Part shown: positions 1-64,000 of the stretch, in pieces
Position numbering within the stretch: position 1 is the stretch's first letter
Layout: the number at the start of each line of letters is the position of its first letter
Origin: Asparagopsis taxiformis
Lineage: Eukaryota > Rhodophyta > Florideophyceae > Bonnemaisoniales > Bonnemaisoniaceae
DNA length: 64,000 bases
NCBI GenBank assembly: GCA_030407315.1
Contig: JALQPE010001895.1
Location: 1-64,000, forward strand
Direction: 5' to 3'
The notes under the pieces: generated by a model
Told to the model about the DNA's origin: nothing
The model's database searches: none
Seen by the model: the letters and a program-made list of their open reading frames with translations, nothing else
Made by a program: the position numbers and the translations under genes

Positions 1-392
1 AGCGAGCAGTGAGTCTGCATTGCAATATAAACAATGTATCCTAATTTAGCAAGATATCACACCGAGTACGATTTCAAAGCGACATCGTGTTTTTCACCTT
101 GTGAATAGGGCCGAGAATATGGTAGAGTATACGGTAGGAACTACGTGCATGTGATAAAATCAGATTCAGTATTAGTGCTTAGAGCATCACTGCGTAACAA
201 ACGGAAGTGGATACGTCTTGGCCAGGATGGTGTTTAGGGAATGCGATACAAGATAGCAAAACGATATTGAGTAGGTCGAGCCCGGATGAAATAGCAATCA
301 TTGTGCATAAAGTAATGAGCATAGGACAAATCATTGTGGTGAAACAGTTCATTGGATCGAATGAAAGCCAGGAAAGGTTTCTTAATGGTTGA
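1..392 (+). repeat. Left terminal inverted repeat of element A
   Basis: This is the reverse complement of 21488-21870, with small indels. The shared sequence starts at the first base of the window and fades near 392, just before the ParB-dioxygenase pseudogene. It therefore sits where a promoter for that gene would be, as its partner does for the transposase. Confidence 0.85.
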
Positions 393-439
393 ATTTAGTG
401 GCGGAGAAATATAATTCTGCACTATAGCGGAGAAGTAGC

Positions 440-2746
440 GGAAAAGAGTAAATCTCCTTCAGCAAGCGAGACATGCATCAATATTGCCCAGTATAGTTCG
501 TCTGAAGTGCAAGTTGAACCTCGCAAAGTGAATATCAGAGGTCGTTGGCTAGTGGTTGAAGAGTCTGCAACGATGGAGCAATTCTTGAAAACGGATTTGG
601 CTGCAGAAAACTATTCCGAACAGGCCAGAGTTCGTGCAGTTCTCTTCGACGGAGAATCTGGCTGGGTGTACGGTGAAATTTTTGTTCAACGGATCGTTTA
701 GGGGTGCTCCGGACGTCCAAAATTGTGTCAACCTCGAGATGACGGCGTACTACACTTGTAGCCGTTGGTGGGCCGGGCTGAAACCGAACTCGGTTGGTAC
801 CATTGGGCAGGAATGGATTGCTGGTTTGTTGGAAATCTTCGGGTACGTGAAGGAGGTGGCCGAGTATTGGAACGTTTCGGATGTGTTGAGGATGCTGGAT
901 GGCTCCATTCCCAGCGTGGGTGACCCGAGCAAGAGCTTCGACATTCACTCACGCGTTGTCGAAGTTTTTGCGCTGATGGTGCCCAAGAAGGGGTTCTGAG
1001 CGGACTTACATCCCAAGGAAGGCCCTCCCAATGGCTCCAAGTTTGAGAACATCTTTCCCAATCGGAAGTCTATGTTTTGAAAGGACGCCAGGAAAATGCT
1101 CCTGCGCGTAACTGGCTACCGCGACATGTAAATGCGGAAACAATTTTACGTGGTGGACCCACACATCCCACATGCTGCGCTCCCAGTCACATGTGGTCAT
1201 GATTCCGCCAACCCTTTCCCCTTCCATTTCCCTGACCATCCCTTCATCCTCCATTCCTTTGCCTTTGAAGAATCCAATTTAGGTAGTACCACCTCAATTA
1301 GATTCTTCCAGCTATTCCGAGGCTGCCTCTGTTTCTGCCACTACCCCTGTCGTGTCTGCATCGTCCGGAGTGGAAACTTCTGGGAAAGTGATGCCCAAAG
1401 GAGTACCTGCCTGAAAGAGAGTCGTTCCGGTCGTGGTGGAACAGCGACGGCGGGTGGTGCGAGCCCTGTTCAGGTCGTCGAGCTGGAGAGCGCACCCAAG
1501 GATGCGGGTAAAAGCTCCATCCTTGGGAGCGCAACTGGGAAACCGCTTCTGCGACGCCCGAGCCCTCTACCAAATTTGGTACTTTTAAAAGAGGAAGCTC
1601 AGTGAGACTTCATCAAAGTCGTCGTCAAAGAAATCCAAGTCGGCTTCCAGAGGACGTTCTCGGGAGCCGATTCTCCAGTTCGACGACGCCCATGAAAATC
1701 CTATTCCCGACAGTATCGTCGATGAGAATGTGGCCGCCGTTCTCCCCAGCGCAATTGCGTCTGGTAGCCCGATGAAGTACTACATGGAAATTACGACGGT
1801 AGAGACGGTGCGGGCGGAAATAAAGGCGGCAGCATTCCTGGCAGCTGCATCGCCAGGTGCTGAGGACTCGGTGGTGGAATAGTACTTTGCGGTGAAGCGG
1901 CGTTGCTGGACAACATGGGGGTGGTTGTTGTGGAAGGCCTCTTGCAGTCGTCCACGGCTGGTAGCGCGACGCATGACCTCTTCAGTCACTTTTCTCGACA
2001 GTTCCAGCTGGTTGAGGAGGTTGAAAAGCCACAGAAACCCTCCCAGCAGTCTGATTCTGATTATGAAGACAGGAAACCACAGGACGAGCCCCCAGATTTC
2101 GCCAAGCCCGGTTTTGATCCTTCGCCGTGGCATTTCATCCACAACGTGGGTGCTGCGAAGGACCGCATAGATGGTGGTCGTGGGCGACTCCCCCTGCCGC
2201 GGTGTGAATTGTGCGACAAGCTGGAGGAGGGGAATTTGGATATGTACAGGAACAAGTTGGTGGCAGAGCTTGCTCTTGGTGTTTGTGCGGATTTCTTGAA
2301 GTTGGGAATGGAGGGTGAGGATCCTGTCTTTTTCCCGAAGACAGGATTACGGCTGCTTCTTAAAACAGATGGGGCTGCGGACCAGGATGGGCACACGGAC
2401 TTCTGAGTATCCCAATTTTGAGGAGTCGGACCTACCCAATCCCCATCCTATTTCATGATGTCGAGCGGATCCGATGGGTTCTTTATAGTAGCTGCACCTT
2501 ATAGTCATGTATGCCTGGTCCATACGGACGCCGACATGTGGAAGGTTCCCGTTAACCACTTTTATGTGCCACCCTATTCCGTCTTAGTTGATCGCGGTGA
2601 CCTTTACCATTACGGGGTCGGCTTCAGGTGAGGAGATCTTCCTGTGGGAGCAGAATTTAGTCTATGGTCTGCCCACGCGCGGCCACATCTACTTGAAGAC
2701 TGAGAAGGACGTCCTCACGGACCACATCCACACCGTCGAATATTAA
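440..2746 (+). pseudogene. Decayed and rearranged ParB-like/dioxygenase gene
   Basis: Fragments in all plus frames match the intact protein encoded at 12984-16244. The part before the ParB-like domain is at about 478-540 (IAQYSSSEVQVEPRKV). It is followed out of order by the block ATMEQFLKTDLAAEN (570-615) and then by LEMTA...WIAGLLEIFGYVKEVAEYW (735-870), which precedes that block in the intact protein. The C-terminal dioxygenase half is recognisable from MKYYMEITTVETVRAEIKAAA (1771-1840) through KTGLRLLL (2338) and HTDF (2392) to a second metal-ligand-like YHYGVGF (2605-2630), ending with TAA at 2744-2746. Several stops and frameshifts interrupt it, and the DGxHR core of the ParB domain is missing. 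It points away from the left terminal repeat. Confidence 0.8.
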
Positions 2747-3194
2747 AAGTATGACAGGAGCAATAGATAGCATACGAGAAGTATTAAAACCTATGCTATT
2801 GTTCCCTGCTATGAAGTTCTGTCTTTCTCATCTCAACATTATTCGCTTAGCCCACCTTTCTATTTTCATCTATACATCTGACCTTCATGTCATAGTTTAG
2901 TGCTACTAAGCCTATTGATTGCTACATTTTTGTATTAGTCTACAACTTTACATGATTTCACTAGCTAGACCGTAGGGGGGACTAGTTTTAGACCTTGACA
3001 ACCCGTGAGGTTCGACTATAAGAGACGTTGCTGAGATAACACATGACACAGAATGCTCCTGGAAGCCACTCACAGCCGTACAAACGTTCTGCTGAGCCAT
3101 GTTCCTGACTTCCCAATTCCTTGCTCACCCTTCCCTAGGTGGGAGGGGGACGGAACTCTCAGCCCCTTACAGCGGAAGCCGTTTACCGGGGATT
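2747..3194. other. Non-coding stretch after the pseudogene
   Basis: AT-rich sequence without a convincing open frame. From about 3105 it turns into the lead-in that precedes several palindrome arrays in element A (a gcTCACCCTTCCC-like block followed by CTTACAG...GAAGCCGTTTACC), also seen near 4870, 5950 and 12485. Confidence 0.5.
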
Positions 3195-3599
3195 CTTACA
3201 GCAAAGTCATCGTTACGATGACTTTGCTGTAAGAAAGCGTTTCCATTACAGTGGCCAAGAATTTTTTCACCGGGTAAAAAAATCATGGCAGCTGTAATGA
3301 TTTATTTTCTTACAGCAAAGTCATCGTAACGATGACTTTGCTGTAAGGAAACGTTTCCATTGCAGTGGCCAAAGAAATTTTACCGGGTAAAAAATCAGCA
3401 AGAATTTTTACCGGTGAAAAATCGTGGCTGCTGTAATGATTTATTTTCTTACAGCAAAGTCATCGTTACGATGACTTTGCTGTAAGAAAGCGTTTCAATT
3501 ACAGTGGCCAAGAATTTTTTTACCGGGTAAAAAATCATGGCTGCTGTAATGATTTATTTTCTTACAGCAAAGTCATCGTAACGATGACTTTGCTGTAAG
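3195..3599. repeat. Array of four 39-nt odd palindromes
   Basis: Copies begin at 3195, 3309, 3448 and 3561. Each has the 19-nt arm CTTACAGCAAAGTCATCGT, one central base (T or A) and the exact reverse-complement arm. Spacing is 114, 139 and 113 nt. Between copies lie a second palindrome of the form TTTTACC(C/G)GGTAAAA, some copies imperfect, and inverted ATTACAGTGGCC / GGCtGCTGTAAT motifs. The spacing pattern resembles the array at 16944-17459. Confidence 0.95.
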
Positions 3600-4465
3600 C
3601 ATCCCTGGTAAATTGCTTCCGCTGTAAGCGGCAGGGACTTCCGTCCTTTTCCGACCTAGGGAAGGGTGAGGAAGGAATTATGAAGTCAGGACAGGAACAG
3701 GGGGTATAGGAATGGTATGGACGGCTGTAGGCGGCATTAGGTAACACATTGTGTTGTTTACACCCGGTTTGAGCTGGGTGTTGTGTCTAGTATGGTTGGA
3801 GGAGTGTACGAAATTTCTACCACGTGGTCGGAAATGGTTCAATTTTCTCACGACAGAGATTCTGACTTTCGAAATTCAAACTCGTTAAAGTGGGCTGGAG
3901 TTGGTGTGAACACCTCCAGGACCTCTGGGAAGGATCTGGTAACACATGTCCTGTGACTGCACGCGGTTATCCTCTCTGAAATCAACCATAGATTATCGGA
4001 GGGCAAAATCTACTCTTGGTGCCTTGTGGCACATTGACAATACAAAACCGTCTGTTTCCAGTTTTTATATACTTTACTCTCGAGTAGATAGGATTTCAGC
4101 TGTCCAAGTAAAGAATGGGCCATATAAATGTTTCATTTCAACACAAGCATTGTGCAATTCAACCTCTTCCAGGTCCAAAAACTTGTCCAGAGTACACTTC
4201 CAGGCCATCGCCTGGGAGCGTACTCTGGACAATTTTTTGGACTAAGTGCACTTTCAAGTGCATGCACTTGGAGGCATCCAGTCCAAATCTACGTCGTTCC
4301 GACAAAGTTGAATTTTGGCCATGGCCGAAATTCATCATATCTGCAGTTGTGAGAATCTGATGACCAAAAATCGATGCATTCTGCCAGCCCTAATGCGCAA
4401 GCCAGAAGCTTTACGGACAGATAAAACACCTTTCTGTAATCCCCAGAGCCACTCCAGCCCTTATA
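3600..4465. repeat. Non-coding repeat segment, copy 1 of about 3
   Basis: Downstream of the palindromes is a ~850-bp non-coding segment that recurs, diverged, at about 4860-5340 and 5930-6840. Landmarks are an ACACCTCCAGGACCTCTGG block (3910; 6190; cf. 5125) and a TTTCATTTCAA...CTTGTCCAGAGTAC block (4128 and 6720). No gene is supported; short open frames here are not conserved between copies. Confidence 0.6.
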
Positions 4466-4799
4466 CACTACGGTGTTGAAAAGAGGGCCTCAGACAGTAC
4501 GGTGAGACAGTGATTTTTACTGCCTCACTGTACAATGATCTTCAGGAAGTAGGATATTCTCTAAGCCTAGCACGGGAGAGAAAGATGGAAGCGTAGGCAT
4601 GCAGAAGTATAGAGGCAATAGTATGTGTAGACTATGGCAGTGGTAGAAAAGTATTTCATGCACGAAAAGGACTGGTAGAGTGACACTAGAGAAGTGATGC
4701 TTAGCAGGAAGGGATGTGGAGATGATGAAGGAGGACAACAGACATGAGATCGAGGGTTGAGACCAACGGCTTACAGACGGAGCAGTTTACCAGGGATGT

Positions 4800-4836
4800 T
4801 TACAGCAAAGTCATCGTTACGATGACTTTGCTGTAA
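4800..4836. repeat. Single copy of the 39-nt odd palindrome
   Basis: The same arms and central T as the arrays, but the outermost C/G pair is lost on the left side. It is flanked by the GCAGTTTACC / GGTAAACTGC pair that brackets several arrays. Confidence 0.9.
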
Positions 4837-5585
4837 GCATCCCTGGTAAACTGCCTCAGCTGTAAGCGGCTGGGAGCTTGGTCCCTCCCTCACCTTGGGA
4901 AGGGTGAGCAAGGAATTGTGAAGCCGTAAAACATGGCAGAGGGATGGTTTGGACGGCTGTTAGCGGTGTTGGGGAGCACTCTGCGTCGTGCTAACCCAGT
5001 CTGGGCTGGGTGCCCTGCCTGGTACGGCGGGAGGAGTGCACAAAATTTCAAACACAATTTCCTCAAGAGTGAAATTCTGATTGTCGAAACTCAACCTCCC
5101 TAAAATGAACTAGAGCTGGCATGAGCACCTCCAGGACGTCTGGAAAGGTACTGACAGCACATTTTCGGAGCATTGGCGCAGCTGTTCTCTCTGAGATCAA
5201 GCATAGAGTATCCGTGGCCAGATTCTATTCCTGGTGCCGTGTGGCACAGTGACCACACCAAATCGCCCTTTTAGCAGACTATAGATTTGAGTTACTAGGA
5301 ATCTAGCTGCCTTCAATACCAACATAGTTGGTAAGTAGGCTAGCCTAGGATTGTAGGAAAATCAGGAAGGATGGGAGGGTAGGTATGCAGCAACATGAAG
5401 GGGATAGTATGAGTAGATTATGGCGGTGGTAGAGAAGGATTGCACTCACTGAAGGGTCGGCTGGAGTGACACCGGAGTCGACATAGAAGGGAGGTTGGGA
5501 TAGGCTGGGATGAAGGAAGACAAGAGACATGAGAGAGAGGGTGAAGCCAGACCGCTTACAGCTGAGGCAGTTTACCGCGGGTGCT

Positions 5586-5904
5586 GACAGCAAAGTCATC
5601 GTTACGATGACTTTGCTGTAAGAAAAGAAAACATTACAGCAGGCACGTTTTTTTACCCGGTAAAAAAATTCTTGGTGATTTTTTACCCGGTAAAAATTCT
5701 TCGCCTACTGTAATGTTTCCTTTTCTTACAGCAAAGTCATCGTTACGATGACTTTGCTGTAAGAAAACGTTTCATTACAGTAGCCACGATTTTTTACCCG
5801 GTAAAAAAATTCTTGGTGATTTTTTCACCCGGTAAAATCCTTCGCCCACTGTAATGTTTTCTTTTCTTACAGCAAAGTCATCGTAACGATGACTTTGCTG
5901 TAAG
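5586..5904. repeat. Array of three 39-nt odd palindromes
   Basis: Copies are near 5586, 5725 and 5866. The first has TGACAG in place of TTACAG; the third has central A where the others have T. TTTTTACCCGGTAAAAA-type palindromes fall between them, two per interval. Confidence 0.93.
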
Positions 5905-6835
5905 CATCCCTGGTAAACTGCCTCAGCTGTAAGCGTCTGGTACCTTGGTCCCTCTCTCACTTTGGGAAGGGTGAGATAGGAATTTTGAAGTCGGGAACAT
6001 TGTGGAAGGATGGTTTCGACGGCTTCGGGCGGCTTTGAAGAGCAATCTGTGTCTTGTTCACCCGGGCTGAACTACCTAAAAAGTTCAGTATTGGGAGAGC
6101 AGCACGGTAAATTTCGACCACCATTTTCTCACGACAGAGATTCTGGCGGTCGAAATTCAAACTCGTTAAAATGGACTAGAGTTGGTGTGAACACCTCCAG
6201 GACCTCTGGAAAGGTACTACCTGCACATTTTCCGAGGCTACAAGAAGCCGGTCTCTCCAATATCAAGCATAGATTATCGGTGCGCAAAATCTACTCCTGG
6301 TGCTGTGTAGCACATTGACTATACAAAACCGTCCGTTTTCCGTTATAATAAACTATACTCTCAAGTAGGTAGGAATCTAGATATTCACCTTACATCGATG
6401 GTTATGAAGTAGGTTAGCCTAGGACTGAAGGACAGAAGGTAAAGGATAGGATGGTAGGCATGGGGTAAAATGAAGGTGGTGGTATGAGTAGAATACGGAA
6501 GTGGTAGACAGGTATTTAATGCACAGGAGGGGCGTGTGAAGTGACACCAGAGGCGCGGTGCGTCACAGGAAGGAAGACTGGAATGATGAAGGAGAACTAG
6601 AGGCATGAGAGATAGGTTGTTGAGGCATGCTTCTAGCTCTATTATATAACTACATTGCTCCTCTATAGGCTACGCAATCCATTCCAGCAGTTCTAGTTAA
6701 AAATGGACTATATGAATGTTTCATTTCAATATCAGCATTGTGCAGTTGAGCCTCTTCAAGGTCCGAAAACTTGTCCAGAGTACGCTTCCAGGCCACTTGA
6801 AGGCATCCAGAACACTTGCACTTCGTTCTTGCAAA

Positions 6836-7500
6836 GTTCAATTTTGGCTATCACATCTCCAGTTGTGGGAGTCTGGTGACCAAAAGTCGATGCATTCTGG
6901 AATCCCTACCACGCAATTCAACAGCTTTACGGACACATAAAACACTTTTCCGTACTCCCTAGAGCCACTCCAGCCCTTACGGATCACTTACACTTCGTTC
7001 CGACAAAGTTCAATTTTGGCCATCACATCTCCAGTTGTGAGAATCTGGTGACCAAAATTAGTGAACTCCGGAAGCTGTACCTCGCAAGCCACCAGCTTTC
7101 AGGGCAAATAAAACCCATTACAGTACTCCCCAGACCCACTCCAACCCTTACAGACCACTTGCACTTCGTTCCGACAAAGTTCAATTTTGGCCATCACATC
7201 TTCAGTTGTGGGAATCTGGTGACCAAAACTCGATGCATTCTGTCAGCCCTAATGCGCAAGCCAGCAGCTTTACGAACTCATAGAACACTTTTCCGTACTC
7301 CCTAGACCCACTCCAACCCTTACAGACCACTTGCACATCATTCGGACAAAGTTCCATTTTGACCATCACATCTCCAGTTGTGAGAATCTGATGACCAAAA
7401 ATCGATGAATTATACCAACCCTTCCACGCAAGCGAGAAAGCTTGAGTGCAATTAAAACAAGTTTTAGTGCTCCCTAGAACCACCCCAACCGTTTCAGACC
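6836..7500 (+). repeat. 171-172-bp tandem satellite, about four units
   Basis: The block GTTCAATTTTGG...CACATCTCCAGTTGTG starts at 6836, 7008, 7179 and 7351, giving periods of 172, 171 and 172. Each unit ends with a CCACTCCA(G/A)CCCTTAC box before the next GCAC(T/A)TCGTTC. A diverged single unit lies at about 4300-4465, where it is cut by the CACTA terminus. No protein is expected; open frames drift between units. Confidence 0.88.
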
Positions 7501-7604
7501 ACTTTGCAGCCTTTTTCGCGAGGTCCGAAATCGTCTCCTTCTTCCCGAGTGAGAAACATCAGTCCCTCTCATATGCTTACAGAGAAGTTGGTTTACCATG
7601 GTTT

Positions 7605-7741
7605 CTTACAGCAAAGTCATCGTTACGATGACTTTGCTGTAATGTTTTGTTTTCTTACAGCAAAGTCATCGTTACGATGACTTTGCTGTAATGTTTTGTT
7701 TTCTTACAGCAAAGTCATCGTTACGATGACTTTGCTGTAAG
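7605..7741. repeat. Three close-packed 39-nt palindromes
   Basis: Copies start at 7605, 7654 and 7703, spaced exactly 49 nt apart by AATGTTTTGTTTT, all with central T. Two further half-palindromes (right arm only) follow at about 7820 and 7892 inside a ~72-bp direct repeat carrying TTCCGACAGCTTGTCCTGA. Confidence 0.93.
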
Positions 7742-7959
7742 CAACCGGGGTAAACTGCCTTTGCTGTAAGAAAACTGAATAGCAGTTCCGACAGCTTGTC
7801 CTGAGAAAGCAAATCCGCCTTAACGATGACTTTGCTGTAAGAAAACAGTACTTACAGTTCTGACAGCTTGTCCTGAGAAAGCAAATCCGCCTTAACGATG
7901 ACTTTGCTGTAAGAAAACACAGTAATTACAGTTCCGACAGCTTGTCCTGAAAACCCGTC

Positions 7960-10900
7960 CTCCCACATAAGTTTATATTCTGTTACCTACCCTAGAGCTC
8001 TAATGACGTGCCCAGTCCCAAGTTTCGTACCTGGTGCTGGGCAGAATGGCTAATTAGCGTACTTCATTCTAAGGATGAAGTCGACATTCTGTCGCGTCTG
8101 CAGCCATAACATGCTGTTGGCGCCGATTACAGCGGTGATTACACCGTTTGTGACGTAGCCATCGGCGCCGATGATTTATGCGCCGTAACACTTCAACGCG
8201 CCTACCACACACGCAATGTACTGTCATATTAGGTTTTCTCAAATCCTCGTCCGCCCACACGCTCAATTCATGCATGCATTCCCTCACCGCCTTCCACTCG
8301 CGTCACACGCACCCTTTCGCCCGTCTAAATGCCCCCTTGCCTTGACATCCCTCATATATCAACTGGTTCGACTCGCACCGCGTTGGTCCACTTAGCATGA
8401 CCATAGTCGCCGCGCCCATTCTTCGACCACATTCGCCGTCCAGTCGCGCCCAATCCCAACTGCCGCACACATACATAAACGAGCTTCCCATGATCACTTC
8501 CGCCCGGGCTGTCCCAACGGGCATACGATGCCATCCATACTCTGTCCGCAGATGAGCTCAACTCCCTTGTGCCAATCACTTGACGCCATTCGCACCTTCC
8601 ACACACCCACCTCGCTGTTTCTTACTATCCTTCACACACACCTCGCTCCTGCCCAATCACATCTTCCAGTCTGTCACACTCGGTGATGCCAATCCGTCCC
8701 AGTAACGAGGTCGCAATATCGTCGACCTCGCTATTGAGACAATGTAAACAAAGAGGTTTTTCACCACACCCTGTGATCCATGACTTGACCAACTGAGACC
8801 GTGAGCCGGATAACGTTGAAATGTTTATTCTTGAACTGCATCTTGAGATGTATTGAACACTTGCACAGCAGTCCCCCATCCCTGGACAGCGAGCCAGTCG
8901 TTGCACTCGGGTGTCAATCAAGTGAATGCAGTGTGTCAACGTGCCTTGTACAAAAACTTGGACCGGCTCTTGCGCCCCTGCCACTGCTCAAGCGTATCCA
9001 GATACTTGAGTGTGCCAGTCCAGAGTCTTAATATTCAGGTTGATGCATGTGAGCTGCCAAAATAGTCCAAATGGAACATATGACGATTTACGCCGAACAA
9101 ACATGTTGTCCTGCACAGCGTTGTTCTCTAGTGTTGCGCACTACACCATCTATCCCTTACTATCTAAACGAACAGCTTAAAAATGCTACATCTACAAGCA
9201 CCAGTGGTGGACTGGGCTCGTCTGTCTTCCAAGAGTTTCCAGAATGGGATGTGGATATGGTTATGACTTCAACGACAACAGCGTGTGGTGAATGATGAGC
9301 GAAAAGTTTGTTTACTCGTTGCTTTCACTCGCAGTCTGCCCTGCGTCATGGTGCAATGCGATACAAATTGCTACTGGGAAAGAAGCTTTACAGAGTGAGG
9401 CAATGGTAAGGTGTCGGATACATACCGACGCTTCTCATACAAAGCTATATTTGTAAAAGTCAGTAGTATACAGTGTACGTGAGCATTGCATTGCATCGCA
9501 TCTAGTAAGCGCGCACACGAACGCACAAATACAGATGCACGCACTGGCGATTGATTCACAACGAGCGCAACTAGTCCACAACAACCATTTGATTGAAGCT
9601 CTCCGGGTGATTCTAGCAGCAACGCATCTGCAATGGTTACGACACTAAGCTGTTGGAAAGGACCTGCAAGCAAGTTTCAAACACAAGGCCACACCAGCAG
9701 CAGAAAGAAAAAGTACATTTGTAATGAAATGCCACCGATATATTGCCTCCATCTTGGTTTCAGTGTTAGTTTGTGTAGAGCTGCCGCTGTGGTGAATAAG
9801 AGCGTTCCGTGTTTCAACAAGCGTATTAAGAAATACATATGTGACTGTGAGCGACATGCGGTGGCATGTTGTTGCGTTACAGACGGTTAGATGATGATGT
9901 GAGGGAAGCAGCGATGCAAGAACTAGGCGCACATGTAACGCCAACAAAGATGCACACTGTGTTGCATTGAGAGTGCTGCGCGATGTTGGGGCGAGAGAGG
10001 AGGTCGACGTGGTGCAGACATCACACATCATTCCATTCAATTATATTCCACCAATACCCGTCAGGTGTATAGAAACTGTATGATTTCTCCCCAGACTCAT
10101 CTCCCATCACTCCAGTAATCCCACTATCACCATTCCCACTCACGTTTCCATGGTACTCATGTACGTCACACATAGCGTAACCCGTCATCTTCTTAGGACC
10201 AGGATTGGACAAAGCAGTGGCGTCTTGGAGTCACCGGGACACCATCTGAGAGGTAGGAGTCTCCCCGACTGGTACTGTGACGAATGTGAACCACATCGGG
10301 GTCATCGTAGTTGACTGTGTAGAGCTCATCGCCATCCCCTCGCTTAGTATCGAGCATAGCTTGTGAAATTCTAGGAAGCTTACTTGAATTAGATACATTT
10401 TTCAGTCCTAATGTTGTCCATAAAGCTAGGCTCCTCTTCGGCAGTAGGCACGAGACCGAAATGGGTGAATTGACTCGTGAGAAAGCGAGCAGACGTATCA
10501 ATCTTTCCGTAACTAGTGACATCGTAATCATATCGTTGAAATAACACGTGTGAGATTAATGGTGTGACCAGTAAAGATGCATGTACAAACGGATTGCAAT
10601 GACAGTTGGAAGAACTGCCGGGTCGCTCGAATAGGCCTTCCAGGCTTGCAAAAAAGTGAGAACGGCACGCGCATTACGCAACGCCGCACGGTTGAGACAG
10701 GCGGGAAGATTGACATGCAAAATGGCCAGCATAAACAGGGAGGTCTGCAGAACAACGTGGACATTTTGTGCACAAAAGCGGTGCAAAAGCTGTGTCTCGG
10801 CGTGTCGAAACTCGAGCACGACCGCCGACATGACGTGAAAAATGTGCACGTGTTCCTCAGAGAAGACGCGACGGAGGTCGAGCCACCTAGAGTCGCGCAG

Positions 10901-12010
10901 TGACGATCACACATTTGCCATCGCAAAGTGGCACGCGTGCGCGAAGAAAAAGAGCCCGGAGGTGGTGAAGGGGGAGCGCGAGCGCGAGAAGCGGGATTCA
11001 AAAGGCGTCAATGCGCTGTGCGTCATCGGTGAACATCAACCAATCGGTTTGGAAGCGACGATGCAGCGTGGTAGCGACGAACAGAAGCGCGTGTGGCGTC
11101 GCATTGGTGTCAATCAATTGCGTGCGTATGGACTGTGCGGATTGCCAACTACGCAAGGCGATGAGATAACGATCCGCTTGCGATACTTGTTTGCCACGGT
11201 CGAGTGTGGTCAATTGACCACACTAGCATTAATGCTACTTGCACATTGGCGAGAGTGAACTGATGATTGGTTGTCATGAATTGTGGTTGGCGGCTTGATC
11301 CATGAAATTTTTTGTTGGATATATTGTTGAAAGCGTGTGTTTTGTGGTGTGAGGCGTTTGGAAAATCTTGCAATCAGCCTTTCTGTGCGCCAGAAAAACC
11401 CATTTCCGAACAGCTGTCTCAACACACGTTCTGCTCGACAATTGGCTGTTTCGCATACCGGCGATGTTCACATTGTCAGCATCTCTCACACATGTACAAG
11501 TCGCAGGATTCAACATGGAGACGGCACCAGAGGAGATAACAGCTGTTTACGCTTTGGTTCACTCGGCGCATCGCGACTATGATCGCAAATAGCTCTCGAA
11601 TTGAGAAAGTAATCAACTATGGAACACTCTTCCGTATCTGTTTCAGTTCCTTCACGGAAGCCTCAGTGATTAGCTCGAAAAGCTCTTTCTGCACCAATTT
11701 TGTGCATCGCTGCTCCCATTCGTGAACTCCTATTTATTCCCAACTTCCGTTCGGAAATTGAGGAATATGACGTCACATTCCTCAGCGATTGCAGGCCCTT
11801 CAGCACGATTCTAATTGTCATCGCACTAAAATCGATAGTGTCATCTCCTATCCCAACTGACATAAACATGATTCTATTCTCTATTGGCAGAATAGGCTTC
11901 ACTGAGACTAGAAACCTCAATCCCATTCTAGGTCGGTCGATCTGCTATCCTCTTTCATTTATCCTCCCTCGTACTAACTTCGCTACCTACAAATATCTGT
12001 AAAGCTCGAC
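7960..12010. other. About 4 kb of unrecognised DNA inside the CACTA-bounded interval
   Basis: Base composition changes from the satellites to mixed DNA with no long conserved frame. The best minus-strand fragments are 10193-10531 (112 codons) continuing in another frame at 10021-10212, and 10528-11001 (157 codons). They have a mixed amino-acid make-up that could be a decayed protein gene, but I recognise no family. About 8140-8180 carries small inverted GGCGCCGAT motifs. A remnant of an older element is possible. Confidence 0.35.
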
Positions 12011-12099
12011 CACAATTACTATCTTCGTATACCACACACCATTACACCATTCCAATATTTACCTTCACACCAACACTATGCTCCATATTTCCTCTCAAG

Positions 12100-12480
12100 T
12101 CCACTCCACGAGACAGTGTTGTGAACCAATACACGGTACTACCCGCAGACAATACAATTTGCTATCTACACTACTGTCTACAGATTTACCCAGACAGTGC
12201 AGTAATACAATACAATGCACTGCCTCAGACAGTAAAATGTACTGTCTGCACATACTGTCTGGCGGCAACACTTCCGGACAGTAAAATTTACTGTTCTGGA
12301 CAGTAAATTTTACTGTTTTTGGTACTGCCCAGATTTCGTGCCAGTTTATTGCTGCAGCAGTATTCTGAAATTTCCAGACAGTAAATTTTACTGTCTCCGC
12401 GCACTGTCTTGGCCAGACAGTAATTTTTACTGTCTCAGACAGTAAATTTACTGTCTTTTTTCATTCCCAACACCGTAGTG
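12100..12480. repeat. Subterminal ACAGTAAA/TTTACTGT repeats of the CACTA-type end
   Basis: More than a dozen inverted or direct copies of a CAGACAGTAAA-TTTACTGTCTG motif become denser towards 12480, where the CAACACCGTAGTG terminus closes the array. The mirror-image array is at 4466-4540 and related ones at 23990-24167 and 25600-25779. Such subterminal repeats are the usual binding sites of accessory transposition proteins in CACTA elements; here that is inference. Confidence 0.8.
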
Positions 12481-12554
12481 CTTCTCACCCTTCCCAGGGT
12501 GGGAGACGGACGAAACTCCCAACCGCTTACAGCCGAAGCCGTTTACCCGGGATG

Positions 12555-12733
12555 CTTACAGCAAAGTCATCGTTACGATGACTTTGCTGTAAGGAAAGGT
12601 TTGATTACAGTGGTGAGAAAATTTTACCGGGTAAAAAAATCAGCAAGAATTTTTTACCCGGTAAAAAATTGTGGCCGCTGTAATGATTTGATTTCTTACA
12701 GCAAAGTCATCGTTACGATGACTTTGCTGTCAG
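12555..12733. repeat. Two 39-nt odd palindromes next to the ParB-dioxygenase gene
   Basis: Copies start at 12555 and 12695, 140 nt apart; the second ends CTGTCAG instead of CTGTAAG. Two TTTTACC(C/G)GGTAAAA palindromes sit between them. The pair lies ~250 bp beyond the 3' end of the gene at 12984-16244. Confidence 0.93.
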
Positions 12734-12983
12734 CACCCCAGCGAAACTGCATCATCTGTAAGCCTTCCTCACCTCAATGTTGTAACCAAAGACGACTGCG
12801 ATATTACCTTGTTCTATTCTAGTAGTGCCCACCATAGTTTCCTCCCCTTTTCATATTAAATTGAGTATTGTATATCTCTCGACCCGTCTACATACGCAAA
12901 CGTCATGTACTAGCCTAACTTTCATCGTTTACTTGAAGGCGGCCTTGATGCCTGCCATAGAATGCTATTAAGAACTAATTTCA

Positions 12984-15900
12984 TCAGATATCTAAACGCT
13001 CCCAGTAGTTGACATTGAAGGGAGGCTGTAGCAACTTCTCCCTGGAAGTTCGCAGTGATAGATGGGACCGGATAGGATGCTGGTACCTCACCGAAGAACG
13101 ACCCTCCGCGAATCCCATTCCTCCGTGATACACGTCCGTTCGGCATACAAGCAGGGAATACGGTGGGATGCGCACGTTCGTCACTGGCACGCGGTACTTT
13201 TCTTTCGCTGGATGACTTAGGCACACATGGCTGAACTTGGCGATACGAATGATGAACCCATCCGCACCAGCAGCCATCATGAAATATGATGGCGAGTTGA
13301 GAGGACCAGTTCCAGTTCCCTCACGGACGGGAACATCGGTATGCATAAGTTGCTCCTGACTACCTTCTGCGGTCAAAATCAGACGAAGACCCGTTTCTGG
13401 AAAGACCACCGCTTCTTCTCTTCCAAACCCGAGCTTCAGGTTCTCCGCACAAATCGCCTTACCTAGCTCCAGAATCAGCTTGTTCCTGTACTGCCGCGCG
13501 CTTTCTTGCTCAAGGTCATCGCAGATGCTTTTCCGGTCCGTCTTGAATACACCAGTGCTGTCTTTCGGTCGAAGTGGTTTCCACGGGTTCTTCTGACTTG
13601 TACTTGAGCCACTTGTAGTACCTTGGAATGTGCTGGCCATCTGTGTGAATAACTCGTGCGTAGCTGCTCCCACTGTAGTAGAAGAGAAAATGTCTTGCAA
13701 CACCACGTAACCAAGCTCGTCGATCATTCTTCTCTGGTAGCTGAAGTATTGTTGGCTTTCACAAGAACCGAGGGGACATACCAAAGTAGAGTAGCCTGCA
13801 GCTGCTTCCATTATCTCCGTCCGGATTGTATCAATGTCTTCTTCTGTGATATAATACTTCATTCTCGAGTTGGAAGGAACGCATAAAGGCAGCTTCTCAG
13901 GTATGTCCTCTGCGAATGTGCGGTCTGGAAGGGAGTTTTCTTGCTCGTCAGTGAAGAGTGGTGCTTCTTCTCCAGTCGTTCGTTCTCTTGCATTGACTCT
14001 ACTCTTCTTTTCCCGGGGAGGCCCAATCTCAATGTTGTCATCCGGCGTATTGGGCTCAGAAAACTTCGCGCTAGTATCTTCCCTTCTTCGCTTCTTATCC
14101 AACCTGGACTCGTTTTCATCGCCGCTTCCACCAGAACTCCTGCTTCTTCCCGAATTCTCCTTGTCCACTTCGGCCGGGCTAGTGCTGTAAGTTTCTGGTG
14201 TCCTGATTCGAAGTTTCAATATCACAGAGCGGTTCTGCGCATCTCCAGCTTGTTGTCCAGGCGTGTCTATGTCCATGCGACCACTATTGTCCAAGTTGAT
14301 ATCCAGACTTTGCGTATCGCCGCTTTGTTTCCTTCCCTGAGGAAGATCTTCTCTGACAATCCTTCCCGGCGAATTATCCCTGGCACGACTTTCCCGCTCT
14401 GCCCTTGAAGCTGAAAGACGTTCCTGTTCTTTTTGGAGAACAGCAAGACGTTCTGCTTCCCTCTTCTCAGCTGCTGCAAGACGCGTGGCAGGACGTTCCT
14501 GTCCTCCCTCTTTTGCTGCGGCAGGACGGTCTTCTGCTTCTTTCGGGGTGCTCAGAGGTGCCTCTTCTATTGCTTTCGTCGCGACAGCAGGAATCACTTC
14601 TTCAGCCACCACATTTGGAGTAATTTCCTGTTCTTCCTCCACAACAGCAGAAACTTCCTGCTCTGCTTGGGCTTCGGCAGATACTCCTTCTTCTGCTTGA
14701 ACAGGACCAGAAGTTTCCACAGTTTCCTTCTCTGTAGAATTATTTCCCTGTTCTGCGGCAGTAGGTGCTTCTTCGTCTTCTGCTTTGGCGCCATCAACAA
14801 GTGCTTTTTCTATTTCTCCGGGGGTCATGCGATTCCGTTCCCTCTCCTCCTCCGCTTTCGTCTCCTGCATTGCCTTTGTCCCGGTAGCATATTCCAGTTT
14901 GTCGTAAAAACTGTTTGTAAACATCCCGTTCTTGGTTCTCAGACTGCTACTGTCTACCACGTCGTCATGAAAGTCGACAAGGACGAATACAATGCGCTCT
15001 CCAATGCGATGATCATTATCCCCGACCTCCTTCGCGTTTTCTGCTGCCAAATCCGTTCGCACGAATTCCTCCATCGTTGCAGAGTTCAACCACTTGCGGA
15101 CGACCTCTGCCATATCATAGATGGCCAACAGAGCCAGTAGCCAAGTGCGCATCGTGAACGGACTTCCGCTTCCGATATTTCTGACAAGTCCTCTCTTCCT
15201 CCTCATCCTTGTCCACGACGCTGTCATCTCGAGCACAAACCACTGGAACCACTCCTTATCGCGCGTCCCGCGTCCGTCCGTGCCATTGCGGAATATTGCG
15301 TTATTGACAAGATCGAGCACGCACCCGTACATATCGGCAGAGTCAATTCGAGAAAAGTCCGGATCTCTTCCCTCGGTTCTTGCATCCTCGATTTCTCTGT
15401 TCCTATCCAAAGCATTGTAAACGCTAGGGATAGAGCTCCAGTACACGAAAGCAACGCTGTCTGTGCGATTGAACCCCTTCGCAATGTTGATGTACTGCCT
15501 ATACGAGTTCTCCGAACGGTTCCTGTCGGACGGCAGAATATAGCTCACTTCTTTCAGAATAGGAATAAGCCGGACAACAGGAAGATCCATCTGGTTGGAA
15601 AACCTGAGAAACTCTATGACCGCACACACATTGTCGGCAATGCTCACAGAAGCGACATCGTGAGTTTGTATATTGGCTTCGAGAGACAGTTTCAGAACCT
15701 CCAGCGCATCGAAAATTAGACGCCCGTTCGGCGCAATCAACTGTTGTACCCAAACCAATTCCAAGGAATCCCTGTTCTTTCCTGAGTACTTCTCCAGGCA
15801 TAGTTGCAGAGCAGCTATGCGATGAGAGCCATCGATGCAGTAAAACTCGTCTCCTTCGTTATCTTCCATTTTGCAGACTGTAATCATAGTTCCAGTGGTA

Positions 15901-16244
15901 GAGAAACCTCTATCCATGAAAATGCTGGCCAGTTCGTTTACACGACCCGGTCGCACCAAACGGGAGGTCACTGTCGGAAATTTCACTTTGCGAGGATCAA
16001 CTTGCACTTTAGAAGAGCTGTACTGAGCAATAGTGATGCTTTTCTCTTCAGCAGAAGGAGAATTGCTCTTCTCCGCTGTAGTATTCATGATACTATTGTC
16101 TCCCATTGTAATCCCTGCAATCTCAGTTCGTTCAATCGGTTCTCTGTTCAAATGTTGTGTAGACGATGAAATCCACAATTGTGGTACCTCCGAGTGCGCT
16201 TCCCGTCTCTCAGCTTCCTCTCTTATACTGTCCGGACAAGACAT
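12984..16244 (-). CDS. ParB-like domain / 2-oxoglutarate Fe(II) dioxygenase fusion protein
   Basis: An intact 1086-residue ORF with an ATG at 16244; a second ATG at residue 47 is possible. Residues ~78-150 form a ParB/Srx-like domain (VDPRKV, then IDGSHRIAAL at 137-146), the fold of bacterial ParB CTPases and of sulfiredoxin-like nucleases. Residues ~460-620 are Glu/Ala/Arg-rich and probably coiled coil; ~640-770 is charged and disordered-looking, with KKRRRE as a possible nuclear signal. The C-terminal ~290 residues resemble a double-stranded beta-helix dioxygenase: HTD at 968-970, a second metal ligand H1040 in YHGGMGF, and a basic R1053 or R1059 that could hold 2-oxoglutarate. I infer oxidation of a nucleic-acid or chromatin substrate, since the companion loci carry DNA methyltransferases; the substrate is unknown. 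It is flanked on both sides by palindrome arrays and shares its strand with the transposase. Confidence 0.8.
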   Translation of the reverse strand: MSCPDSIREEAERREAHSEVPQLWISSSTQHLNREPIERTEIAGITMGDNSIMNTTAEKSNSPSAEEKSITIAQYSSSKVQVDPRKVKFPTVTSRLVRPGRVNELASIFMDRGFSTTGTMITVCKMEDNEGDEFYCIDGSHRIAALQLCLEKYSGKNRDSLELVWVQQLIAPNGRLIFDALEVLKLSLEANIQTHDVASVSIADNVCAVIEFLRFSNQMDLPVVRLIPILKEVSYILPSDRNRSENSYRQYINIAKGFNRTDSVAFVYWSSIPSVYNALDRNREIEDARTEGRDPDFSRIDSADMYGCVLDLVNNAIFRNGTDGRGTRDKEWFQWFVLEMTASWTRMRRKRGLVRNIGSGSPFTMRTWLLALLAIYDMAEVVRKWLNSATMEEFVRTDLAAENAKEVGDNDHRIGERIVFVLVDFHDDVVDSSSLRTKNGMFTNSFYDKLEYATGTKAMQETKAEEERERNRMTPGEIEKALVDGAKAEDEEAPTAAEQGNNSTEKETVETSGPVQAEEGVSAEAQAEQEVSAVVEEEQEITPNVVAEEVIPAVATKAIEEAPLSTPKEAEDRPAAAKEGGQERPATRLAAAEKREAERLAVLQKEQERLSASRAERESRARDNSPGRIVREDLPQGRKQSGDTQSLDINLDNSGRMDIDTPGQQAGDAQNRSVILKLRIRTPETYSTSPAEVDKENSGRSRSSGGSGDENESRLDKKRRREDTSAKFSEPNTPDDNIEIGPPREKKSRVNARERTTGEEAPLFTDEQENSLPDRTFAEDIPEKLPLCVPSNSRMKYYITEEDIDTIRTEIMEAAAGYSTLVCPLGSCESQQYFSYQRRMIDELGYVVLQDIFSSTTVGAATHELFTQMASTFQGTTSGSSTSQKNPWKPLRPKDSTGVFKTDRKSICDDLEQESARQYRNKLILELGKAICAENLKLGFGREEAVVFPETGLRLILTAEGSQEQLMHTDVPVREGTGTGPLNSPSYFMMAAGADGFIIRIAKFSHVCLSHPAKEKYRVPVTNVRIPPYSLLVCRTDVYHGGMGFAEGRSSVRYQHPIRSHLSLRTSREKLLQPPFNVNYWERLDI

Positions 16245-16943
16245 TCCCTACCTACGTTCAGTCCTGATGAACCTTACGCCGCACCCGCTCAGCACCTCTG
16301 ACTCTACCTGATCCTGATACCTCCACAAAGCGTTTAGCCCTTTCCATCAATCTACACCTAATAGTATGTACCTCTAGCGCATATAATGCAATCGAACCCG
16401 TTTACCTCACCACGTCAATTATCATTCATATTCCAACAACCTATTTCATCCACACTCTCCACCTCGCTTCTTCTTCCGTACCATTGATTCCTATCAATCG
16501 ATTCTACGTGAGTTTTATACATTTACTACGATCCACCTCTCCTACAAGTCTGAAAAATTCATTTCTACACTAACTTTTGCTACTCACAAATGAACGGTTC
16601 CCGTGCAGGCCACTGCTTGAATTTCTTCCTATTGGCGTACTCGGCTGCAAAGGATTCATAGACTATTTAAACGGTGATCATATAAATGGTTTTCAATGTG
16701 CTCCAATGGACAATACACCAAAGAACATCAATATGAATTCATTTCAACTACCTATTCACTACTGCGATTCAGTTTTCTTGCATACCAAATCTCATTGCGT
16801 TCCTACCCTAGTCGATTCAAAATGCTTCCTCCTCGTCAGTTGATCAATATTCCTTATTCCTTACAACGAGCAGGTCCTCTGGACATCCTAAAGTTGGTTA
16901 CTTAACCTTAACTATCGATGAATTTGCTGTAATGAAACGTTTT
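16245..16943. other. Spacer between ParB-dioxygenase promoter side and palindrome array
   Basis: About 700 bp, AT-rich, with no supported gene. It must contain the promoter of the minus-strand ParB-dioxygenase gene; no convincing TATA box or conserved block with the left terminal repeat was found. Confidence 0.5.
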
Positions 16944-17459
16944 CTTACAGCAAAGTCATCGTTACGATGACTTTGCTGTAAGAAAAGAAAACATTACAGC
17001 AGCCATGATTTCTTTACCGGGTAAAAAAATTGTGGCCGCTGTAATGAAACGTTTTCTTACAGCAAAGTCATCGTTACGATGACTTTGCTGTAAGAAAAGA
17101 AAACATTACAGTAGCCATGATTTCTTTACCGGGTAAAAAATTGTGGCCGCTGTAATGAAACGTTTTCTTACAGCAAAGTCATCGTAACGATGACTTTGCT
17201 GTAAGAAAGCAAATCATTACAGCGGCCACAATTTTTTTACCCGGTAAAATTTCTTGCTGATTTTTTACCCGGTAAAAAATTCTTCGGCCACTGCAAGGAA
17301 ACGGTTCCTTACAGCAAAGTCATCGTTACGATGACTTTGCTGTAAGAAAGCAAATCATTACAGCTGCCACGATTTTTTTACCCGGTAAAACATTCTTGGC
17401 CACTGTAATGGAAACGTTTTCTTACAGCAAAGTCATCGTAACGATGACTTTGCTGTAAG
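16944..17459. repeat. Array of five 39-nt odd palindromes
   Basis: Copies start at 16944, 17056, 17167, 17308 and 17421; central bases are T, T, A, T, A. Spacing is 112, 111, 141 and 113 nt. The intervals hold TTTTACC(C/G)GGTAAAA palindromes (one in the short intervals, two in the 141-nt interval) and an inverted TTACAGC(A/G)GCCA / TGGCC(G/A)CTGTAA pair. It lies between the transposase 3' end and the ParB-dioxygenase 5' side. Confidence 0.95.
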
Positions 17460-17579
17460 CATACCTCCCTCCATCCTCTCAGATCCTCTCCCCACTACTT
17501 TGCACCAATCCACCACCGCCCTAGAGTGTACAATTCATATGTGATGCATCTGGTTATTCATTTTATTCTTCCCTAAAAA

Positions 17580-20500
17580 TCATGCAGCCCTCGGTGGAAA
17601 TCCGTCTCGCCTACATAGTGCATATATCTCTCCACCCTCCAGCAGTCCGGGTCCGTGCCTTACCTCCCTCATGTTCTCATCATATTCGCATACACTCCCA
17701 TTGCAATAGTGCATACCAAACACCTCAGTGACTCCCTCACTCATCTCCACAATTACTGTTCGTCGCCTCTCTTCGACCTTGAACACTCCTTCATCAGTTT
17801 TTTGCAAACCCAGGCAAACTCCATAAGCTGTACCTTGCTCATCTCTCGCACTCTCGTTCCTCAGGATAAAGAACGCTAGAACAATAAAAAACCGCGGTTC
17901 ATAATTAATTCTTCCCCGCATTATCTCTGATGTGAGACGAGACGCCGGGTACAGAATCGCTTGTGAAGTTGCACCATCCTCACATTTCATCTGTTCAGGG
18001 CAAACAGCATGGATGATAGCTCCTGATTCTAGAGAGCCAGACCTCTGCACTGTTTTCCTTCCCCACTCTGTCGTAGTGCTTCTAGAAACTCTTCTCACCC
18101 ATTCGGCATACTTTCCACACCCGCTTGTTCCGCTTCCGTACCTTTCGGTAAAGAACCGTTTGAAAACACCTACAGCACCCTCTGCCATATCACATTTTCC
18201 ATTCATGTACTCCTTGACCTCGTCAATAGATATACCTCCATGCCCTCTCCACGTCACAATTTCACCATCCGCCGACAATATCTTTCCTCGACGCTGGGAG
18301 AGAAGCTGGAGAACCGGTTCCTGGAAGCAGTTTTTCACTACCTCGTCTTCCACATCTATTTCTCTCCCTAGCTCCTGTGAAAGAACGTTGACCATTTGAG
18401 AGCATTCGGACGAGGACCAATGTTGTGGCTCCATGCCGATTTCGCGCAAAACAATGGCCACTCTCGTCTGCCAGTCATCCGCAAGAACTAATTCCAGCGC
18501 TGAAAGCTGTTCGCTTTGGTGATTGGACATTCTCACACCTTTCTTCAGCGGCTGATGCATCCGTTCGAATATAAGCTCCTGCACGTGCTTCACAGAGCCG
18601 TAGGCAGGAAGCGTATGAACACAAAACTCGACAAGACGATGAACATTAGGCTTGTCCAAATGTGCTCCTGCTCCCTTCACTTTCCGACAATACTCATTCA
18701 ACGTCTCCACGTAGTCTACAGTTCTTCCCAGAATGTATTCATTCCTGCCACCTTCTCCGTCAGCCGTCTCTACTTCATGGGGACCGTCTTTCCACCATAC
18801 GGGCATGAAACTAATACACGAAACCAGCTTCTGAAACATCACTACTAGTTTGACGGCCCCATCAAATTTTTCACGATGACCTTCCCCTTTCCCATCCATC
18901 ATTCGAGCTGCGTTTTCGAATGCCATAGGTGCTATCAGAAGCACACTGAATATGTCACTCATGTTCATGGAAAGCAGATTGTTGGTTCCAAATAAACGGT
19001 TCTGCCTTCCCATCCTGAACTTCTTCAGAGCGCCCAGAATTTGCAATTCAGCTACCTCTCGAATTCGTGGGCTGGCAGCTGAAATACAAGCGTTCAGTAC
19101 ATCTTGTGCCAGTCCAGACAATAGATGGTCAGGTGCTATCACTGCGGAACGGTACGGGTCAAAAATTGCTGGGACAACTGAAACTCCGTTTTCCGTCTTC
19201 GGTACTTCTTCCTGCACTGCTTCCAAGGAAGTGCTCAGGACATGAAATGGTAAATCTTCCCCTTCTTCTGCAGCCAGTCCGAGAGTGCGAAGCTGGGTTT
19301 CTGTGGCATCCTTACGTGTCGATGCATTCCGATACTTGCTCCTGGCATGCGTCGATGTTTGCCCGTTCACTACCGAAGTGTATGCATTCTTCGTGCCACC
19401 AGTACTGCTCAGGTCATATTTGCGGAAACTGCAGATGTGGCACGGAGAGTTTGATGTGTGTCCAAGAACATCCAGGGTATGTGAAACTGCAGGATAGTCT
19501 CCAATGCTCCCCACTGGGTCTAGAAATACCACAATATCTTCTCCCTCTGCATTTTTCGTTGGGAAACCCTCTGTGCTTCCTCGCACTATATCTTGAACGA
19601 TATATCGCAATACACAATTTGTGGACACTCCCGGAGGTGGCAAACCAATCACTCGAACCGCTTGGTAGCTTCCCCTTTTCCGAGGCGGTAGATTGAGAGG
19701 TAACATATAGCATCCACCAAAACTTCCCTTCCTGCTTGTGAATGGTTCAAAGTCATCCGTGTAAAGGAGAAATCGGTAAACAAAGTAGTTTCGACCATCC
19801 TCCAGCTTTCCCCAACATGGTGCATCTTCTCGCGGAGACGCTGGGTGCCATTGCGACCTGTGGTCTCCGAAACCATCCGAGAACACCCCTGAAACACGAA
19901 TTTCTTCATAGTTGGGGCTTCCTAGTCTATCGGGCGGGTTTCTGGCTTCAGCAAAGCTCGCGCCCGGTGAAAAGCAAAGTAACATGGTGGATGCTTCTCC
20001 GACCTGCTCTTTCAAATACCTGTTCACCAATACGACGTGTGGAACAATATCACCCTCTTCCATTCCAATTGGTAATAGAACGGTTATCACGTCCCCAGCT
20101 CGTGTTCCTTTTCCCTTGGCTCCTGCTCCGATTACACATTGCGATATCGCTCGCAGAGCATGCTGCCTCTCCCATTCCAATAGATGTGACATTCGCGGCT
20201 GCAGATATTTTTCGACATGCACATCATGCTCACCGTCGTGTCGAGCCTCATAGGTAACTATGGTCCTAGCATGAAGTTCCCACAACGACGTAACCGCCAC
20301 TCTTCTCCTCTTCGGTTTCCCACCATCTCTGTCATTCTTCCTGAACCCTTTTGCTCTTTCGATGACGGCAACCTGACGAGCTCCTGGATGACATCGGATT
20401 CGAATTGCTGTTCCATCAGGTACATAAATGTGCTTCAAACCCTTTTTCCCATCGCTGTCAATGGGAACAACTGCTGTGCGAACGAATGGGTCGCTCAAAA

Positions 20501-21383
20501 CACCCCTCCTGCACTTTGCAATGAACGAATCTTCAATGCTGCACTCTGCGGTTGATTTTTCTCCTTCTGAGCTTCGATTGTTCGCATCACTGCGGAATGA
20601 TTCAAAGATTGGTCGAGTCTGGACATCTTTCAGAGCCCATGTGCTTGGGAGTACAATACGAACTTTCGCCATTCCTCCACAATTGTCTCTGTCATCTGTT
20701 GTTCCACGGGTTCCTACTGCACCTCGATGCTGTGCAGCTCTTGCTCCGCTCTTTCGAAGGTCTATCGGAAACTCGATGTCACAGCTCTTTGCATAGCAGT
20801 GTTTCCTCAAGAATGGTAGTATCTTCTGTCGCATCACAGAGTCCGACGGGACGTGCTCACTTGGATCTCTGCGGAAATTCATTCCGAACAGGGTACCTTC
20901 ATAGTGGGCTCTTGTCATTCTTTGAGTTCCACTCAGCTGAAGAGCCCCATACATCGCAGGCCATTGTAGTAATGCCTTGAAATCACCACATGCTTCATCC
21001 CCAGCATTTCGGTCTATCGGGCCTCCAGTTGAAATGGAATCAGAACCTCGTCCGGTTGCTTCTTCCGATTCCATTAGCGTGCTCGATGCTACGTAGATGT
21101 CACTTCCAGCTTCATCGTTGTTGCTGTACACATCAATACAACCTTCTATTGTGTCACCCATAGGGATTGGGGACTCCAATAGGTCATCTGTGGTACACTC
21201 ACGTCGTAGCTCATTACCTCTCGGGATTTCTTTGTTCATGCAGGCTGCATCACTGCTGCGGATTTCTCCCTGCAGTTTCCCAGGAAGCTGTTTACTGGGA
21301 CTGGCCACATTGAGTGAATCGAATCTCGCCTTTGTCCTACGACTTGTGGTTTTCTTTCGAATAGGAGTCCGTCTCGGAGCCAT
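17580..21383 (-). CDS. CMC-type (CACTA/Plavaka-like) DDE transposase
   Basis: Intact, 1267 residues, ATG at 21383. The central region follows the order of CACTA/Plavaka transposases: LLYTDDF (~540-545, probable first catalytic Asp), a GG-Y-LPLNLPPRKR segment, VRVIGLPPPGVS, GSIGDYPAVSH (~626-635, second Asp), then the Cys/His box GHTSNSPCHIC (~641-651). KPNVHRL (~911) and ELIFERMHQPLKKG (~936-949) carry the likely third acidic residue. The N-terminus is basic. The C-terminus ends CRRDGFPPRAA, matching DGYPPRTA of the transposase at 29475-33497. Its start lies ~105 bp from the right terminal repeat, which probably supplies the promoter. It should act in the nucleus to excise and integrate element A. 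Family assignment rests on motif order, not a search. Confidence 0.82.
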   Translation of the reverse strand: MAPRRTPIRKKTTSRRTKARFDSLNVASPSKQLPGKLQGEIRSSDAACMNKEIPRGNELRRECTTDDLLESPIPMGDTIEGCIDVYSNNDEAGSDIYVASSTLMESEEATGRGSDSISTGGPIDRNAGDEACGDFKALLQWPAMYGALQLSGTQRMTRAHYEGTLFGMNFRRDPSEHVPSDSVMRQKILPFLRKHCYAKSCDIEFPIDLRKSGARAAQHRGAVGTRGTTDDRDNCGGMAKVRIVLPSTWALKDVQTRPIFESFRSDANNRSSEGEKSTAECSIEDSFIAKCRRGVLSDPFVRTAVVPIDSDGKKGLKHIYVPDGTAIRIRCHPGARQVAVIERAKGFRKNDRDGGKPKRRRVAVTSLWELHARTIVTYEARHDGEHDVHVEKYLQPRMSHLLEWERQHALRAISQCVIGAGAKGKGTRAGDVITVLLPIGMEEGDIVPHVVLVNRYLKEQVGEASTMLLCFSPGASFAEARNPPDRLGSPNYEEIRVSGVFSDGFGDHRSQWHPASPREDAPCWGKLEDGRNYFVYRFLLYTDDFEPFTSRKGSFGGCYMLPLNLPPRKRGSYQAVRVIGLPPPGVSTNCVLRYIVQDIVRGSTEGFPTKNAEGEDIVVFLDPVGSIGDYPAVSHTLDVLGHTSNSPCHICSFRKYDLSSTGGTKNAYTSVVNGQTSTHARSKYRNASTRKDATETQLRTLGLAAEEGEDLPFHVLSTSLEAVQEEVPKTENGVSVVPAIFDPYRSAVIAPDHLLSGLAQDVLNACISAASPRIREVAELQILGALKKFRMGRQNRLFGTNNLLSMNMSDIFSVLLIAPMAFENAARMMDGKGEGHREKFDGAVKLVVMFQKLVSCISFMPVWWKDGPHEVETADGEGGRNEYILGRTVDYVETLNEYCRKVKGAGAHLDKPNVHRLVEFCVHTLPAYGSVKHVQELIFERMHQPLKKGVRMSNHQSEQLSALELVLADDWQTRVAIVLREIGMEPQHWSSSECSQMVNVLSQELGREIDVEDEVVKNCFQEPVLQLLSQRRGKILSADGEIVTWRGHGGISIDEVKEYMNGKCDMAEGAVGVFKRFFTERYGSGTSGCGKYAEWVRRVSRSTTTEWGRKTVQRSGSLESGAIIHAVCPEQMKCEDGATSQAILYPASRLTSEIMRGRINYEPRFFIVLAFFILRNESARDEQGTAYGVCLGLQKTDEGVFKVEERRRTVIVEMSEGVTEVFGMHYCNGSVCEYDENMREVRHGPGLLEGGEIYALCRRDGFPPRAA

Positions 21384-21487
21384 CTTGATGTTTTTGTTCT
21401 TTTCTTCTTCGCTCAGTTTTGTTGCATAGAATACAACTCTAAACTTCTATGACATGACTACTATCTCAATACAGTACTACTACTTTT

Positions 21488-21870
21488 AACCGTTACGAAA
21501 CCTTTCCAGGCTTTCATTCGATCCAATGAACTGGTTCACCACAATGCTTTGCCCTATGCTCATTGCTTTATGCACATTGATTGCTATTTCATCCGGACTC
21601 AACATCGTTTTGCTATCTTGTATCGCATCCCCTAACCACAAACCCAGCCAAGATGTATCCATTTCCGGAAAACGGCCGTTTATTTCGCAGTGATGCTCTA
21701 GGCACTAATACTGAATCTGATTTTCTCATACACGTACTTCCTACTCGTATACTCTACCATTTTCGGCCCTATTTACAAGTTGAAAGCACAATCTCTCGTT
21801 GAATCGTACTCGGTGTGATATCTTAAATTAGCATAAATTTATATATTGCAATGCAGATTCACTGCTCGCT
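21488..21870 (-). repeat. Right terminal inverted repeat of element A
   Basis: Inverted partner of 1-392. It includes the GATCCAATGAACTGGTTCAC block (21520) and ends TTCACTGCTCGCT at 21870. It sits directly upstream of the transposase start, so it doubles as a promoter region. Confidence 0.85.
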
Positions 21871-22206
21871 TGCAACATGAAAATTATAAAATTTCTCCCA
21901 CACTGCTGTTTCCTAGCCGCCCACATCCACGTGGCCCGCTTTGACTGCCTGCCAAGTGTGCTCAGAGCATGCAATGACGTCATCGATATATACCGTCCAA
22001 ATCATCACTGGAAGCGCGGACTCCTCGTCCAGGAAAGTGCGCCATTTTTCCTACTCCTCGCCTCCCCCTTTCCAGTAGGCCCGATATGCTAGTGTTTTTC
22101 CTATATTTCTGTAGTGATGACGTCATTATAGACTAGAGAAGGCGGTAGAAGATACAATAATTTTGCGCCTGTTCTGCCAGGTCATGTGCTTCAAAGCGTA
22201 ATTCGC
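21871..22206. other. Spacer between element A and the tandem dimer
   Basis: No supported gene; a 71-codon frame at 21877-22092 has nothing recognisable. It contains two GACGTCAT boxes (21974 and 22119). Confidence 0.4.
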
Positions 22207-22344
22207 ACCCTAGGTATCGTTTTTCTGGGCCTCCCATCGCACCGCTCCGTTTCAAATTCATCCCTCTATTGTTAGAGTACACGTCATTTCCGCCCGCAGA
22301 GTGCTACTTAAACAACAGATTCTGGAGATCCCTGTTTCCATCTT

Positions 22345-22482
22345 CATATCCGTCGGAAGCAAAGCAACAACCCTGGCCGTGGAAGCCGTATAGATCATCT
22401 AAACTGCTTCCAAAGCGTAAGTTTTAGATCATCAATACGGCTCCCAAGGCCAAAGTTGTTGCTTTGTCTCCGACGGATATGA
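22345..22482. repeat. Foldback (long imperfect hairpin)
   Basis: The arm from TTCATATCCGTCGGA (22345) through GCAAAGCAACAA and GGAAGCCGTAT returns inverted as ATACGGCTCCC...TTGTTGCTTTG and TCCGACGGATATGAA (to 22482). The arms are roughly 45-60 nt with mismatches. The loop contains a second small pair GATCATCTAAAC / GTTTTAGATCATC. The same structure lies at about 24305-24443 in unit 2. Confidence 0.85.
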
Positions 22483-22814
22483 ACCATGATGGTACGTTTC
22501 CACAACTCACGCCACTAACCCAGTTTTCTATTCGTTTTCTCTTTCTCAGGTTTCCAGTCGGTGAGTGTTCCAATTCTACTTTCATTTATCTTTCTCTCTT
22601 ACCACTTCTCCACTAATTTTCTTTTCTGCCTGTGAGTACATATCTCAATTTGGGATGCAATGGTATTTGTTAAGGTACGTTAGTCTCCTAATCACCATCA
22701 ATTTCCCTCTCCAATTCAACGTCACTAACTTGTTTCCTTTCTCTACATCATTTTTTCTTCTTCTCTTCATTTCCTAGCTTATTCATGCAGCTCAATCAGT
22801 TGATAGATTTCTAG
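22479..22814 (+). CDS. Predicted four-exon mini-gene (32 residues), unit 1
   Basis: Predicted by eye. Exons 22479-22491, 22550-22560, 22637-22674 and 22778-22814 join to one open frame of 32 codons plus TAG: MNHDGFQSYISQ, then FGMQWYLLSLF, then a Gln/Leu tail ending LIDF. The three introns (58, 76 and 103 nt) begin GTACGT, GTGAGT and GTACGT. Each has a CACTAA(C/T) branch-like motif followed by a pyrimidine tract and an AG. An AATAAA lies ~100 bp downstream (22911). The frame remains open upstream of the ATG to about 22432, so this could be the 3' end of a larger transposon gene. No family is recognised. Unit 2 keeps all splice sites with one substitution (Q to H). Confidence 0.45.
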
Positions 22815-23196
22815 ACTTTTCTAGTAGTTTTAGTTTTACTCGTCGGAATAGTGTTAGTTGTAGTAGCATTTTTAACATAGGGATTGTTTATTCTCAATGT
22901 AGCCTGCGCAAATAAACAAATCCAGAGTGAAGCTTCCCATATCGCACCCTCTTAGATTGCTACCTATCCTACCGCGTATACCTCTCGCTAGCTCATAGTC
23001 ACTACGAAATAAAAATTCCTAGCCGTACTATTCTGTCCATTCCCATATGAATACCGTCCATGCCCCATCCTCATAGCGCTAGAACTGCCTTCCTCTACCC
23101 CAGAAAGATGCCCACGACAGCGTGACGCTCCATCTCATCCACCACTCCCAGACACCGAATTTTACTATATCAGGACACTACTTTTACTGTCTCCAG

Positions 23197-23826
23197 GTGC
23201 TGCCCAGGGCAGCACGAAATACTGTCTCCAGGTGCTGCCCAGGGCAGCACGAAATACTGTCTCCAGGTGCTGCCCAGGGCAGCACGAAATACTGTCTACA
23301 GGTGCTGCCCAGGGCAGCACAAAGTACTGTCTACAGGTGCTGCCCAGGGCAGCACGAAATACTGTCTACAGGTGCTGCCCAGGGCAGCACGAAATACTGT
23401 CTACAGGTGCTGCCCAGGGCAGCACAAAGTACTGTCTACAGGTGCTGCCCAGGGCAGCACAAAGTACTGTCTACAGGTGCTGCCCAGGGCAGCACAAAGT
23501 ACTGTCTACAGGTGCTGCCCAGGGCAGCACAAAGTACTGTCTACAGGTGCTGCCCAGGGCAGCACAAAGTACTGTCTACAGGTGCTGCCCAGGGCAGCAC
23601 AAAGTACTGTCTACAGGTACTGCCCAGGGCAGCACAAAGTACTGTCTACAGGTACTGCCCAGGACAGTGAAAATCACTGTCTCCAGGTACTGCCCAGGAC
23701 AGTGAAAATCACTGTCTCCAGGTATTGCCCAGGACAGTGAAAATCACTGTCTCCAGGTACTGCCCAGGACAGTGAAAATCACTGTCTCCAGGTACTGCCC
23801 AGGACAGTGCACCGTGTTGGTTCCAT
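23197..23826 (+). repeat. 35-bp minisatellite, 18 copies
   Basis: Copies start every 35 bp from 23197 to 23792. The first 13 carry the odd palindrome GTGCTGCCCAGGGCAGCAC (the last two of these with GTACTG); the final five carry CCCAGGACAGTGAAAATC. All include ACTGTCT(A/C)CAGGT. Because 35 is not a multiple of 3, all three forward frames stay open; these are not proteins. Confidence 0.97.
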
Positions 23827-24439
23827 CTATTGTCCCAGGCAGCGTATTTCACTATCCGGCCATGTTGCCTTGGCCAATACAAAACACTATCCGCCAACAC
23901 TGCCCAGTACAGTAAATTACATCATATCCAACTATTGAATAAATCATTAATTTTTACTGTCTCCATTCACTGCCTCAGACAGTACTGTGAGACAGTGTTT
24001 TTTACTGTCTGCAGACAGTGTTCCGTACTGTCTGCCAGACAGTGCAAATCACTGTCTCCAAGTGTGGCATTAATTTTCATTTGCCGCATAGTGATTTTTA
24101 CTGTCTCAGACAGTAAAAATCACTGTCTCGCAGTACTGTCTGAGGCCCCCTTTTCAACACCGTAGTGACCCTAGGTATCGTTTTTCTGGGCCTCCCATCG
24201 CACCGCTCCGTTTCAAATTCATCCCTCTATTGTTCTCCTACACGTCATTTCCGCCCGCAGAGTGCTACTTAAACAACAGATTCTGGAAATCCCTGTTTCC
24301 ATCTTCATATCCGTCGGAAACAAAGCAACAACTCTGGCCGTGGAAGCCGTATAGATCATCTAAACTGCTTCCAAAGCGTAAGTTTTAGATCATCAATACG
24401 GCTTCCAGGGCCAAAGTTGTTGCTTTGTCTCCGACGGAT

Positions 24440-24777
24440 ATGAACCATGATGGTACGTTTCCACAACTCACGCCACTAACCCAGTTTTCTATTCGTTTTC
24501 TCTTTCTCAGGTTTCCAGTCGGTGAGTGTTCCACTTCTACTTTCATTTATCTTTCTCTCTTACCACTTCTCCACTAATTTTCTTTTCTGCCTGTGAGTAC
24601 ATATCTCAATTTGGGATGCAATGGTATTTGTTAAGGTACGTTAGTCTCCTAATCACCATCAATTTCCCTCTCCAATTCAACGTCACTAACTTGTTTCCTT
24701 GCTCTACATCATTTTTTCTTCTTCTCTCTTCATTTCCTAGCTTATTCATGCAGCTCAATCACTTGATAGATTTCTAG
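24440..24777 (+). CDS. Predicted four-exon mini-gene (32 residues), unit 2
   Basis: The same structure as 22479-22814: exons 24440-24452, 24511-24521, 24598-24635 and 24741-24777. GT and AG boundaries, branch-like CACTAA motifs and reading frame are all kept despite several intron substitutions and a two-base insertion in intron 3. The only coding difference is CAG to CAC (Gln to His) near the end. Confidence 0.45.
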
Positions 24778-25158
24778 ACTTTTCTAGTAGTTTAGTTTTA
24801 CTCGTCGGAATAGTGTTAGTTGTAGTAGAATTTTTAACATAGGGATTGTTTATTCTCAATGTAGCCTGCGCAAATAAACAAATCCAGAGTGAAGCTTCCC
24901 ATATCGCACCCTCTTAGATTGCTACCTATCCTACCGCGTATACCTCTCGCTAGCTCATAGTCACTACGAAATAAAAATTCCTAGCCGTACTATTCTGTCC
25001 ATTCCCATATGAATACCGTCCATGCCCCATCCTCATAGCGCTAGAACTGCCTTCCTCTACCCCAGAAAGATGCCCACGACAGCGTGACGCTCCATCTCAT
25101 CCACCACTCCCAGACACCGAATTTTACTATATCAGGACACTACTTTTACTGTCTCCAG

Positions 25159-25438
25159 GTGCTGCCCAGGGCAGCACGAAATACTGTCTACAGGTGCTGC
25201 CCAGGGCAGCACAAAGTACTGTCTACAGGTGCTGCCCAGGGCAGCACGAAATACTGTCTCCAGGTGCTGCCCAGGGCAGCACAAAGTACTGTCTACAGGT
25301 GCTGCCCAGGGCAGCACGAAATACTGTCTACAGGTGCTGCCCAGGGCAGCACGAAATACTGTCTACAGGTACTGCCCAGGACAGTGAAAATCACTGTCTC
25401 CAGGTACTGCCCAGGACAGTGCACCGTGTTGGTTCCAT
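25159..25438 (+). repeat. 35-bp minisatellite, 8 copies
   Basis: Starts at 25159 with six GGCAGCAC-type copies and two GGACAGTG-type copies, in the same order as the longer array in unit 1. Confidence 0.97.
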
Positions 25439-25782
25439 CTATTGTCCCAGGCAGCGTATTTCACTATCCGGCCATGTTGCCTTGGCCAATACAAAACACT
25501 ATCCGCCAACACTGCCCAGTACAGTAAATTACATCATATCCAACTATTGAATAAATCATTAATTTTTACTGTCTCCATTCACTGCCTCAGACAGTACTGT
25601 GAGACAGTGTTTTTTACTGTCTGCAGACAGTGTTCCGTACTGTCTGCCAGACAGTGCAAATCACTGTCTCCAAGTGTGGCATTAATTTTCATTTGCCGCA
25701 TAGTGATTTTTACTGTCTCAGACAGTAAAAATCACTGTCTCGCAGTACTGTCTGAGGCCCCCTTTTCAACACCGTAGTGCTG

Positions 25783-27060
25783 CTTGCGGCTTGGAGAAGT
25801 CAACGTGGGCGACGATTAGCGTACCTTCGTCTTCGTCCCCTGAAGAAGTCGTCGAGGCTCCTTCGTCGGTGCTGAGGGACGTGAAGTCTTCGCTTTCACT
25901 ACCACCCTGGGGAAGGAAGTGGAGGCCGTTATCGGGTTCTAGCCCAATCCGTGCCGATTCTTCGCCGAGTTGTATCTCTACGACTCGACTCCCAATGTCT
26001 ATTTTAGCTTTCATACCACGGCGTGGTCTGCCCTGGTGGGGTCGTGTCGACATCCTATTGGACGACCCCGGTTCGGGAATAACCAAAGGGAACAGCCTCG
26101 CTGTATCTCGGACCAGTGACGGAAAGGGACCCATTGGGACTACTAAAGACCCCACAAGGGGCAAATTTTAACTAAGCTGACTCAGCAAACTCTACACTGC
26201 AATACTAACAGTCGGTGATCTCGTGGGCTCCCGCAGTCGCCATAATCAGGGATCTGATTGGTGCACATAAGGATATTTATTCCTAACTGTCTACCTACCC
26301 TAACTGTTTACAGTAACTTAGTTTAGTATAAAATGCCTCTGGATTAGTCGGAGTGCTTAACCTTTAGAGGTAACGTAAACTCACGTGGAATTTACGACTC
26401 TACTGAACAGTGTTTGCATTGCTCTTTTCTATCCTTCCAGGACGAATTAGCTTTAGCTATACAGCTCGACGGGTTACGTCTTTCGCTCCATCAATACGCA
26501 CTTCGTGCGTGAGCACCCCCAACCTTCACCCCGTATCACCGGAGGACCTTTCCTGGTATACTCGCCATTGGCGGTTGACGCAAGATCCGCTTGCTCTACC
26601 ACACTACCGAGGCTCGGGACACCTCTAGGGTGGTTTTGCCGCTTTGCGGATTTTCTACCTACTACATTAGCCTGCAGGTCTTCCATGGCCGGTAAGCCGA
26701 TGATGAGACCGATAGGTGCCTTTTCGATGGTGAGGAAATCCATGGAAGCTGTGAGGTTTCCAAATGTTATGGGCACATCTTTGACACGACCAATACAGTT
26801 GGCGCTCGACCCATCTGCGACCGTGATCCTCTGCTTGGTACGCTTCAGCAGGAGGCACAACTGACGGGCGAGATCTGCAGAGATGATGTTGCGTATAGCC
26901 CCAGTATCTAGGAGCGCGCGAATCTCTCGCCCATAGATACGAATTGGTGCGACCATCAGAACTCGTTTGTTCTGAATGTTTAAGGCTGGCGCAGCCTTAC
27001 TCGGTCGGCGATTCTTAAGAGGTGAGAAGAAACTTCGCATCTCTTCGGCGGCTTCGGCGG
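25783..27060 (-). pseudogene. Broken LTR-retrotransposon pol fragment (retropepsin region)
   Basis: The minus-strand frame 27040-26474 encodes 188 residues with the retropepsin signature ALLDTGAIRNIISADLA (DTG at ~45-47) and the flap-to-core block APIGLIIGLPAMEDLQ. Another minus frame (26164-25783) carries KIDIGSRVVEIQLGEESARI followed by an acidic linker, like the segment between protease and reverse transcriptase of Ty3/gypsy pol. No reverse transcriptase follows: the fragment stops at the CACTA-type terminus of the dimer. It differs from the element at 57541-64000 (DTGA against DTCS), so it is a separate family. A protein product is unlikely. Confidence 0.7.
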
Positions 27061-29100
27061 AGTCTCCACGGAGGACACAGCATAAGCAAAAATAGAGAAT
27101 ATTCCATGGAAAATGCCGTATTGTACAGTAGAACTAGTCACCATATTTTAGCGGAACGCCCATCCCCAACGTTTGGATAAGGCCCATCGAAAAAAATGTA
27201 AAAAATCATGGGCTGAGACCAGCTCGGCGATTTTGTTTTACAGTAGGCAGGAACCAAGCAGAACTATGGTGTGGCCGTGAGGTGATGGCTGAACCATGTA
27301 CGGAAGGACTCGTAGGGATGGAAATGAACCACGTCCATATATGAGCAGGACGGCGGGTTGACTAGAACGGGCCAAGTCACGCAGGCACGGACTGTTGGAA
27401 TGGAACCAGTACTGTATATGGGTATAGTTAGATATGGGGTGCACCGTGACTGCGATATGTGGTGGAAGGTGCAGAGCGATTCGTAGAAATAAACTATAAA
27501 ATATAATGGGCACACCGTGACGGTCCGGTGTCTGAAACCAGGCGTAAGCAGCACTCGCTGAATGGACGGTGACCAAAGTATGATTATTGTATTCATTGGA
27601 ATAATTCCAGACTAGGTGACTTTTTGCTCATGGGACGTGACCAAGCTGACTTGTGGAACTGGCCAAACGATAATTTGGAAAGGGACCATTGACTGGGCAT
27701 GTGCGGCCCAAGGCAAAGCGCGGTTAGTTTCCAAACTACAGTACTGTGTAAAGCACGGATATATTCTATTATCACACCTGCTCGTGACACTGGAATTATT
27801 CCACCGTGGAGCACTGTAATGGGTACGGTTCACTTCCACTGGATGTAGTGGTTGTACCGTCGGGTTGGCGTGGACCATGTTTACTGGGTAGAGTAGTTGT
27901 ACCGTCGGTTGGGTAGAGTAGTTGTACCGTCGGTGGGCGTGGTCCATGTCCACTGGGTAGAGTGGTTATACCGGTGGGCGCTCTGGGTAGAAACTGAAAG
28001 GTAGAATGGGCGGCACATCGCACTTTTGCGGAGAAACTGCAGGACGGATAGGTCTGACTGAAACGATATCTAGGAAGAATGGAAATCTGGATAGGGATAA
28101 AGAATTAGACTAGGGTGCAGCCAGTAGCGGGCACGCAAGATTTACGATATGGTGTAGTGGATATGGAATAGGTAAATGGGCAGCTAACGCCAAAATTTTC
28201 ACGACATGAAGATCATCTGTACACTGCACTAAGGAACTATGAACTACGCTACCATGGTAGACACTATACGGCAAAACGCTAGCTCTACATAAAGTAACTA
28301 CAAATACATATAGGCATGAAAAGAGAGATGAGGGGAAGCCAGAAATTTCTGTTGGCACCTGGAAGGAAAAGAATAGATGAATCAATGGTTAGTGCTAGGA
28401 ATGTAACTTCATCAACGCTAGAAGCATGATTAGAAGCGAGAGAACATACCGTTGATAGTGCAGCCAGAGCTTTAGTAAACGTATTGTAGAGAACCCAGAA
28501 ACTTCTGCTGGCACAGAGATGGAAAGAAGTGGATGACACAGTGGTTAGTGCTAGAAACGGTATGCCAAAAGCTCGATTAGAAGTTAAAAAACGTAGTAAT
28601 GACAGTAGCCCTGGAGAAAGACGAAACAGAAAGTAGGAAAGGCAGCAAAGTACGTTAGCAGAAGAACAACGAAGAACCGCAGAAAAAGACAGTGGGAGGA
28701 ATGGATAAAAGACTAAATGAGCTGGAAAACCTTATCGAAGGATGAGGCCGCGGGGCGGAACCACATCCGTAGGGATGCGATTGCACACCGCGACCCCATC
28801 CTGCGTAGGTGGTGTGCTCTATGCGACAGGCGATGACGATAGCGCTTAGCGTGACGCAAGCCTTAAATACTGCTGCAGGGTGAGCCCAGAGGTCGCGTAT
28901 TTCACTTGCGTAGTGAGAAAGCGCGCGCTTTTCGTACTGACAAATCAGAGACAAATCATCGATGATTCATGGACACGGCATGGACTCGAGATGGACACGT
29001 CATGGACACGTCATGAACTAGAACACTGGCGTATAGCTGCACGCTTTTGAGCGGAAACGTGTATTGCAGGCTGAGGAGCCAATGATGAAAAATTAGAAAA
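27061..29100. other. Two kilobases without a supported gene
   Basis: 27240-27610 is rich in GGAATGG / CCAGTACTGTA motifs that also occur, inverted, at 47050-47480, suggesting related transposon flanks. 27843-27985 is a short minisatellite (listed separately). 28290-28600 contains a diverged direct repeat (ACTTCTGCTGGCAC / ATTTCTGTTGGCAC ... TGGTTAGTGCTAG). 28970-29015 has GGACACGTCAT repeats. Open frames here are short and unconserved. Confidence 0.5.
27843..27985 (+). repeat. Small minisatellite
   Basis: Four diverged copies of a GTAGAGTAGTTGTACCGTCG unit, interspersed with GCGTGG(A/T)CCATGT(T/C)(T/C)ACTGG. Confidence 0.85.
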
Positions 29101-29111
29101 AATGACTAGTT

Positions 29112-29220
29112 ACTGCAGTAAAAAGTGATCTAGGAAGATGCATTTGGTAGATCATTTTTTACTGCAGTAAGAAGTGATCTAGGAAGATGCATTTGGTAGA
29201 TCACTTTTTACTGCAGCACA
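29112..29220. repeat. Hairpin repeat with GATC core
   Basis: TTACTGCAGTAAAAAGTGATCTA is followed by its inverted copy, then a second direct GTGATCTA...TAGATCAC pair. The plan, a restriction-like 12-nt palindrome (TTACTGCAGTAA), an A-run, then TGATCTA, is the same as in the element B hairpins (TTACTCGAGTAA, A-run, TGATCTAG). It lies beyond the 3' end of the transposase at 29475-33497. Confidence 0.85.
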
Positions 29221-29474
29221 GCTGGTTCAGGTTGACGGTAGTTCAACGAATGGATAAGGAAGCTGAAGGTAGACTGGGGAATAAATACGTCGGAAAAGGA
29301 TAGAGAAGTAGTCTAGCGACAAACAGGTGCAAGTTTACGAGTGCGGAAAGGAATAAAGTCATATATTCGGCTGGAGAAGTACAAAAAGTAGTATCTGTAG
29401 AACAGGAATGAGTGAATCCAAGAAAAAGCATTCTGACAGGAAGAACCAAACCGAATACAAAATTTCATAGATTT

Positions 29475-32400
29475 CTACGCTGTCCTTGGCGGATAACCAT
29501 CCGCTCTGGTAATGAAAGAGAAAGAACCTCCTTCTGTGAAAGAAGGACCACCGTGCGTTATCCCTCCTCTTCCACTCCTGTTGTCCACTTTGCAAAGTGA
29601 CGGAGTGCAGTTGTGCAGCAAGCCAACCTTTCGAACCCCGGATGTAAGAGGGAGGAAACAGGAACCTGAATCCCTATTCACAGTAAAACTAGAATTATCG
29701 GAGTTATTCTTGGAAACACAATGCACAATTGCATAAGATAGAGGATTAATTCCGCCGGAAGATCTGTCCTTCGTAGAGAGATGAGGTAGGACGTGTTCTT
29801 GTCCCGAAGCCGGTTCGAAGACAGTATCTACAGCCCAGAAGGAGGGTGAAGAAGTCTTCTGTAAGATCTTAGAATTTAGCAAATTCGAGTAGCAAGCTTG
29901 TACAACACACCCGGAAGCTATTTCATGACACTTGAAAAACTCTCTAGATGTACCAGAGAATGGTGTGGAGCAAGCAGGGTGCATAGAAATAAGTCGAGCA
30001 CCTTTGCAAAGTATTCCAGAAATGTGTAAAGTATCTGAATTGTGCCCACAGGTGAAGTCCTGCTGGGTTGATATGGAACGCACAGGAGACCAAAAGTAAT
30101 ATGAAAAAGGAGATGAGAAGCATGGGAGAGAAGACTTCCTGAGATGTTCGAGAAGTGGGTCCTGCCGAAGATCATGTAGAGTGCTTGCTGGGATATCCTC
30201 CATCGATTTACAATGGTCGCGTCCGAACAAGACCCGGAGAAGGAATCGTTTCGAGATATCTCGCTGAACAGAAGTTGGTGGCGCATTTGAAAAATTGTTG
30301 AGAGCCAGGTTGAGCCTTCCCTTCCAGTGGTTTCCAAGTGCAGCCATCATTGCATCCAACTGCCTGTCAGCACCTCCCGAACTTTCAAGTCCTCTTTTCA
30401 TCTGTTGGTGGGTTGCTTCGAAGGAAAGTTCAGCCACCTGACGAGCATGGTTGAGTAGAGGAACCGTGTGTTCGAAAGCTTCAATGAGTCTATGCAAGTT
30501 TGGCTTATTGTCCAAAAGCTTCCTTGCCCTGAATCCCGTAGTCTTCTGTTCAACTTCATTTTGGTCGGCGTCAATTACCACAGAGCCGTCTCCTTTCAGT
30601 TTTCTTTTCTTTGATGGTACCGTACTCCTTTTTCTCGGAGGAACGGTTACGAGCAGGTCATCTACACGTTTTGCATAATCTTTCGAAAGCTGTTGCAGTT
30701 TTCGAAAACGCTTAGCTGCCGATAGTCCGGTCGCGCTCTGTACTGACTCTATGCCGTCAATATCGACACGAGGTAGAAAATAAGTAGCTGCGGCGATTGA
30801 GGATAGCAATCGAACAAGTTCTAGGGAAAGTTCTCTTTGCTTCTCGGAAGCTCGGATAGACCTTGCTCCAGAGCCTTCTGAAGACTCCCCGGACTGGAAG
30901 CTCAGAGCCAACCCAAAACAGTGATCTGCGACTAGAAGTAAAGCAAATCTGTCCGAGATTCCCATTGTATTTGTTTCACCCGAGGTGAAGTTATATATCC
31001 TCTTCTGGTTAGTGAGACCTAGGACGTGAAGGGCATCTACCATAAAACTTTCTGCCATCCTTCTACTACCATCACTAGGCAGGCACGAAAAAGGATTGTC
31101 CAGGGCATCCTTAGCAAGCCCTTGGAGGAGGTGGTCGATCCCAATAAATGTGGAACGGTATGAATCAATAATAGAGGGAACAACAGGGATGCTCACAGAA
31201 TCCATACCAAGGGGTGTGCCAGATGGAACGAGGCCTTTAGACCTAGTTTCATCAAGCAGTTGCTCTATAAGAAGCATTGGAGTTTCAGTAGCGCTTTGCA
31301 CTTTCCTCATTCCCAGGTATTTCATGATGCTCACCGTACTTTGTGATGACTGAACTGCCTGAATTCTCTCTGAAGTACGGAATAGAGAATCCGAACTAGA
31401 ATGAAGACTGGTGTCGTACCCGAACTGTGAATGTTTCCCGTGTTTACCTCCTCTGACGAAGAAACACAAGTGGCATGGACAATCTGCATTGTGTCCCATG
31501 ACATCGAGAACATGGGAACATGCGGGATAGTCTGATACAAAACCGACAAAGTCCAGGAAAATGATGCAATCGTTACCCTCTGGATCTACGTCATGGAAAC
31601 CAGTCGTACATCCCTGGATTATGTCGCGAGAGATATGTCGAAGAATATGGTTTGTACTTACACCGGGACCAGTGACACCGATAATACGCACTGCAGAACT
31701 ATTCCGGCGACAGTCCAGGGGCAGCCCCATGGGGATCATATAACATCCTCCAGCACTACCACTCTTACCAGAGGCCTCATTGAAGTCATCGCAGTACAAA
31801 AGAAAAGGGTAGACATAGTATGTGGTGCCACAGTCGAGAACACCACGGATACTTGTCGGATGGCAGGGAAGGGTATTCGTGCCCTGACTCAATAAAATGA
31901 CATTGTTAATCGCACGACTGCCACCGATATTAGTGTAAAGTCCTTCAGAATTGATGAAGAACATGAGTTTGCGAAATGGAGACGGGGGACCCGGAGAGCT
32001 GACTATAAGACCGACGATGAAAGGCTGCCCAGTAGTATACGTAAAGTTACATCCTGAAGCAGGAGATAAAAGTGTGAGATGATCTCCAGGTCGAGCGAAT
32101 TGCTCAAAGGACTTTTTGCGGAGTACCAAACCAGGCCCGAAGGAGTGGGGAGAAACGGACTGCTGCTGATCAGAGGCCTTACTGTTGTTCACCCATGAAG
32201 AGGACGTGAAAGCCACGAAAGAATCTGAGTTGGAGGAAATTGATTTCTTCTGAAAGCAGGAGGCGGCTCTAGGGTCCAGATGGTTGGCTTGTTGACCAGT
32301 GGTAACTCGGACCTGGACAGTACCACCCCCGAAAGCAGTGATGGGTGTACCATCCATCTCCTCAGCACTGAGAGAGTGGTTTTGTCCTTTCACGAAGCGC

Positions 32401-33497
32401 TCTCTGAATTTCCCCAGATTCGACGTATATATGTTTCCATGTATAGTTGGTACCCCATCAGATTCGAATGACTTGGAGGCTACGTTATGGCGCCAGGCAA
32501 GATCGAACAGTTCTGGAGTAGATATGTCTTCTCGGGCGTATTCACTTGGTGGAACGATTAGTACTGGTGCAGTTTGGCCAGCGGTGTTCTGTTCAATCTT
32601 GCTTCTTCGCAAAATGGCCTGAGATGCCATACGTGCTGCACTGCGGTCTACATTCACGGGGAAATACACCGTTTCCGAACGCAACCAGGCGTTGAAGAAT
32701 AGCCATGGTCTAACTTTTCGGGTGATCGTAGAATAATGAGGTAGCCCTTTCTGAACGTGCTTTTCAGTTGAACCCTTCCTTGCGAAATCGAACAAAACGC
32801 GATCTTCATTCAGATCTGCGGCAGTGCATTTCGTGGATCCGGTCAACTTCGCTACTGCATACAGAGTTGTCCATTGCGTCATATATTGGCGTGCCTTGAG
32901 CGGATTCGAGGTATCCTCGATGAAAGGGGACGAGAGGAGAAGCTTCGATTGTGTCATTTCTTGTAGAAGAAGGTCTTCATCTTCAGCACACACATCATTA
33001 AATTCTGGATGTGTATCATCTTCATCAATATGGCCAGGATAATGTTCGGAACCTCCTCTTCTATCAGTTTCGATGTCATGAGTAGGCCCCCTGGTCGCGT
33101 TCTCGCTGCATGGCACGGAAACGACTTCATCTTCAACAGTACTTAAAACTTGATGACCTTCCAAAGCAGGGGGAACGATATATTGGATACCATCGCTGTC
33201 TGCGAAGGCAATGCTACCTTCCTGCGGAAGTAGGCCTTCGGGAGACATCGAAGTAGGAACTACTTCGGAGGGGCTTTCCAGGGGTAATCGCAGACTAGGC
33301 TCGGATCCTGGTGCAGTAGCGAGTGAGTCAAGGGATGAGGCAACTCGATCGACTTGAAAGGGTCTCGAGTCATCTTGCCGAAGTGCAAAAGGATCAGATA
33401 CGGTTCTGGACGTCGAACGTCTAGATCGGTTATGGGGATGCGGAACAGTGTTGTAACGAAGGCGCAGACCGGAACGGGGCTTCCTTGGTCTTCCCAT
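29475..33497 (-). CDS. Second CMC-type (CACTA/Plavaka-like) transposase
   Basis: Intact, 1340 residues, ATG at 33497, with a basic start MGRPRKPRSG. It has the same motif order as the protein at 17580-21383: LLYCDDF (~566-572), a GGCYMIPMGLP segment, VRIIGVTGPGVSTN, GFVSDYPACSH (~652-662), GHNADCPCHLC (~668-678), KPNLHRL (~998) and ELSFEATHQQMKRG (~1023-1036). The ends also agree (RADGYPPRTA). The first ~200 residues are acidic and unlike the other copy, so the two belong to different families of one group. A KKRKLKGD stretch near 963 could be a nuclear signal. It lies beside element B, whose inverted ends contain no transposase, and could mobilise it; this is inference from position. Confidence 0.82.
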   Translation of the reverse strand: MGRPRKPRSGLRLRYNTVPHPHNRSRRSTSRTVSDPFALRQDDSRPFQVDRVASSLDSLATAPGSEPSLRLPLESPSEVVPTSMSPEGLLPQEGSIAFADSDGIQYIVPPALEGHQVLSTVEDEVVSVPCSENATRGPTHDIETDRRGGSEHYPGHIDEDDTHPEFNDVCAEDEDLLLQEMTQSKLLLSSPFIEDTSNPLKARQYMTQWTTLYAVAKLTGSTKCTAADLNEDRVLFDFARKGSTEKHVQKGLPHYSTITRKVRPWLFFNAWLRSETVYFPVNVDRSAARMASQAILRRSKIEQNTAGQTAPVLIVPPSEYAREDISTPELFDLAWRHNVASKSFESDGVPTIHGNIYTSNLGKFRERFVKGQNHSLSAEEMDGTPITAFGGGTVQVRVTTGQQANHLDPRAASCFQKKSISSNSDSFVAFTSSSWVNNSKASDQQQSVSPHSFGPGLVLRKKSFEQFARPGDHLTLLSPASGCNFTYTTGQPFIVGLIVSSPGPPSPFRKLMFFINSEGLYTNIGGSRAINNVILLSQGTNTLPCHPTSIRGVLDCGTTYYVYPFLLYCDDFNEASGKSGSAGGCYMIPMGLPLDCRRNSSAVRIIGVTGPGVSTNHILRHISRDIIQGCTTGFHDVDPEGNDCIIFLDFVGFVSDYPACSHVLDVMGHNADCPCHLCFFVRGGKHGKHSQFGYDTSLHSSSDSLFRTSERIQAVQSSQSTVSIMKYLGMRKVQSATETPMLLIEQLLDETRSKGLVPSGTPLGMDSVSIPVVPSIIDSYRSTFIGIDHLLQGLAKDALDNPFSCLPSDGSRRMAESFMVDALHVLGLTNQKRIYNFTSGETNTMGISDRFALLLVADHCFGLALSFQSGESSEGSGARSIRASEKQRELSLELVRLLSSIAAATYFLPRVDIDGIESVQSATGLSAAKRFRKLQQLSKDYAKRVDDLLVTVPPRKRSTVPSKKRKLKGDGSVVIDADQNEVEQKTTGFRARKLLDNKPNLHRLIEAFEHTVPLLNHARQVAELSFEATHQQMKRGLESSGGADRQLDAMMAALGNHWKGRLNLALNNFSNAPPTSVQRDISKRFLLRVLFGRDHCKSMEDIPASTLHDLRQDPLLEHLRKSSLPCFSSPFSYYFWSPVRSISTQQDFTCGHNSDTLHISGILCKGARLISMHPACSTPFSGTSREFFKCHEIASGCVVQACYSNLLNSKILQKTSSPSFWAVDTVFEPASGQEHVLPHLSTKDRSSGGINPLSYAIVHCVSKNNSDNSSFTVNRDSGSCFLPLTSGVRKVGLLHNCTPSLCKVDNRSGRGGITHGGPSFTEGGSFSFITRADGYPPRTA

Positions 33498-33828
33498 GAA
33501 GTGACAACTGGGAATCTGAAGGTGTTCTAAGATGGAAATGGATTCAGAGACAGTGGATGGTTTCGATTAGGACGAAATCGTTTGGTCAACCATAAGTTGA
33601 GGGCAGTCTGGTACTGAGTAGTCACTCACATAATACCGTTACAAGAGTTTTTCATATTACGTAATACGATTCCGTAATACCTGAAGCGAACAGTAAAATT
33701 TCAATGTCGAATAGGATTCCTTTAATAGTACTCTATTCGACATTCGCTGAACAGTGAGAAAGACATGTTGCGAGATGCTGAAATTTCGTAACTTTTGAGG
33801 TGCGAAAATTACTGGAAAAAAATTGAAC
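33498..33828. other. Promoter-side spacer of the second transposase
   Basis: No gene. It contains an imperfect hairpin AATGTCGAATAGGA...CTATTCGACATT (33703-33744) that could be part of a transposon end, and TTACGTAATAC motifs (33658-33690). Confidence 0.5.
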
Positions 33829-33848
33829 GTAATTTTTCGGGCTCCAAA

Positions 33849-34376
33849 AATTACTCGAGTAAAAACTGATCTAGTCTTTGTCGGGAGCTAGATCAGTTTT
33901 TACTCGAGTAATTTTTGGAGCCCAAAAAATTACCAAATTTTATCATCCACGGAAAAGGCGCTGTGGAGGTGTTCTGGTCGTTGGTAGCAGTGCCAAGGCA
34001 CACCTGAGGAGTAGTATGGGAGGTCCCAAATCTTTGTTCTAGCTCACTTCGGCCCAGCTTTCCAGAAATGGTACAACAGTAAATGATAGCCTGACGGGCA
34101 CACAAAGACGCGGAGTGAGGTGTATTGAGGTCGGTTCAGATAGGTAGATGAAGACGTAGAGAGTGGTGGAGTGGGTTTGGTGGCAAGCAGAAAGGCTGCC
34201 GTGGTGGTCAGAACGGACGATTTGGGAGATGATAAAATTTGGTAATTTTTGGAGCCCGAAAAATTACCAAATTTTATCATCCACGGAAAAGGCGCTGTGG
34301 AGGTGTTCTGGTCGTTGGTAGCAGTGCCAAGGCACACCTGAGGAGTAGTATGGGAGGTCCCAAACCTTTGTTCTAG
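33849..34376. repeat. Left-end hairpins of element B
   Basis: 33849-33913 is a near-perfect hairpin around a TCTTTGTCGGGAG loop. 34228-34281 is a second one: its arms start GATGATAAAATTTGG and its loop is a few bases. The 34237-34376 segment repeats 33920-34060 in direct orientation, so the left end is partly duplicated. Confidence 0.88.
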
Positions 34377-34666
34377 CCACTTCTACTCTGCTTTAAAAGA
34401 TGATAGAACTGTAACTGTAACTAAAAGCTAGACAAGTATCTACGAGAAGGGAGGTGTACATGGAGGAAGGGACAGGACAGGTATATTTCAATATCACGCT
34501 CTGTTTGTTCAGCTCAGGTTGGCTGGGAGAGTTGATGTATAGAATGAAAAAAGAGACGGTTTATGAAGACATATCGTAGAGTTATGGAATAGTCAACTGG
34601 TTGCAGCAAGCAACAGAATCGTTGAAATACGAGAGATCAACTAATGTCTACGGTAACTAACAGATT

Positions 34667-37024
34667 CTAGACTTCCATGTAATCCTCCCCAGAACTGCCA
34701 GCTGAAGAAGAGCTGGTATCACTCTCGACGTCGTGGGGTAACTCGTACATATCTGGCCTTGCGACCGGACGCGAGTCCTTCAACGGTGCATAGACTAGAT
34801 CGTTGACTAAGACCGATGTTTCCCGAATTGCCATGGTGTGGGCCCTAATATGATGAGGATAAACCATCTTGTATTTCTTCCCAAGCTTGGTTTTCATCAG
34901 CTCGTGATCTTTCCATCCCGGGCCGCTGTGCTCGAGGTCCCCACGACATACTATAACAGAATACGGTGGGATCCATACCAATTCTGGCTTGAGAAGGGGA
35001 AATATGGCCGCTGCAGATCGATGGGGAGCGTTAAGGAATGCATGGCTTCGCGGCCGTACAATAAGCGGAGTGCCCATTGCACCAGTAGCGATGAATGAAT
35101 AATCCGGAAATGGAATAGGAGTCCCGTTGAAGCGGTTTTCGTCTTCTAACGGAGGACCAGGGTAGACGAAGTCGAGATGTGGGACTTGGCGCTCGCAACG
35201 AGATCCAGTTAGAAGCAACCTGAGCCCTGTCTTCCCGAACTGGAGCTTCGGGCCTTTTTCAAATCCGTCCAGAGACGGAGTTGAATCCTCTAGATGCAAC
35301 TTTTCTGCTATGATAGCAAAGAAAACATCCAAGGCCGCCTTGTCTCTCGCGAGAGTGGAAGTAGAATCCTTTTCCAGATCTTCCACTACAGCCTTGCATG
35401 GGGTCATGAACCTTTGTTCATCCGGGCCACCACGCGCATCCTGGTCGGAAGAACCCGAATTCAGAATGGGCCCCCAAGCACCATCCTGCCCATCTACGAA
35501 CATGTTACAAAACGAGTCGAGGAGTTTGTGGATAGTAGAGCTGAGCTCGGATGGTTGTAGGATGCCGTCAAGGACGACATAACCAAGAGAGTCCAATCGG
35601 GCCCTGGCACGCTCGAAGTAAACCAATCTTGAAGAACTTGTATCCCCTGCCACGGACTCTATATCCTGCTGAAACTCTTCCACCTCACCCTCCGTTACAT
35701 GAAATCCCGAGCGGTGTTCCGGATGCAGCAAACTGGAAATGGAACGCACCATTGAAGCAGCCTCCTCTACAGAAGTATGACTGGTGAAAAATGATGGGGG
35801 CTCAGGTTGCTGATCCTCGTACCGATGTACTTTGAAACCTTTGGATTGCAACCTCGTAGGAGTGATTTGATCCTCGTCTTCTTTTTCTTCTCCGGAGTCT
35901 TCATTGCCGTCCATGCTTCCTCCCTCATCATTACCTTGCTTGACTTGCTTTAAAGCAATTGCTGCTTTCTTCGTCTTCTTTGTTCCAGAGGCAGACCGAG
36001 GAGTAACCGAAGGAGTAGATGGGGAATCAAGTGACGCGATGTGCTCAGCAATAGCAGCAGATCTAGCCTTTGAACGAGTAAGACGGGAAGGGAAAGAGAG
36101 AGATTGGGGGGATGATATAGCTCGCCGCTTCGCGGGTGGAGCTCCTGGAGAAGAAGGAAATTTCCTCTTCGCCCCCGTCTGTTGAGGAGCGGGTTCAGAG
36201 GGCTGCTGAGGTTTTTCCACCGAATCAGTACTGGAACTGGCCTTCGCATATGGGTTGAAGTCATCCCCTTCCCAGGCTTCCTGTTCCGTTACTCCCGCTG
36301 GCGGCTTCCAAGATGGTGGGTCACCATCTTTCCCACCATCGTAACATTTCCTGGAACAAACGAAGACCATATCACGCTCCCCTGCAGCGAGGTACTTCCT
36401 TGGGATGAGATGATGCACTCGCGCATAGTCACATAGATTGTGAACCGGATTAATTCCGCAAGCGGTGCATTTATGAACAGCGGCACTTCCAGGAAAAGCG
36501 CAGTAATCTCCCAAAGAGCATGGAAACGGGCGTGGAGTAGTACTGTCACGCGGTATGCGGCTGACTGTGATGTTAGATACAGTCTTACTTGCTCCCTTCG
36601 ACGCTGAATCCGGAGCTTTCTGAACTTCTGTGCCATCTTCCGCACCATCCGCACCAATTTCATTCCGTGAAGAGGGAGTGGAATGCGCGTCGGGTGGTTC
36701 AGAACGGTTCTCGTCCTCGGAGCCCAGTTGCTCGGGATGTGGAGAATCTGCATCCTTTTCAGGTGCATCCTCCTCAGGTGCATCCTTGGAAATCTCCATG
36801 TCGTCATCCGACCCAGCGCTGGTTTCGGGTATCACCTGTTTTGATGCGGGAGTGGACGGTAGTTCCTCGACGGTCTCGTCGATAACGACGTCATCAGAAG
36901 AGATGGGGATTGGGAGAGGTTCCATGATAACGTCTTCGAATTGGGTTAAACGACGTTCATGTCTCGAAGCACCCGTAGTCTTCGTCGCTGGTTGAGCAGC
37001 ACCAGTCGACTGCGAAGCTTGCAT
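34667..37024 (-). CDS. PHD-like zinc finger / 2-oxoglutarate Fe(II) dioxygenase
   Basis: 785 residues, ATG at 37024. Residues ~1-160 are acidic. A Cys/His cluster (C169, C175, C186, C189, H195, C198, C223, C227) has PHD-like or related zinc-binding spacing. Basic and Ser-rich linkers (KRKF...PAKRRA near 287-302) follow. The C-terminal ~300 residues match the dioxygenase half of the protein at 12984-16244: YFERARARLDSLGYVVLDGI, FGKTGLRLLL, HLD (617-619), IPPYSVIVCRGDLEHSG with H700, and HIRAH near 727. These are the expected HxD...H metal ligands. The frame overlaps the upstream ParB-like gene by 79 nt in the -1 frame and stays open further upstream, so the two may make one protein, as at 12984-16244. 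The substrate is unknown. Confidence 0.75.
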   Translation of the reverse strand: MQASQSTGAAQPATKTTGASRHERRLTQFEDVIMEPLPIPISSDDVVIDETVEELPSTPASKQVIPETSAGSDDDMEISKDAPEEDAPEKDADSPHPEQLGSEDENRSEPPDAHSTPSSRNEIGADGAEDGTEVQKAPDSASKGASKTVSNITVSRIPRDSTTPRPFPCSLGDYCAFPGSAAVHKCTACGINPVHNLCDYARVHHLIPRKYLAAGERDMVFVCSRKCYDGGKDGDPPSWKPPAGVTEQEAWEGDDFNPYAKASSSTDSVEKPQQPSEPAPQQTGAKRKFPSSPGAPPAKRRAISSPQSLSFPSRLTRSKARSAAIAEHIASLDSPSTPSVTPRSASGTKKTKKAAIALKQVKQGNDEGGSMDGNEDSGEEKEDEDQITPTRLQSKGFKVHRYEDQQPEPPSFFTSHTSVEEAASMVRSISSLLHPEHRSGFHVTEGEVEEFQQDIESVAGDTSSSRLVYFERARARLDSLGYVVLDGILQPSELSSTIHKLLDSFCNMFVDGQDGAWGPILNSGSSDQDARGGPDEQRFMTPCKAVVEDLEKDSTSTLARDKAALDVFFAIIAEKLHLEDSTPSLDGFEKGPKLQFGKTGLRLLLTGSRCERQVPHLDFVYPGPPLEDENRFNGTPIPFPDYSFIATGAMGTPLIVRPRSHAFLNAPHRSAAAIFPLLKPELVWIPPYSVIVCRGDLEHSGPGWKDHELMKTKLGKKYKMVYPHHIRAHTMAIRETSVLVNDLVYAPLKDSRPVARPDMYELPHDVESDTSSSSAGSSGEDYMEV

Positions 37025-38262
37025 AATAGCTTGAGTGACTGGTTCGCCACCTTGGCGCTTGTCTTGAACCCCTTGTTTTCTCCATTGCCGTCTTCTTCTT
37101 CATCCGGGCCGTGTGATTCGGATGAAACCTGGCGAGTGGACTGAATTCCAAAGCGGTCTCGAAGAACGGATCGAAAACTCTCCAGCCGTGCCTCCTGGTT
37201 TTCGGGTTTCCTCGGCACGGGCTCTTCCTCGTATTGAATCATACGTTTGTAGACGGATTTCCACGTTGGTATCATATCCGTTCCGTCTGATTCCAAGTCT
37301 TCGAGGTCAGCGATGTCTTCGGTCGACAGGTTACTGGCACGTGCCATCTCACGAATGACTTCGTAATATTGTTGAATGTAGGTCAAGTACGTCCGAAGGT
37401 CGAAAGACGGGACACGACCGAAGGTGGGAAGCAGTTGGACATTGCGGTAGTGAATGCACTTGACCATTAGCTCACTGGCACGATCCTCCGCCCTTGTAAA
37501 AGCAGTGTCCTTGAGAATTAAAAGACTGATTCCAACTTCGTTTTCCTTTCTTCCTGAGGAAGCCTTGTACGCAGCGTATGTGCGGGGTGAACGCCTCATG
37601 TTCAACGCCACATTCACTATAGAAGATACCGTGCTCTTCTTCAGAATACCGCTGAAGTGGCGCTGGAAGAACCAGTTCGCAACCTGTGATGCAGGCATAT
37701 CAGCGACAGTTCTTTCACCGGGTCGGGCATATTTAACATTGCAGTTATAAATGCTAATGATCGCGTGGATACGATCTCGAACTGTGGTCGGTAACACCGT
37801 GTGGACGAGTTCATTCAAACGCTGACTGAGGTACAGCATGTCCTCCATTGTCATCTTTTCTCCGTCAGGTCTTTGAGCTTCTTGTACTGGGACATTGTCA
37901 ACCACAGACGCCAAACGTTCCACCCCTTTTTCTTTGCATCGTAAAAGAGCACGGCGACGATGGAGTCCGTCCACGATGTAATAGCGGCTTCCACTGGATT
38001 GGTAGGGTAAGGAAACAACAGTGATACATCCCACCGCAGAGGTCTGGAAGCCTTCCATAACCATCTTGCGGAACAACAAGTCAACATGAGAGTCGTCAAC
38101 TTCCCGGGATGTTTCATCGGGGACGTATATGTCCAGAATAGGCAACTTGATCATCTTGAAAACGTAATTCGACAACGAAGAAGCAACGGAGCGTGACATC
38201 GCAGGAATGACTAGTTGACGTGCGCTGGAAGAAGCTTCCCCTCGGCGGGGACGTAGGCTCAT
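36946..38262 (-). CDS. ParB/Srx-like domain protein of element B
   Basis: I place the start at the ATG at 38262 (438 residues, MSLRPRRGEASS); the frame runs up to 38334 but only through non-ATG codons. Residues ~40-115 form the ParB-like domain: LDIYVPDE, LLFRKMV, then YYIVDGLHRRRALLRC carrying the DGxHR core. The following ~250 residues align loosely with the protein at 12984-16244 and are of unknown function. The last ~26 codons overlap the zinc-finger/dioxygenase gene in another frame, so the C-terminal tail read here may not be the real one. No clean GT-AG intron that joins the frames was found by eye; a frameshift, reinitiation or a less canonical intron remain open. Confidence 0.72.
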   Translation of the reverse strand: MSLRPRRGEASSSARQLVIPAMSRSVASSLSNYVFKMIKLPILDIYVPDETSREVDDSHVDLLFRKMVMEGFQTSAVGCITVVSLPYQSSGSRYYIVDGLHRRRALLRCKEKGVERLASVVDNVPVQEAQRPDGEKMTMEDMLYLSQRLNELVHTVLPTTVRDRIHAIISIYNCNVKYARPGERTVADMPASQVANWFFQRHFSGILKKSTVSSIVNVALNMRRSPRTYAAYKASSGRKENEVGISLLILKDTAFTRAEDRASELMVKCIHYRNVQLLPTFGRVPSFDLRTYLTYIQQYYEVIREMARASNLSTEDIADLEDLESDGTDMIPTWKSVYKRMIQYEEEPVPRKPENQEARLESFRSVLRDRFGIQSTRQVSSESHGPDEEEDGNGENKGFKTSAKVANQSLKLLCKLRSRLVLLNQRRRLRVLRDMNVV

Positions 38263-38814
38263 GGTTGGGATCGCAAGGAGGGTCGAATAGCTGACGATTG
38301 AAACGGTACCAGAGTAACGCGGTATGCCTTTCAAGTAGCAGGGGAGTACTAATCAGCTAGCCAGCGAGGGACAATGTATTAACAACAAATTTGTTCAACT
38401 GGAAGGACACCAAAACTGTGCGTAAAAATTCAGACCGCGCGAGCGGTTTCTATTGGCGCATGGTCCAACCTGAATCGAATAAACGGTCATAGCGCCAGTT
38501 CGAATAAAAATGTTAATTTCGGTAATTTTGCAATCTCGAAAAGTTACCGAACTACATACACCTTTCATGACTCGTATATTATCAATAAGAAAAGAAGAAA
38601 TGGAAACTGACTCTATCTCAGCAAGTATTAATACAACGGAAGTAGTCCTGAACCATTCATGACTTGTTCCAGTTAGTCAATGTTCTTCAGACATGTGCCG
38701 GATGCAGCTACACGAACCGTTTATTGAGCCTCACAACCTTTTATTTCTCCCACCTACCTTTCCGCGCAGTGCTGAAGTGTCAGTATCTTTTTGTTCTCGT
38801 TAGATATAACGGTT

Positions 38815-39006
38815 CTCAGGTGTGCCTTCGGCACTGCTACCAACGACCAGAACACCTCCACAGCGCCTTTTCCGTAGATGATAAAATTTGGTAATTTTTC
38901 GGGCTCCAAAAATTACTCGAGTAAAAACTGATCTAGCTCCCGACAAAGACTAGATCAGTTTTTAATCGAGTAATTTTTGGAGCCCAAAAAATTACCAAAT
39001 TTTATC
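38815..39006 (-). repeat. Right inverted end of element B with hairpin
   Basis: Inverted copy of 33829-34008. The hairpin at about 38909-38974 has TTACTCGAGTAA on one arm and TTAATCGAGTAA on the other (one mismatch), around a GCTCCCGACAAAGAC loop. Confidence 0.9.
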
Positions 39007-39055
39007 ATCTCCGAAATCGCCTGTTCGCGTTCGTTCGCTGCTGTCCCACCCATTG

Positions 39056-39132
39056 CCACTTGTGGGAAATTGCGCGCGCAATTTACCACAAGTGGCACGT
39101 CTCGAATTATAGCGCTATAATTCGAGACGTGC
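39056..39132. repeat. Two adjoining large palindromes
   Basis: 39056-39095 is a 40-nt palindrome with one mismatched pair (CCACTTGTGG ... GCGCGC ... CCACAAGTGG). 39095-39132 is a perfect 38-nt palindrome centred on TAGCGCTA. They share one base and follow directly after the right end of element B. Confidence 0.95.
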
Positions 39133-39562
39133 GCCCCTTCACGCTCAATTCCATCGATCCGCTCCGGTATTAATATCATGAGAACCGTTCTAGAAGGGGT
39201 GTGGGATGTCTTCCACGAAAATTGTATTTTGCATAGACAGTGAATGAGGTGTGAACTGGTGGAAGCAGTGTATTAGCCAGCTTAGAGTCCTCCGCAGTAG
39301 ACCCCGATTTCACTAATACGATACTTCCAACCGTTCAGTTCGGATTCTCATAGTTTCATGGACAACCCTTGTAATGTCAGGTGCTGACATGCATGTCCTC
39401 GCGACCTCTCCATAGCACTTTACAGATTGTTCCGAGGAATGCACAAATTACGATTTCAAATTTGCGGTCCTTTTCTTACCAGCACCTCCGCTGCCACCGA
39501 CGCATCGACCTCATTTCGGATTCTGCCTTCTTTTCCTCTTCTATTGCTATATTCAAGGCGCG
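39133..39562. other. Promoter-side spacer of the methyltransferase-SET gene
   Basis: No gene seen. It must contain the promoter for the plus-strand ORF at 39563; no clear TATA box. Confidence 0.4.
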
Positions 39563-42500
39563 ATGGTTGATACAATGAAACATGGGGCTGTTATCTCTGC
39601 AAGCGAGCGTGGCCCCACCAATCCAGGAGACTTGTATGGAGACGGAACTATCATATGGGTAGATCCAGCTCGTGTTGTTTCTATACCAGCAATTGAAGGT
39701 TTTGGTACTGCAGCTTCAGACATTTCTTCCCGAGTGTCTCTGGACTTTGATGCACTCCATCTTTACGGATCTATCACTGAAAATGGTGATGTCACCCTTG
39801 TCGGAGGCATGGACGTCTGTGAGGAGATCTGGTCGCGCCCCCGCACGAAAACTTCACGGTTTTTAGTACGCATGAGCTACGAGTCTATCTCTTCAGAGCC
39901 ACACACACTGATCTCTATTGTTTATCACATCCTCAGGAGAGAAAGACGGGTTCCCTTCACTGAATCAGTTGCCATACTTGCATACCTTCGTGACTACTGG
40001 CATGATCGGGAGAGGAATGAGGATAACGTTCCCCTTGCACATCGCACCCTCCCAGGATTTCGAGCTGCTGTCAAGGCCATGTTCCAATCAAAGCTTCCGC
40101 CTGCGGCAGTCGCTGTCATGGAAGATTGGTTTGGGAAGGCCTACCATCGTCATACCTTCAATATCGTCCAGTCCCTCCGCACTTTCTCGTCTTCGGAATG
40201 CGATGAGGGGTCTAACGACGTAGACACGAGGGTTTGGGATATGTTCCTGACCAGTTGTTCCTTACAAGACTTATCAATGTCTCTCTTCACGCCAGTGTTC
40301 GTTGTAGAAGAGCACAGAACAACCACAAAGTTACCATCCAGCCAAAGCCTCCACAGCCAAGGTTCGGAACCTCTTCCCGTTGCACAGTATTTCCACTCAG
40401 TGCACACGGCGTCTCGGTCTTCAATTGGTCGTGAATCATTCGTGCGGCAGACTCTGGCTTGCCAATTCTTTGTTGCGCATACCCAGCTACGAACTACGGA
40501 CCATGGAAACTGGGCTACTCCAAGAGTTTCTTCCGCTTTCGAGAAGATTATATTTCTCATGGCTATGCTACAAATGGAAAGAGATTTAAAAGCCACCCCG
40601 GTGAGGCCGAGAACAAGGTCCTCGTCTAATCGAACTGTATTGATCAGAAAGGAATCTCCTGCTTCCGCTCAGCGCCTCGGCTACGCTATTCATGTGGTCG
40701 TGAAGGCATGGGATACACTGGCTCGTGCACTGGATGTTTCAACGGCCGAGGAACTTCTCCAACCTTATCTTCTTTATGATCAGCGCATGTTCAAGTACCA
40801 TGTGCTAGACTCAGAGGAAAGGGGGTTCTCTCCTCTTCGAGAGCTAAAGACGTTATTGCATGGCAGAGGGGCCGTGCGAAGGTTGCAGCATGCCAAAAGT
40901 ATATCCCATCGAGCAGTTCATCGCTCCGTCCTCCAAGACGCTCAGATGCGCCTCTGCGCCTCCTCCTTCTGGGCACACATTACAGATATTACTAAGGATC
41001 GAAAACTATTTGACCAGACCGTTTCTTCTCCGAAACAAAACGCGTTTCTTTGCGCATTCGAAGCACAGGAAGATTCTATAGAAACTGATTCTGGGAGGTT
41101 CACTTCTATTCCTGGCCTTCAAAACGTCGAGAGGCAGCTCACGGCCTTCAGAAACTCTGAACTACCACAATCGACTCCTGAACCAAACGAGGAGCTTTTT
41201 GGAGAAGCTGATACATCTTTCGCTCCCGTTCCTGCGTCACCATCCATTGAACAAAACACGGATACAGGTGTCAAACGGAAGCGACTGGACAACAGTAATG
41301 AAACTGATGTTCCTGCAAAGTCAGCTCGCACTTCTGAGCCGGTGAGCGCTCATAGAAGGCCATCAGACACAAGTACTGCCGAGTCCTTAGACATCGAATC
41401 TATGCGTCTCGGAGACCCTGTTTCAATTCCAGCAAACCTACAAAACATGAAGGCTTCTTGCCTACACACACTCAATTGCAGTTTCAGAGATCTTCTTGAG
41501 ACCTATGAACGCATTGATATTCCTGCAAAACCGGAGCTTGTAGAGGGTGCCCAATTGGTTCTCACAGATCCACCGTATAATTCGAGACGAACAGCTGGGA
41601 GAGAGAATTCAGCGTATGACATTCTCCGCCAACAAGAAATCGTGGACACAGTGGCAACTATCGCAAAGGTAACACGACAGGGTGGTCATGTTCTCATCTT
41701 CACATCTGCTGCCCTTTTCTACAACTGGGTTTACGAACTCCGAAAGGTCAAGACTTCTACGAACACTCCCATGTTTTCAGTTGATTCACAGCCTATCTTC
41801 TGTATTCGGAGCCCAACGCATTTCACTTCTCCGCCATATAGATTTACGACCAGTTTAATGAATATGTCTGAGCTGGTTGTACATGCTACAAAGCTCGGAA
41901 AGGGAAGAAAAGGATGGGCGATGGTGAACTATAAAAATGCCGGTTACATCCCAACCAGATTCCGAGCATGGACAAATATTATCGACAACATTCCAAGGAT
42001 ATCGCCTTCAGAGACTGTCAAATATTTCGACCAAACGGAACAGAAGAACAAGGTATTGCGCCCGGAGCAGAAGCTCGTTGGTTTGTTGCAGGAACTAATT
42101 GGGCGATTTTCACACCAGGGAGATTTGGTTGTCGACTTGTTCGCCGGAACATTCTCCACTGCAGTCGCTTGCCTTAACATGCGCCACGGTCAGTATAGGC
42201 GGTTTGTCGGTTGTGAAAAGTACAAAGATTGCTTTGAATTATCTCTTCCGAGAGTTCATACCGCATTTCTGCGTCAAGTAGCAATTGGTAATTTTGCTCA
42301 GCTCTCCAATCCTTCGCTACAACAACTCGCCTCATCACATCTACCGGTTTCCGAGGAGGGTACGGTTTCAAAGCCTACCTCAGGTTTGCCAGTTGCTACG
42401 CGACTTCCGCCCCACCTCGTCAGTTTCCTCACTAGCATGTGGGGTATCCCAGACCAATACAAACAACTGGGCGACCTTCCAGTTCACAAATGGCCTCAAT

Positions 42501-43060
42501 CACTTCTCGGCATGCTGTACACCATTGACAACAATCTTCTGCTTTCCATTGATGCCATGGCACACAACGTGTACGTCGCGCCCTCAACTATTCCGGGGGC
42601 TGGTGACGGTCTTTTTGCCAGAGACCAGATCGACCCTGGTGACATTGTTGGATTTTATTTCGGTTCATTGGTTTACAGAGATCTCTATAAATCAAAAGGC
42701 AAGACGTTTGGAACAGGTCCCACCGCATTTACCGTGGAGCGCTTCAGAAGCTACGCTCTTCAAATCAAGGATTCGAATATATCTTGTTTGCTTCCTTCTA
42801 CTGCTGGAAGCCCCATATTTGTCGTCCCTTTCGAGTACTGTGTCGCTTCGAAAATCAATGACCCCAACTTTGTGGATCCAGCTGAGGGAACTGAACGTCC
42901 TTCACGCGCAGCTAACGTTAGTTTCTCGTCTCCCGTTCAAGAGCTCCTCGACGAGAATACTGTCTCAAACTATCAAGTTGTCTGTGTTACTGCCAACGTG
43001 CCGATCTCTGCTGGCTCTGAGCTGTTCATAGAATATGGTAATGACTACTTCTCAGTTTAA
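39563..43060 (+). CDS. DNA adenine-type methyltransferase fused to a SET domain
   Basis: 1165 residues, ATG at 39563. Residues ~30-95 look like a worn ParB-like domain (IIWVDPARVVSIP, then GDVTLVGGMDVCEE where others have VDGxHR). A beta-class amino-methyltransferase follows: motif IV TDPPY (669-672 for DPPY) comes before motif I DLFAGTF (~858-864), and VEGAQLVLTDPPYNS is typical of N6-adenine or N4-cytosine enzymes. Residues ~1000-1165 are a SET domain: VYVAPSTIPGAGDGLFA, GDIVGFYFGSLVY, RAANVSF in place of the usual NHxC, and GSELFIEYGNDY at the end. Residues 540-630 are a low-complexity linker with a KRKR cluster. A single nuclear protein that could methylate both DNA and protein is suggested; activity is unproven, and the SET Asn/His/Cys motif is altered. 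Confidence 0.82.
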   Translation: MVDTMKHGAVISASERGPTNPGDLYGDGTIIWVDPARVVSIPAIEGFGTAASDISSRVSLDFDALHLYGSITENGDVTLVGGMDVCEEIWSRPRTKTSRFLVRMSYESISSEPHTLISIVYHILRRERRVPFTESVAILAYLRDYWHDRERNEDNVPLAHRTLPGFRAAVKAMFQSKLPPAAVAVMEDWFGKAYHRHTFNIVQSLRTFSSSECDEGSNDVDTRVWDMFLTSCSLQDLSMSLFTPVFVVEEHRTTTKLPSSQSLHSQGSEPLPVAQYFHSVHTASRSSIGRESFVRQTLACQFFVAHTQLRTTDHGNWATPRVSSAFEKIIFLMAMLQMERDLKATPVRPRTRSSSNRTVLIRKESPASAQRLGYAIHVVVKAWDTLARALDVSTAEELLQPYLLYDQRMFKYHVLDSEERGFSPLRELKTLLHGRGAVRRLQHAKSISHRAVHRSVLQDAQMRLCASSFWAHITDITKDRKLFDQTVSSPKQNAFLCAFEAQEDSIETDSGRFTSIPGLQNVERQLTAFRNSELPQSTPEPNEELFGEADTSFAPVPASPSIEQNTDTGVKRKRLDNSNETDVPAKSARTSEPVSAHRRPSDTSTAESLDIESMRLGDPVSIPANLQNMKASCLHTLNCSFRDLLETYERIDIPAKPELVEGAQLVLTDPPYNSRRTAGRENSAYDILRQQEIVDTVATIAKVTRQGGHVLIFTSAALFYNWVYELRKVKTSTNTPMFSVDSQPIFCIRSPTHFTSPPYRFTTSLMNMSELVVHATKLGKGRKGWAMVNYKNAGYIPTRFRAWTNIIDNIPRISPSETVKYFDQTEQKNKVLRPEQKLVGLLQELIGRFSHQGDLVVDLFAGTFSTAVACLNMRHGQYRRFVGCEKYKDCFELSLPRVHTAFLRQVAIGNFAQLSNPSLQQLASSHLPVSEEGTVSKPTSGLPVATRLPPHLVSFLTSMWGIPDQYKQLGDLPVHKWPQSLLGMLYTIDNNLLLSIDAMAHNVYVAPSTIPGAGDGLFARDQIDPGDIVGFYFGSLVYRDLYKSKGKTFGTGPTAFTVERFRSYALQIKDSNISCLLPSTAGSPIFVVPFEYCVASKINDPNFVDPAEGTERPSRAANVSFSSPVQELLDENTVSNYQVVCVTANVPISAGSELFIEYGNDYFSV

Positions 43061-43229
43061 ACAGGAACGCATTGGCGTTTTTCACACCTACATCATGTTC
43101 TCCCTGCTTCCCATTACCCCGCAAATAGTAAAATAGGCAAAGTATGTTCTATCTCCTCATTCCCTCTAACATCCGCGATGATTAGGTGCATTTCTTTCCC
43201 ATGAACAGGACGAGGACCTGATCTACCTA
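43061..43229. other. Short intergenic spacer
   Basis: 169 bp between same-strand genes; nothing recognisable. Confidence 0.4.
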
Positions 43230-44763
43230 ATGTTCAGGTCTAGATCTCTTTTTACTAGAAAATCAGCACAAGTTACCACTCTGGTGTCCTCTCTTTTCAA
43301 CAACAGACTTGTGACATCCATGTTCGTCGCGTTTCGAACCATTGCAGAGTTCATCAAAACCTCTGTTACCCCAAACTCGTTCTGTGCAACATCTGTACCG
43401 TGTTCAAATGAAGATTCCTGCACTACTTTGCTTCTGGCTTCCCTTTCCTTCTCTCAGACATCCAGTTCTAATTCTGAGGTCAGGCAGTCCAAGAAATCCC
43501 TAATTGGAACAGCTGTGGGGAAAAAGCATGTGTTCCTGAAACGTGCTATTGTCGGAACTGCGTTTATTTCTATGGCAAATGACAGAATTGTACGATGGAA
43601 GGATTCGGCGACGAGGAATTCTGGTACCCTTGACCCTGGGGAGGAGGATGACCTGAACAGCAATACCATTTCTCGTGACTACGCACTTCGCAATGCAACC
43701 ATCGTGCCAACCAATAAGCCTGCTTGGTTGCAGATTTCGCAGCGGGCTCTTTTCCATGCCATGGATATTTCGATGCCAACGGAAACAGATCGACCTGCGG
43801 CACAGTCCACAACTCTACCAATCAATTATTCGAAACGTCGCCGACTCTCGGGTTCTAAAGGAGAACAGCGCCGTACTGGTTCTTCCTCATCTTCGTCTTC
43901 TTGTGTATCTAATCTTTCTCCTTCGGACTTACAGTCCATTCCGATCGTTACTTCGGCACTGCGGCAGCTCACACAGTTTTTCAATACTTCCCGGAAGCAG
44001 ATGAAAATGGAATTAGTCAAACATGCATTCTTCCTCATCCATCGAGATATGCAGGCTAAAGTTTCTCTTTCGCCTGACAATGACATTTCTGCATTGGATA
44101 TGTGTCCATCTGAAAAAATTCCGATAACTTCGAAAGCTTACGGCACAGGGGATGAGTCTCAAGCTATCTATTCCAAAAATGATGATATCTTCTCGGATTT
44201 TATTTTGAGTCGACCTGAGCTTCACATTCAGGTTACTTACAAAGTTCAGGTTAGCGGCGCCGTAGACGGCTCCTGCAATGCAGGTACAAAGGTGCAGGTA
44301 CAAAGGCCCCGGTTGAGAGATTGGCCGTCTGTTCTTTTTCTTTTCTTACATTAGCTATGATATTGTTGTGTAGTTTCTGCCAATGCACACAACTCGAGAT
44401 GCTCTGTCACGAACCCCATTCAATTCAGGCATGTTATCGCATTGCAATTTGCCTGCACGGGTTATTCACCACAGCCCTTACAATGGCGCCTACCGGTAAT
44501 TTCGGGAATGATGGATTCCCTCTGCGTGTTACATGGGGTCACATCGACCTCCGTGATTACCTCATGGGGGTGATTGCCTTCTAGGTATTATTAGGAAGAA
44601 GAGAAACATCACTGGAGAGGAATACATGTCGGTGCGGTTCGATTCTAATGCCACACAGATGGAACAATCCTACGAAAACCCAACAGCCAGGGTAGCATCT
44701 AATGTTCATTGTGTACCTCTAGAGGAAGATGATGAACTTGGTATATCTTTAATTGATGTGTAG
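43230..44763 (+). CDS. Unrecognised gene, probably interrupted by introns or frameshifts
   Basis: The first frame (ATG 43230, 374 codons to 44354) has a Ser-rich stretch with NYSKRRRLSGSKG (possible nuclear signal) near residue 206. Two later frames look coding and abut it: 44380-44583 (LEMLCHEPHSIQ...GNFGNDGFPLRVTWGHIDL) and 44560-44763 (CLLGIIRKKRNITGEEYM through a final acidic LEEDDELGISLIDV before TAG). The three pieces together look like one gene broken by an intron near 44300-44350 (GTACAAAG donor-like, CATTAG acceptor-like) and a one-base shift near 44570. I recognise no domain. It lies just downstream of, and on the same strand as, the methyltransferase-SET gene. Confidence 0.45.
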
Positions 44764-44890
44764 ATTTCTGTTTACTGTTCTGCTATCTTTGCCTACGTAA
44801 CCTGGCATTGTTTGCCTCTAGTTCTCAGTATACATGTGTCTCTATTAGCCTGGCAGAACCGTTTTTGCTTTATTCATTGCACTACTGGTA

Positions 44891-46585
44891 TCATTTTATG
44901 TACTCCTCTGCCCTTTTGTCTGAAAAGTTATACCCCACCACGTCTTTGACTAGATCTTCCGATATCAACTTGTCTATTCGCCATGGTTCGCCAAAACCTC
45001 GGAATACGACGTAGGGTATATGAATTCGAAATGTTCCCCACAACACATCCCCTGTCTGTCCCCTTTTCTTATGCGTTATCGGTTGCCATTCTATACGAAA
45101 ACTCTTCTTCCCGTCACCTTTCCGCCCTTCCCGACTCGCATCCCCGTCAGGCCTCCTATGTACGGCACAAATCGATGGGCATTTTTTCAGCTCCATGCCA
45201 TGCACATATTGACCTTGGACCGCAGAACTACTCTTGCGCACTAGGCACCACGTGTTCGATTTTGCTCCGGATACGCAGAACGAGCTACTGCCAATTGCAA
45301 CAGATGATGGATCTCCGTTCGTCGTTTCTGTGCACAACAATGCACCAAGCAAGCGCAAGAACAATGGCCTCCTAGGCCGATTTCCGCTAATCACTCCCCC
45401 TTCTTCCTCTTCCACTGCCGCTCCAGGCTTTCGTCTGTGCAGCAATGACTCCATTCGCCACGGGTGAGGTAATCCTAACAAGTCCGATACTGCTGCAAAA
45501 CTGAAACATGTAATGTTCACAGCTTCAGAACCAGTTCCGCTCACTGCCTCATGAAGCCCAGGGTAAACTTTGTAATAACATCCTGCATACAACTCTGTTG
45601 TTCCCTTCAACATTTCCCGGAATACGGTTGTGCTCAATGAAGCAGGAATATGCACTGGACCACTCACAACTGTCCCACTGGTACATGCACCATCCACCTC
45701 ACTATGCGGAAAATCCGTCCCGGAGTTTGACAACGTAACTCTGTTTGCCTGTTCTACAGCTTTCTCGACTGAGCGGCGCAAAAGCATCAATAGAACCGGT
45801 CCAGTGGACGTGAGTGCAGGTTCTATTGCAACTTTCCCATCGTAAACCATCCGATGATCGCCACCACTTCCAGAAAGAATAATACTTTCTAGTGTTCTCT
45901 GCCTCTTCTCCATGCCACTGTATGTGTTGGAATCAAGTACCGATTCCACTTTTGGCTTCTTCTTTTGCGGGGACATCGCTTCAGATTCACCATCCGATTC
46001 GACATGATGTTCCACTCCGGCCTCTTCGTAGTCCACAACCTCTCCGTTGCTCCTTCGCCACGGTGTTGGTGGCTGACCCCCGGACATCAACTTACTTCCC
46101 AGCACAAATTTTACGTGTTCATAGGAGACGCAAGGGTAATTCCTTTCAGGAATTGCATCGTATAACAATCTGCCTTCTGCAACCACTATTTCATCATGCC
46201 TTGGCTTCACAGAATCCGAATACCGCCACTTTGACACTTCCGTTACTGCAATATCCTTTTCCTCCGTCGTCAACTTCACAATTGCAGTATCCAAATCCTG
46301 ACCCTGCTGCTCCACCACTCCGGGCGTGTACACGCCATCTCCTCTGTCCACATCGATGCGGTCACCCACTGATGGTTTACCCGAGCAAATAGGATACTGC
46401 TCGGGAAGTTTCATTTCCACTACCACAGCCTTCCACCACATTGAGTCGTCCCCCACCTGGAACCATACCTCTATTTGGGTGCCGACAGACGGAAGTGCAT
46501 CAACAGCTGCAGCTCGTTCACGCTCCCGACACGCTACTGCTTTTTCGCTTTGGCGCCTAATTCGCAATGATTCCCGCCTGGTCAT
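44891..46585 (-). CDS. Unrecognised basic protein with a possible Tudor/chromo-like region
   Basis: I take the ATG at 46585 (564 residues, MTRRESLRIRRQ); the frame extends to 46663 only without an ATG. Residues ~30-130 contain two tandem small-barrel-like segments (VWFQVGDDSMWWKAVVVEM and GDRIDVDRGDGVYTPGVVEQ), reminiscent of Tudor or Agenet modules that read methylated chromatin. Then come an acidic patch, KKKPKVES, and a longer unrecognised half ending with a conserved-looking FRIHIPYVVFRGFGEPWRIDKL. It is convergent with the gene at 43230-44763, leaving only ~130 bp between them. The Tudor/Agenet suggestion is weak and comes from residue pattern alone. Confidence 0.6.
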   Translation of the reverse strand: MTRRESLRIRRQSEKAVACRERERAAAVDALPSVGTQIEVWFQVGDDSMWWKAVVVEMKLPEQYPICSGKPSVGDRIDVDRGDGVYTPGVVEQQGQDLDTAIVKLTTEEKDIAVTEVSKWRYSDSVKPRHDEIVVAEGRLLYDAIPERNYPCVSYEHVKFVLGSKLMSGGQPPTPWRRSNGEVVDYEEAGVEHHVESDGESEAMSPQKKKPKVESVLDSNTYSGMEKRQRTLESIILSGSGGDHRMVYDGKVAIEPALTSTGPVLLMLLRRSVEKAVEQANRVTLSNSGTDFPHSEVDGACTSGTVVSGPVHIPASLSTTVFREMLKGTTELYAGCYYKVYPGLHEAVSGTGSEAVNITCFSFAAVSDLLGLPHPWRMESLLHRRKPGAAVEEEEGGVISGNRPRRPLFLRLLGALLCTETTNGDPSSVAIGSSSFCVSGAKSNTWCLVRKSSSAVQGQYVHGMELKKCPSICAVHRRPDGDASREGRKGDGKKSFRIEWQPITHKKRGQTGDVLWGTFRIHIPYVVFRGFGEPWRIDKLISEDLVKDVVGYNFSDKRAEEYIK

Positions 46586-46663
46586 AGTTCCTCCACCAAA
46601 TAAAGATACTAGAGCCCACAATTTGCAATTCTGTTTAGGAAAAGTCTTCGTTGACTTCTTCAA

Positions 46664-47517
46664 TACTACTCACCCATATCCGTAACGTCCAATTTTGCAT
46701 TTTTACCGTATGATACGAAATCACTACAATGTTCCCCACTGCCACAAAAGTTGTCAACTACACTACTACTGCGTTTATGTTACTAATAACGCTTAAAGCC
46801 AGGGCGAAAATCACTATTCGGGTCAATCCCGTGTATAGGGGAGTGGCTTGATTACAGACTTTAGCGACTAAAATAGTAACCAAGCCGTATTATCTGTGCT
46901 AAAAATCAATGTAGATGGTTCCATTCTTTCGACCATACCCTATCTATGATAAAACAATGACCATATCGAGATAGGATAGTTAAAGCCATACACTTTGCAT
47001 TTCTCCTCTTCCATATGATATCATATTCCTCATGGACATCCAAAATGTGACTTCATCTACGTGGATATCACATGGGAACAGTCAGTACCAGTCCATCTCT
47101 CTACCGTCCTTGCACCCCTACGGCTGCCATCCATTGCACAGACTGGAGTGACCATCAAAGATCATGGTTCCAGTCCATCATGGTACTGTCATACATATGG
47201 TTCCGCCGTTCCATCATTCCAGCATAGAATTTCCAAAAATAATGGAATATGCCACCTCTGGTCACCGTCATGACCAACGCGACGTGTCTTTGTCCTTTCC
47301 AATGTTATTTTTCCGTACAGTACTGGAAAATTCCACCTGTCACGGTGCTTACACCCACTCCCACGGTGCAGTTCCATTCCATTACATTCTTTACGGTATT
47401 TCCACTACTTATCTATGGCACGGCGCCGGTAATTTCTGGGATTTTTTTGATGGTTTGCCATTCCACTAATTTCTAATGGTCCAGACCATAAAATTTACTG
47501 GTTTTTCAAAAAATTGC
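46664..47517. other. About 850 bp without a gene
   Basis: 47050-47480 is dense in TTCCATT / CCATGGTACTGTC and CAGTACTGGAA motifs, resembling inverted 27240-27610. This suggests the end region of a transposon family; clear termini were not found. Confidence 0.4.
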
Positions 47518-48192
47518 TTATGCTGTGAATAGGCGACGCGGCAGGTTCTTGTTGTGATTTCGGATGATAGACAACGCTTGGAAATACATCAATACCTCGA
47601 ACGTTTCCGGTGGAGCAAGAACGAAGGCGCTTGGTTCCCCGCGCTGCGGCGCCTGTAGTGGCGAAGGAAGCATGTTACATCCAATAAGGAAGGTCTGCGG
47701 CACGATCCCAGAAAGGATGCAGTGCTCAACCCATTGCCCGATACGCTCATCCTGTCTTGAAAACTCGGCAATCGGTAATGCCAGACGAACAATCTGCTTG
47801 GCTCGCTCAACGTTCATCTCTGCCATGACGATTTCGGCAACATCCGCCTCGACTCCAGCATTCTTCCAACGACCGCTGAAGGACATGCTGAGTCGACCTT
47901 GCAGCGCCAGAAATTGTTCTTCCGTGCCCTGCGCAACCCAAGCGCCAAGGTCCGCGTATGTGAAACCTCCCGGCTTGTCCGTCAAGTCTGCGAAACTTGA
48001 GTGGGCGAACAAATCCAGCAAGAGGCGGAGGAAGTCTTTGCCAGCGAGAGTAGTTTCGCGGGCGGCGCGACCTACGTTTCGACGTGTACCCATGTCACTA
48101 GAATCCTCCCAAGGGCTAGCGGGTTCGCGCAGAATTGGCACGGTTGCGTCGTCAACGATCGGATTGCTGTTGCGCCTGCGCTTATTCGTCAT
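47518..48192 (-). CDS. Hypothetical 224-residue protein
   Basis: ATG at 48192 (MTNKRRRNSNPIVDD), open to 47518. The basic start could be a nuclear signal. The body is predicted mostly helical (LRLLLDLFAHSSFADL; NVERAKQIVRLALPIAEF), with no cysteine motif or catalytic signature I know. Base composition is more GC-rich than its flanks, so it may be cargo or a gag-like remnant. A plus-strand frame of similar length (47564-48202) covers the same bases and is probably its shadow; which strand is real cannot be settled here. Confidence 0.4.
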   Translation of the reverse strand: MTNKRRRNSNPIVDDATVPILREPASPWEDSSDMGTRRNVGRAARETTLAGKDFLRLLLDLFAHSSFADLTDKPGGFTYADLGAWVAQGTEEQFLALQGRLSMSFSGRWKNAGVEADVAEIVMAEMNVERAKQIVRLALPIAEFSRQDERIGQWVEHCILSGIVPQTFLIGCNMLPSPLQAPQRGEPSAFVLAPPETFEVLMYFQALSIIRNHNKNLPRRLFTA

Positions 48193-49884
48193 AATGGAAT
48201 GAGTGGAAATTCGGTACAGGATGGCGACCGCTCGGCGAGACAGTCAAATTTGACGACGTATCTCGTGACGTTTGCACTCTTTCGTGAGGAACACTGGTTG
48301 ATATCGAACGGAACAGAGTATACGGGTACACAGCACTGGAAAGGTCTTGAAACCCGTAACCGGTGTAGGTAATGAGTTGTGACGGATACGTGGTAGAGAA
48401 AAATATTAAAAAGATTGTGATTCCCTGTCTTTGAGTGTTGTACTGCACGGCCGCCATGGCGACTGTGACTGCAGTCACATAGGTTGTCACAGGTGCATCA
48501 CGCTTACCAGGTGAGCGACATCCGGACGGCCACTGGACATGGGGATGTCCAGCTCAGATGCATTGCTGGCCAGACCAGAAATTCTACAATTTCGGGCAGA
48601 AAAAATATTGCAAAAGACATCGATTTCGGCGGTCGATTGTGCCGTACGGCACATCCACATCTCAAAAACATGTTCACATGTGCATGTTTTTGAGAATAGT
48701 CCAAATTTTAATTCAAATCAGGATGCAGATATTCGTCTTCTAGCATTGTCAGAACACATTCGTATAACCACATTTGGAGAACCTGAGCCCAGAGCTATCG
48801 GTTTTGGCGGGAGCTAAGCCATATCTCATATAATCAGTAACTACTTCCCGCCAGCTGAGTGGTGGAACCCCTGCTATTTCTACCAACGAGACATACGGGG
48901 TGTCAACTCGGCAATCGTATATGATTTTGGTGCTAAATTTATTCAAGAGACGAATGGGCTTCGAAAAGGAGCCCAACAACGTCTTCTTGTGATCCATGGG
49001 TATAGGACTACTCTATTCTTCTCCAGGCTTCCACCATAGCCTCCTCCACCCCCGTTAATGGAAAGAATATCCGAACCGCACCTCAACATGTTCTTCTTGT
49101 GATCCATGGGTACTGACATCTCACATGTTCTCCAGGCTTCCACCATAGCCTCCTCCACCTCCGTTAATGGAAAGAATATCCGAACCGGACCTGAACATGT
49201 TTTTCTTCTCATCCATGGGTACTGACATCTCACATGTTCTCAACATGTGAGATGTCAGTACCGGAGAAGTTCTCCAGGCTTCCTCCGTAGCCACCTCCTC
49301 CACCTCCGTCTGTGGGAATCAACACAACATCACCACTGCGTCTTACCTCACATCCACATCTCTCCGGGATGAAAACGGACGGACGACATAGGGTTTGTAG
49401 ACGTTTAGAATCTTGTTAGAAAAAAGTAAACGAAAGAGAACTTCTCTTTCATTGAATGACATCTCGTCCCTGTCGCAATATGTTCCATTTTCAATTTCTC
49501 GGGTTGCACACCCATCATGGGTGATCAAGGCCTGGATCGAACCCTCCGAGGGTCTTCGATGGATAAGACAGATAGTGGAAGGCTTTTAAGCCTGTGACCA
49601 AGCGGCTATTGATTGGTTGGAGGAAGGAAATTACATTGCTATCCATGTGCATTGATTATGTGCAAGAAAAATCACCCAGCACAATAGCTGAAGCAAAATA
49701 CATGAAGGAGAGAAGAGAATCGACGGGAAATCATTGGATCAGACTATGAAATCGCATATGGTGCAGTCATTGAAGTACCTACTGCCCGACTTGCACCGCA
49801 AATTGTGCCATAGTTGAAGCACTTGCTGTAGCTTTTCTAGAACGAGTATTGTTTAATTGATTCACATCGCATCGCACACATTTT
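48193..49884. other. About 1.7 kb of repeats and hairpins without a supported gene
   Basis: Contains TGTGACTGCAGTCACA (48466), a hairpin with 12-nt perfect arms CTCAAAAACATG...CATGTTTTTGAG (48661-48694), the 108-bp repeats at 48970-49315, and a tRNA-like remnant near 49530-49610 (see rejected items). Open frames are short. Confidence 0.5.
48970..49315 (-). repeat. About 108-bp tandem repeats with a perfect hairpin
   Basis: Three diverged copies of a unit that on the minus strand would read INGGGGGYGGSLEN followed by a stop in most copies. One copy carries a 45-nt hairpin with perfect 21-nt arms and a 3-nt loop (49218-49262). The Gly-rich reading may be a relic of a coding repeat. Confidence 0.8.
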
Positions 49885-51195
49885 CTATTTTGCTTGTGTA
49901 CTCTTCTGTTGCATGTTTGCACAAACAGCACAGATTCGCTCATTTGTCTCGCCTCCACTGCATAAGTCATGCACCTTTTTTCGGCACTTTGTGCAAACAG
50001 TGAGTAGGCGCTCGGGCCGTTGAGCATCAGGGTTATTTGCGAGGATACATAACGGTCCTGATGCACATATCACGGACTTTCTCGATGATGGACCATTGGT
50101 TGTATTGGGGCGTGGTAGTTCCGTAGTTTCTCTATTTTCGGATGAGATATGTGAGGAATACGCAATATCGTTCTGGTCAGAAAGATTTGTGGCATCTGAG
50201 CTCTTCTCAGAGGGATCAGCATCGGTTTCAGACAGCTCTTGTCTCTCTTTGCCGAATTCATCTTCTTGGAACTCTTCAGTATCTTCGGTACTGGAGTTGT
50301 ATCCGAATCTGGAAAGGATACAAATAGTCTCAGCCTGTGATTCGCCTACTCCCAGTGTCCGAGATCTTGTATTACGAGTGCTCTGTGTTGAATTATTTAT
50401 GTCCTCCGCGCACCTCAGTAAACGATTCCTAGCCAATCTGAAACAATCGCTGCTCTGCTCCACAAGTGTGCAAGACCTTCTTGTGGCGAGGCAGGAAATT
50501 CCAGTTGTCATTGTACCTGCATACGTGTCCAGCACATTCCCATCCTCCGGAGCGAATGTAGTCATAATCTCTGCCAAAAGGAATGGATTCTTCTCTTCGA
50601 CACGCACTCTAGCTCGGCTGTTTGGGTATGTGAGCTTGTTCCTAACTATAGGAATGTTATCGATAACATTGAATTTTCGTTTGTGGGATACTCGAAGCAG
50701 ACAGTATTGAGATTGGAGATTTGCTTTGAAACCAGATGGGTGTTGCCCGGCACATCTACCAACTAGTGCAAATTCCACGGCATTCTGTGGGAATGTATTA
50801 TTTCTTGTACGTTGGAGTCCGGAACTCTCTTTGACAAATGTCAGTGGATGTTGCATCATTGAAATATCTGTTGTCCGGAATGCATTGAACCATCTTGGCA
50901 GTAAATGAAATGATGAAAATATCACGACATATCCGCCCGGCTTAACCATTCTTCTCGTGAACTGTACAAATGACTCCATCTCAGCATCGTCTATGTAATC
51001 ACTGTACTCAGACCCTGTATGAGAGGCATTTGGTTTCACCATATATGGAGGATCCGTTAGCACGAGGTCGAACGTTTGCTCTTCAGATACAACAGTGTTG
51101 CGATAGTGCTGCCAGGACATTTGGTAGCATCTCATATTGTATGATTCAAGCAGAAAAATCCCATTTGAGTCCTTTGTTCCTGTACTAGTATTCAA
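49885..51195 (-). CDS. Beta-class DNA methyltransferase with C-terminal PHD-like finger (element C)
   Basis: The frame opens at a TTG; the first ATG is ~20 codons in, so the N-terminus probably comes from the overlapping ParB-like frame by splicing. Motif IV DLVLTDPPY lies near residues 43-51. RMVKPGGYVVIFSSF follows, and motif I VLDTYAGTMTTGISCL (~221-236) comes after: the beta-class order seen in N6-adenine enzymes such as CcrM. A ~100-residue acidic linker precedes a zinc finger (ICASGPLC ... VCTKCRKKVHDLC ... ICAVC), PHD-like in spacing. The stop is at 49885. The DNA coding the finger is a perfect inverted copy of 56614-56777. The target base and site are unknown. Confidence 0.8.
   Translation of the reverse strand: MNTSTGTKDSNGIFLLESYNMRCYQMSWQHYRNTVVSEEQTFDLVLTDPPYMVKPNASHTGSEYSDYIDDAEMESFVQFTRRMVKPGGYVVIFSSFHLLPRWFNAFRTTDISMMQHPLTFVKESSGLQRTRNNTFPQNAVEFALVGRCAGQHPSGFKANLQSQYCLLRVSHKRKFNVIDNIPIVRNKLTYPNSRARVRVEEKNPFLLAEIMTTFAPEDGNVLDTYAGTMTTGISCLATRRSCTLVEQSSDCFRLARNRLLRCAEDINNSTQSTRNTRSRTLGVGESQAETICILSRFGYNSSTEDTEEFQEDEFGKERQELSETDADPSEKSSDATNLSDQNDIAYSSHISSENRETTELPRPNTTNGPSSRKSVICASGPLCILANNPDAQRPERLLTVCTKCRKKVHDLCSGGETNERICAVCANMQQKSTQAK
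49918..50081 (-). repeat. Inverted repeat arm encoding the PHD-like finger (left)
   Basis: 164 bp, identical without a mismatch to 56614-56777 in inverted orientation. It codes the C-terminal finger of the methyltransferase. Confidence 0.97.
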
Positions 51196-52730
51196 TCTTT
51201 CGGATGTTTGAGTGTGAGGTACTGAAACTGAGTTTGCCTTGGACTGCTGAGAGGAAATTTTTTCTTACCAATATCCTGATCGCCGATGGAGGTGGATGAT
51301 TGTTTGCCAGTCTGGATGCTAGAGTCATCTGCATTTAAAGTTTCCAAATCTTCTTCATCTTCGTCTGAAGCACTAGGTGCACACTTCGGGCCTGGTTCCT
51401 GTGGTTCCTGAGTCTCGGCAGGGTTTTGATGCAGTGAAGGTTCTGATGAGTTGAGTTCATTACCTGATTCGATGTTTCCCTGAGGATCGCATTTTTCTCG
51501 GAGAACACGGCTTTGTGTATCCATATACTTCTTCATCATCCAATCGAACTGAGATGGACATGCACTCTTGAATACCTTGAGCAATGAAGGAAGTATGTCA
51601 ATGTCATTTCCAGCGTTACTGAGTACCTCTTCATCGAGAACAAACGTACGAAGAAGATTTTTCTGAATTACTTCCAGGTCTTTCGGCCATACATCGGAAC
51701 CCAGGAAGCGTTGAAACTTCTCCGCCTCAAGACGAGCAGCTTTGGCTGCTACAACTTGTTTTTGCATGACCGCCGCGGGGACAGTACGAAAGTTGTTCTG
51801 CTTGCAGTACATCTGCGCACGGTAAAGAGAATTGATTTGGTCCGCTTCAGTGGAGTTCATGAACGCTGAGGAGCCTTTGAGAGTATTCGTAGAGATCATA
51901 TCTCTATACACTCTACAGTCAAGGGTTGGGAGTGGATTGAGTGAACGTCCCTGCGATGATGCTCTCTGTTTCTCATAAGATCTCGCGAGCTCCGGGTGTT
52001 CCCCGTTCACCAATTCCCCAACCTTCTCCAGCACAATGCTAGATAGTTTCATAACACACCCAGCAAGCTGTCTCTGAGTGCTAGTCGACCTTCCATCCCC
52101 TCCTGCGTAAAAATCAGCGACTGCTGTTACGAATCCCTTAGGGATCCCAGAATCATCCAGACATCGCTCCCTTTTCAACGTATTACAGTCGTCATGAAGA
52201 GATTTCATAAGGTCGAAAACTGTCGTTTTGATGATGTAAGAGTCCTCCTGAAGAGCGTTCCTTGCTCGAGCGTACGCACGAAGCTTATCTAAGGGTGATG
52301 GGTTTATGCACAAAACAGTCCAAGAGAACCCAGCCCATTGCTCTGGTGACTTTTCCATCAAGCGCTGAAGAACAAGGAGGCGGTGAAAGCCATCTACGAT
52401 TCCGAACCAAGCCGCAAACTTTTGAACTTCCTTTTCTGCATCTTCGTTGTTCTTTCCATGTTCCTCCATGAGATAGGATTTCGGATAACTGCGAAAAGCA
52501 CCTTCAAGTTTAACAACGACAGCTTTGTTCCCGGCACTGCTTATTCCTCTCTCTATTATTCCATTTTGAGCCCCACTTCCGGTTGTGAAGCTGTGCTCTA
52601 GTCTATCGAGGCCTGAAGGAGATATGTGACGAACTTTTGTGAGAGGCACGCATGATCTTGGGTCTACCTGAATGATTCTTGCACCTTCTTCTATGTCGCC
52701 AAATAGGATTTGAACACGCTGGATTTTCAT
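51192..52730 (-). CDS. ParB/Srx-like domain protein (element C)
   Basis: I place the start at the ATG at 52730 (512 residues, MKIQRVQILFGD); the frame runs on to 52838 only from a GTG. Residues ~12-120 form the ParB-like domain: ARIIQVDPRSC, DRLEHSF, and GIVDGFHRLLVL carrying DGxHR. The rest is helical, then an acidic tail (DEDEEDLETLNADD). The last codons overlap the methyltransferase frame (-1). On the minus strand a good donor GTAAGA at 51268 pairs with AG acceptors at 51228 or 51222 (41 or 47 nt); either choice restores the methyltransferase frame without a stop. That would give a ParB-methyltransferase-PHD protein parallel to the single-ORF fusion at 39563-43060. Confidence 0.75.
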   Translation of the reverse strand: MKIQRVQILFGDIEEGARIIQVDPRSCVPLTKVRHISPSGLDRLEHSFTTGSGAQNGIIERGISSAGNKAVVVKLEGAFRSYPKSYLMEEHGKNNEDAEKEVQKFAAWFGIVDGFHRLLVLQRLMEKSPEQWAGFSWTVLCINPSPLDKLRAYARARNALQEDSYIIKTTVFDLMKSLHDDCNTLKRERCLDDSGIPKGFVTAVADFYAGGDGRSTSTQRQLAGCVMKLSSIVLEKVGELVNGEHPELARSYEKQRASSQGRSLNPLPTLDCRVYRDMISTNTLKGSSAFMNSTEADQINSLYRAQMYCKQNNFRTVPAAVMQKQVVAAKAARLEAEKFQRFLGSDVWPKDLEVIQKNLLRTFVLDEEVLSNAGNDIDILPSLLKVFKSACPSQFDWMMKKYMDTQSRVLREKCDPQGNIESGNELNSSEPSLHQNPAETQEPQEPGPKCAPSASDEDEEDLETLNADDSSIQTGKQSSTSIGDQDIGKKKFPLSSPRQTQFQYLTLKHPKD

Positions 52731-54162
52731 GGGTGGAACATCTTTTTCACTTTTTTCCTTGGTGTAGACTTTCGCGGCATTCTGCAACAAATCACAAACA
52801 ACACTGCAATGCCTATGGAAGAGTCTCTGAACAGTCACACTTCATATATTGCCAATAGACCCAGCACTTCCGATAGATCAGTACCTATCTTCTCAAGATT
52901 AGTATTGCAACGTCAGCGGAGCGAAAGGGATAGTGTTCAAACGCGTAGTTGGGATGATGAAAACAATGGATCTATTCTATACGCCGGCTAAAGAAGAATA
53001 TTAAAGCTTCGATCTTCCATGAAATATTCAGCCGAGTGCAGCACAGTGAGAATGAAATCTATCACGATTTTCCTTGACAAGCGTCTAGTTTCATTGTGAA
53101 GAACCTATCTATCCACCAATATTGAAAATGCCCTAGACATGACTTGTGTCATATATCGTGAGAACCTGCCATTTCATCTGTGCCAGCCGTACGTTTGGTT
53201 TAGAAATTGTAGCTGACCTTTAATCAGAATGACTATTGGCCCTTGATTACACTGTACTGGTTACAATGCGTAGACCATACATGGAATTCTCCACCGTGTT
53301 AAAATGGCACCTTTCCATTGGTTGACGGAAACCGCCATGTTCTTCTCCAATCTCTTCATTTCGAAAATGCCCCAAAGATGGTAGCCGTTTGCTTCATTTG
53401 TAGCTGCCCCGCTGTAAAAACACTTTGAGGTATAAGACCACAGATGCTCACCAACTGCCACGAGACCACTTCAATTCAGACACGTATTGATCCGTTCCTG
53501 TGAGCGAGTTTCCACATGCGCTCTAGACACGTTACGTTTGACGTGTGGCCCGGGATGTTGGATTCTCATGAGAAACCACCATCCGTGGATAGCTCATCCC
53601 TCCACAGGCCTCAAATCTGATGAAATTGAATCTAACAGGATAAGAAGGCCTTGCCATCGAGAAATATCATTCTGCCTAATGTAACGAATTAGTTTTGAAA
53701 CATATCCTTCTATTGAGAACCGAAAGTTTCTGGAGAGAGATGTTACAGTCCCGTACAAACTGCACGAAACATCACTAAAGCCACTGGTAGTGGGGAGCAA
53801 GACCACTGAGTACACTCGGCCAGTACGTACGGTAAGTGGCGCCGAAAATTGGAATCAATTCGTTCAATGAGTTCCTCACTTCGCACCAGTCCAAATATCG
53901 CTGGAGCTGAACGGAACATTGAATATTAGTATGGATGATAGATGAAGTTATCGGCTTTCGGGGTATGCACGATGATGAACCTAACTCAAATCAATTTAAC
54001 GTAACTGGAAATCCTCTGCCATCACTCCACATCTGCCACAGTCAGACATTGAACTCTTCAGGATTCACGGTTCAACTGAACCCAATTCACGTTTCTTCTA
54101 CTAGTTGACGTGTCTCCCACTCCTCAAAATCTGGTCATTGTGTCCTTATCACTGGTCTTTTC
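52731..54162. promoter_or_regulatory. Divergent intergenic region of element C
   Basis: About 1.4 kb between the minus-strand ParB-methyltransferase unit and the plus-strand transposase unit. It must hold promoters for both directions. No TATA box stands out and no long inverted structure was noticed. Confidence 0.45.
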
Positions 54163-55974
54163 ATGTCATCCCTCTCAGATTCGGTTTGCATCAACTGCGA
54201 TGAAGATGAACCTGTACTGTCGAGTCCAATTCCTTCACATTTAAGGCTCTCTACTACATTTACCTCAATTGAAACTCCGGAATCGACGCACTTTTTGAAT
54301 CATCTTCCTACATATCACCGAAACGGAAAGCCTAAACCCTACCGATACTATATTTCTGGTATTTGTAAGCCTTTAAGTCCAAGTTTATCCAGGCGTCGTT
54401 ACAAATTGAAGGAAAGGACTCCACGAGCCGACTCGGTAAGTTCTCTAAAAAAATGGAGGCTGGAGCAGTCCCAGACAAGTCTCAACCCGTTCGAAATGAA
54501 TAGAACCTGCTGCGTGAAACTAGAATGCTTCCGACGAATTGCTACGAACGGTTCTATCGGCTATACATTTGAAACATATAAGCGAATAATGGCAATGGAG
54601 CGAGAGGAAAGGAAACGGACTCTACTTTTGATGCTCAAGCCCGATGAAGGGCAATTCTATTTCAACAACGAACGGGTTTGTGGAGAATTCCTTCGATTGG
54701 GTTTCGGGTTTTCTCGAACACTGCAGAGCTGCGTGAAAGGTACTTCATGTGCCCCTGCGTCTAGGTCCGTTGCAGCATTGCCAAGGGCTCCCCGCGAATT
54801 CTTATCCCATAAGGAATCTATTCTCATGTTTCTTGAATCACTTGCGGACACTACGGCACAGAGTATGCCTGACAGAGACGAAAAGCACTTACCGGCATTC
54901 AAGAAAACCGCAGTCTATGAGCAGTTTCGGGAGAATTATGAAGAATATGAAAGTGATGGTTCCGTTCGAGTACCTCCCTCGAAGAGCTACTTCTTTAACG
55001 TATGGAAACGTCATTCTTCGCATATCAAAGTTAGAAAGCACCACAGGTTCACGAAGTGCTCCGAGTTTGGGCTTCTAAGGTCTGAACTTGACAAGTGCGG
55101 TCTCAATGAAAATCGTGCCAAACCTCTTAGGGATCGTCAAAAGATTCATTATGAATACATTGCTAGAGAAAGGCTTGCATACTCTATGAAAGCAAAGATG
55201 GCCGCGAGGAACCCGAAATCTTACTGCTCATTCGTGATAGATGGTGCAGACCAATCCGCTTTTGGATTGCCGCATTTTGTCTTTGACACGAAATCTTCCA
55301 GGGGTGAGAAACTAAAGGTGAAGTTAATTGGCTCGCTAGAGCATGGCTCAGTGAACAACTTGACATTGTTTCTTCTCACTGAAGAGTTTGAAACTGGAGG
55401 GAATCATATAATTGAAACAATACATCGAGTACTGCAGATGAAGTTCGATACTGGAGCACTACCAAAACCCCTATTTCTACAGCTTGACAACTGCACTAGG
55501 GAAAATAAGAACCGGTATGTGATGGCTTATATCGAAACGTTAGTAAGCCGGGGTATCTTTGATGAAGTACAAGTCTCGTTCCTCCCAATCGGCCATACAC
55601 ACTCTGACATTGACCAATGTTTCAGTCGAACTTCTCAAAGGTTCCGAACTAATGAAGCGTTGAATACGGAACAGATGATGGAGGAACTAAAAATGTGCTA
55701 CAATCCTGCACCTGTGGTTGTTCGGATGAAACATGTCGTACACTTTTCGGGCTTGTGCATTCTCCAAGGATGCCTCCGAAAAATACCTCCATTCAGTCAT
55801 TACCGGTTCTTCCGGTTCACCAGGACAGCTCGAGGAGGTCAGAGTTTTGAAGATGGAGTTCTTTCGAGCGGTACAAAATGCGCTGTCCGCGTGGCCTGTC
55901 TGGATGATTGGATTCCTCTTGATGAATCCAATCATCTCCTGAGACAGGCTTCATTAAATTTCCCCCAGACCTGA
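54163..55974 (+). CDS. DDE-like transposase (DUF7869-like) of element C
   Basis: 603 residues, ATG at 54163. The C-terminal half has the RNase-H-like signature known from DUF7869-type eukaryotic proteins: FVIDGADQSAFGLPHF (first Asp), KPLFLQLDNCTRENKNRYV (second Asp in LDNC-N-N), and VSFLPIGHTHSDIDQCFSR, with His and Asp typical of that family. The N-terminal half has CCVKLECFRR-like cysteines and basic stretches that may bind DNA. It reads away from the ParB-methyltransferase unit. Its 3' end overlaps the following frame (-1); a 77-nt intron from GTACAA (55871) to ACAG (55947) would join them. Family recognition is from memory of the motif; a transposase role is inferred. Confidence 0.68.
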   Translation: MSSLSDSVCINCDEDEPVLSSPIPSHLRLSTTFTSIETPESTHFLNHLPTYHRNGKPKPYRYYISGICKPLSPSLSRRRYKLKERTPRADSVSSLKKWRLEQSQTSLNPFEMNRTCCVKLECFRRIATNGSIGYTFETYKRIMAMEREERKRTLLLMLKPDEGQFYFNNERVCGEFLRLGFGFSRTLQSCVKGTSCAPASRSVAALPRAPREFLSHKESILMFLESLADTTAQSMPDRDEKHLPAFKKTAVYEQFRENYEEYESDGSVRVPPSKSYFFNVWKRHSSHIKVRKHHRFTKCSEFGLLRSELDKCGLNENRAKPLRDRQKIHYEYIARERLAYSMKAKMAARNPKSYCSFVIDGADQSAFGLPHFVFDTKSSRGEKLKVKLIGSLEHGSVNNLTLFLLTEEFETGGNHIIETIHRVLQMKFDTGALPKPLFLQLDNCTRENKNRYVMAYIETLVSRGIFDEVQVSFLPIGHTHSDIDQCFSRTSQRFRTNEALNTEQMMEELKMCYNPAPVVVRMKHVVHFSGLCILQGCLRKIPPFSHYRFFRFTRTARGGQSFEDGVLSSGTKCAVRVACLDDWIPLDESNHLLRQASLNFPQT

Positions 55975-56033
55975 AGCTTACACCTGTTTCCAAACTTCGA
56001 TCCCCTGATAACGTAATAAGCATAAACAAGGTC

Positions 56034-57014
56034 TTGGAGTCATGCGAGGAAAGGATTTCGAATGCTTCTGTTCTTCGTTCGCTAAGAGAATTGAGAGACC
56101 AAGTTTATTGTGACCGAGACGATCCGTTCCATTGGGATCTGGCACACTCATTTGAGATGAACCAAACGCATATCCTGGATGATTCCGGAGAGGAAGACAA
56201 TTGCAATTATATTCATCCAGGTATTGGATTCAAGTACAACTCTGGTGAGATGGTGGCAGTTAAGACCTCATCATCAGATTGTCCATTTTGGGTTGCTGAG
56301 ATTCTATCCATCTCCCAGAGATCGGAGGATAACGTAATAACCAGGATCAAAGTCAGATGGTACGAGCAGTACAGAAATGACACTGATATCTTCACTGCAA
56401 GATATGCTCCAAGCAATACAAAAATCGGGAAAAGAAATGTCCCTTTCATTCAGGAAATCAGTGTTCAGACAATATTGGTGAAGTTCGGACGGCTGAAGAG
56501 GGATAAAAGAATTAGTGAAAAGATGCCAAGAGCATCCGAAGCTCTCTTGGGGTTGCATGACAGTTTGATGGGCTCCCCAGGAAATGAAACCCACCTTGAA
56601 TTACCATCACCGGGAAAGTCCGTGATATGTGCATCAGGACCGTTATGTATCCTCGCAAATAACCCTGATGCTCAACGGCCCGAGCGCCTACTCACTGTTT
56701 GCACAAAGTGCCGAAAAAAGGTGCATGACTTATGCAGTGGAGGCGAGACAAATGAGCGAATCTGTGCTGTTTGTGCATGTAGTATACGTGGCAATTCCGA
56801 AATTGCAAATATTTACGTTTTCCGCGGAATTCGAATTTCGGCGGACACGACCGGCGACAGCAATGCACGAACACTGCTGGCGCATGCGCGCGTGCAACCG
56901 GCACACGTGTGCAACGAACGTATTGGCAACGGCCAACGGACCAACGGGTCCCTACGTGTGACCCACAAGGTCCTTTCCCATTCGGGGACGTTACGAGCAG
57001 TGTTTACACTGTAA
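56034..57014 (+). CDS. BAH-like / PHD-like chromatin reader, C-terminus interrupted by a retrotransposon
   Basis: The frame has no convincing ATG (it opens at TTG and is open back to ~55926 across the transposase stop), so it is probably the 3' exon of the preceding gene. A BAH-like segment (EMVAVKTSSSDCPFWVAEIL ... IKVRWYEQYRNDTDIF ... EISVQTILVKF, ~70-155) precedes a PHD-like finger identical at DNA level to that of the methyltransferase. At 56778, right after ICAVCA, the sequence switches to the LTR beginning TGTAGTATACG; residues beyond that are LTR read-through, and the native ending (NMQQKSTQAK in the sister copy) is displaced. The true coding part within the window ends at 56777. Confidence 0.65.
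   Translation: MESCEERISNASVLRSLRELRDQVYCDRDDPFHWDLAHSFEMNQTHILDDSGEEDNCNYIHPGIGFKYNSGEMVAVKTSSSDCPFWVAEILSISQRSEDNVITRIKVRWYEQYRNDTDIFTARYAPSNTKIGKRNVPFIQEISVQTILVKFGRLKRDKRISEKMPRASEALLGLHDSLMGSPGNETHLELPSPGKSVICASGPLCILANNPDAQRPERLLTVCTKCRKKVHDLCSGGETNERICAVCACSIRGNSEIANIYVFRGIRISADTTGDSNARTLLAHARVQPAHVCNERIGNGQRTNGSLRVTHKVLSHSGTLRAVFTL
56614..56777 (+). repeat. Inverted repeat arm encoding the PHD-like finger (right)
   Basis: Perfect 164-bp inverted partner of 49918-50081. Homology would be expected to go on past 56777, but the retrotransposon LTR begins there. Confidence 0.97.
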
Positions 57015-57530
57015 AGCGATGCCATCGTGGCTATATAGGTATTGGCATCGTGCCGGGAGGGAAAGGGGACAATACATCGAACAAGCAACGGCTCTAGTCT
57101 ACGACTGACTTCTACGTTTTACGTTTACGTTTTGCCTAGCGAGGCTCCGTCTCCGTCGAGCTGCGTACTCCCTACCCATCGCCGCACGTAAGGCTGATTG
57201 CGTGTAGTGCCTCCGGGCTTGGTTGAGAGCGCCTCCGGTGACGTACCACCTCGTTTGCTAACGTAATCCTCGCGTGGATTGTTGCGTCGCGACGCTCGTG
57301 TCTACTCGCTAACCACTCTACCTTCTACCGTTCTAACAATACAGTCAAACACCAGCGGGTGGACTGCTCGTTTCGTTTCGTAAGGACAGCGTGTCCACTG
57401 GCTCGTACCAGCTACTACGTCTAACGAACTATCGTTCCACACTGGTCTCTCGACCTAGAAGTTGCTACGAGCATAACGACAACCAACGAGGTTGAGCTCT
57501 TTTACGTTAAACGAAAGCTACGTGCTACAG
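56778..57530 (+). repeat. Probable 5' LTR of a Ty3/gypsy retrotransposon
   Basis: It starts TGTAGTATACG exactly where identity to the sister zinc-finger arm ends. A matching CTACA lies at 57526-57530, giving 5-nt TGTAG...CTACA ends. A TATA-box-like TATATA is at 57032-57037. The right border is uncertain: only ten bases separate it from the gag ATG and no clear tRNA primer site was recognised, so the LTR could end earlier. Confidence 0.55.
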
Positions 57531-57540
57531 ACGACGGTCT

Positions 57541-59946
57541 ATGAATTACGCTGTGTCGAACTCCCGCGCGTCGCCCAGGCAACCGTTGCCAACGTCAGCG
57601 GACGCCGAAGCCGACGTGGCCTTGTCAGCAGAAGTGATCTTCGCGACTGATCGGTCTATCCCGCCGGATATCGAGGCGATCGGCCAGCTACCACGTACGG
57701 TAAGCCCGTTTGAGTCCATGAGTATGGACCCCGCAACGCGCGGTCAGCTCAACGAAGGGAACGTGACTCCCACGGCACTACGCGTAGTGTACGAAGACCT
57801 TCGAGGTCACATCGAAAGGGCGAGCGACGCAGCCGTCGACGAAGCCGTAAGGCAGAGACTCGGAGCCTCGGAGCGCGAAGCTCGTGCGTTACGTGAACGC
57901 TCAGCGACCCTCGAACGGGAAAACGAAGATTTACGAAACCGCCTCTCCGCCGTGGAGGGAAGACTCGACTCGTTTGTCGTAGTATTCAACGAAATCGTCG
58001 CCGGACGTTCCGCTCCGCCGAGCGGAAGCGATCCGAATTACGATGAAGGCTCGCGCGCCTATAACTCGCAATCCTCCCCGGCCGTTCCGGGAGGATACCC
58101 ATCAACACCCGGTCCGACGACCCCGACAACGTACGGAAGGGGGGCGACAGTGCAACGAGCCATCGCCAACCCCAACGAGACGCCACGAAGGCAATTGCGT
58201 TTTAACGATACGCCAGACCACGCGCGGTCGGCGGACGCAGCACGAGCTGCGCAATTCGATACGAGAGCTCCCCCGCCACGTGAGACGTACATTCTGTGGC
58301 TGGGTACGTTCGGCACGACGGACACGCGAGTCCACGAAAACGAACGTGCCGACGCGGTACGCTTACCAGGGAACGCCCTCGGACCCGTTTGCCACGCGTT
58401 GGCAGAGCACACGACAATGCTCGACGCATTTGCGAACGTGGTGTCGTACCGCATGTACCGACTTAACGATGTACGTGAACATCTCTACGTAAACGAGAGT
58501 CAAAGCGTACATAAGCTCAAACGTGAGCTGGAGGGACTTTTCCCTACGTTAAAGCCGTTCTCCGGCCGGAATCCGATTACGTTGCTCGGATTCCTCGCCC
58601 AAATACGTGATGGGTTCAGCACACTCGGAGTGTGCGAGGGAGTGGCAGTACGTGCGCTGCACTTCTTCCTCGAAGGGGACGCCCGACGGTTCTACGATTC
58701 CCAGTGTACGACTGGTGTGATCACGACTGATCCGACGAAGAGGTTCTCGTGGCCTCACGTGATCAACGCGTTGATCAAACGATACCTGCAAGACGACGTG
58801 CTGCAGGAGGCCTACGAAAAGGTCACGATGATCACGCAGAGTCCTAACGAGGACGAGAATCAGTACGCTGATAGACTCGACACTGCCACGCGGGCGTGCA
58901 ACTACGTGTTTACGGACCGACTCCTCGTTCACCACTACGTGCGTGGATTGCTGCCCTCGACGCGGGCAGCCGTGACGGAACGACTCCGGTCACTCCCCGA
59001 ACGAAAGAGGAACGACCTCACCGTTGTGAGACGATTGGCGACGGCCGAAGGAACGACCTTCCGTGCACGTACGGCAGCTGTCGCGTCAGCCGCGAAACCG
59101 AAAGTGCGGTTTCCGATGAAGCCTACGTTGGCTATTTCCGACCACGAGTCGAGGAAGTTCGCGGACTACGATGAGTCCGCGTACTTACGTAATGAACGGG
59201 CTAGCGAGCCCAGTTACCACGATGGTAACCCGAACGTCCCCGCGAGGGATGATGACGACGTGTCGCTCGCTGCGGCTCACGTTGCCGAGAATTTGGAGGC
59301 GATCCTCTTCACGAACGGGCCGCCGCCCAACGATACGAAAACGGCAAACGAAAAGCCGGACGAGCTCGAAGCTCGATTGAACCGTCCATGCGAGGACGTG
59401 CCGAAGCTCACGAGCGAGCAGACGCAATTGGCGCACTCCGTAATCCCGAATGATTACTGGACGCTGTCGTGTTGGTCATGCCGCGAAGATGGCCACTCGA
59501 CGTTTACGTGTCCGCGTCTGACGCCAGATCAACGGATCTTTTTCGCGTACAAGTACTACCTCTTCCACGTGAAGAGCAACCCATGTCAGGCTGAGTACTT
59601 CCGCCAACGAATGGCCAAACGAAACCAGGAACGACCTGGTGAGCGAGGGAACGTGACCTCGCGGAGGTATGGCACGCCGCCTACGATACTCCGAAACCCC
59701 AATCGTGACGGGGGGAGGACCTTCGACAGGCGCCGCGGCGACTTTCGTAATGACCGACGTGACCCCCGCCCGTGGGCGAACGAACGAAATGGCCAGCGTA
59801 ATGGCCGCAGCGGAGTCTACGTGACGACCTCCGCTGACGAAACACCACTCGAGGTGGAAACGAGTCGCGATGACGAACGAGCTTCGTGGGCTCACGACGA
59901 CGACGTGTCGAGCGGCCTCGCGCCGGAAAACGACCAGGCGATGTAG
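57541..59946 (+). CDS. gag: Gag polyprotein of the Ty3/gypsy element
   Basis: 801 residues, ATG at 57541, stop TAG at 59944-59946. A coiled coil is likely at ~88-150 (SEREARALRERSATLERENE). The capsid-like core spans ~325-480 (LFPTLKPFSGRNPITLLGFL; RFSWPHVINALIKRYLQDD). A CCHC zinc knuckle CWSCREDGHSTFTC is at ~644-657, followed by an Arg/Asn-rich tail. It forms the virus-like particle and packages the RNA. The downstream pol frame is the -1 frame and is open across the gag stop, so a frameshift is possible; pol also has its own ATG 84 bp on. Confidence 0.9.
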   Translation: MNYAVSNSRASPRQPLPTSADAEADVALSAEVIFATDRSIPPDIEAIGQLPRTVSPFESMSMDPATRGQLNEGNVTPTALRVVYEDLRGHIERASDAAVDEAVRQRLGASEREARALRERSATLERENEDLRNRLSAVEGRLDSFVVVFNEIVAGRSAPPSGSDPNYDEGSRAYNSQSSPAVPGGYPSTPGPTTPTTYGRGATVQRAIANPNETPRRQLRFNDTPDHARSADAARAAQFDTRAPPPRETYILWLGTFGTTDTRVHENERADAVRLPGNALGPVCHALAEHTTMLDAFANVVSYRMYRLNDVREHLYVNESQSVHKLKRELEGLFPTLKPFSGRNPITLLGFLAQIRDGFSTLGVCEGVAVRALHFFLEGDARRFYDSQCTTGVITTDPTKRFSWPHVINALIKRYLQDDVLQEAYEKVTMITQSPNEDENQYADRLDTATRACNYVFTDRLLVHHYVRGLLPSTRAAVTERLRSLPERKRNDLTVVRRLATAEGTTFRARTAAVASAAKPKVRFPMKPTLAISDHESRKFADYDESAYLRNERASEPSYHDGNPNVPARDDDDVSLAAAHVAENLEAILFTNGPPPNDTKTANEKPDELEARLNRPCEDVPKLTSEQTQLAHSVIPNDYWTLSCWSCREDGHSTFTCPRLTPDQRIFFAYKYYLFHVKSNPCQAEYFRQRMAKRNQERPGERGNVTSRRYGTPPTILRNPNRDGGRTFDRRRGDFRNDRRDPRPWANERNGQRNGRSGVYVTTSADETPLEVETSRDDERASWAHDDDVSSGLAPENDQAM

Positions 59947-60029
59947 GTCACGAGCCACCCACATCGCCTGAACCCTTACGTGAAAGGGGGACGACCGACG
60001 TCGATGATTGGTCCTCCGCAGGCTCACCG

Positions 60030-63000
60030 ATGAACGAGAGTTACGAAAAGCTCACCGCCGCGAAGGCCAACTCGAGTCACACGACACCCGACGTGGGGGA
60101 AGAAACGAAGTCCGACGGGACAAACGAACCTCACACGAAGAGGAAGTCTCGCAGACGAGCGAGACGCGCTACCCGGAAGCACGACGCTTCCGAGCGCGAG
60201 AAAGCCAAGCACGCGGCTTATACGAAGCGTGTCGACGCAAAAGAAGCCATACGGGCTCATACGGGGAAGCGACGAATCGCTAGCGAAGACGTAGACCGCG
60301 CGCCGGTCAGGACCGAACCGTTGGTCCTCGACGGGCATACGTGCCTACTTGCGTCGAAGCATTATATCGTGTCCGGAACGATCGGACTAGACCTCAACGT
60401 GATGAGGGCGATTACCATCGCGATGGATACGTGCAGCGGCTACAACTTGATACGAACAAGTTTACTACCCTACGACTGGGTCGACCGCTGTCTACGTGAC
60501 GAAGAGCTACCGAAGCTCGGAGACGCCAACGGGCGACGTTTGCCTATCGAAGGCGCCATCCTGCTTCGCGTCAGGCTGGGGAACTCGCTGTTCCGCGTAA
60601 AATTCTTCGTAGCCAACACGCTGGCTGTTCCCGTTATAATGGGCACGTCGTTCATGTCGAAGCATGTCGATGCTATACGCTGTCGATCGCAGACAATCGA
60701 CCTCCATCGGGGGGATACGATACCCATTATCGCGGAGGGCGATACGAAGACTCCGTACGAGGAGGGGGAAGAGACGAATCCAAACGTGGAGCCCCCGAAA
60801 CGCCGCGAGCGTAACGCGGCCGCGAATCGGCCGAGCCGAACGTTCTCGGTTCGTCTGACGAAGTACACGCGTGTACCGGCGATGTCGCAACGAACCGTCA
60901 ACGTGACGACGGACGCGACCGGACTCGTGTTCCTCGAACCGAAAGCGTCGGTGCAATTCCGGCATGGGCTGCGCATAGCCAACGGAGTGGTCGACGTAGG
61001 ACCGAGAGAGACGTTCTCTATTATCGTGTCGAACTTCACGAAGGAGGACCGCGAATTGCCGAAAGGCGCGACGATTGCGTACGCGGTACGCTCCCCGTTG
61101 GGAATCGTCCCACTCAGGCGTGAGGGCGGCGAAGCCCTCGCGAAGGTTTTGAACCTACCGCTAGTCGACGCGACAACGCGGAAGAATACGAACGGGTTGG
61201 GCGACGAAACGCCAGACCCGTTGGTCAACGAAAAGGGGAACGACCCCGCCACGGATTGGCAGTCGACAATCGATTTGTCGCACCTCGACGACGAGGACTT
61301 ACGAAAGCGCATCAACGAGATGCTAGCCACACATTCGTCAATGTGGACGAGCGGACGCCTCGGCGAAATCAATGCTACGGAGCATCGAATCGAACTCGAA
61401 CCAGGCACGAGGCCCATACGTTCAATGCCCTATCGTCAGGGTCCGGCTCTACGTACGATAGCCGAGGAGCAGATCACGAAGATGCTCAACGAAGGGGTTA
61501 TCGAACCCGCGTCCAGCGAATGGGCTTCACCAATCGTGTTGGTGCCGAAGAAGGACGGATCCTTACGTTTCTGTGACGACTACAGGCGTTTGAACGCGAA
61601 AAAGATCGCTGATTCGTACCCGCTTCCTCGTATGGAAGACTGCCTTGATTCGTTGGGCGACGCCGCCATCTTCACGACACTCGATTGTAACGCCGGTTAC
61701 TGGCAAGTGCCCGTCTCCACCGAGGACCGTGATAAGACAACGTTTACGTCTTTCATGGGAACGTATCGCTACGTGCGAATGCCATTCGGGCTACGAAATG
61801 CCCCCGCTACGTTTCAGCGGACGTTGGACATCATCCTCTCCGGAGTACGTTGGCAATCGTGCCTTGTTTACTTAGACGACGTAATCGTCTTTTCGAAAGA
61901 CCTCGAGTCTCACCTGGGTCACGTTGACCAGGTGCTTTCCCTGCTACGCGCGGCGGGAGTAACGTTAAAGCTCACGAAGTGCTCGTTCTTTCAACCACGA
62001 GTTGACTACCTGGGGCACGTGATTACCCCAGGGAAGCTGCACGTCGCAGCACGGAACAAGGAAGCCTTTCGTACGGCTACGTTCCCGCGAGACAAGACGC
62101 AATGTCGATCGTTTTTGGGCGCGGCCAACGTTTACCGCCGTTTCGTAAAGGCGTATGCCGAGATCGCTCGGCCACTCAACGCGATGTTGAAGAAGGACGC
62201 TTCCCCCGATTGGACGAACCCAACGGACACGCAAACGAATGCGTTCGAAACGTTGAAGACAATACTGGTGTCGCCACCAGTATTGCAACTTCCGAAGGCG
62301 GGACGTCCGTTCATAATCGATACCGACGCGTCGGCGTATCAGCTGGGAGCTACGTTGCTCCAGCAGCAGAACGAAGATAAGCCCAACGAATGGGTGCCGA
62401 TTGGGTACTGGTCGAAGACCCTCAACGAAACTGAACGCGGTTACTCGGCAACGGAGCGCGAGTGTTACTCCGTCGTCTGGGCGATAACGTCGCTCCGACC
62501 CTACGTAGAGGGTCAACGATTTACCGTACGTACGGACCACGAAGCCTTACGCTGGCAGATGACGTTGACGGACGCGTCCGGACGACTACTACGATGGAGG
62601 CTACGCGTTGCCGAATTCGATTTCGAAGTTACGTACAGGCCTGGGCGCGTGCACCAGGTACCTGACGCTTTATCACGTGTGATATCTACGTATGACGACG
62701 GTCGACCCGTCGACGATGACGTACCATCGTACGGGGACGCGGTCCTCGTGACGACTCGCAGTCGGCGACAACGCACACGAAATGGGCAAGGACGATCGAC
62801 GTCCGCACGTAAAAAGGCAACGAATGCCAGGGGTCACGACGACCCGTCGAACGAGACTCGTGACGAACGAACACCAGCCACGACGGCTGGCCACGATGAA
62901 CTCGAGTTCAACCACGATGCGTCGCTCGATGACGTTCTTGACGAGGAACCGGATTTCCTCGACGAGCAGCGCGCTGCCGAAGACGATTCGGCACGCGTGC

Positions 63001-64000
63001 CACCAGCTGACGTTCAGCTTCCCATTACGAGGGACGAGCTTATCGAAGCTCAACGCGAGGACGCGTTCTGTCAAACGATACTGACAAGACAGTCCGAGAC
63101 GCAGGACGCTGCATTCTTCGAAGGCCACGATGGCTTAGTCCGACGCCGGAACCCTCACGACGAGGAACGTACACAAATCGTTGTGCCGGCTTCGTTACGG
63201 CCGCGGCTGCTGGAGTTAACGCACCACCACGTCCTCGCTGGACATCCCGGGCAAACGCGTATGTACTATACCCTACGGAGGACGTACTACTGGCCCGCGA
63301 TGGCCGCCGACATCCACGCAACGGTACGAAACTGCGTTGGATGTGCGAAGAACCGCGTGAAGCTTCGCAAACGGACGAACCCGTTACGTTTATTTCCGGC
63401 TACGGAGCCGTTGCGAGACCTATGTATCGACATACTAGGTCCGCTTACGAAAACCACGCGTGGTAACCGATTTATCCTCGTGATAACGGACCGCTTCACG
63501 AAGCTGACTAGAATCGTACCTCTACGAAATATCGATTCCGCCAACGTGGCGAGCGCGTTCGTCAACGCGTGGGTCTTCTCGTATGGACCCCCACGGACGC
63601 TCATAAGCGGTAACGGAAAGCAGTTCGCTGCTAAGTTTTTCCAGCGCGTCTGCAACGAAATTGGCGTAACGAACGTCTTTACGTCGACGTACCACCCCCA
63701 AACGAACGGGCAGGTGGAGCGCTACAACAGGACGATCCTGGCGATGCTGCGCAATTACGTGAACGAAAACCAGAACGACTGGGATCGATACGCATCGGCG
63801 TTAACGTTTGCGTACAACACGCATGTGCATTCGAGCACGGGCACGACGCCCTTCGATTTGATTCTCACGAATCCACCGCCACCGTTGGCGCTACACACGT
63901 CGGTAACGAACCGCGAACTACCCGACGGGGGAGGGCGAGCCACTTACGTTCGTGAGCTCGCCACAACGATGGATAACGCGTATCGAACGCTGAAGGCCGC
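60030..64000 (+). CDS. pol: Pol polyprotein, partial (protease, RT, RNase H, integrase)
   Basis: Open from the ATG at 60030 to the window end (1323 codons). Domains: protease-like AMDTCSGYNLI (~131-141), where Cys replaces the usual Gly of D-T/S-G; reverse transcriptase ~455-640 with LVYLDDVIVF (YLDD at 614-617); RNase H from IIDTDASAYQLG (~762); an HHCC zinc segment (HHHVLAGHPGQ ... CVGCAKN, ~1060-1110); and the integrase core with CIDILGP. In the integrase the canonical SDxG reads ISGNG (codon 63609-63611 GGT), so the second catalytic Asp is lost; GQVERYN keeps the Glu. The ORF has no stop, but these two substitutions suggest an inactive copy. The C-terminus is outside the window. Confidence 0.92.
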   Translation, partial: MNESYEKLTAAKANSSHTTPDVGEETKSDGTNEPHTKRKSRRRARRATRKHDASEREKAKHAAYTKRVDAKEAIRAHTGKRRIASEDVDRAPVRTEPLVLDGHTCLLASKHYIVSGTIGLDLNVMRAITIAMDTCSGYNLIRTSLLPYDWVDRCLRDEELPKLGDANGRRLPIEGAILLRVRLGNSLFRVKFFVANTLAVPVIMGTSFMSKHVDAIRCRSQTIDLHRGDTIPIIAEGDTKTPYEEGEETNPNVEPPKRRERNAAANRPSRTFSVRLTKYTRVPAMSQRTVNVTTDATGLVFLEPKASVQFRHGLRIANGVVDVGPRETFSIIVSNFTKEDRELPKGATIAYAVRSPLGIVPLRREGGEALAKVLNLPLVDATTRKNTNGLGDETPDPLVNEKGNDPATDWQSTIDLSHLDDEDLRKRINEMLATHSSMWTSGRLGEINATEHRIELEPGTRPIRSMPYRQGPALRTIAEEQITKMLNEGVIEPASSEWASPIVLVPKKDGSLRFCDDYRRLNAKKIADSYPLPRMEDCLDSLGDAAIFTTLDCNAGYWQVPVSTEDRDKTTFTSFMGTYRYVRMPFGLRNAPATFQRTLDIILSGVRWQSCLVYLDDVIVFSKDLESHLGHVDQVLSLLRAAGVTLKLTKCSFFQPRVDYLGHVITPGKLHVAARNKEAFRTATFPRDKTQCRSFLGAANVYRRFVKAYAEIARPLNAMLKKDASPDWTNPTDTQTNAFETLKTILVSPPVLQLPKAGRPFIIDTDASAYQLGATLLQQQNEDKPNEWVPIGYWSKTLNETERGYSATERECYSVVWAITSLRPYVEGQRFTVRTDHEALRWQMTLTDASGRLLRWRLRVAEFDFEVTYRPGRVHQVPDALSRVISTYDDGRPVDDDVPSYGDAVLVTTRSRRQRTRNGQGRSTSARKKATNARGHDDPSNETRDERTPATTAGHDELEFNHDASLDDVLDEEPDFLDEQRAAEDDSARVPPADVQLPITRDELIEAQREDAFCQTILTRQSETQDAAFFEGHDGLVRRRNPHDEERTQIVVPASLRPRLLELTHHHVLAGHPGQTRMYYTLRRTYYWPAMAADIHATVRNCVGCAKNRVKLRKRTNPLRLFPATEPLRDLCIDILGPLTKTTRGNRFILVITDRFTKLTRIVPLRNIDSANVASAFVNAWVFSYGPPRTLISGNGKQFAAKFFQRVCNEIGVTNVFTSTYHPQTNGQVERYNRTILAMLRNYVNENQNDWDRYASALTFAYNTHVHSSTGTTPFDLILTNPPPPLALHTSVTNRELPDGGGRATYVRELATTMDNAYRTLKA

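Follow-up and report, generated by a model that had tools for sequence, protein, structure and literature searches.

The bacterial ParB/Noc/KorB-parS systems combine the ParB fold with palindromic sites. Among eukaryotic transposons, the published description of Sola1-1_Ec32, a giant DNA transposon of Ectocarpus, reports an accessory gene, opposite to the transposase, for a protein of ∼1100 amino acids with a ParB-like domain and an N4/N6 methyltransferase (MTase) domain; similar proteins are described from green and red algal transposons, and the authors propose that the protein binds and marks the element's own sequence (PMC12477816). Fungal DNA transposons of many lineages, EnSpm included, carry TET/JBP dioxygenases thought to aid escape from silencing, and the same study mentions that transposons of oomycetes carry SET genes and that Vandal elements regulate themselves (PMC12730594).

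The 64 kb analysed here (hereafter the window) are the first part of contig C1771 (157,266 bases), in an assembly of 141.5 Mb and 3,156 contigs. They appear to consist of nested mobile elements, with no host-like gene among 15 ORFs scanned with Pfam. Three of these elements, labeled A, B and D, resemble Sola1-1_Ec32 as DNA transposons with a ParB-like domain, accompanied in B and D by a predicted N4/N6 DNA methyltransferase encoded opposite to the presumed transposase. Compared by description, they differ from it in the additional fusion of ParB to a 2OG-type oxygenase (ParB-2OG), the SET and PHD-like fusions, the pairing of two genes, the repeated palindromes, and in having CACTA-like ends (A, B) or a DUF7869 partner (D). 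With the fungal transposons, A and B would have in common a putative 2OG dioxygenase in an EnSpm-like DNA transposon; the term ‘ParB’ is absent from the main text of that study, and the oxygenase here has no Pfam TET/JBP match. The likeness to the anti-silencing VANC proteins of VANDAL elements (PMC10398659) would lie in a sequence-specific, element-encoded protein acting on the element's own silencing; the first part of that paper's abstract mentions no writer or eraser domain. The predicted ParB fold (a structure match in A) and the palindromes recall the bacterial systems, from which the present elements differ by a GxHR instead of a GxRR motif, their residence in eukaryotic transposons and their enzyme fusions. 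The preliminary description of this DNA knew of no comparable eukaryotic system. This is too broad, since the Sola1-1_Ec32 and fungal studies show that ParB-with-writer and oxygenase-in-transposon were already known separately; a ParB-oxygenase fusion paired with a writer in one element, together with repeated palindromes, was not found in the literature searched.

That description placed the ParB-like domains at four loci. The ORF positions it gave are correct, but the loci belong to three elements, those at 36946 and 39563 sharing one transposon. The features are collected in Table 1. Genome copy numbers given below are lower bounds, based on the best candidates scored per search, and count the window's own copy except where noted; partner counts are likewise minima, and some contigs finish close to the gene.

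Table 1. Elements, genes and palindromes in the window (2OG, oxygenase-like region assigned by motif).
Feature	Position	Strand	Remarks
Decayed relative of the A ParB-2OG gene	435..2700	+	tblastn; fragments 435-536, 1679-1936, 1903-2625
A-type palindromes in decayed neighbour	3198..3596		four copies
Element A, EnSpm/CACTA-like transposon	4466..24167		18-bp perfect inverted ends CACTACGGTGTTGAAAAG
A palindromes elsewhere in A	4802-4834; 5587-5901 (3); 7608-7738 (3); 12558-12590; 12698-12730		
A ParB-2OG gene	12984..16244	-	1086 aa (open frame 1087), intact
A palindromes between ParB-2OG (upstream of it) and transposase	16947..17456		five copies, 33 bp
A presumed transposase	17580..21383	-	1267 aa; 28% identity to B transposase over 859 columns
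Element B, transposon	27076..47527		20.45 kb; perfect 14-bp inverted ends
B palindrome, GTAAAAASTGATCTAG-N13-inverse	29118..29211		two imperfect copies
B presumed transposase	29475..33497	-	1340 aa
B palindrome between ParB-2OG and transposase	33859..33903		
B ParB-PHD-2OG gene	34667..38262	-	two ORFs here: 36946-38262 and 34667-37024
B palindrome between divergent ParB-2OG and MTase-SET genes	38921..38965		one mismatch
B predicted beta-class N6/N4 MTase + SET protein	39563..43060	+	1165 aa, intact
B accessory ORF	43230..44354	+	374 aa; no assigned domain
B accessory ORF	44891..46663	-	590 aa; Tudor/BAH-like only on visual reading, without a Pfam match
Element D	49636..56777		truncated at both ends in window; compared with intact copy on C2431
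D ParB-MTase-PHD gene	49885..52730	-	two ORFs here, 4-base overlap
D DUF7869 protein, presumed transposase	54163..55974	+	PF25273 7.4e-48 (window copy)

For element B, a DNA search with the region of its right end (query 43061-49060) found at least 27 other places, 24 of which stop at query 4466–4470 (about window position 47527); of the exceptions, C443 stops at query 4485, and C363 and C436 earlier. With the region of the left end (query 25800-29474), 25 of at least 39 other long matches start at query 1274–1277 (about 27076), and five more places start at the same point in a second matched piece. The perfect inverted 14-mers, CACAGCATAAGCAA at the left and TTGCTTATGCTGTG at the right, lie at these boundaries. 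A 2-bp target site duplication was seen in two of the five copies compared (GC in C1596, GT in C1630), and is absent in the window, C2057 and C824. The shared copy boundaries and inverted ends, together with this duplication, identify a transposon with CACTA-like ends. An 804-bp segment flanking the right end (47532-48335) also lies beside the B right end in C2217 and C226, flipped, and beside the left end an ORF of a retroviral-type aspartyl protease (26474-27040) represents a retroelement fragment.

The B genes recur as a set. The MTase-SET gene has at least 40 matches (96–100% identity), and the transposase at least 37, 36 of them at 96–100% identity and one at 89%. The ParB-2OG gene has at least 96 matches, 46 at ≥95% identity and 50 at 69–73%. 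It is a single open frame of ∼1233 amino acids in many of the copies at ≥95%. The window copy is split, with two length differences, of one and of 15 bases, relative to an intact copy; the two ORFs earlier treated as separate are parts of one gene in other copies. Within 12 kb of the ParB-2OG gene, MTase-SET was found in at least 30 of the 46 places, always on the opposite strand and 1.3–2.6 kb apart, and the transposase in at least 27 of 46, always on the same strand and 3.2–4.1 kb apart. Conversely, ParB-2OG is near at least 30 of 40 MTase-SET places and at least 27 of 35 transposase places. The co-occurrence of these domains extends beyond the window and is not a local accident.

The right end of element A is present twice, with a second copy at 25779 within a duplicated region, and the element may therefore span 4466–25779; no target duplication fitting either right end was found in the window. 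Direct repeats in steps of ∼35 bp occupy the right part of A (23185-23809 and 25147-25421), and further repeats adjoin its ends. In the A ParB-2OG protein, the ParB-like domain spans residues ∼72–196 and the 2OG-type oxygenase forms the C-terminal third, with the HxD at residue 968. All 42 of the best scored genome places, the window included, are 100% identical and have an open frame, suggesting a recent burst. No MTase relative was detected in A within the window (tblastn with the two MTase proteins, E 1e-3), so the ParB/MTase pair is not universal.

Both A and B have terminal inverted repeats of the EnSpm/CACTA type, starting with CAC; of the 2–3-bp target duplication typical of this type, a 2-bp form was seen in the two B copies named above and none in A. 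Their presumed transposases gave no Pfam match up to E 10, the EnSpm transposase domain included, and a C-x2-C stretch was noted by eye only. As well as the transposases (Table 1), the ParB parts (27% identity) and the 2OG parts (29%) of A and B are similar, and the two thus appear to be remote relatives within a single transposon lineage.

Element D is of another kind. Its intact copy on C2431 (L064/L065) is 11.17 kb long, has 2331-bp inverted ends of 99.9% identity and is flanked at either end by the 4-bp repeat GTTG. The ParB-MTase-PHD gene is a single 983-aa frame in other copies, and relative to an intact copy the window gene has a length difference of one base; again two ORFs described as separate (51192-52730 and 49885-51195) are parts of one gene in other copies. 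Divergent from it, the DUF7869 protein of the intact copy is joined to a BAH-like tail, corresponding to 56034-57014 in the window. Because the PHD-coding piece sits within the inverted end, 174 bp of it occur twice in the window (49918-50091 and 56604-56777). No similarity was detected between the DUF7869 protein and the A or B transposases. The ‘several transposon types’ proposed earlier come to at least two kinds, and the four loci to three elements. The intact D copy is itself inserted in a further ParB-bearing gene (L064 544-2277), which is also in two ORFs.

The DGxHR core is present in all three loci where it had been reported (12984-16244, 36946-38262 and 51192-52730). In A it falls within a domain predicted by structure modelling to have the ParB/Srx fold, with ParB, Noc and KorB as best structural matches, and in B the profile places it in the same fold, in favor of the original reading. 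For D the assignment is weak: profile comparison with the A/B type (hhalign) gives a probability of 47% over 26 columns only and a score of 32.6, none of 100 column shuffles scoring above 25.4, and the structure model is too poor to use. The fourth, ‘worn’ ParB, at the N-terminus of the 39563 protein, is not supported by profile comparison, in which it matched none of the other ParB alignments. Canonical ParB proteins carry GxRR as nucleotide motif, while GxHR is found in sulfiredoxin and SerK. At this position all six aligned ParB rows read DGxHR, and the CTPase P-motif GxRR is found in no supported copy, suggesting that clamp loading may be absent. Across the assembly, the only match to Pfam ParB_N is on one bacterial-looking contig.

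The predicted beta-class MTases match PF01555 above the curated cut-off, as proposed (39563-43060, E 1.5e-12; 49885-51195, E 6.4e-11). In both, DPPY precedes the D-x-F/Y-AGT AdoMet motif. This order is that of beta-class enzymes, in which DPPY makes 6mA the likelier product, as predicted here. The SET domain of 39563-43060 likewise exceeds its Pfam cut-off (3.3e-5); by eye, its tail has GxG-like and N-x-S stretches, without a clean NHSC. The oxygenase is assigned by motif: the 2OG regions of A, B and a relative, L076, have in common an HxD, a further H downstream that precedes a glycine-rich stretch, and an R. None of the Pfam families matched is relevant (one member matched Glyco_hydro_48, E 0.3). 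TET/JBP and AlkB models gave no match in the Pfam scans, a profile miss only. The best PDB profile match is ectoine hydroxylase (E 0.73, non-significant), and the structure model of this part, where a double-stranded beta-helix would be expected, is unusable. The readers are less firm than first described. A PHD-like Cys/His pattern occurs in five of the six proteins searched, A being the exception, but it was devised post hoc and there is no Pfam PHD match; the BAH-like tail of the DUF7869 protein is below the cut-off (E 0.17).

Synonymous differences between diverged relatives are mostly near saturation (0.71–0.87; 0.54 for L076 against L077), and ratios are therefore not given. Nonsynonymous differences are 0.14–0.31 for ParB, 0.08–0.24 for the MTase, 0.24 for the 2OG part, 0.19–0.36 for the D-type PHD piece and 0.48–0.51 for linkers. 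By these values the ParB-like domain is under somewhat looser constraint than the MTase, and much tighter than the linkers.

Hairpins with perfect arms of ≥14 and loops of ≤60 number 36 in the window, against none in ten base shuffles; 25 of the 36 contain, overlap or enclose a 33-bp unit, ACAGCAAAGTCATCGT-W-ACGATGACTTTGCTGT. This A-type palindrome has 18 copies without mismatch, of which 14 are within A and the other four in the decayed neighbouring element. No copy is inside the 11 ORFs checked, and none arises in 100 dinucleotide shuffles. Except at the centre, the core columns are invariant in the aligned copies, while the flanks average 45–78%, a contrast not expected if whole repeat units were simply copied; a local homogenising process may contribute. 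The A-type palindrome is absent from the other genome loci compared, none of which is an A copy. Other B copies also have the B palindrome, and a version with N14 and few changes follows the ParB gene of L076. No palindrome with arms of ≥13 and a loop of ≤40 was found in D. Each half of the B palindrome at 33859-33903 and 38921-38965 contains a GATC, which could be a target of adenine methylation; there is no GATC in the A palindrome.

What stands of the original interpretation is a recurrent, transposon-borne ParB-like domain with a predicted MTase or 2OG-type oxygenase. I put at about an even chance the reading in which these large DNA transposons (A and B EnSpm/CACTA-like, D of another kind) bear their own epigenetic toolkit, targeted by ParB to their own palindromes. 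It is suggested by a predicted ParB/Srx-fold domain and a 2OG-like region in one protein (A by fold, B by profile), a predicted beta-class MTase that is combined with SET in B and with a PHD-like finger in D, the tight divergent pairing of ParB-2OG and MTase-SET in B, and intergenic palindromes that are specific to each of the A and B families. The ParB-like domain would load at the element's palindromes and recruit the enzyme fused to it, the element in this way marking or clearing its own DNA. The MTase would write an amino-methyl mark (6mA more likely), the oxygenase would erase a mark, and SET and PHD would couple DNA marking to histones, the net effect being escape from silencing or timing of transposition. 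A fuller version, less likely than not, is a eukaryotic ParB-parS-like system, in which ParB-fold proteins would recognise the clustered, invariant palindromes specific to their own family, and the MTase and SET would install, and the 2OG region remove, marks over the element from these sites, a private, sequence-addressed epigenetic switch for each family. The repeated palindromes make such a mechanism testable, and the self-recognition of transposons would become open to direct test if their writers and erasers had a defined DNA address. If true, eukaryotes would offer a naturally occurring pair of predicted mark enzymes with a sequence address, and possibly a use of the ParB fold missed by the Pfam ParB_N model.

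The palindromes look like sites for a dimeric protein, for which the ParB-like domain is the obvious candidate and the transposase the main rival. In maize En/Spm, TnpA is an accessory DNA-binding protein acting at element sites. With EnSpm-like ends in A and B and other repeats near the ends of A, the palindromes could similarly serve a transposase or accessory protein, or, being 33–45 bp long, fold as RNA hairpins, the ParB fusions then being general anti-silencing cargo that finds chromatin through PHD/SET rather than sequence. I consider this rather unlikely: most palindromes are intergenic and internal instead of at element ends, and an RNA hairpin should tolerate compensatory change, yet the core is identical in 18 of 18 copies.

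Two further alternatives concern the enzymes. SET domains typically methylate proteins, and the oxygenase and SET might act on histones or other proteins, leaving the MTase as the only DNA enzyme; the (non-significant) ectoine hydroxylase match and the missing TET/JBP or AlkB matches would fit. The combination of a ParB-fold domain in the same protein with palindromes next to the gene points to DNA as the target instead, which makes the protein-substrate reading improbable. The module could also resemble restriction-modification or addiction systems, with the ParB-like domain a nuclease or modification-dependent enzyme, the MTase protecting the element and the 2OG region altering the mark. The Pfam matches of the A/B-type ParB, all under the cut-off, are of this sort (ParBc_2 ‘nuclease’ 0.078, GmrSD_N 0.054, DndB 0.084, DUF7664 0.14). 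However, the best structural matches are ParB, Noc and KorB, in D a single protein contains both the MTase and the ParB-like region, and no MTase relative was detected in A, so this reading appears very unlikely.

Elsewhere in the assembly, contig C1526 (locus L001) carries a ParA/ParB-like gene pair which, by eye, is of bacterial plasmid type, and is probably a contaminant or symbiont contig. The window itself ends in a GC-rich retrotransposon (57541-64000), with a gag-like ORF (Retrotrans_gag 1.9e-6) and a long ORF downstream.
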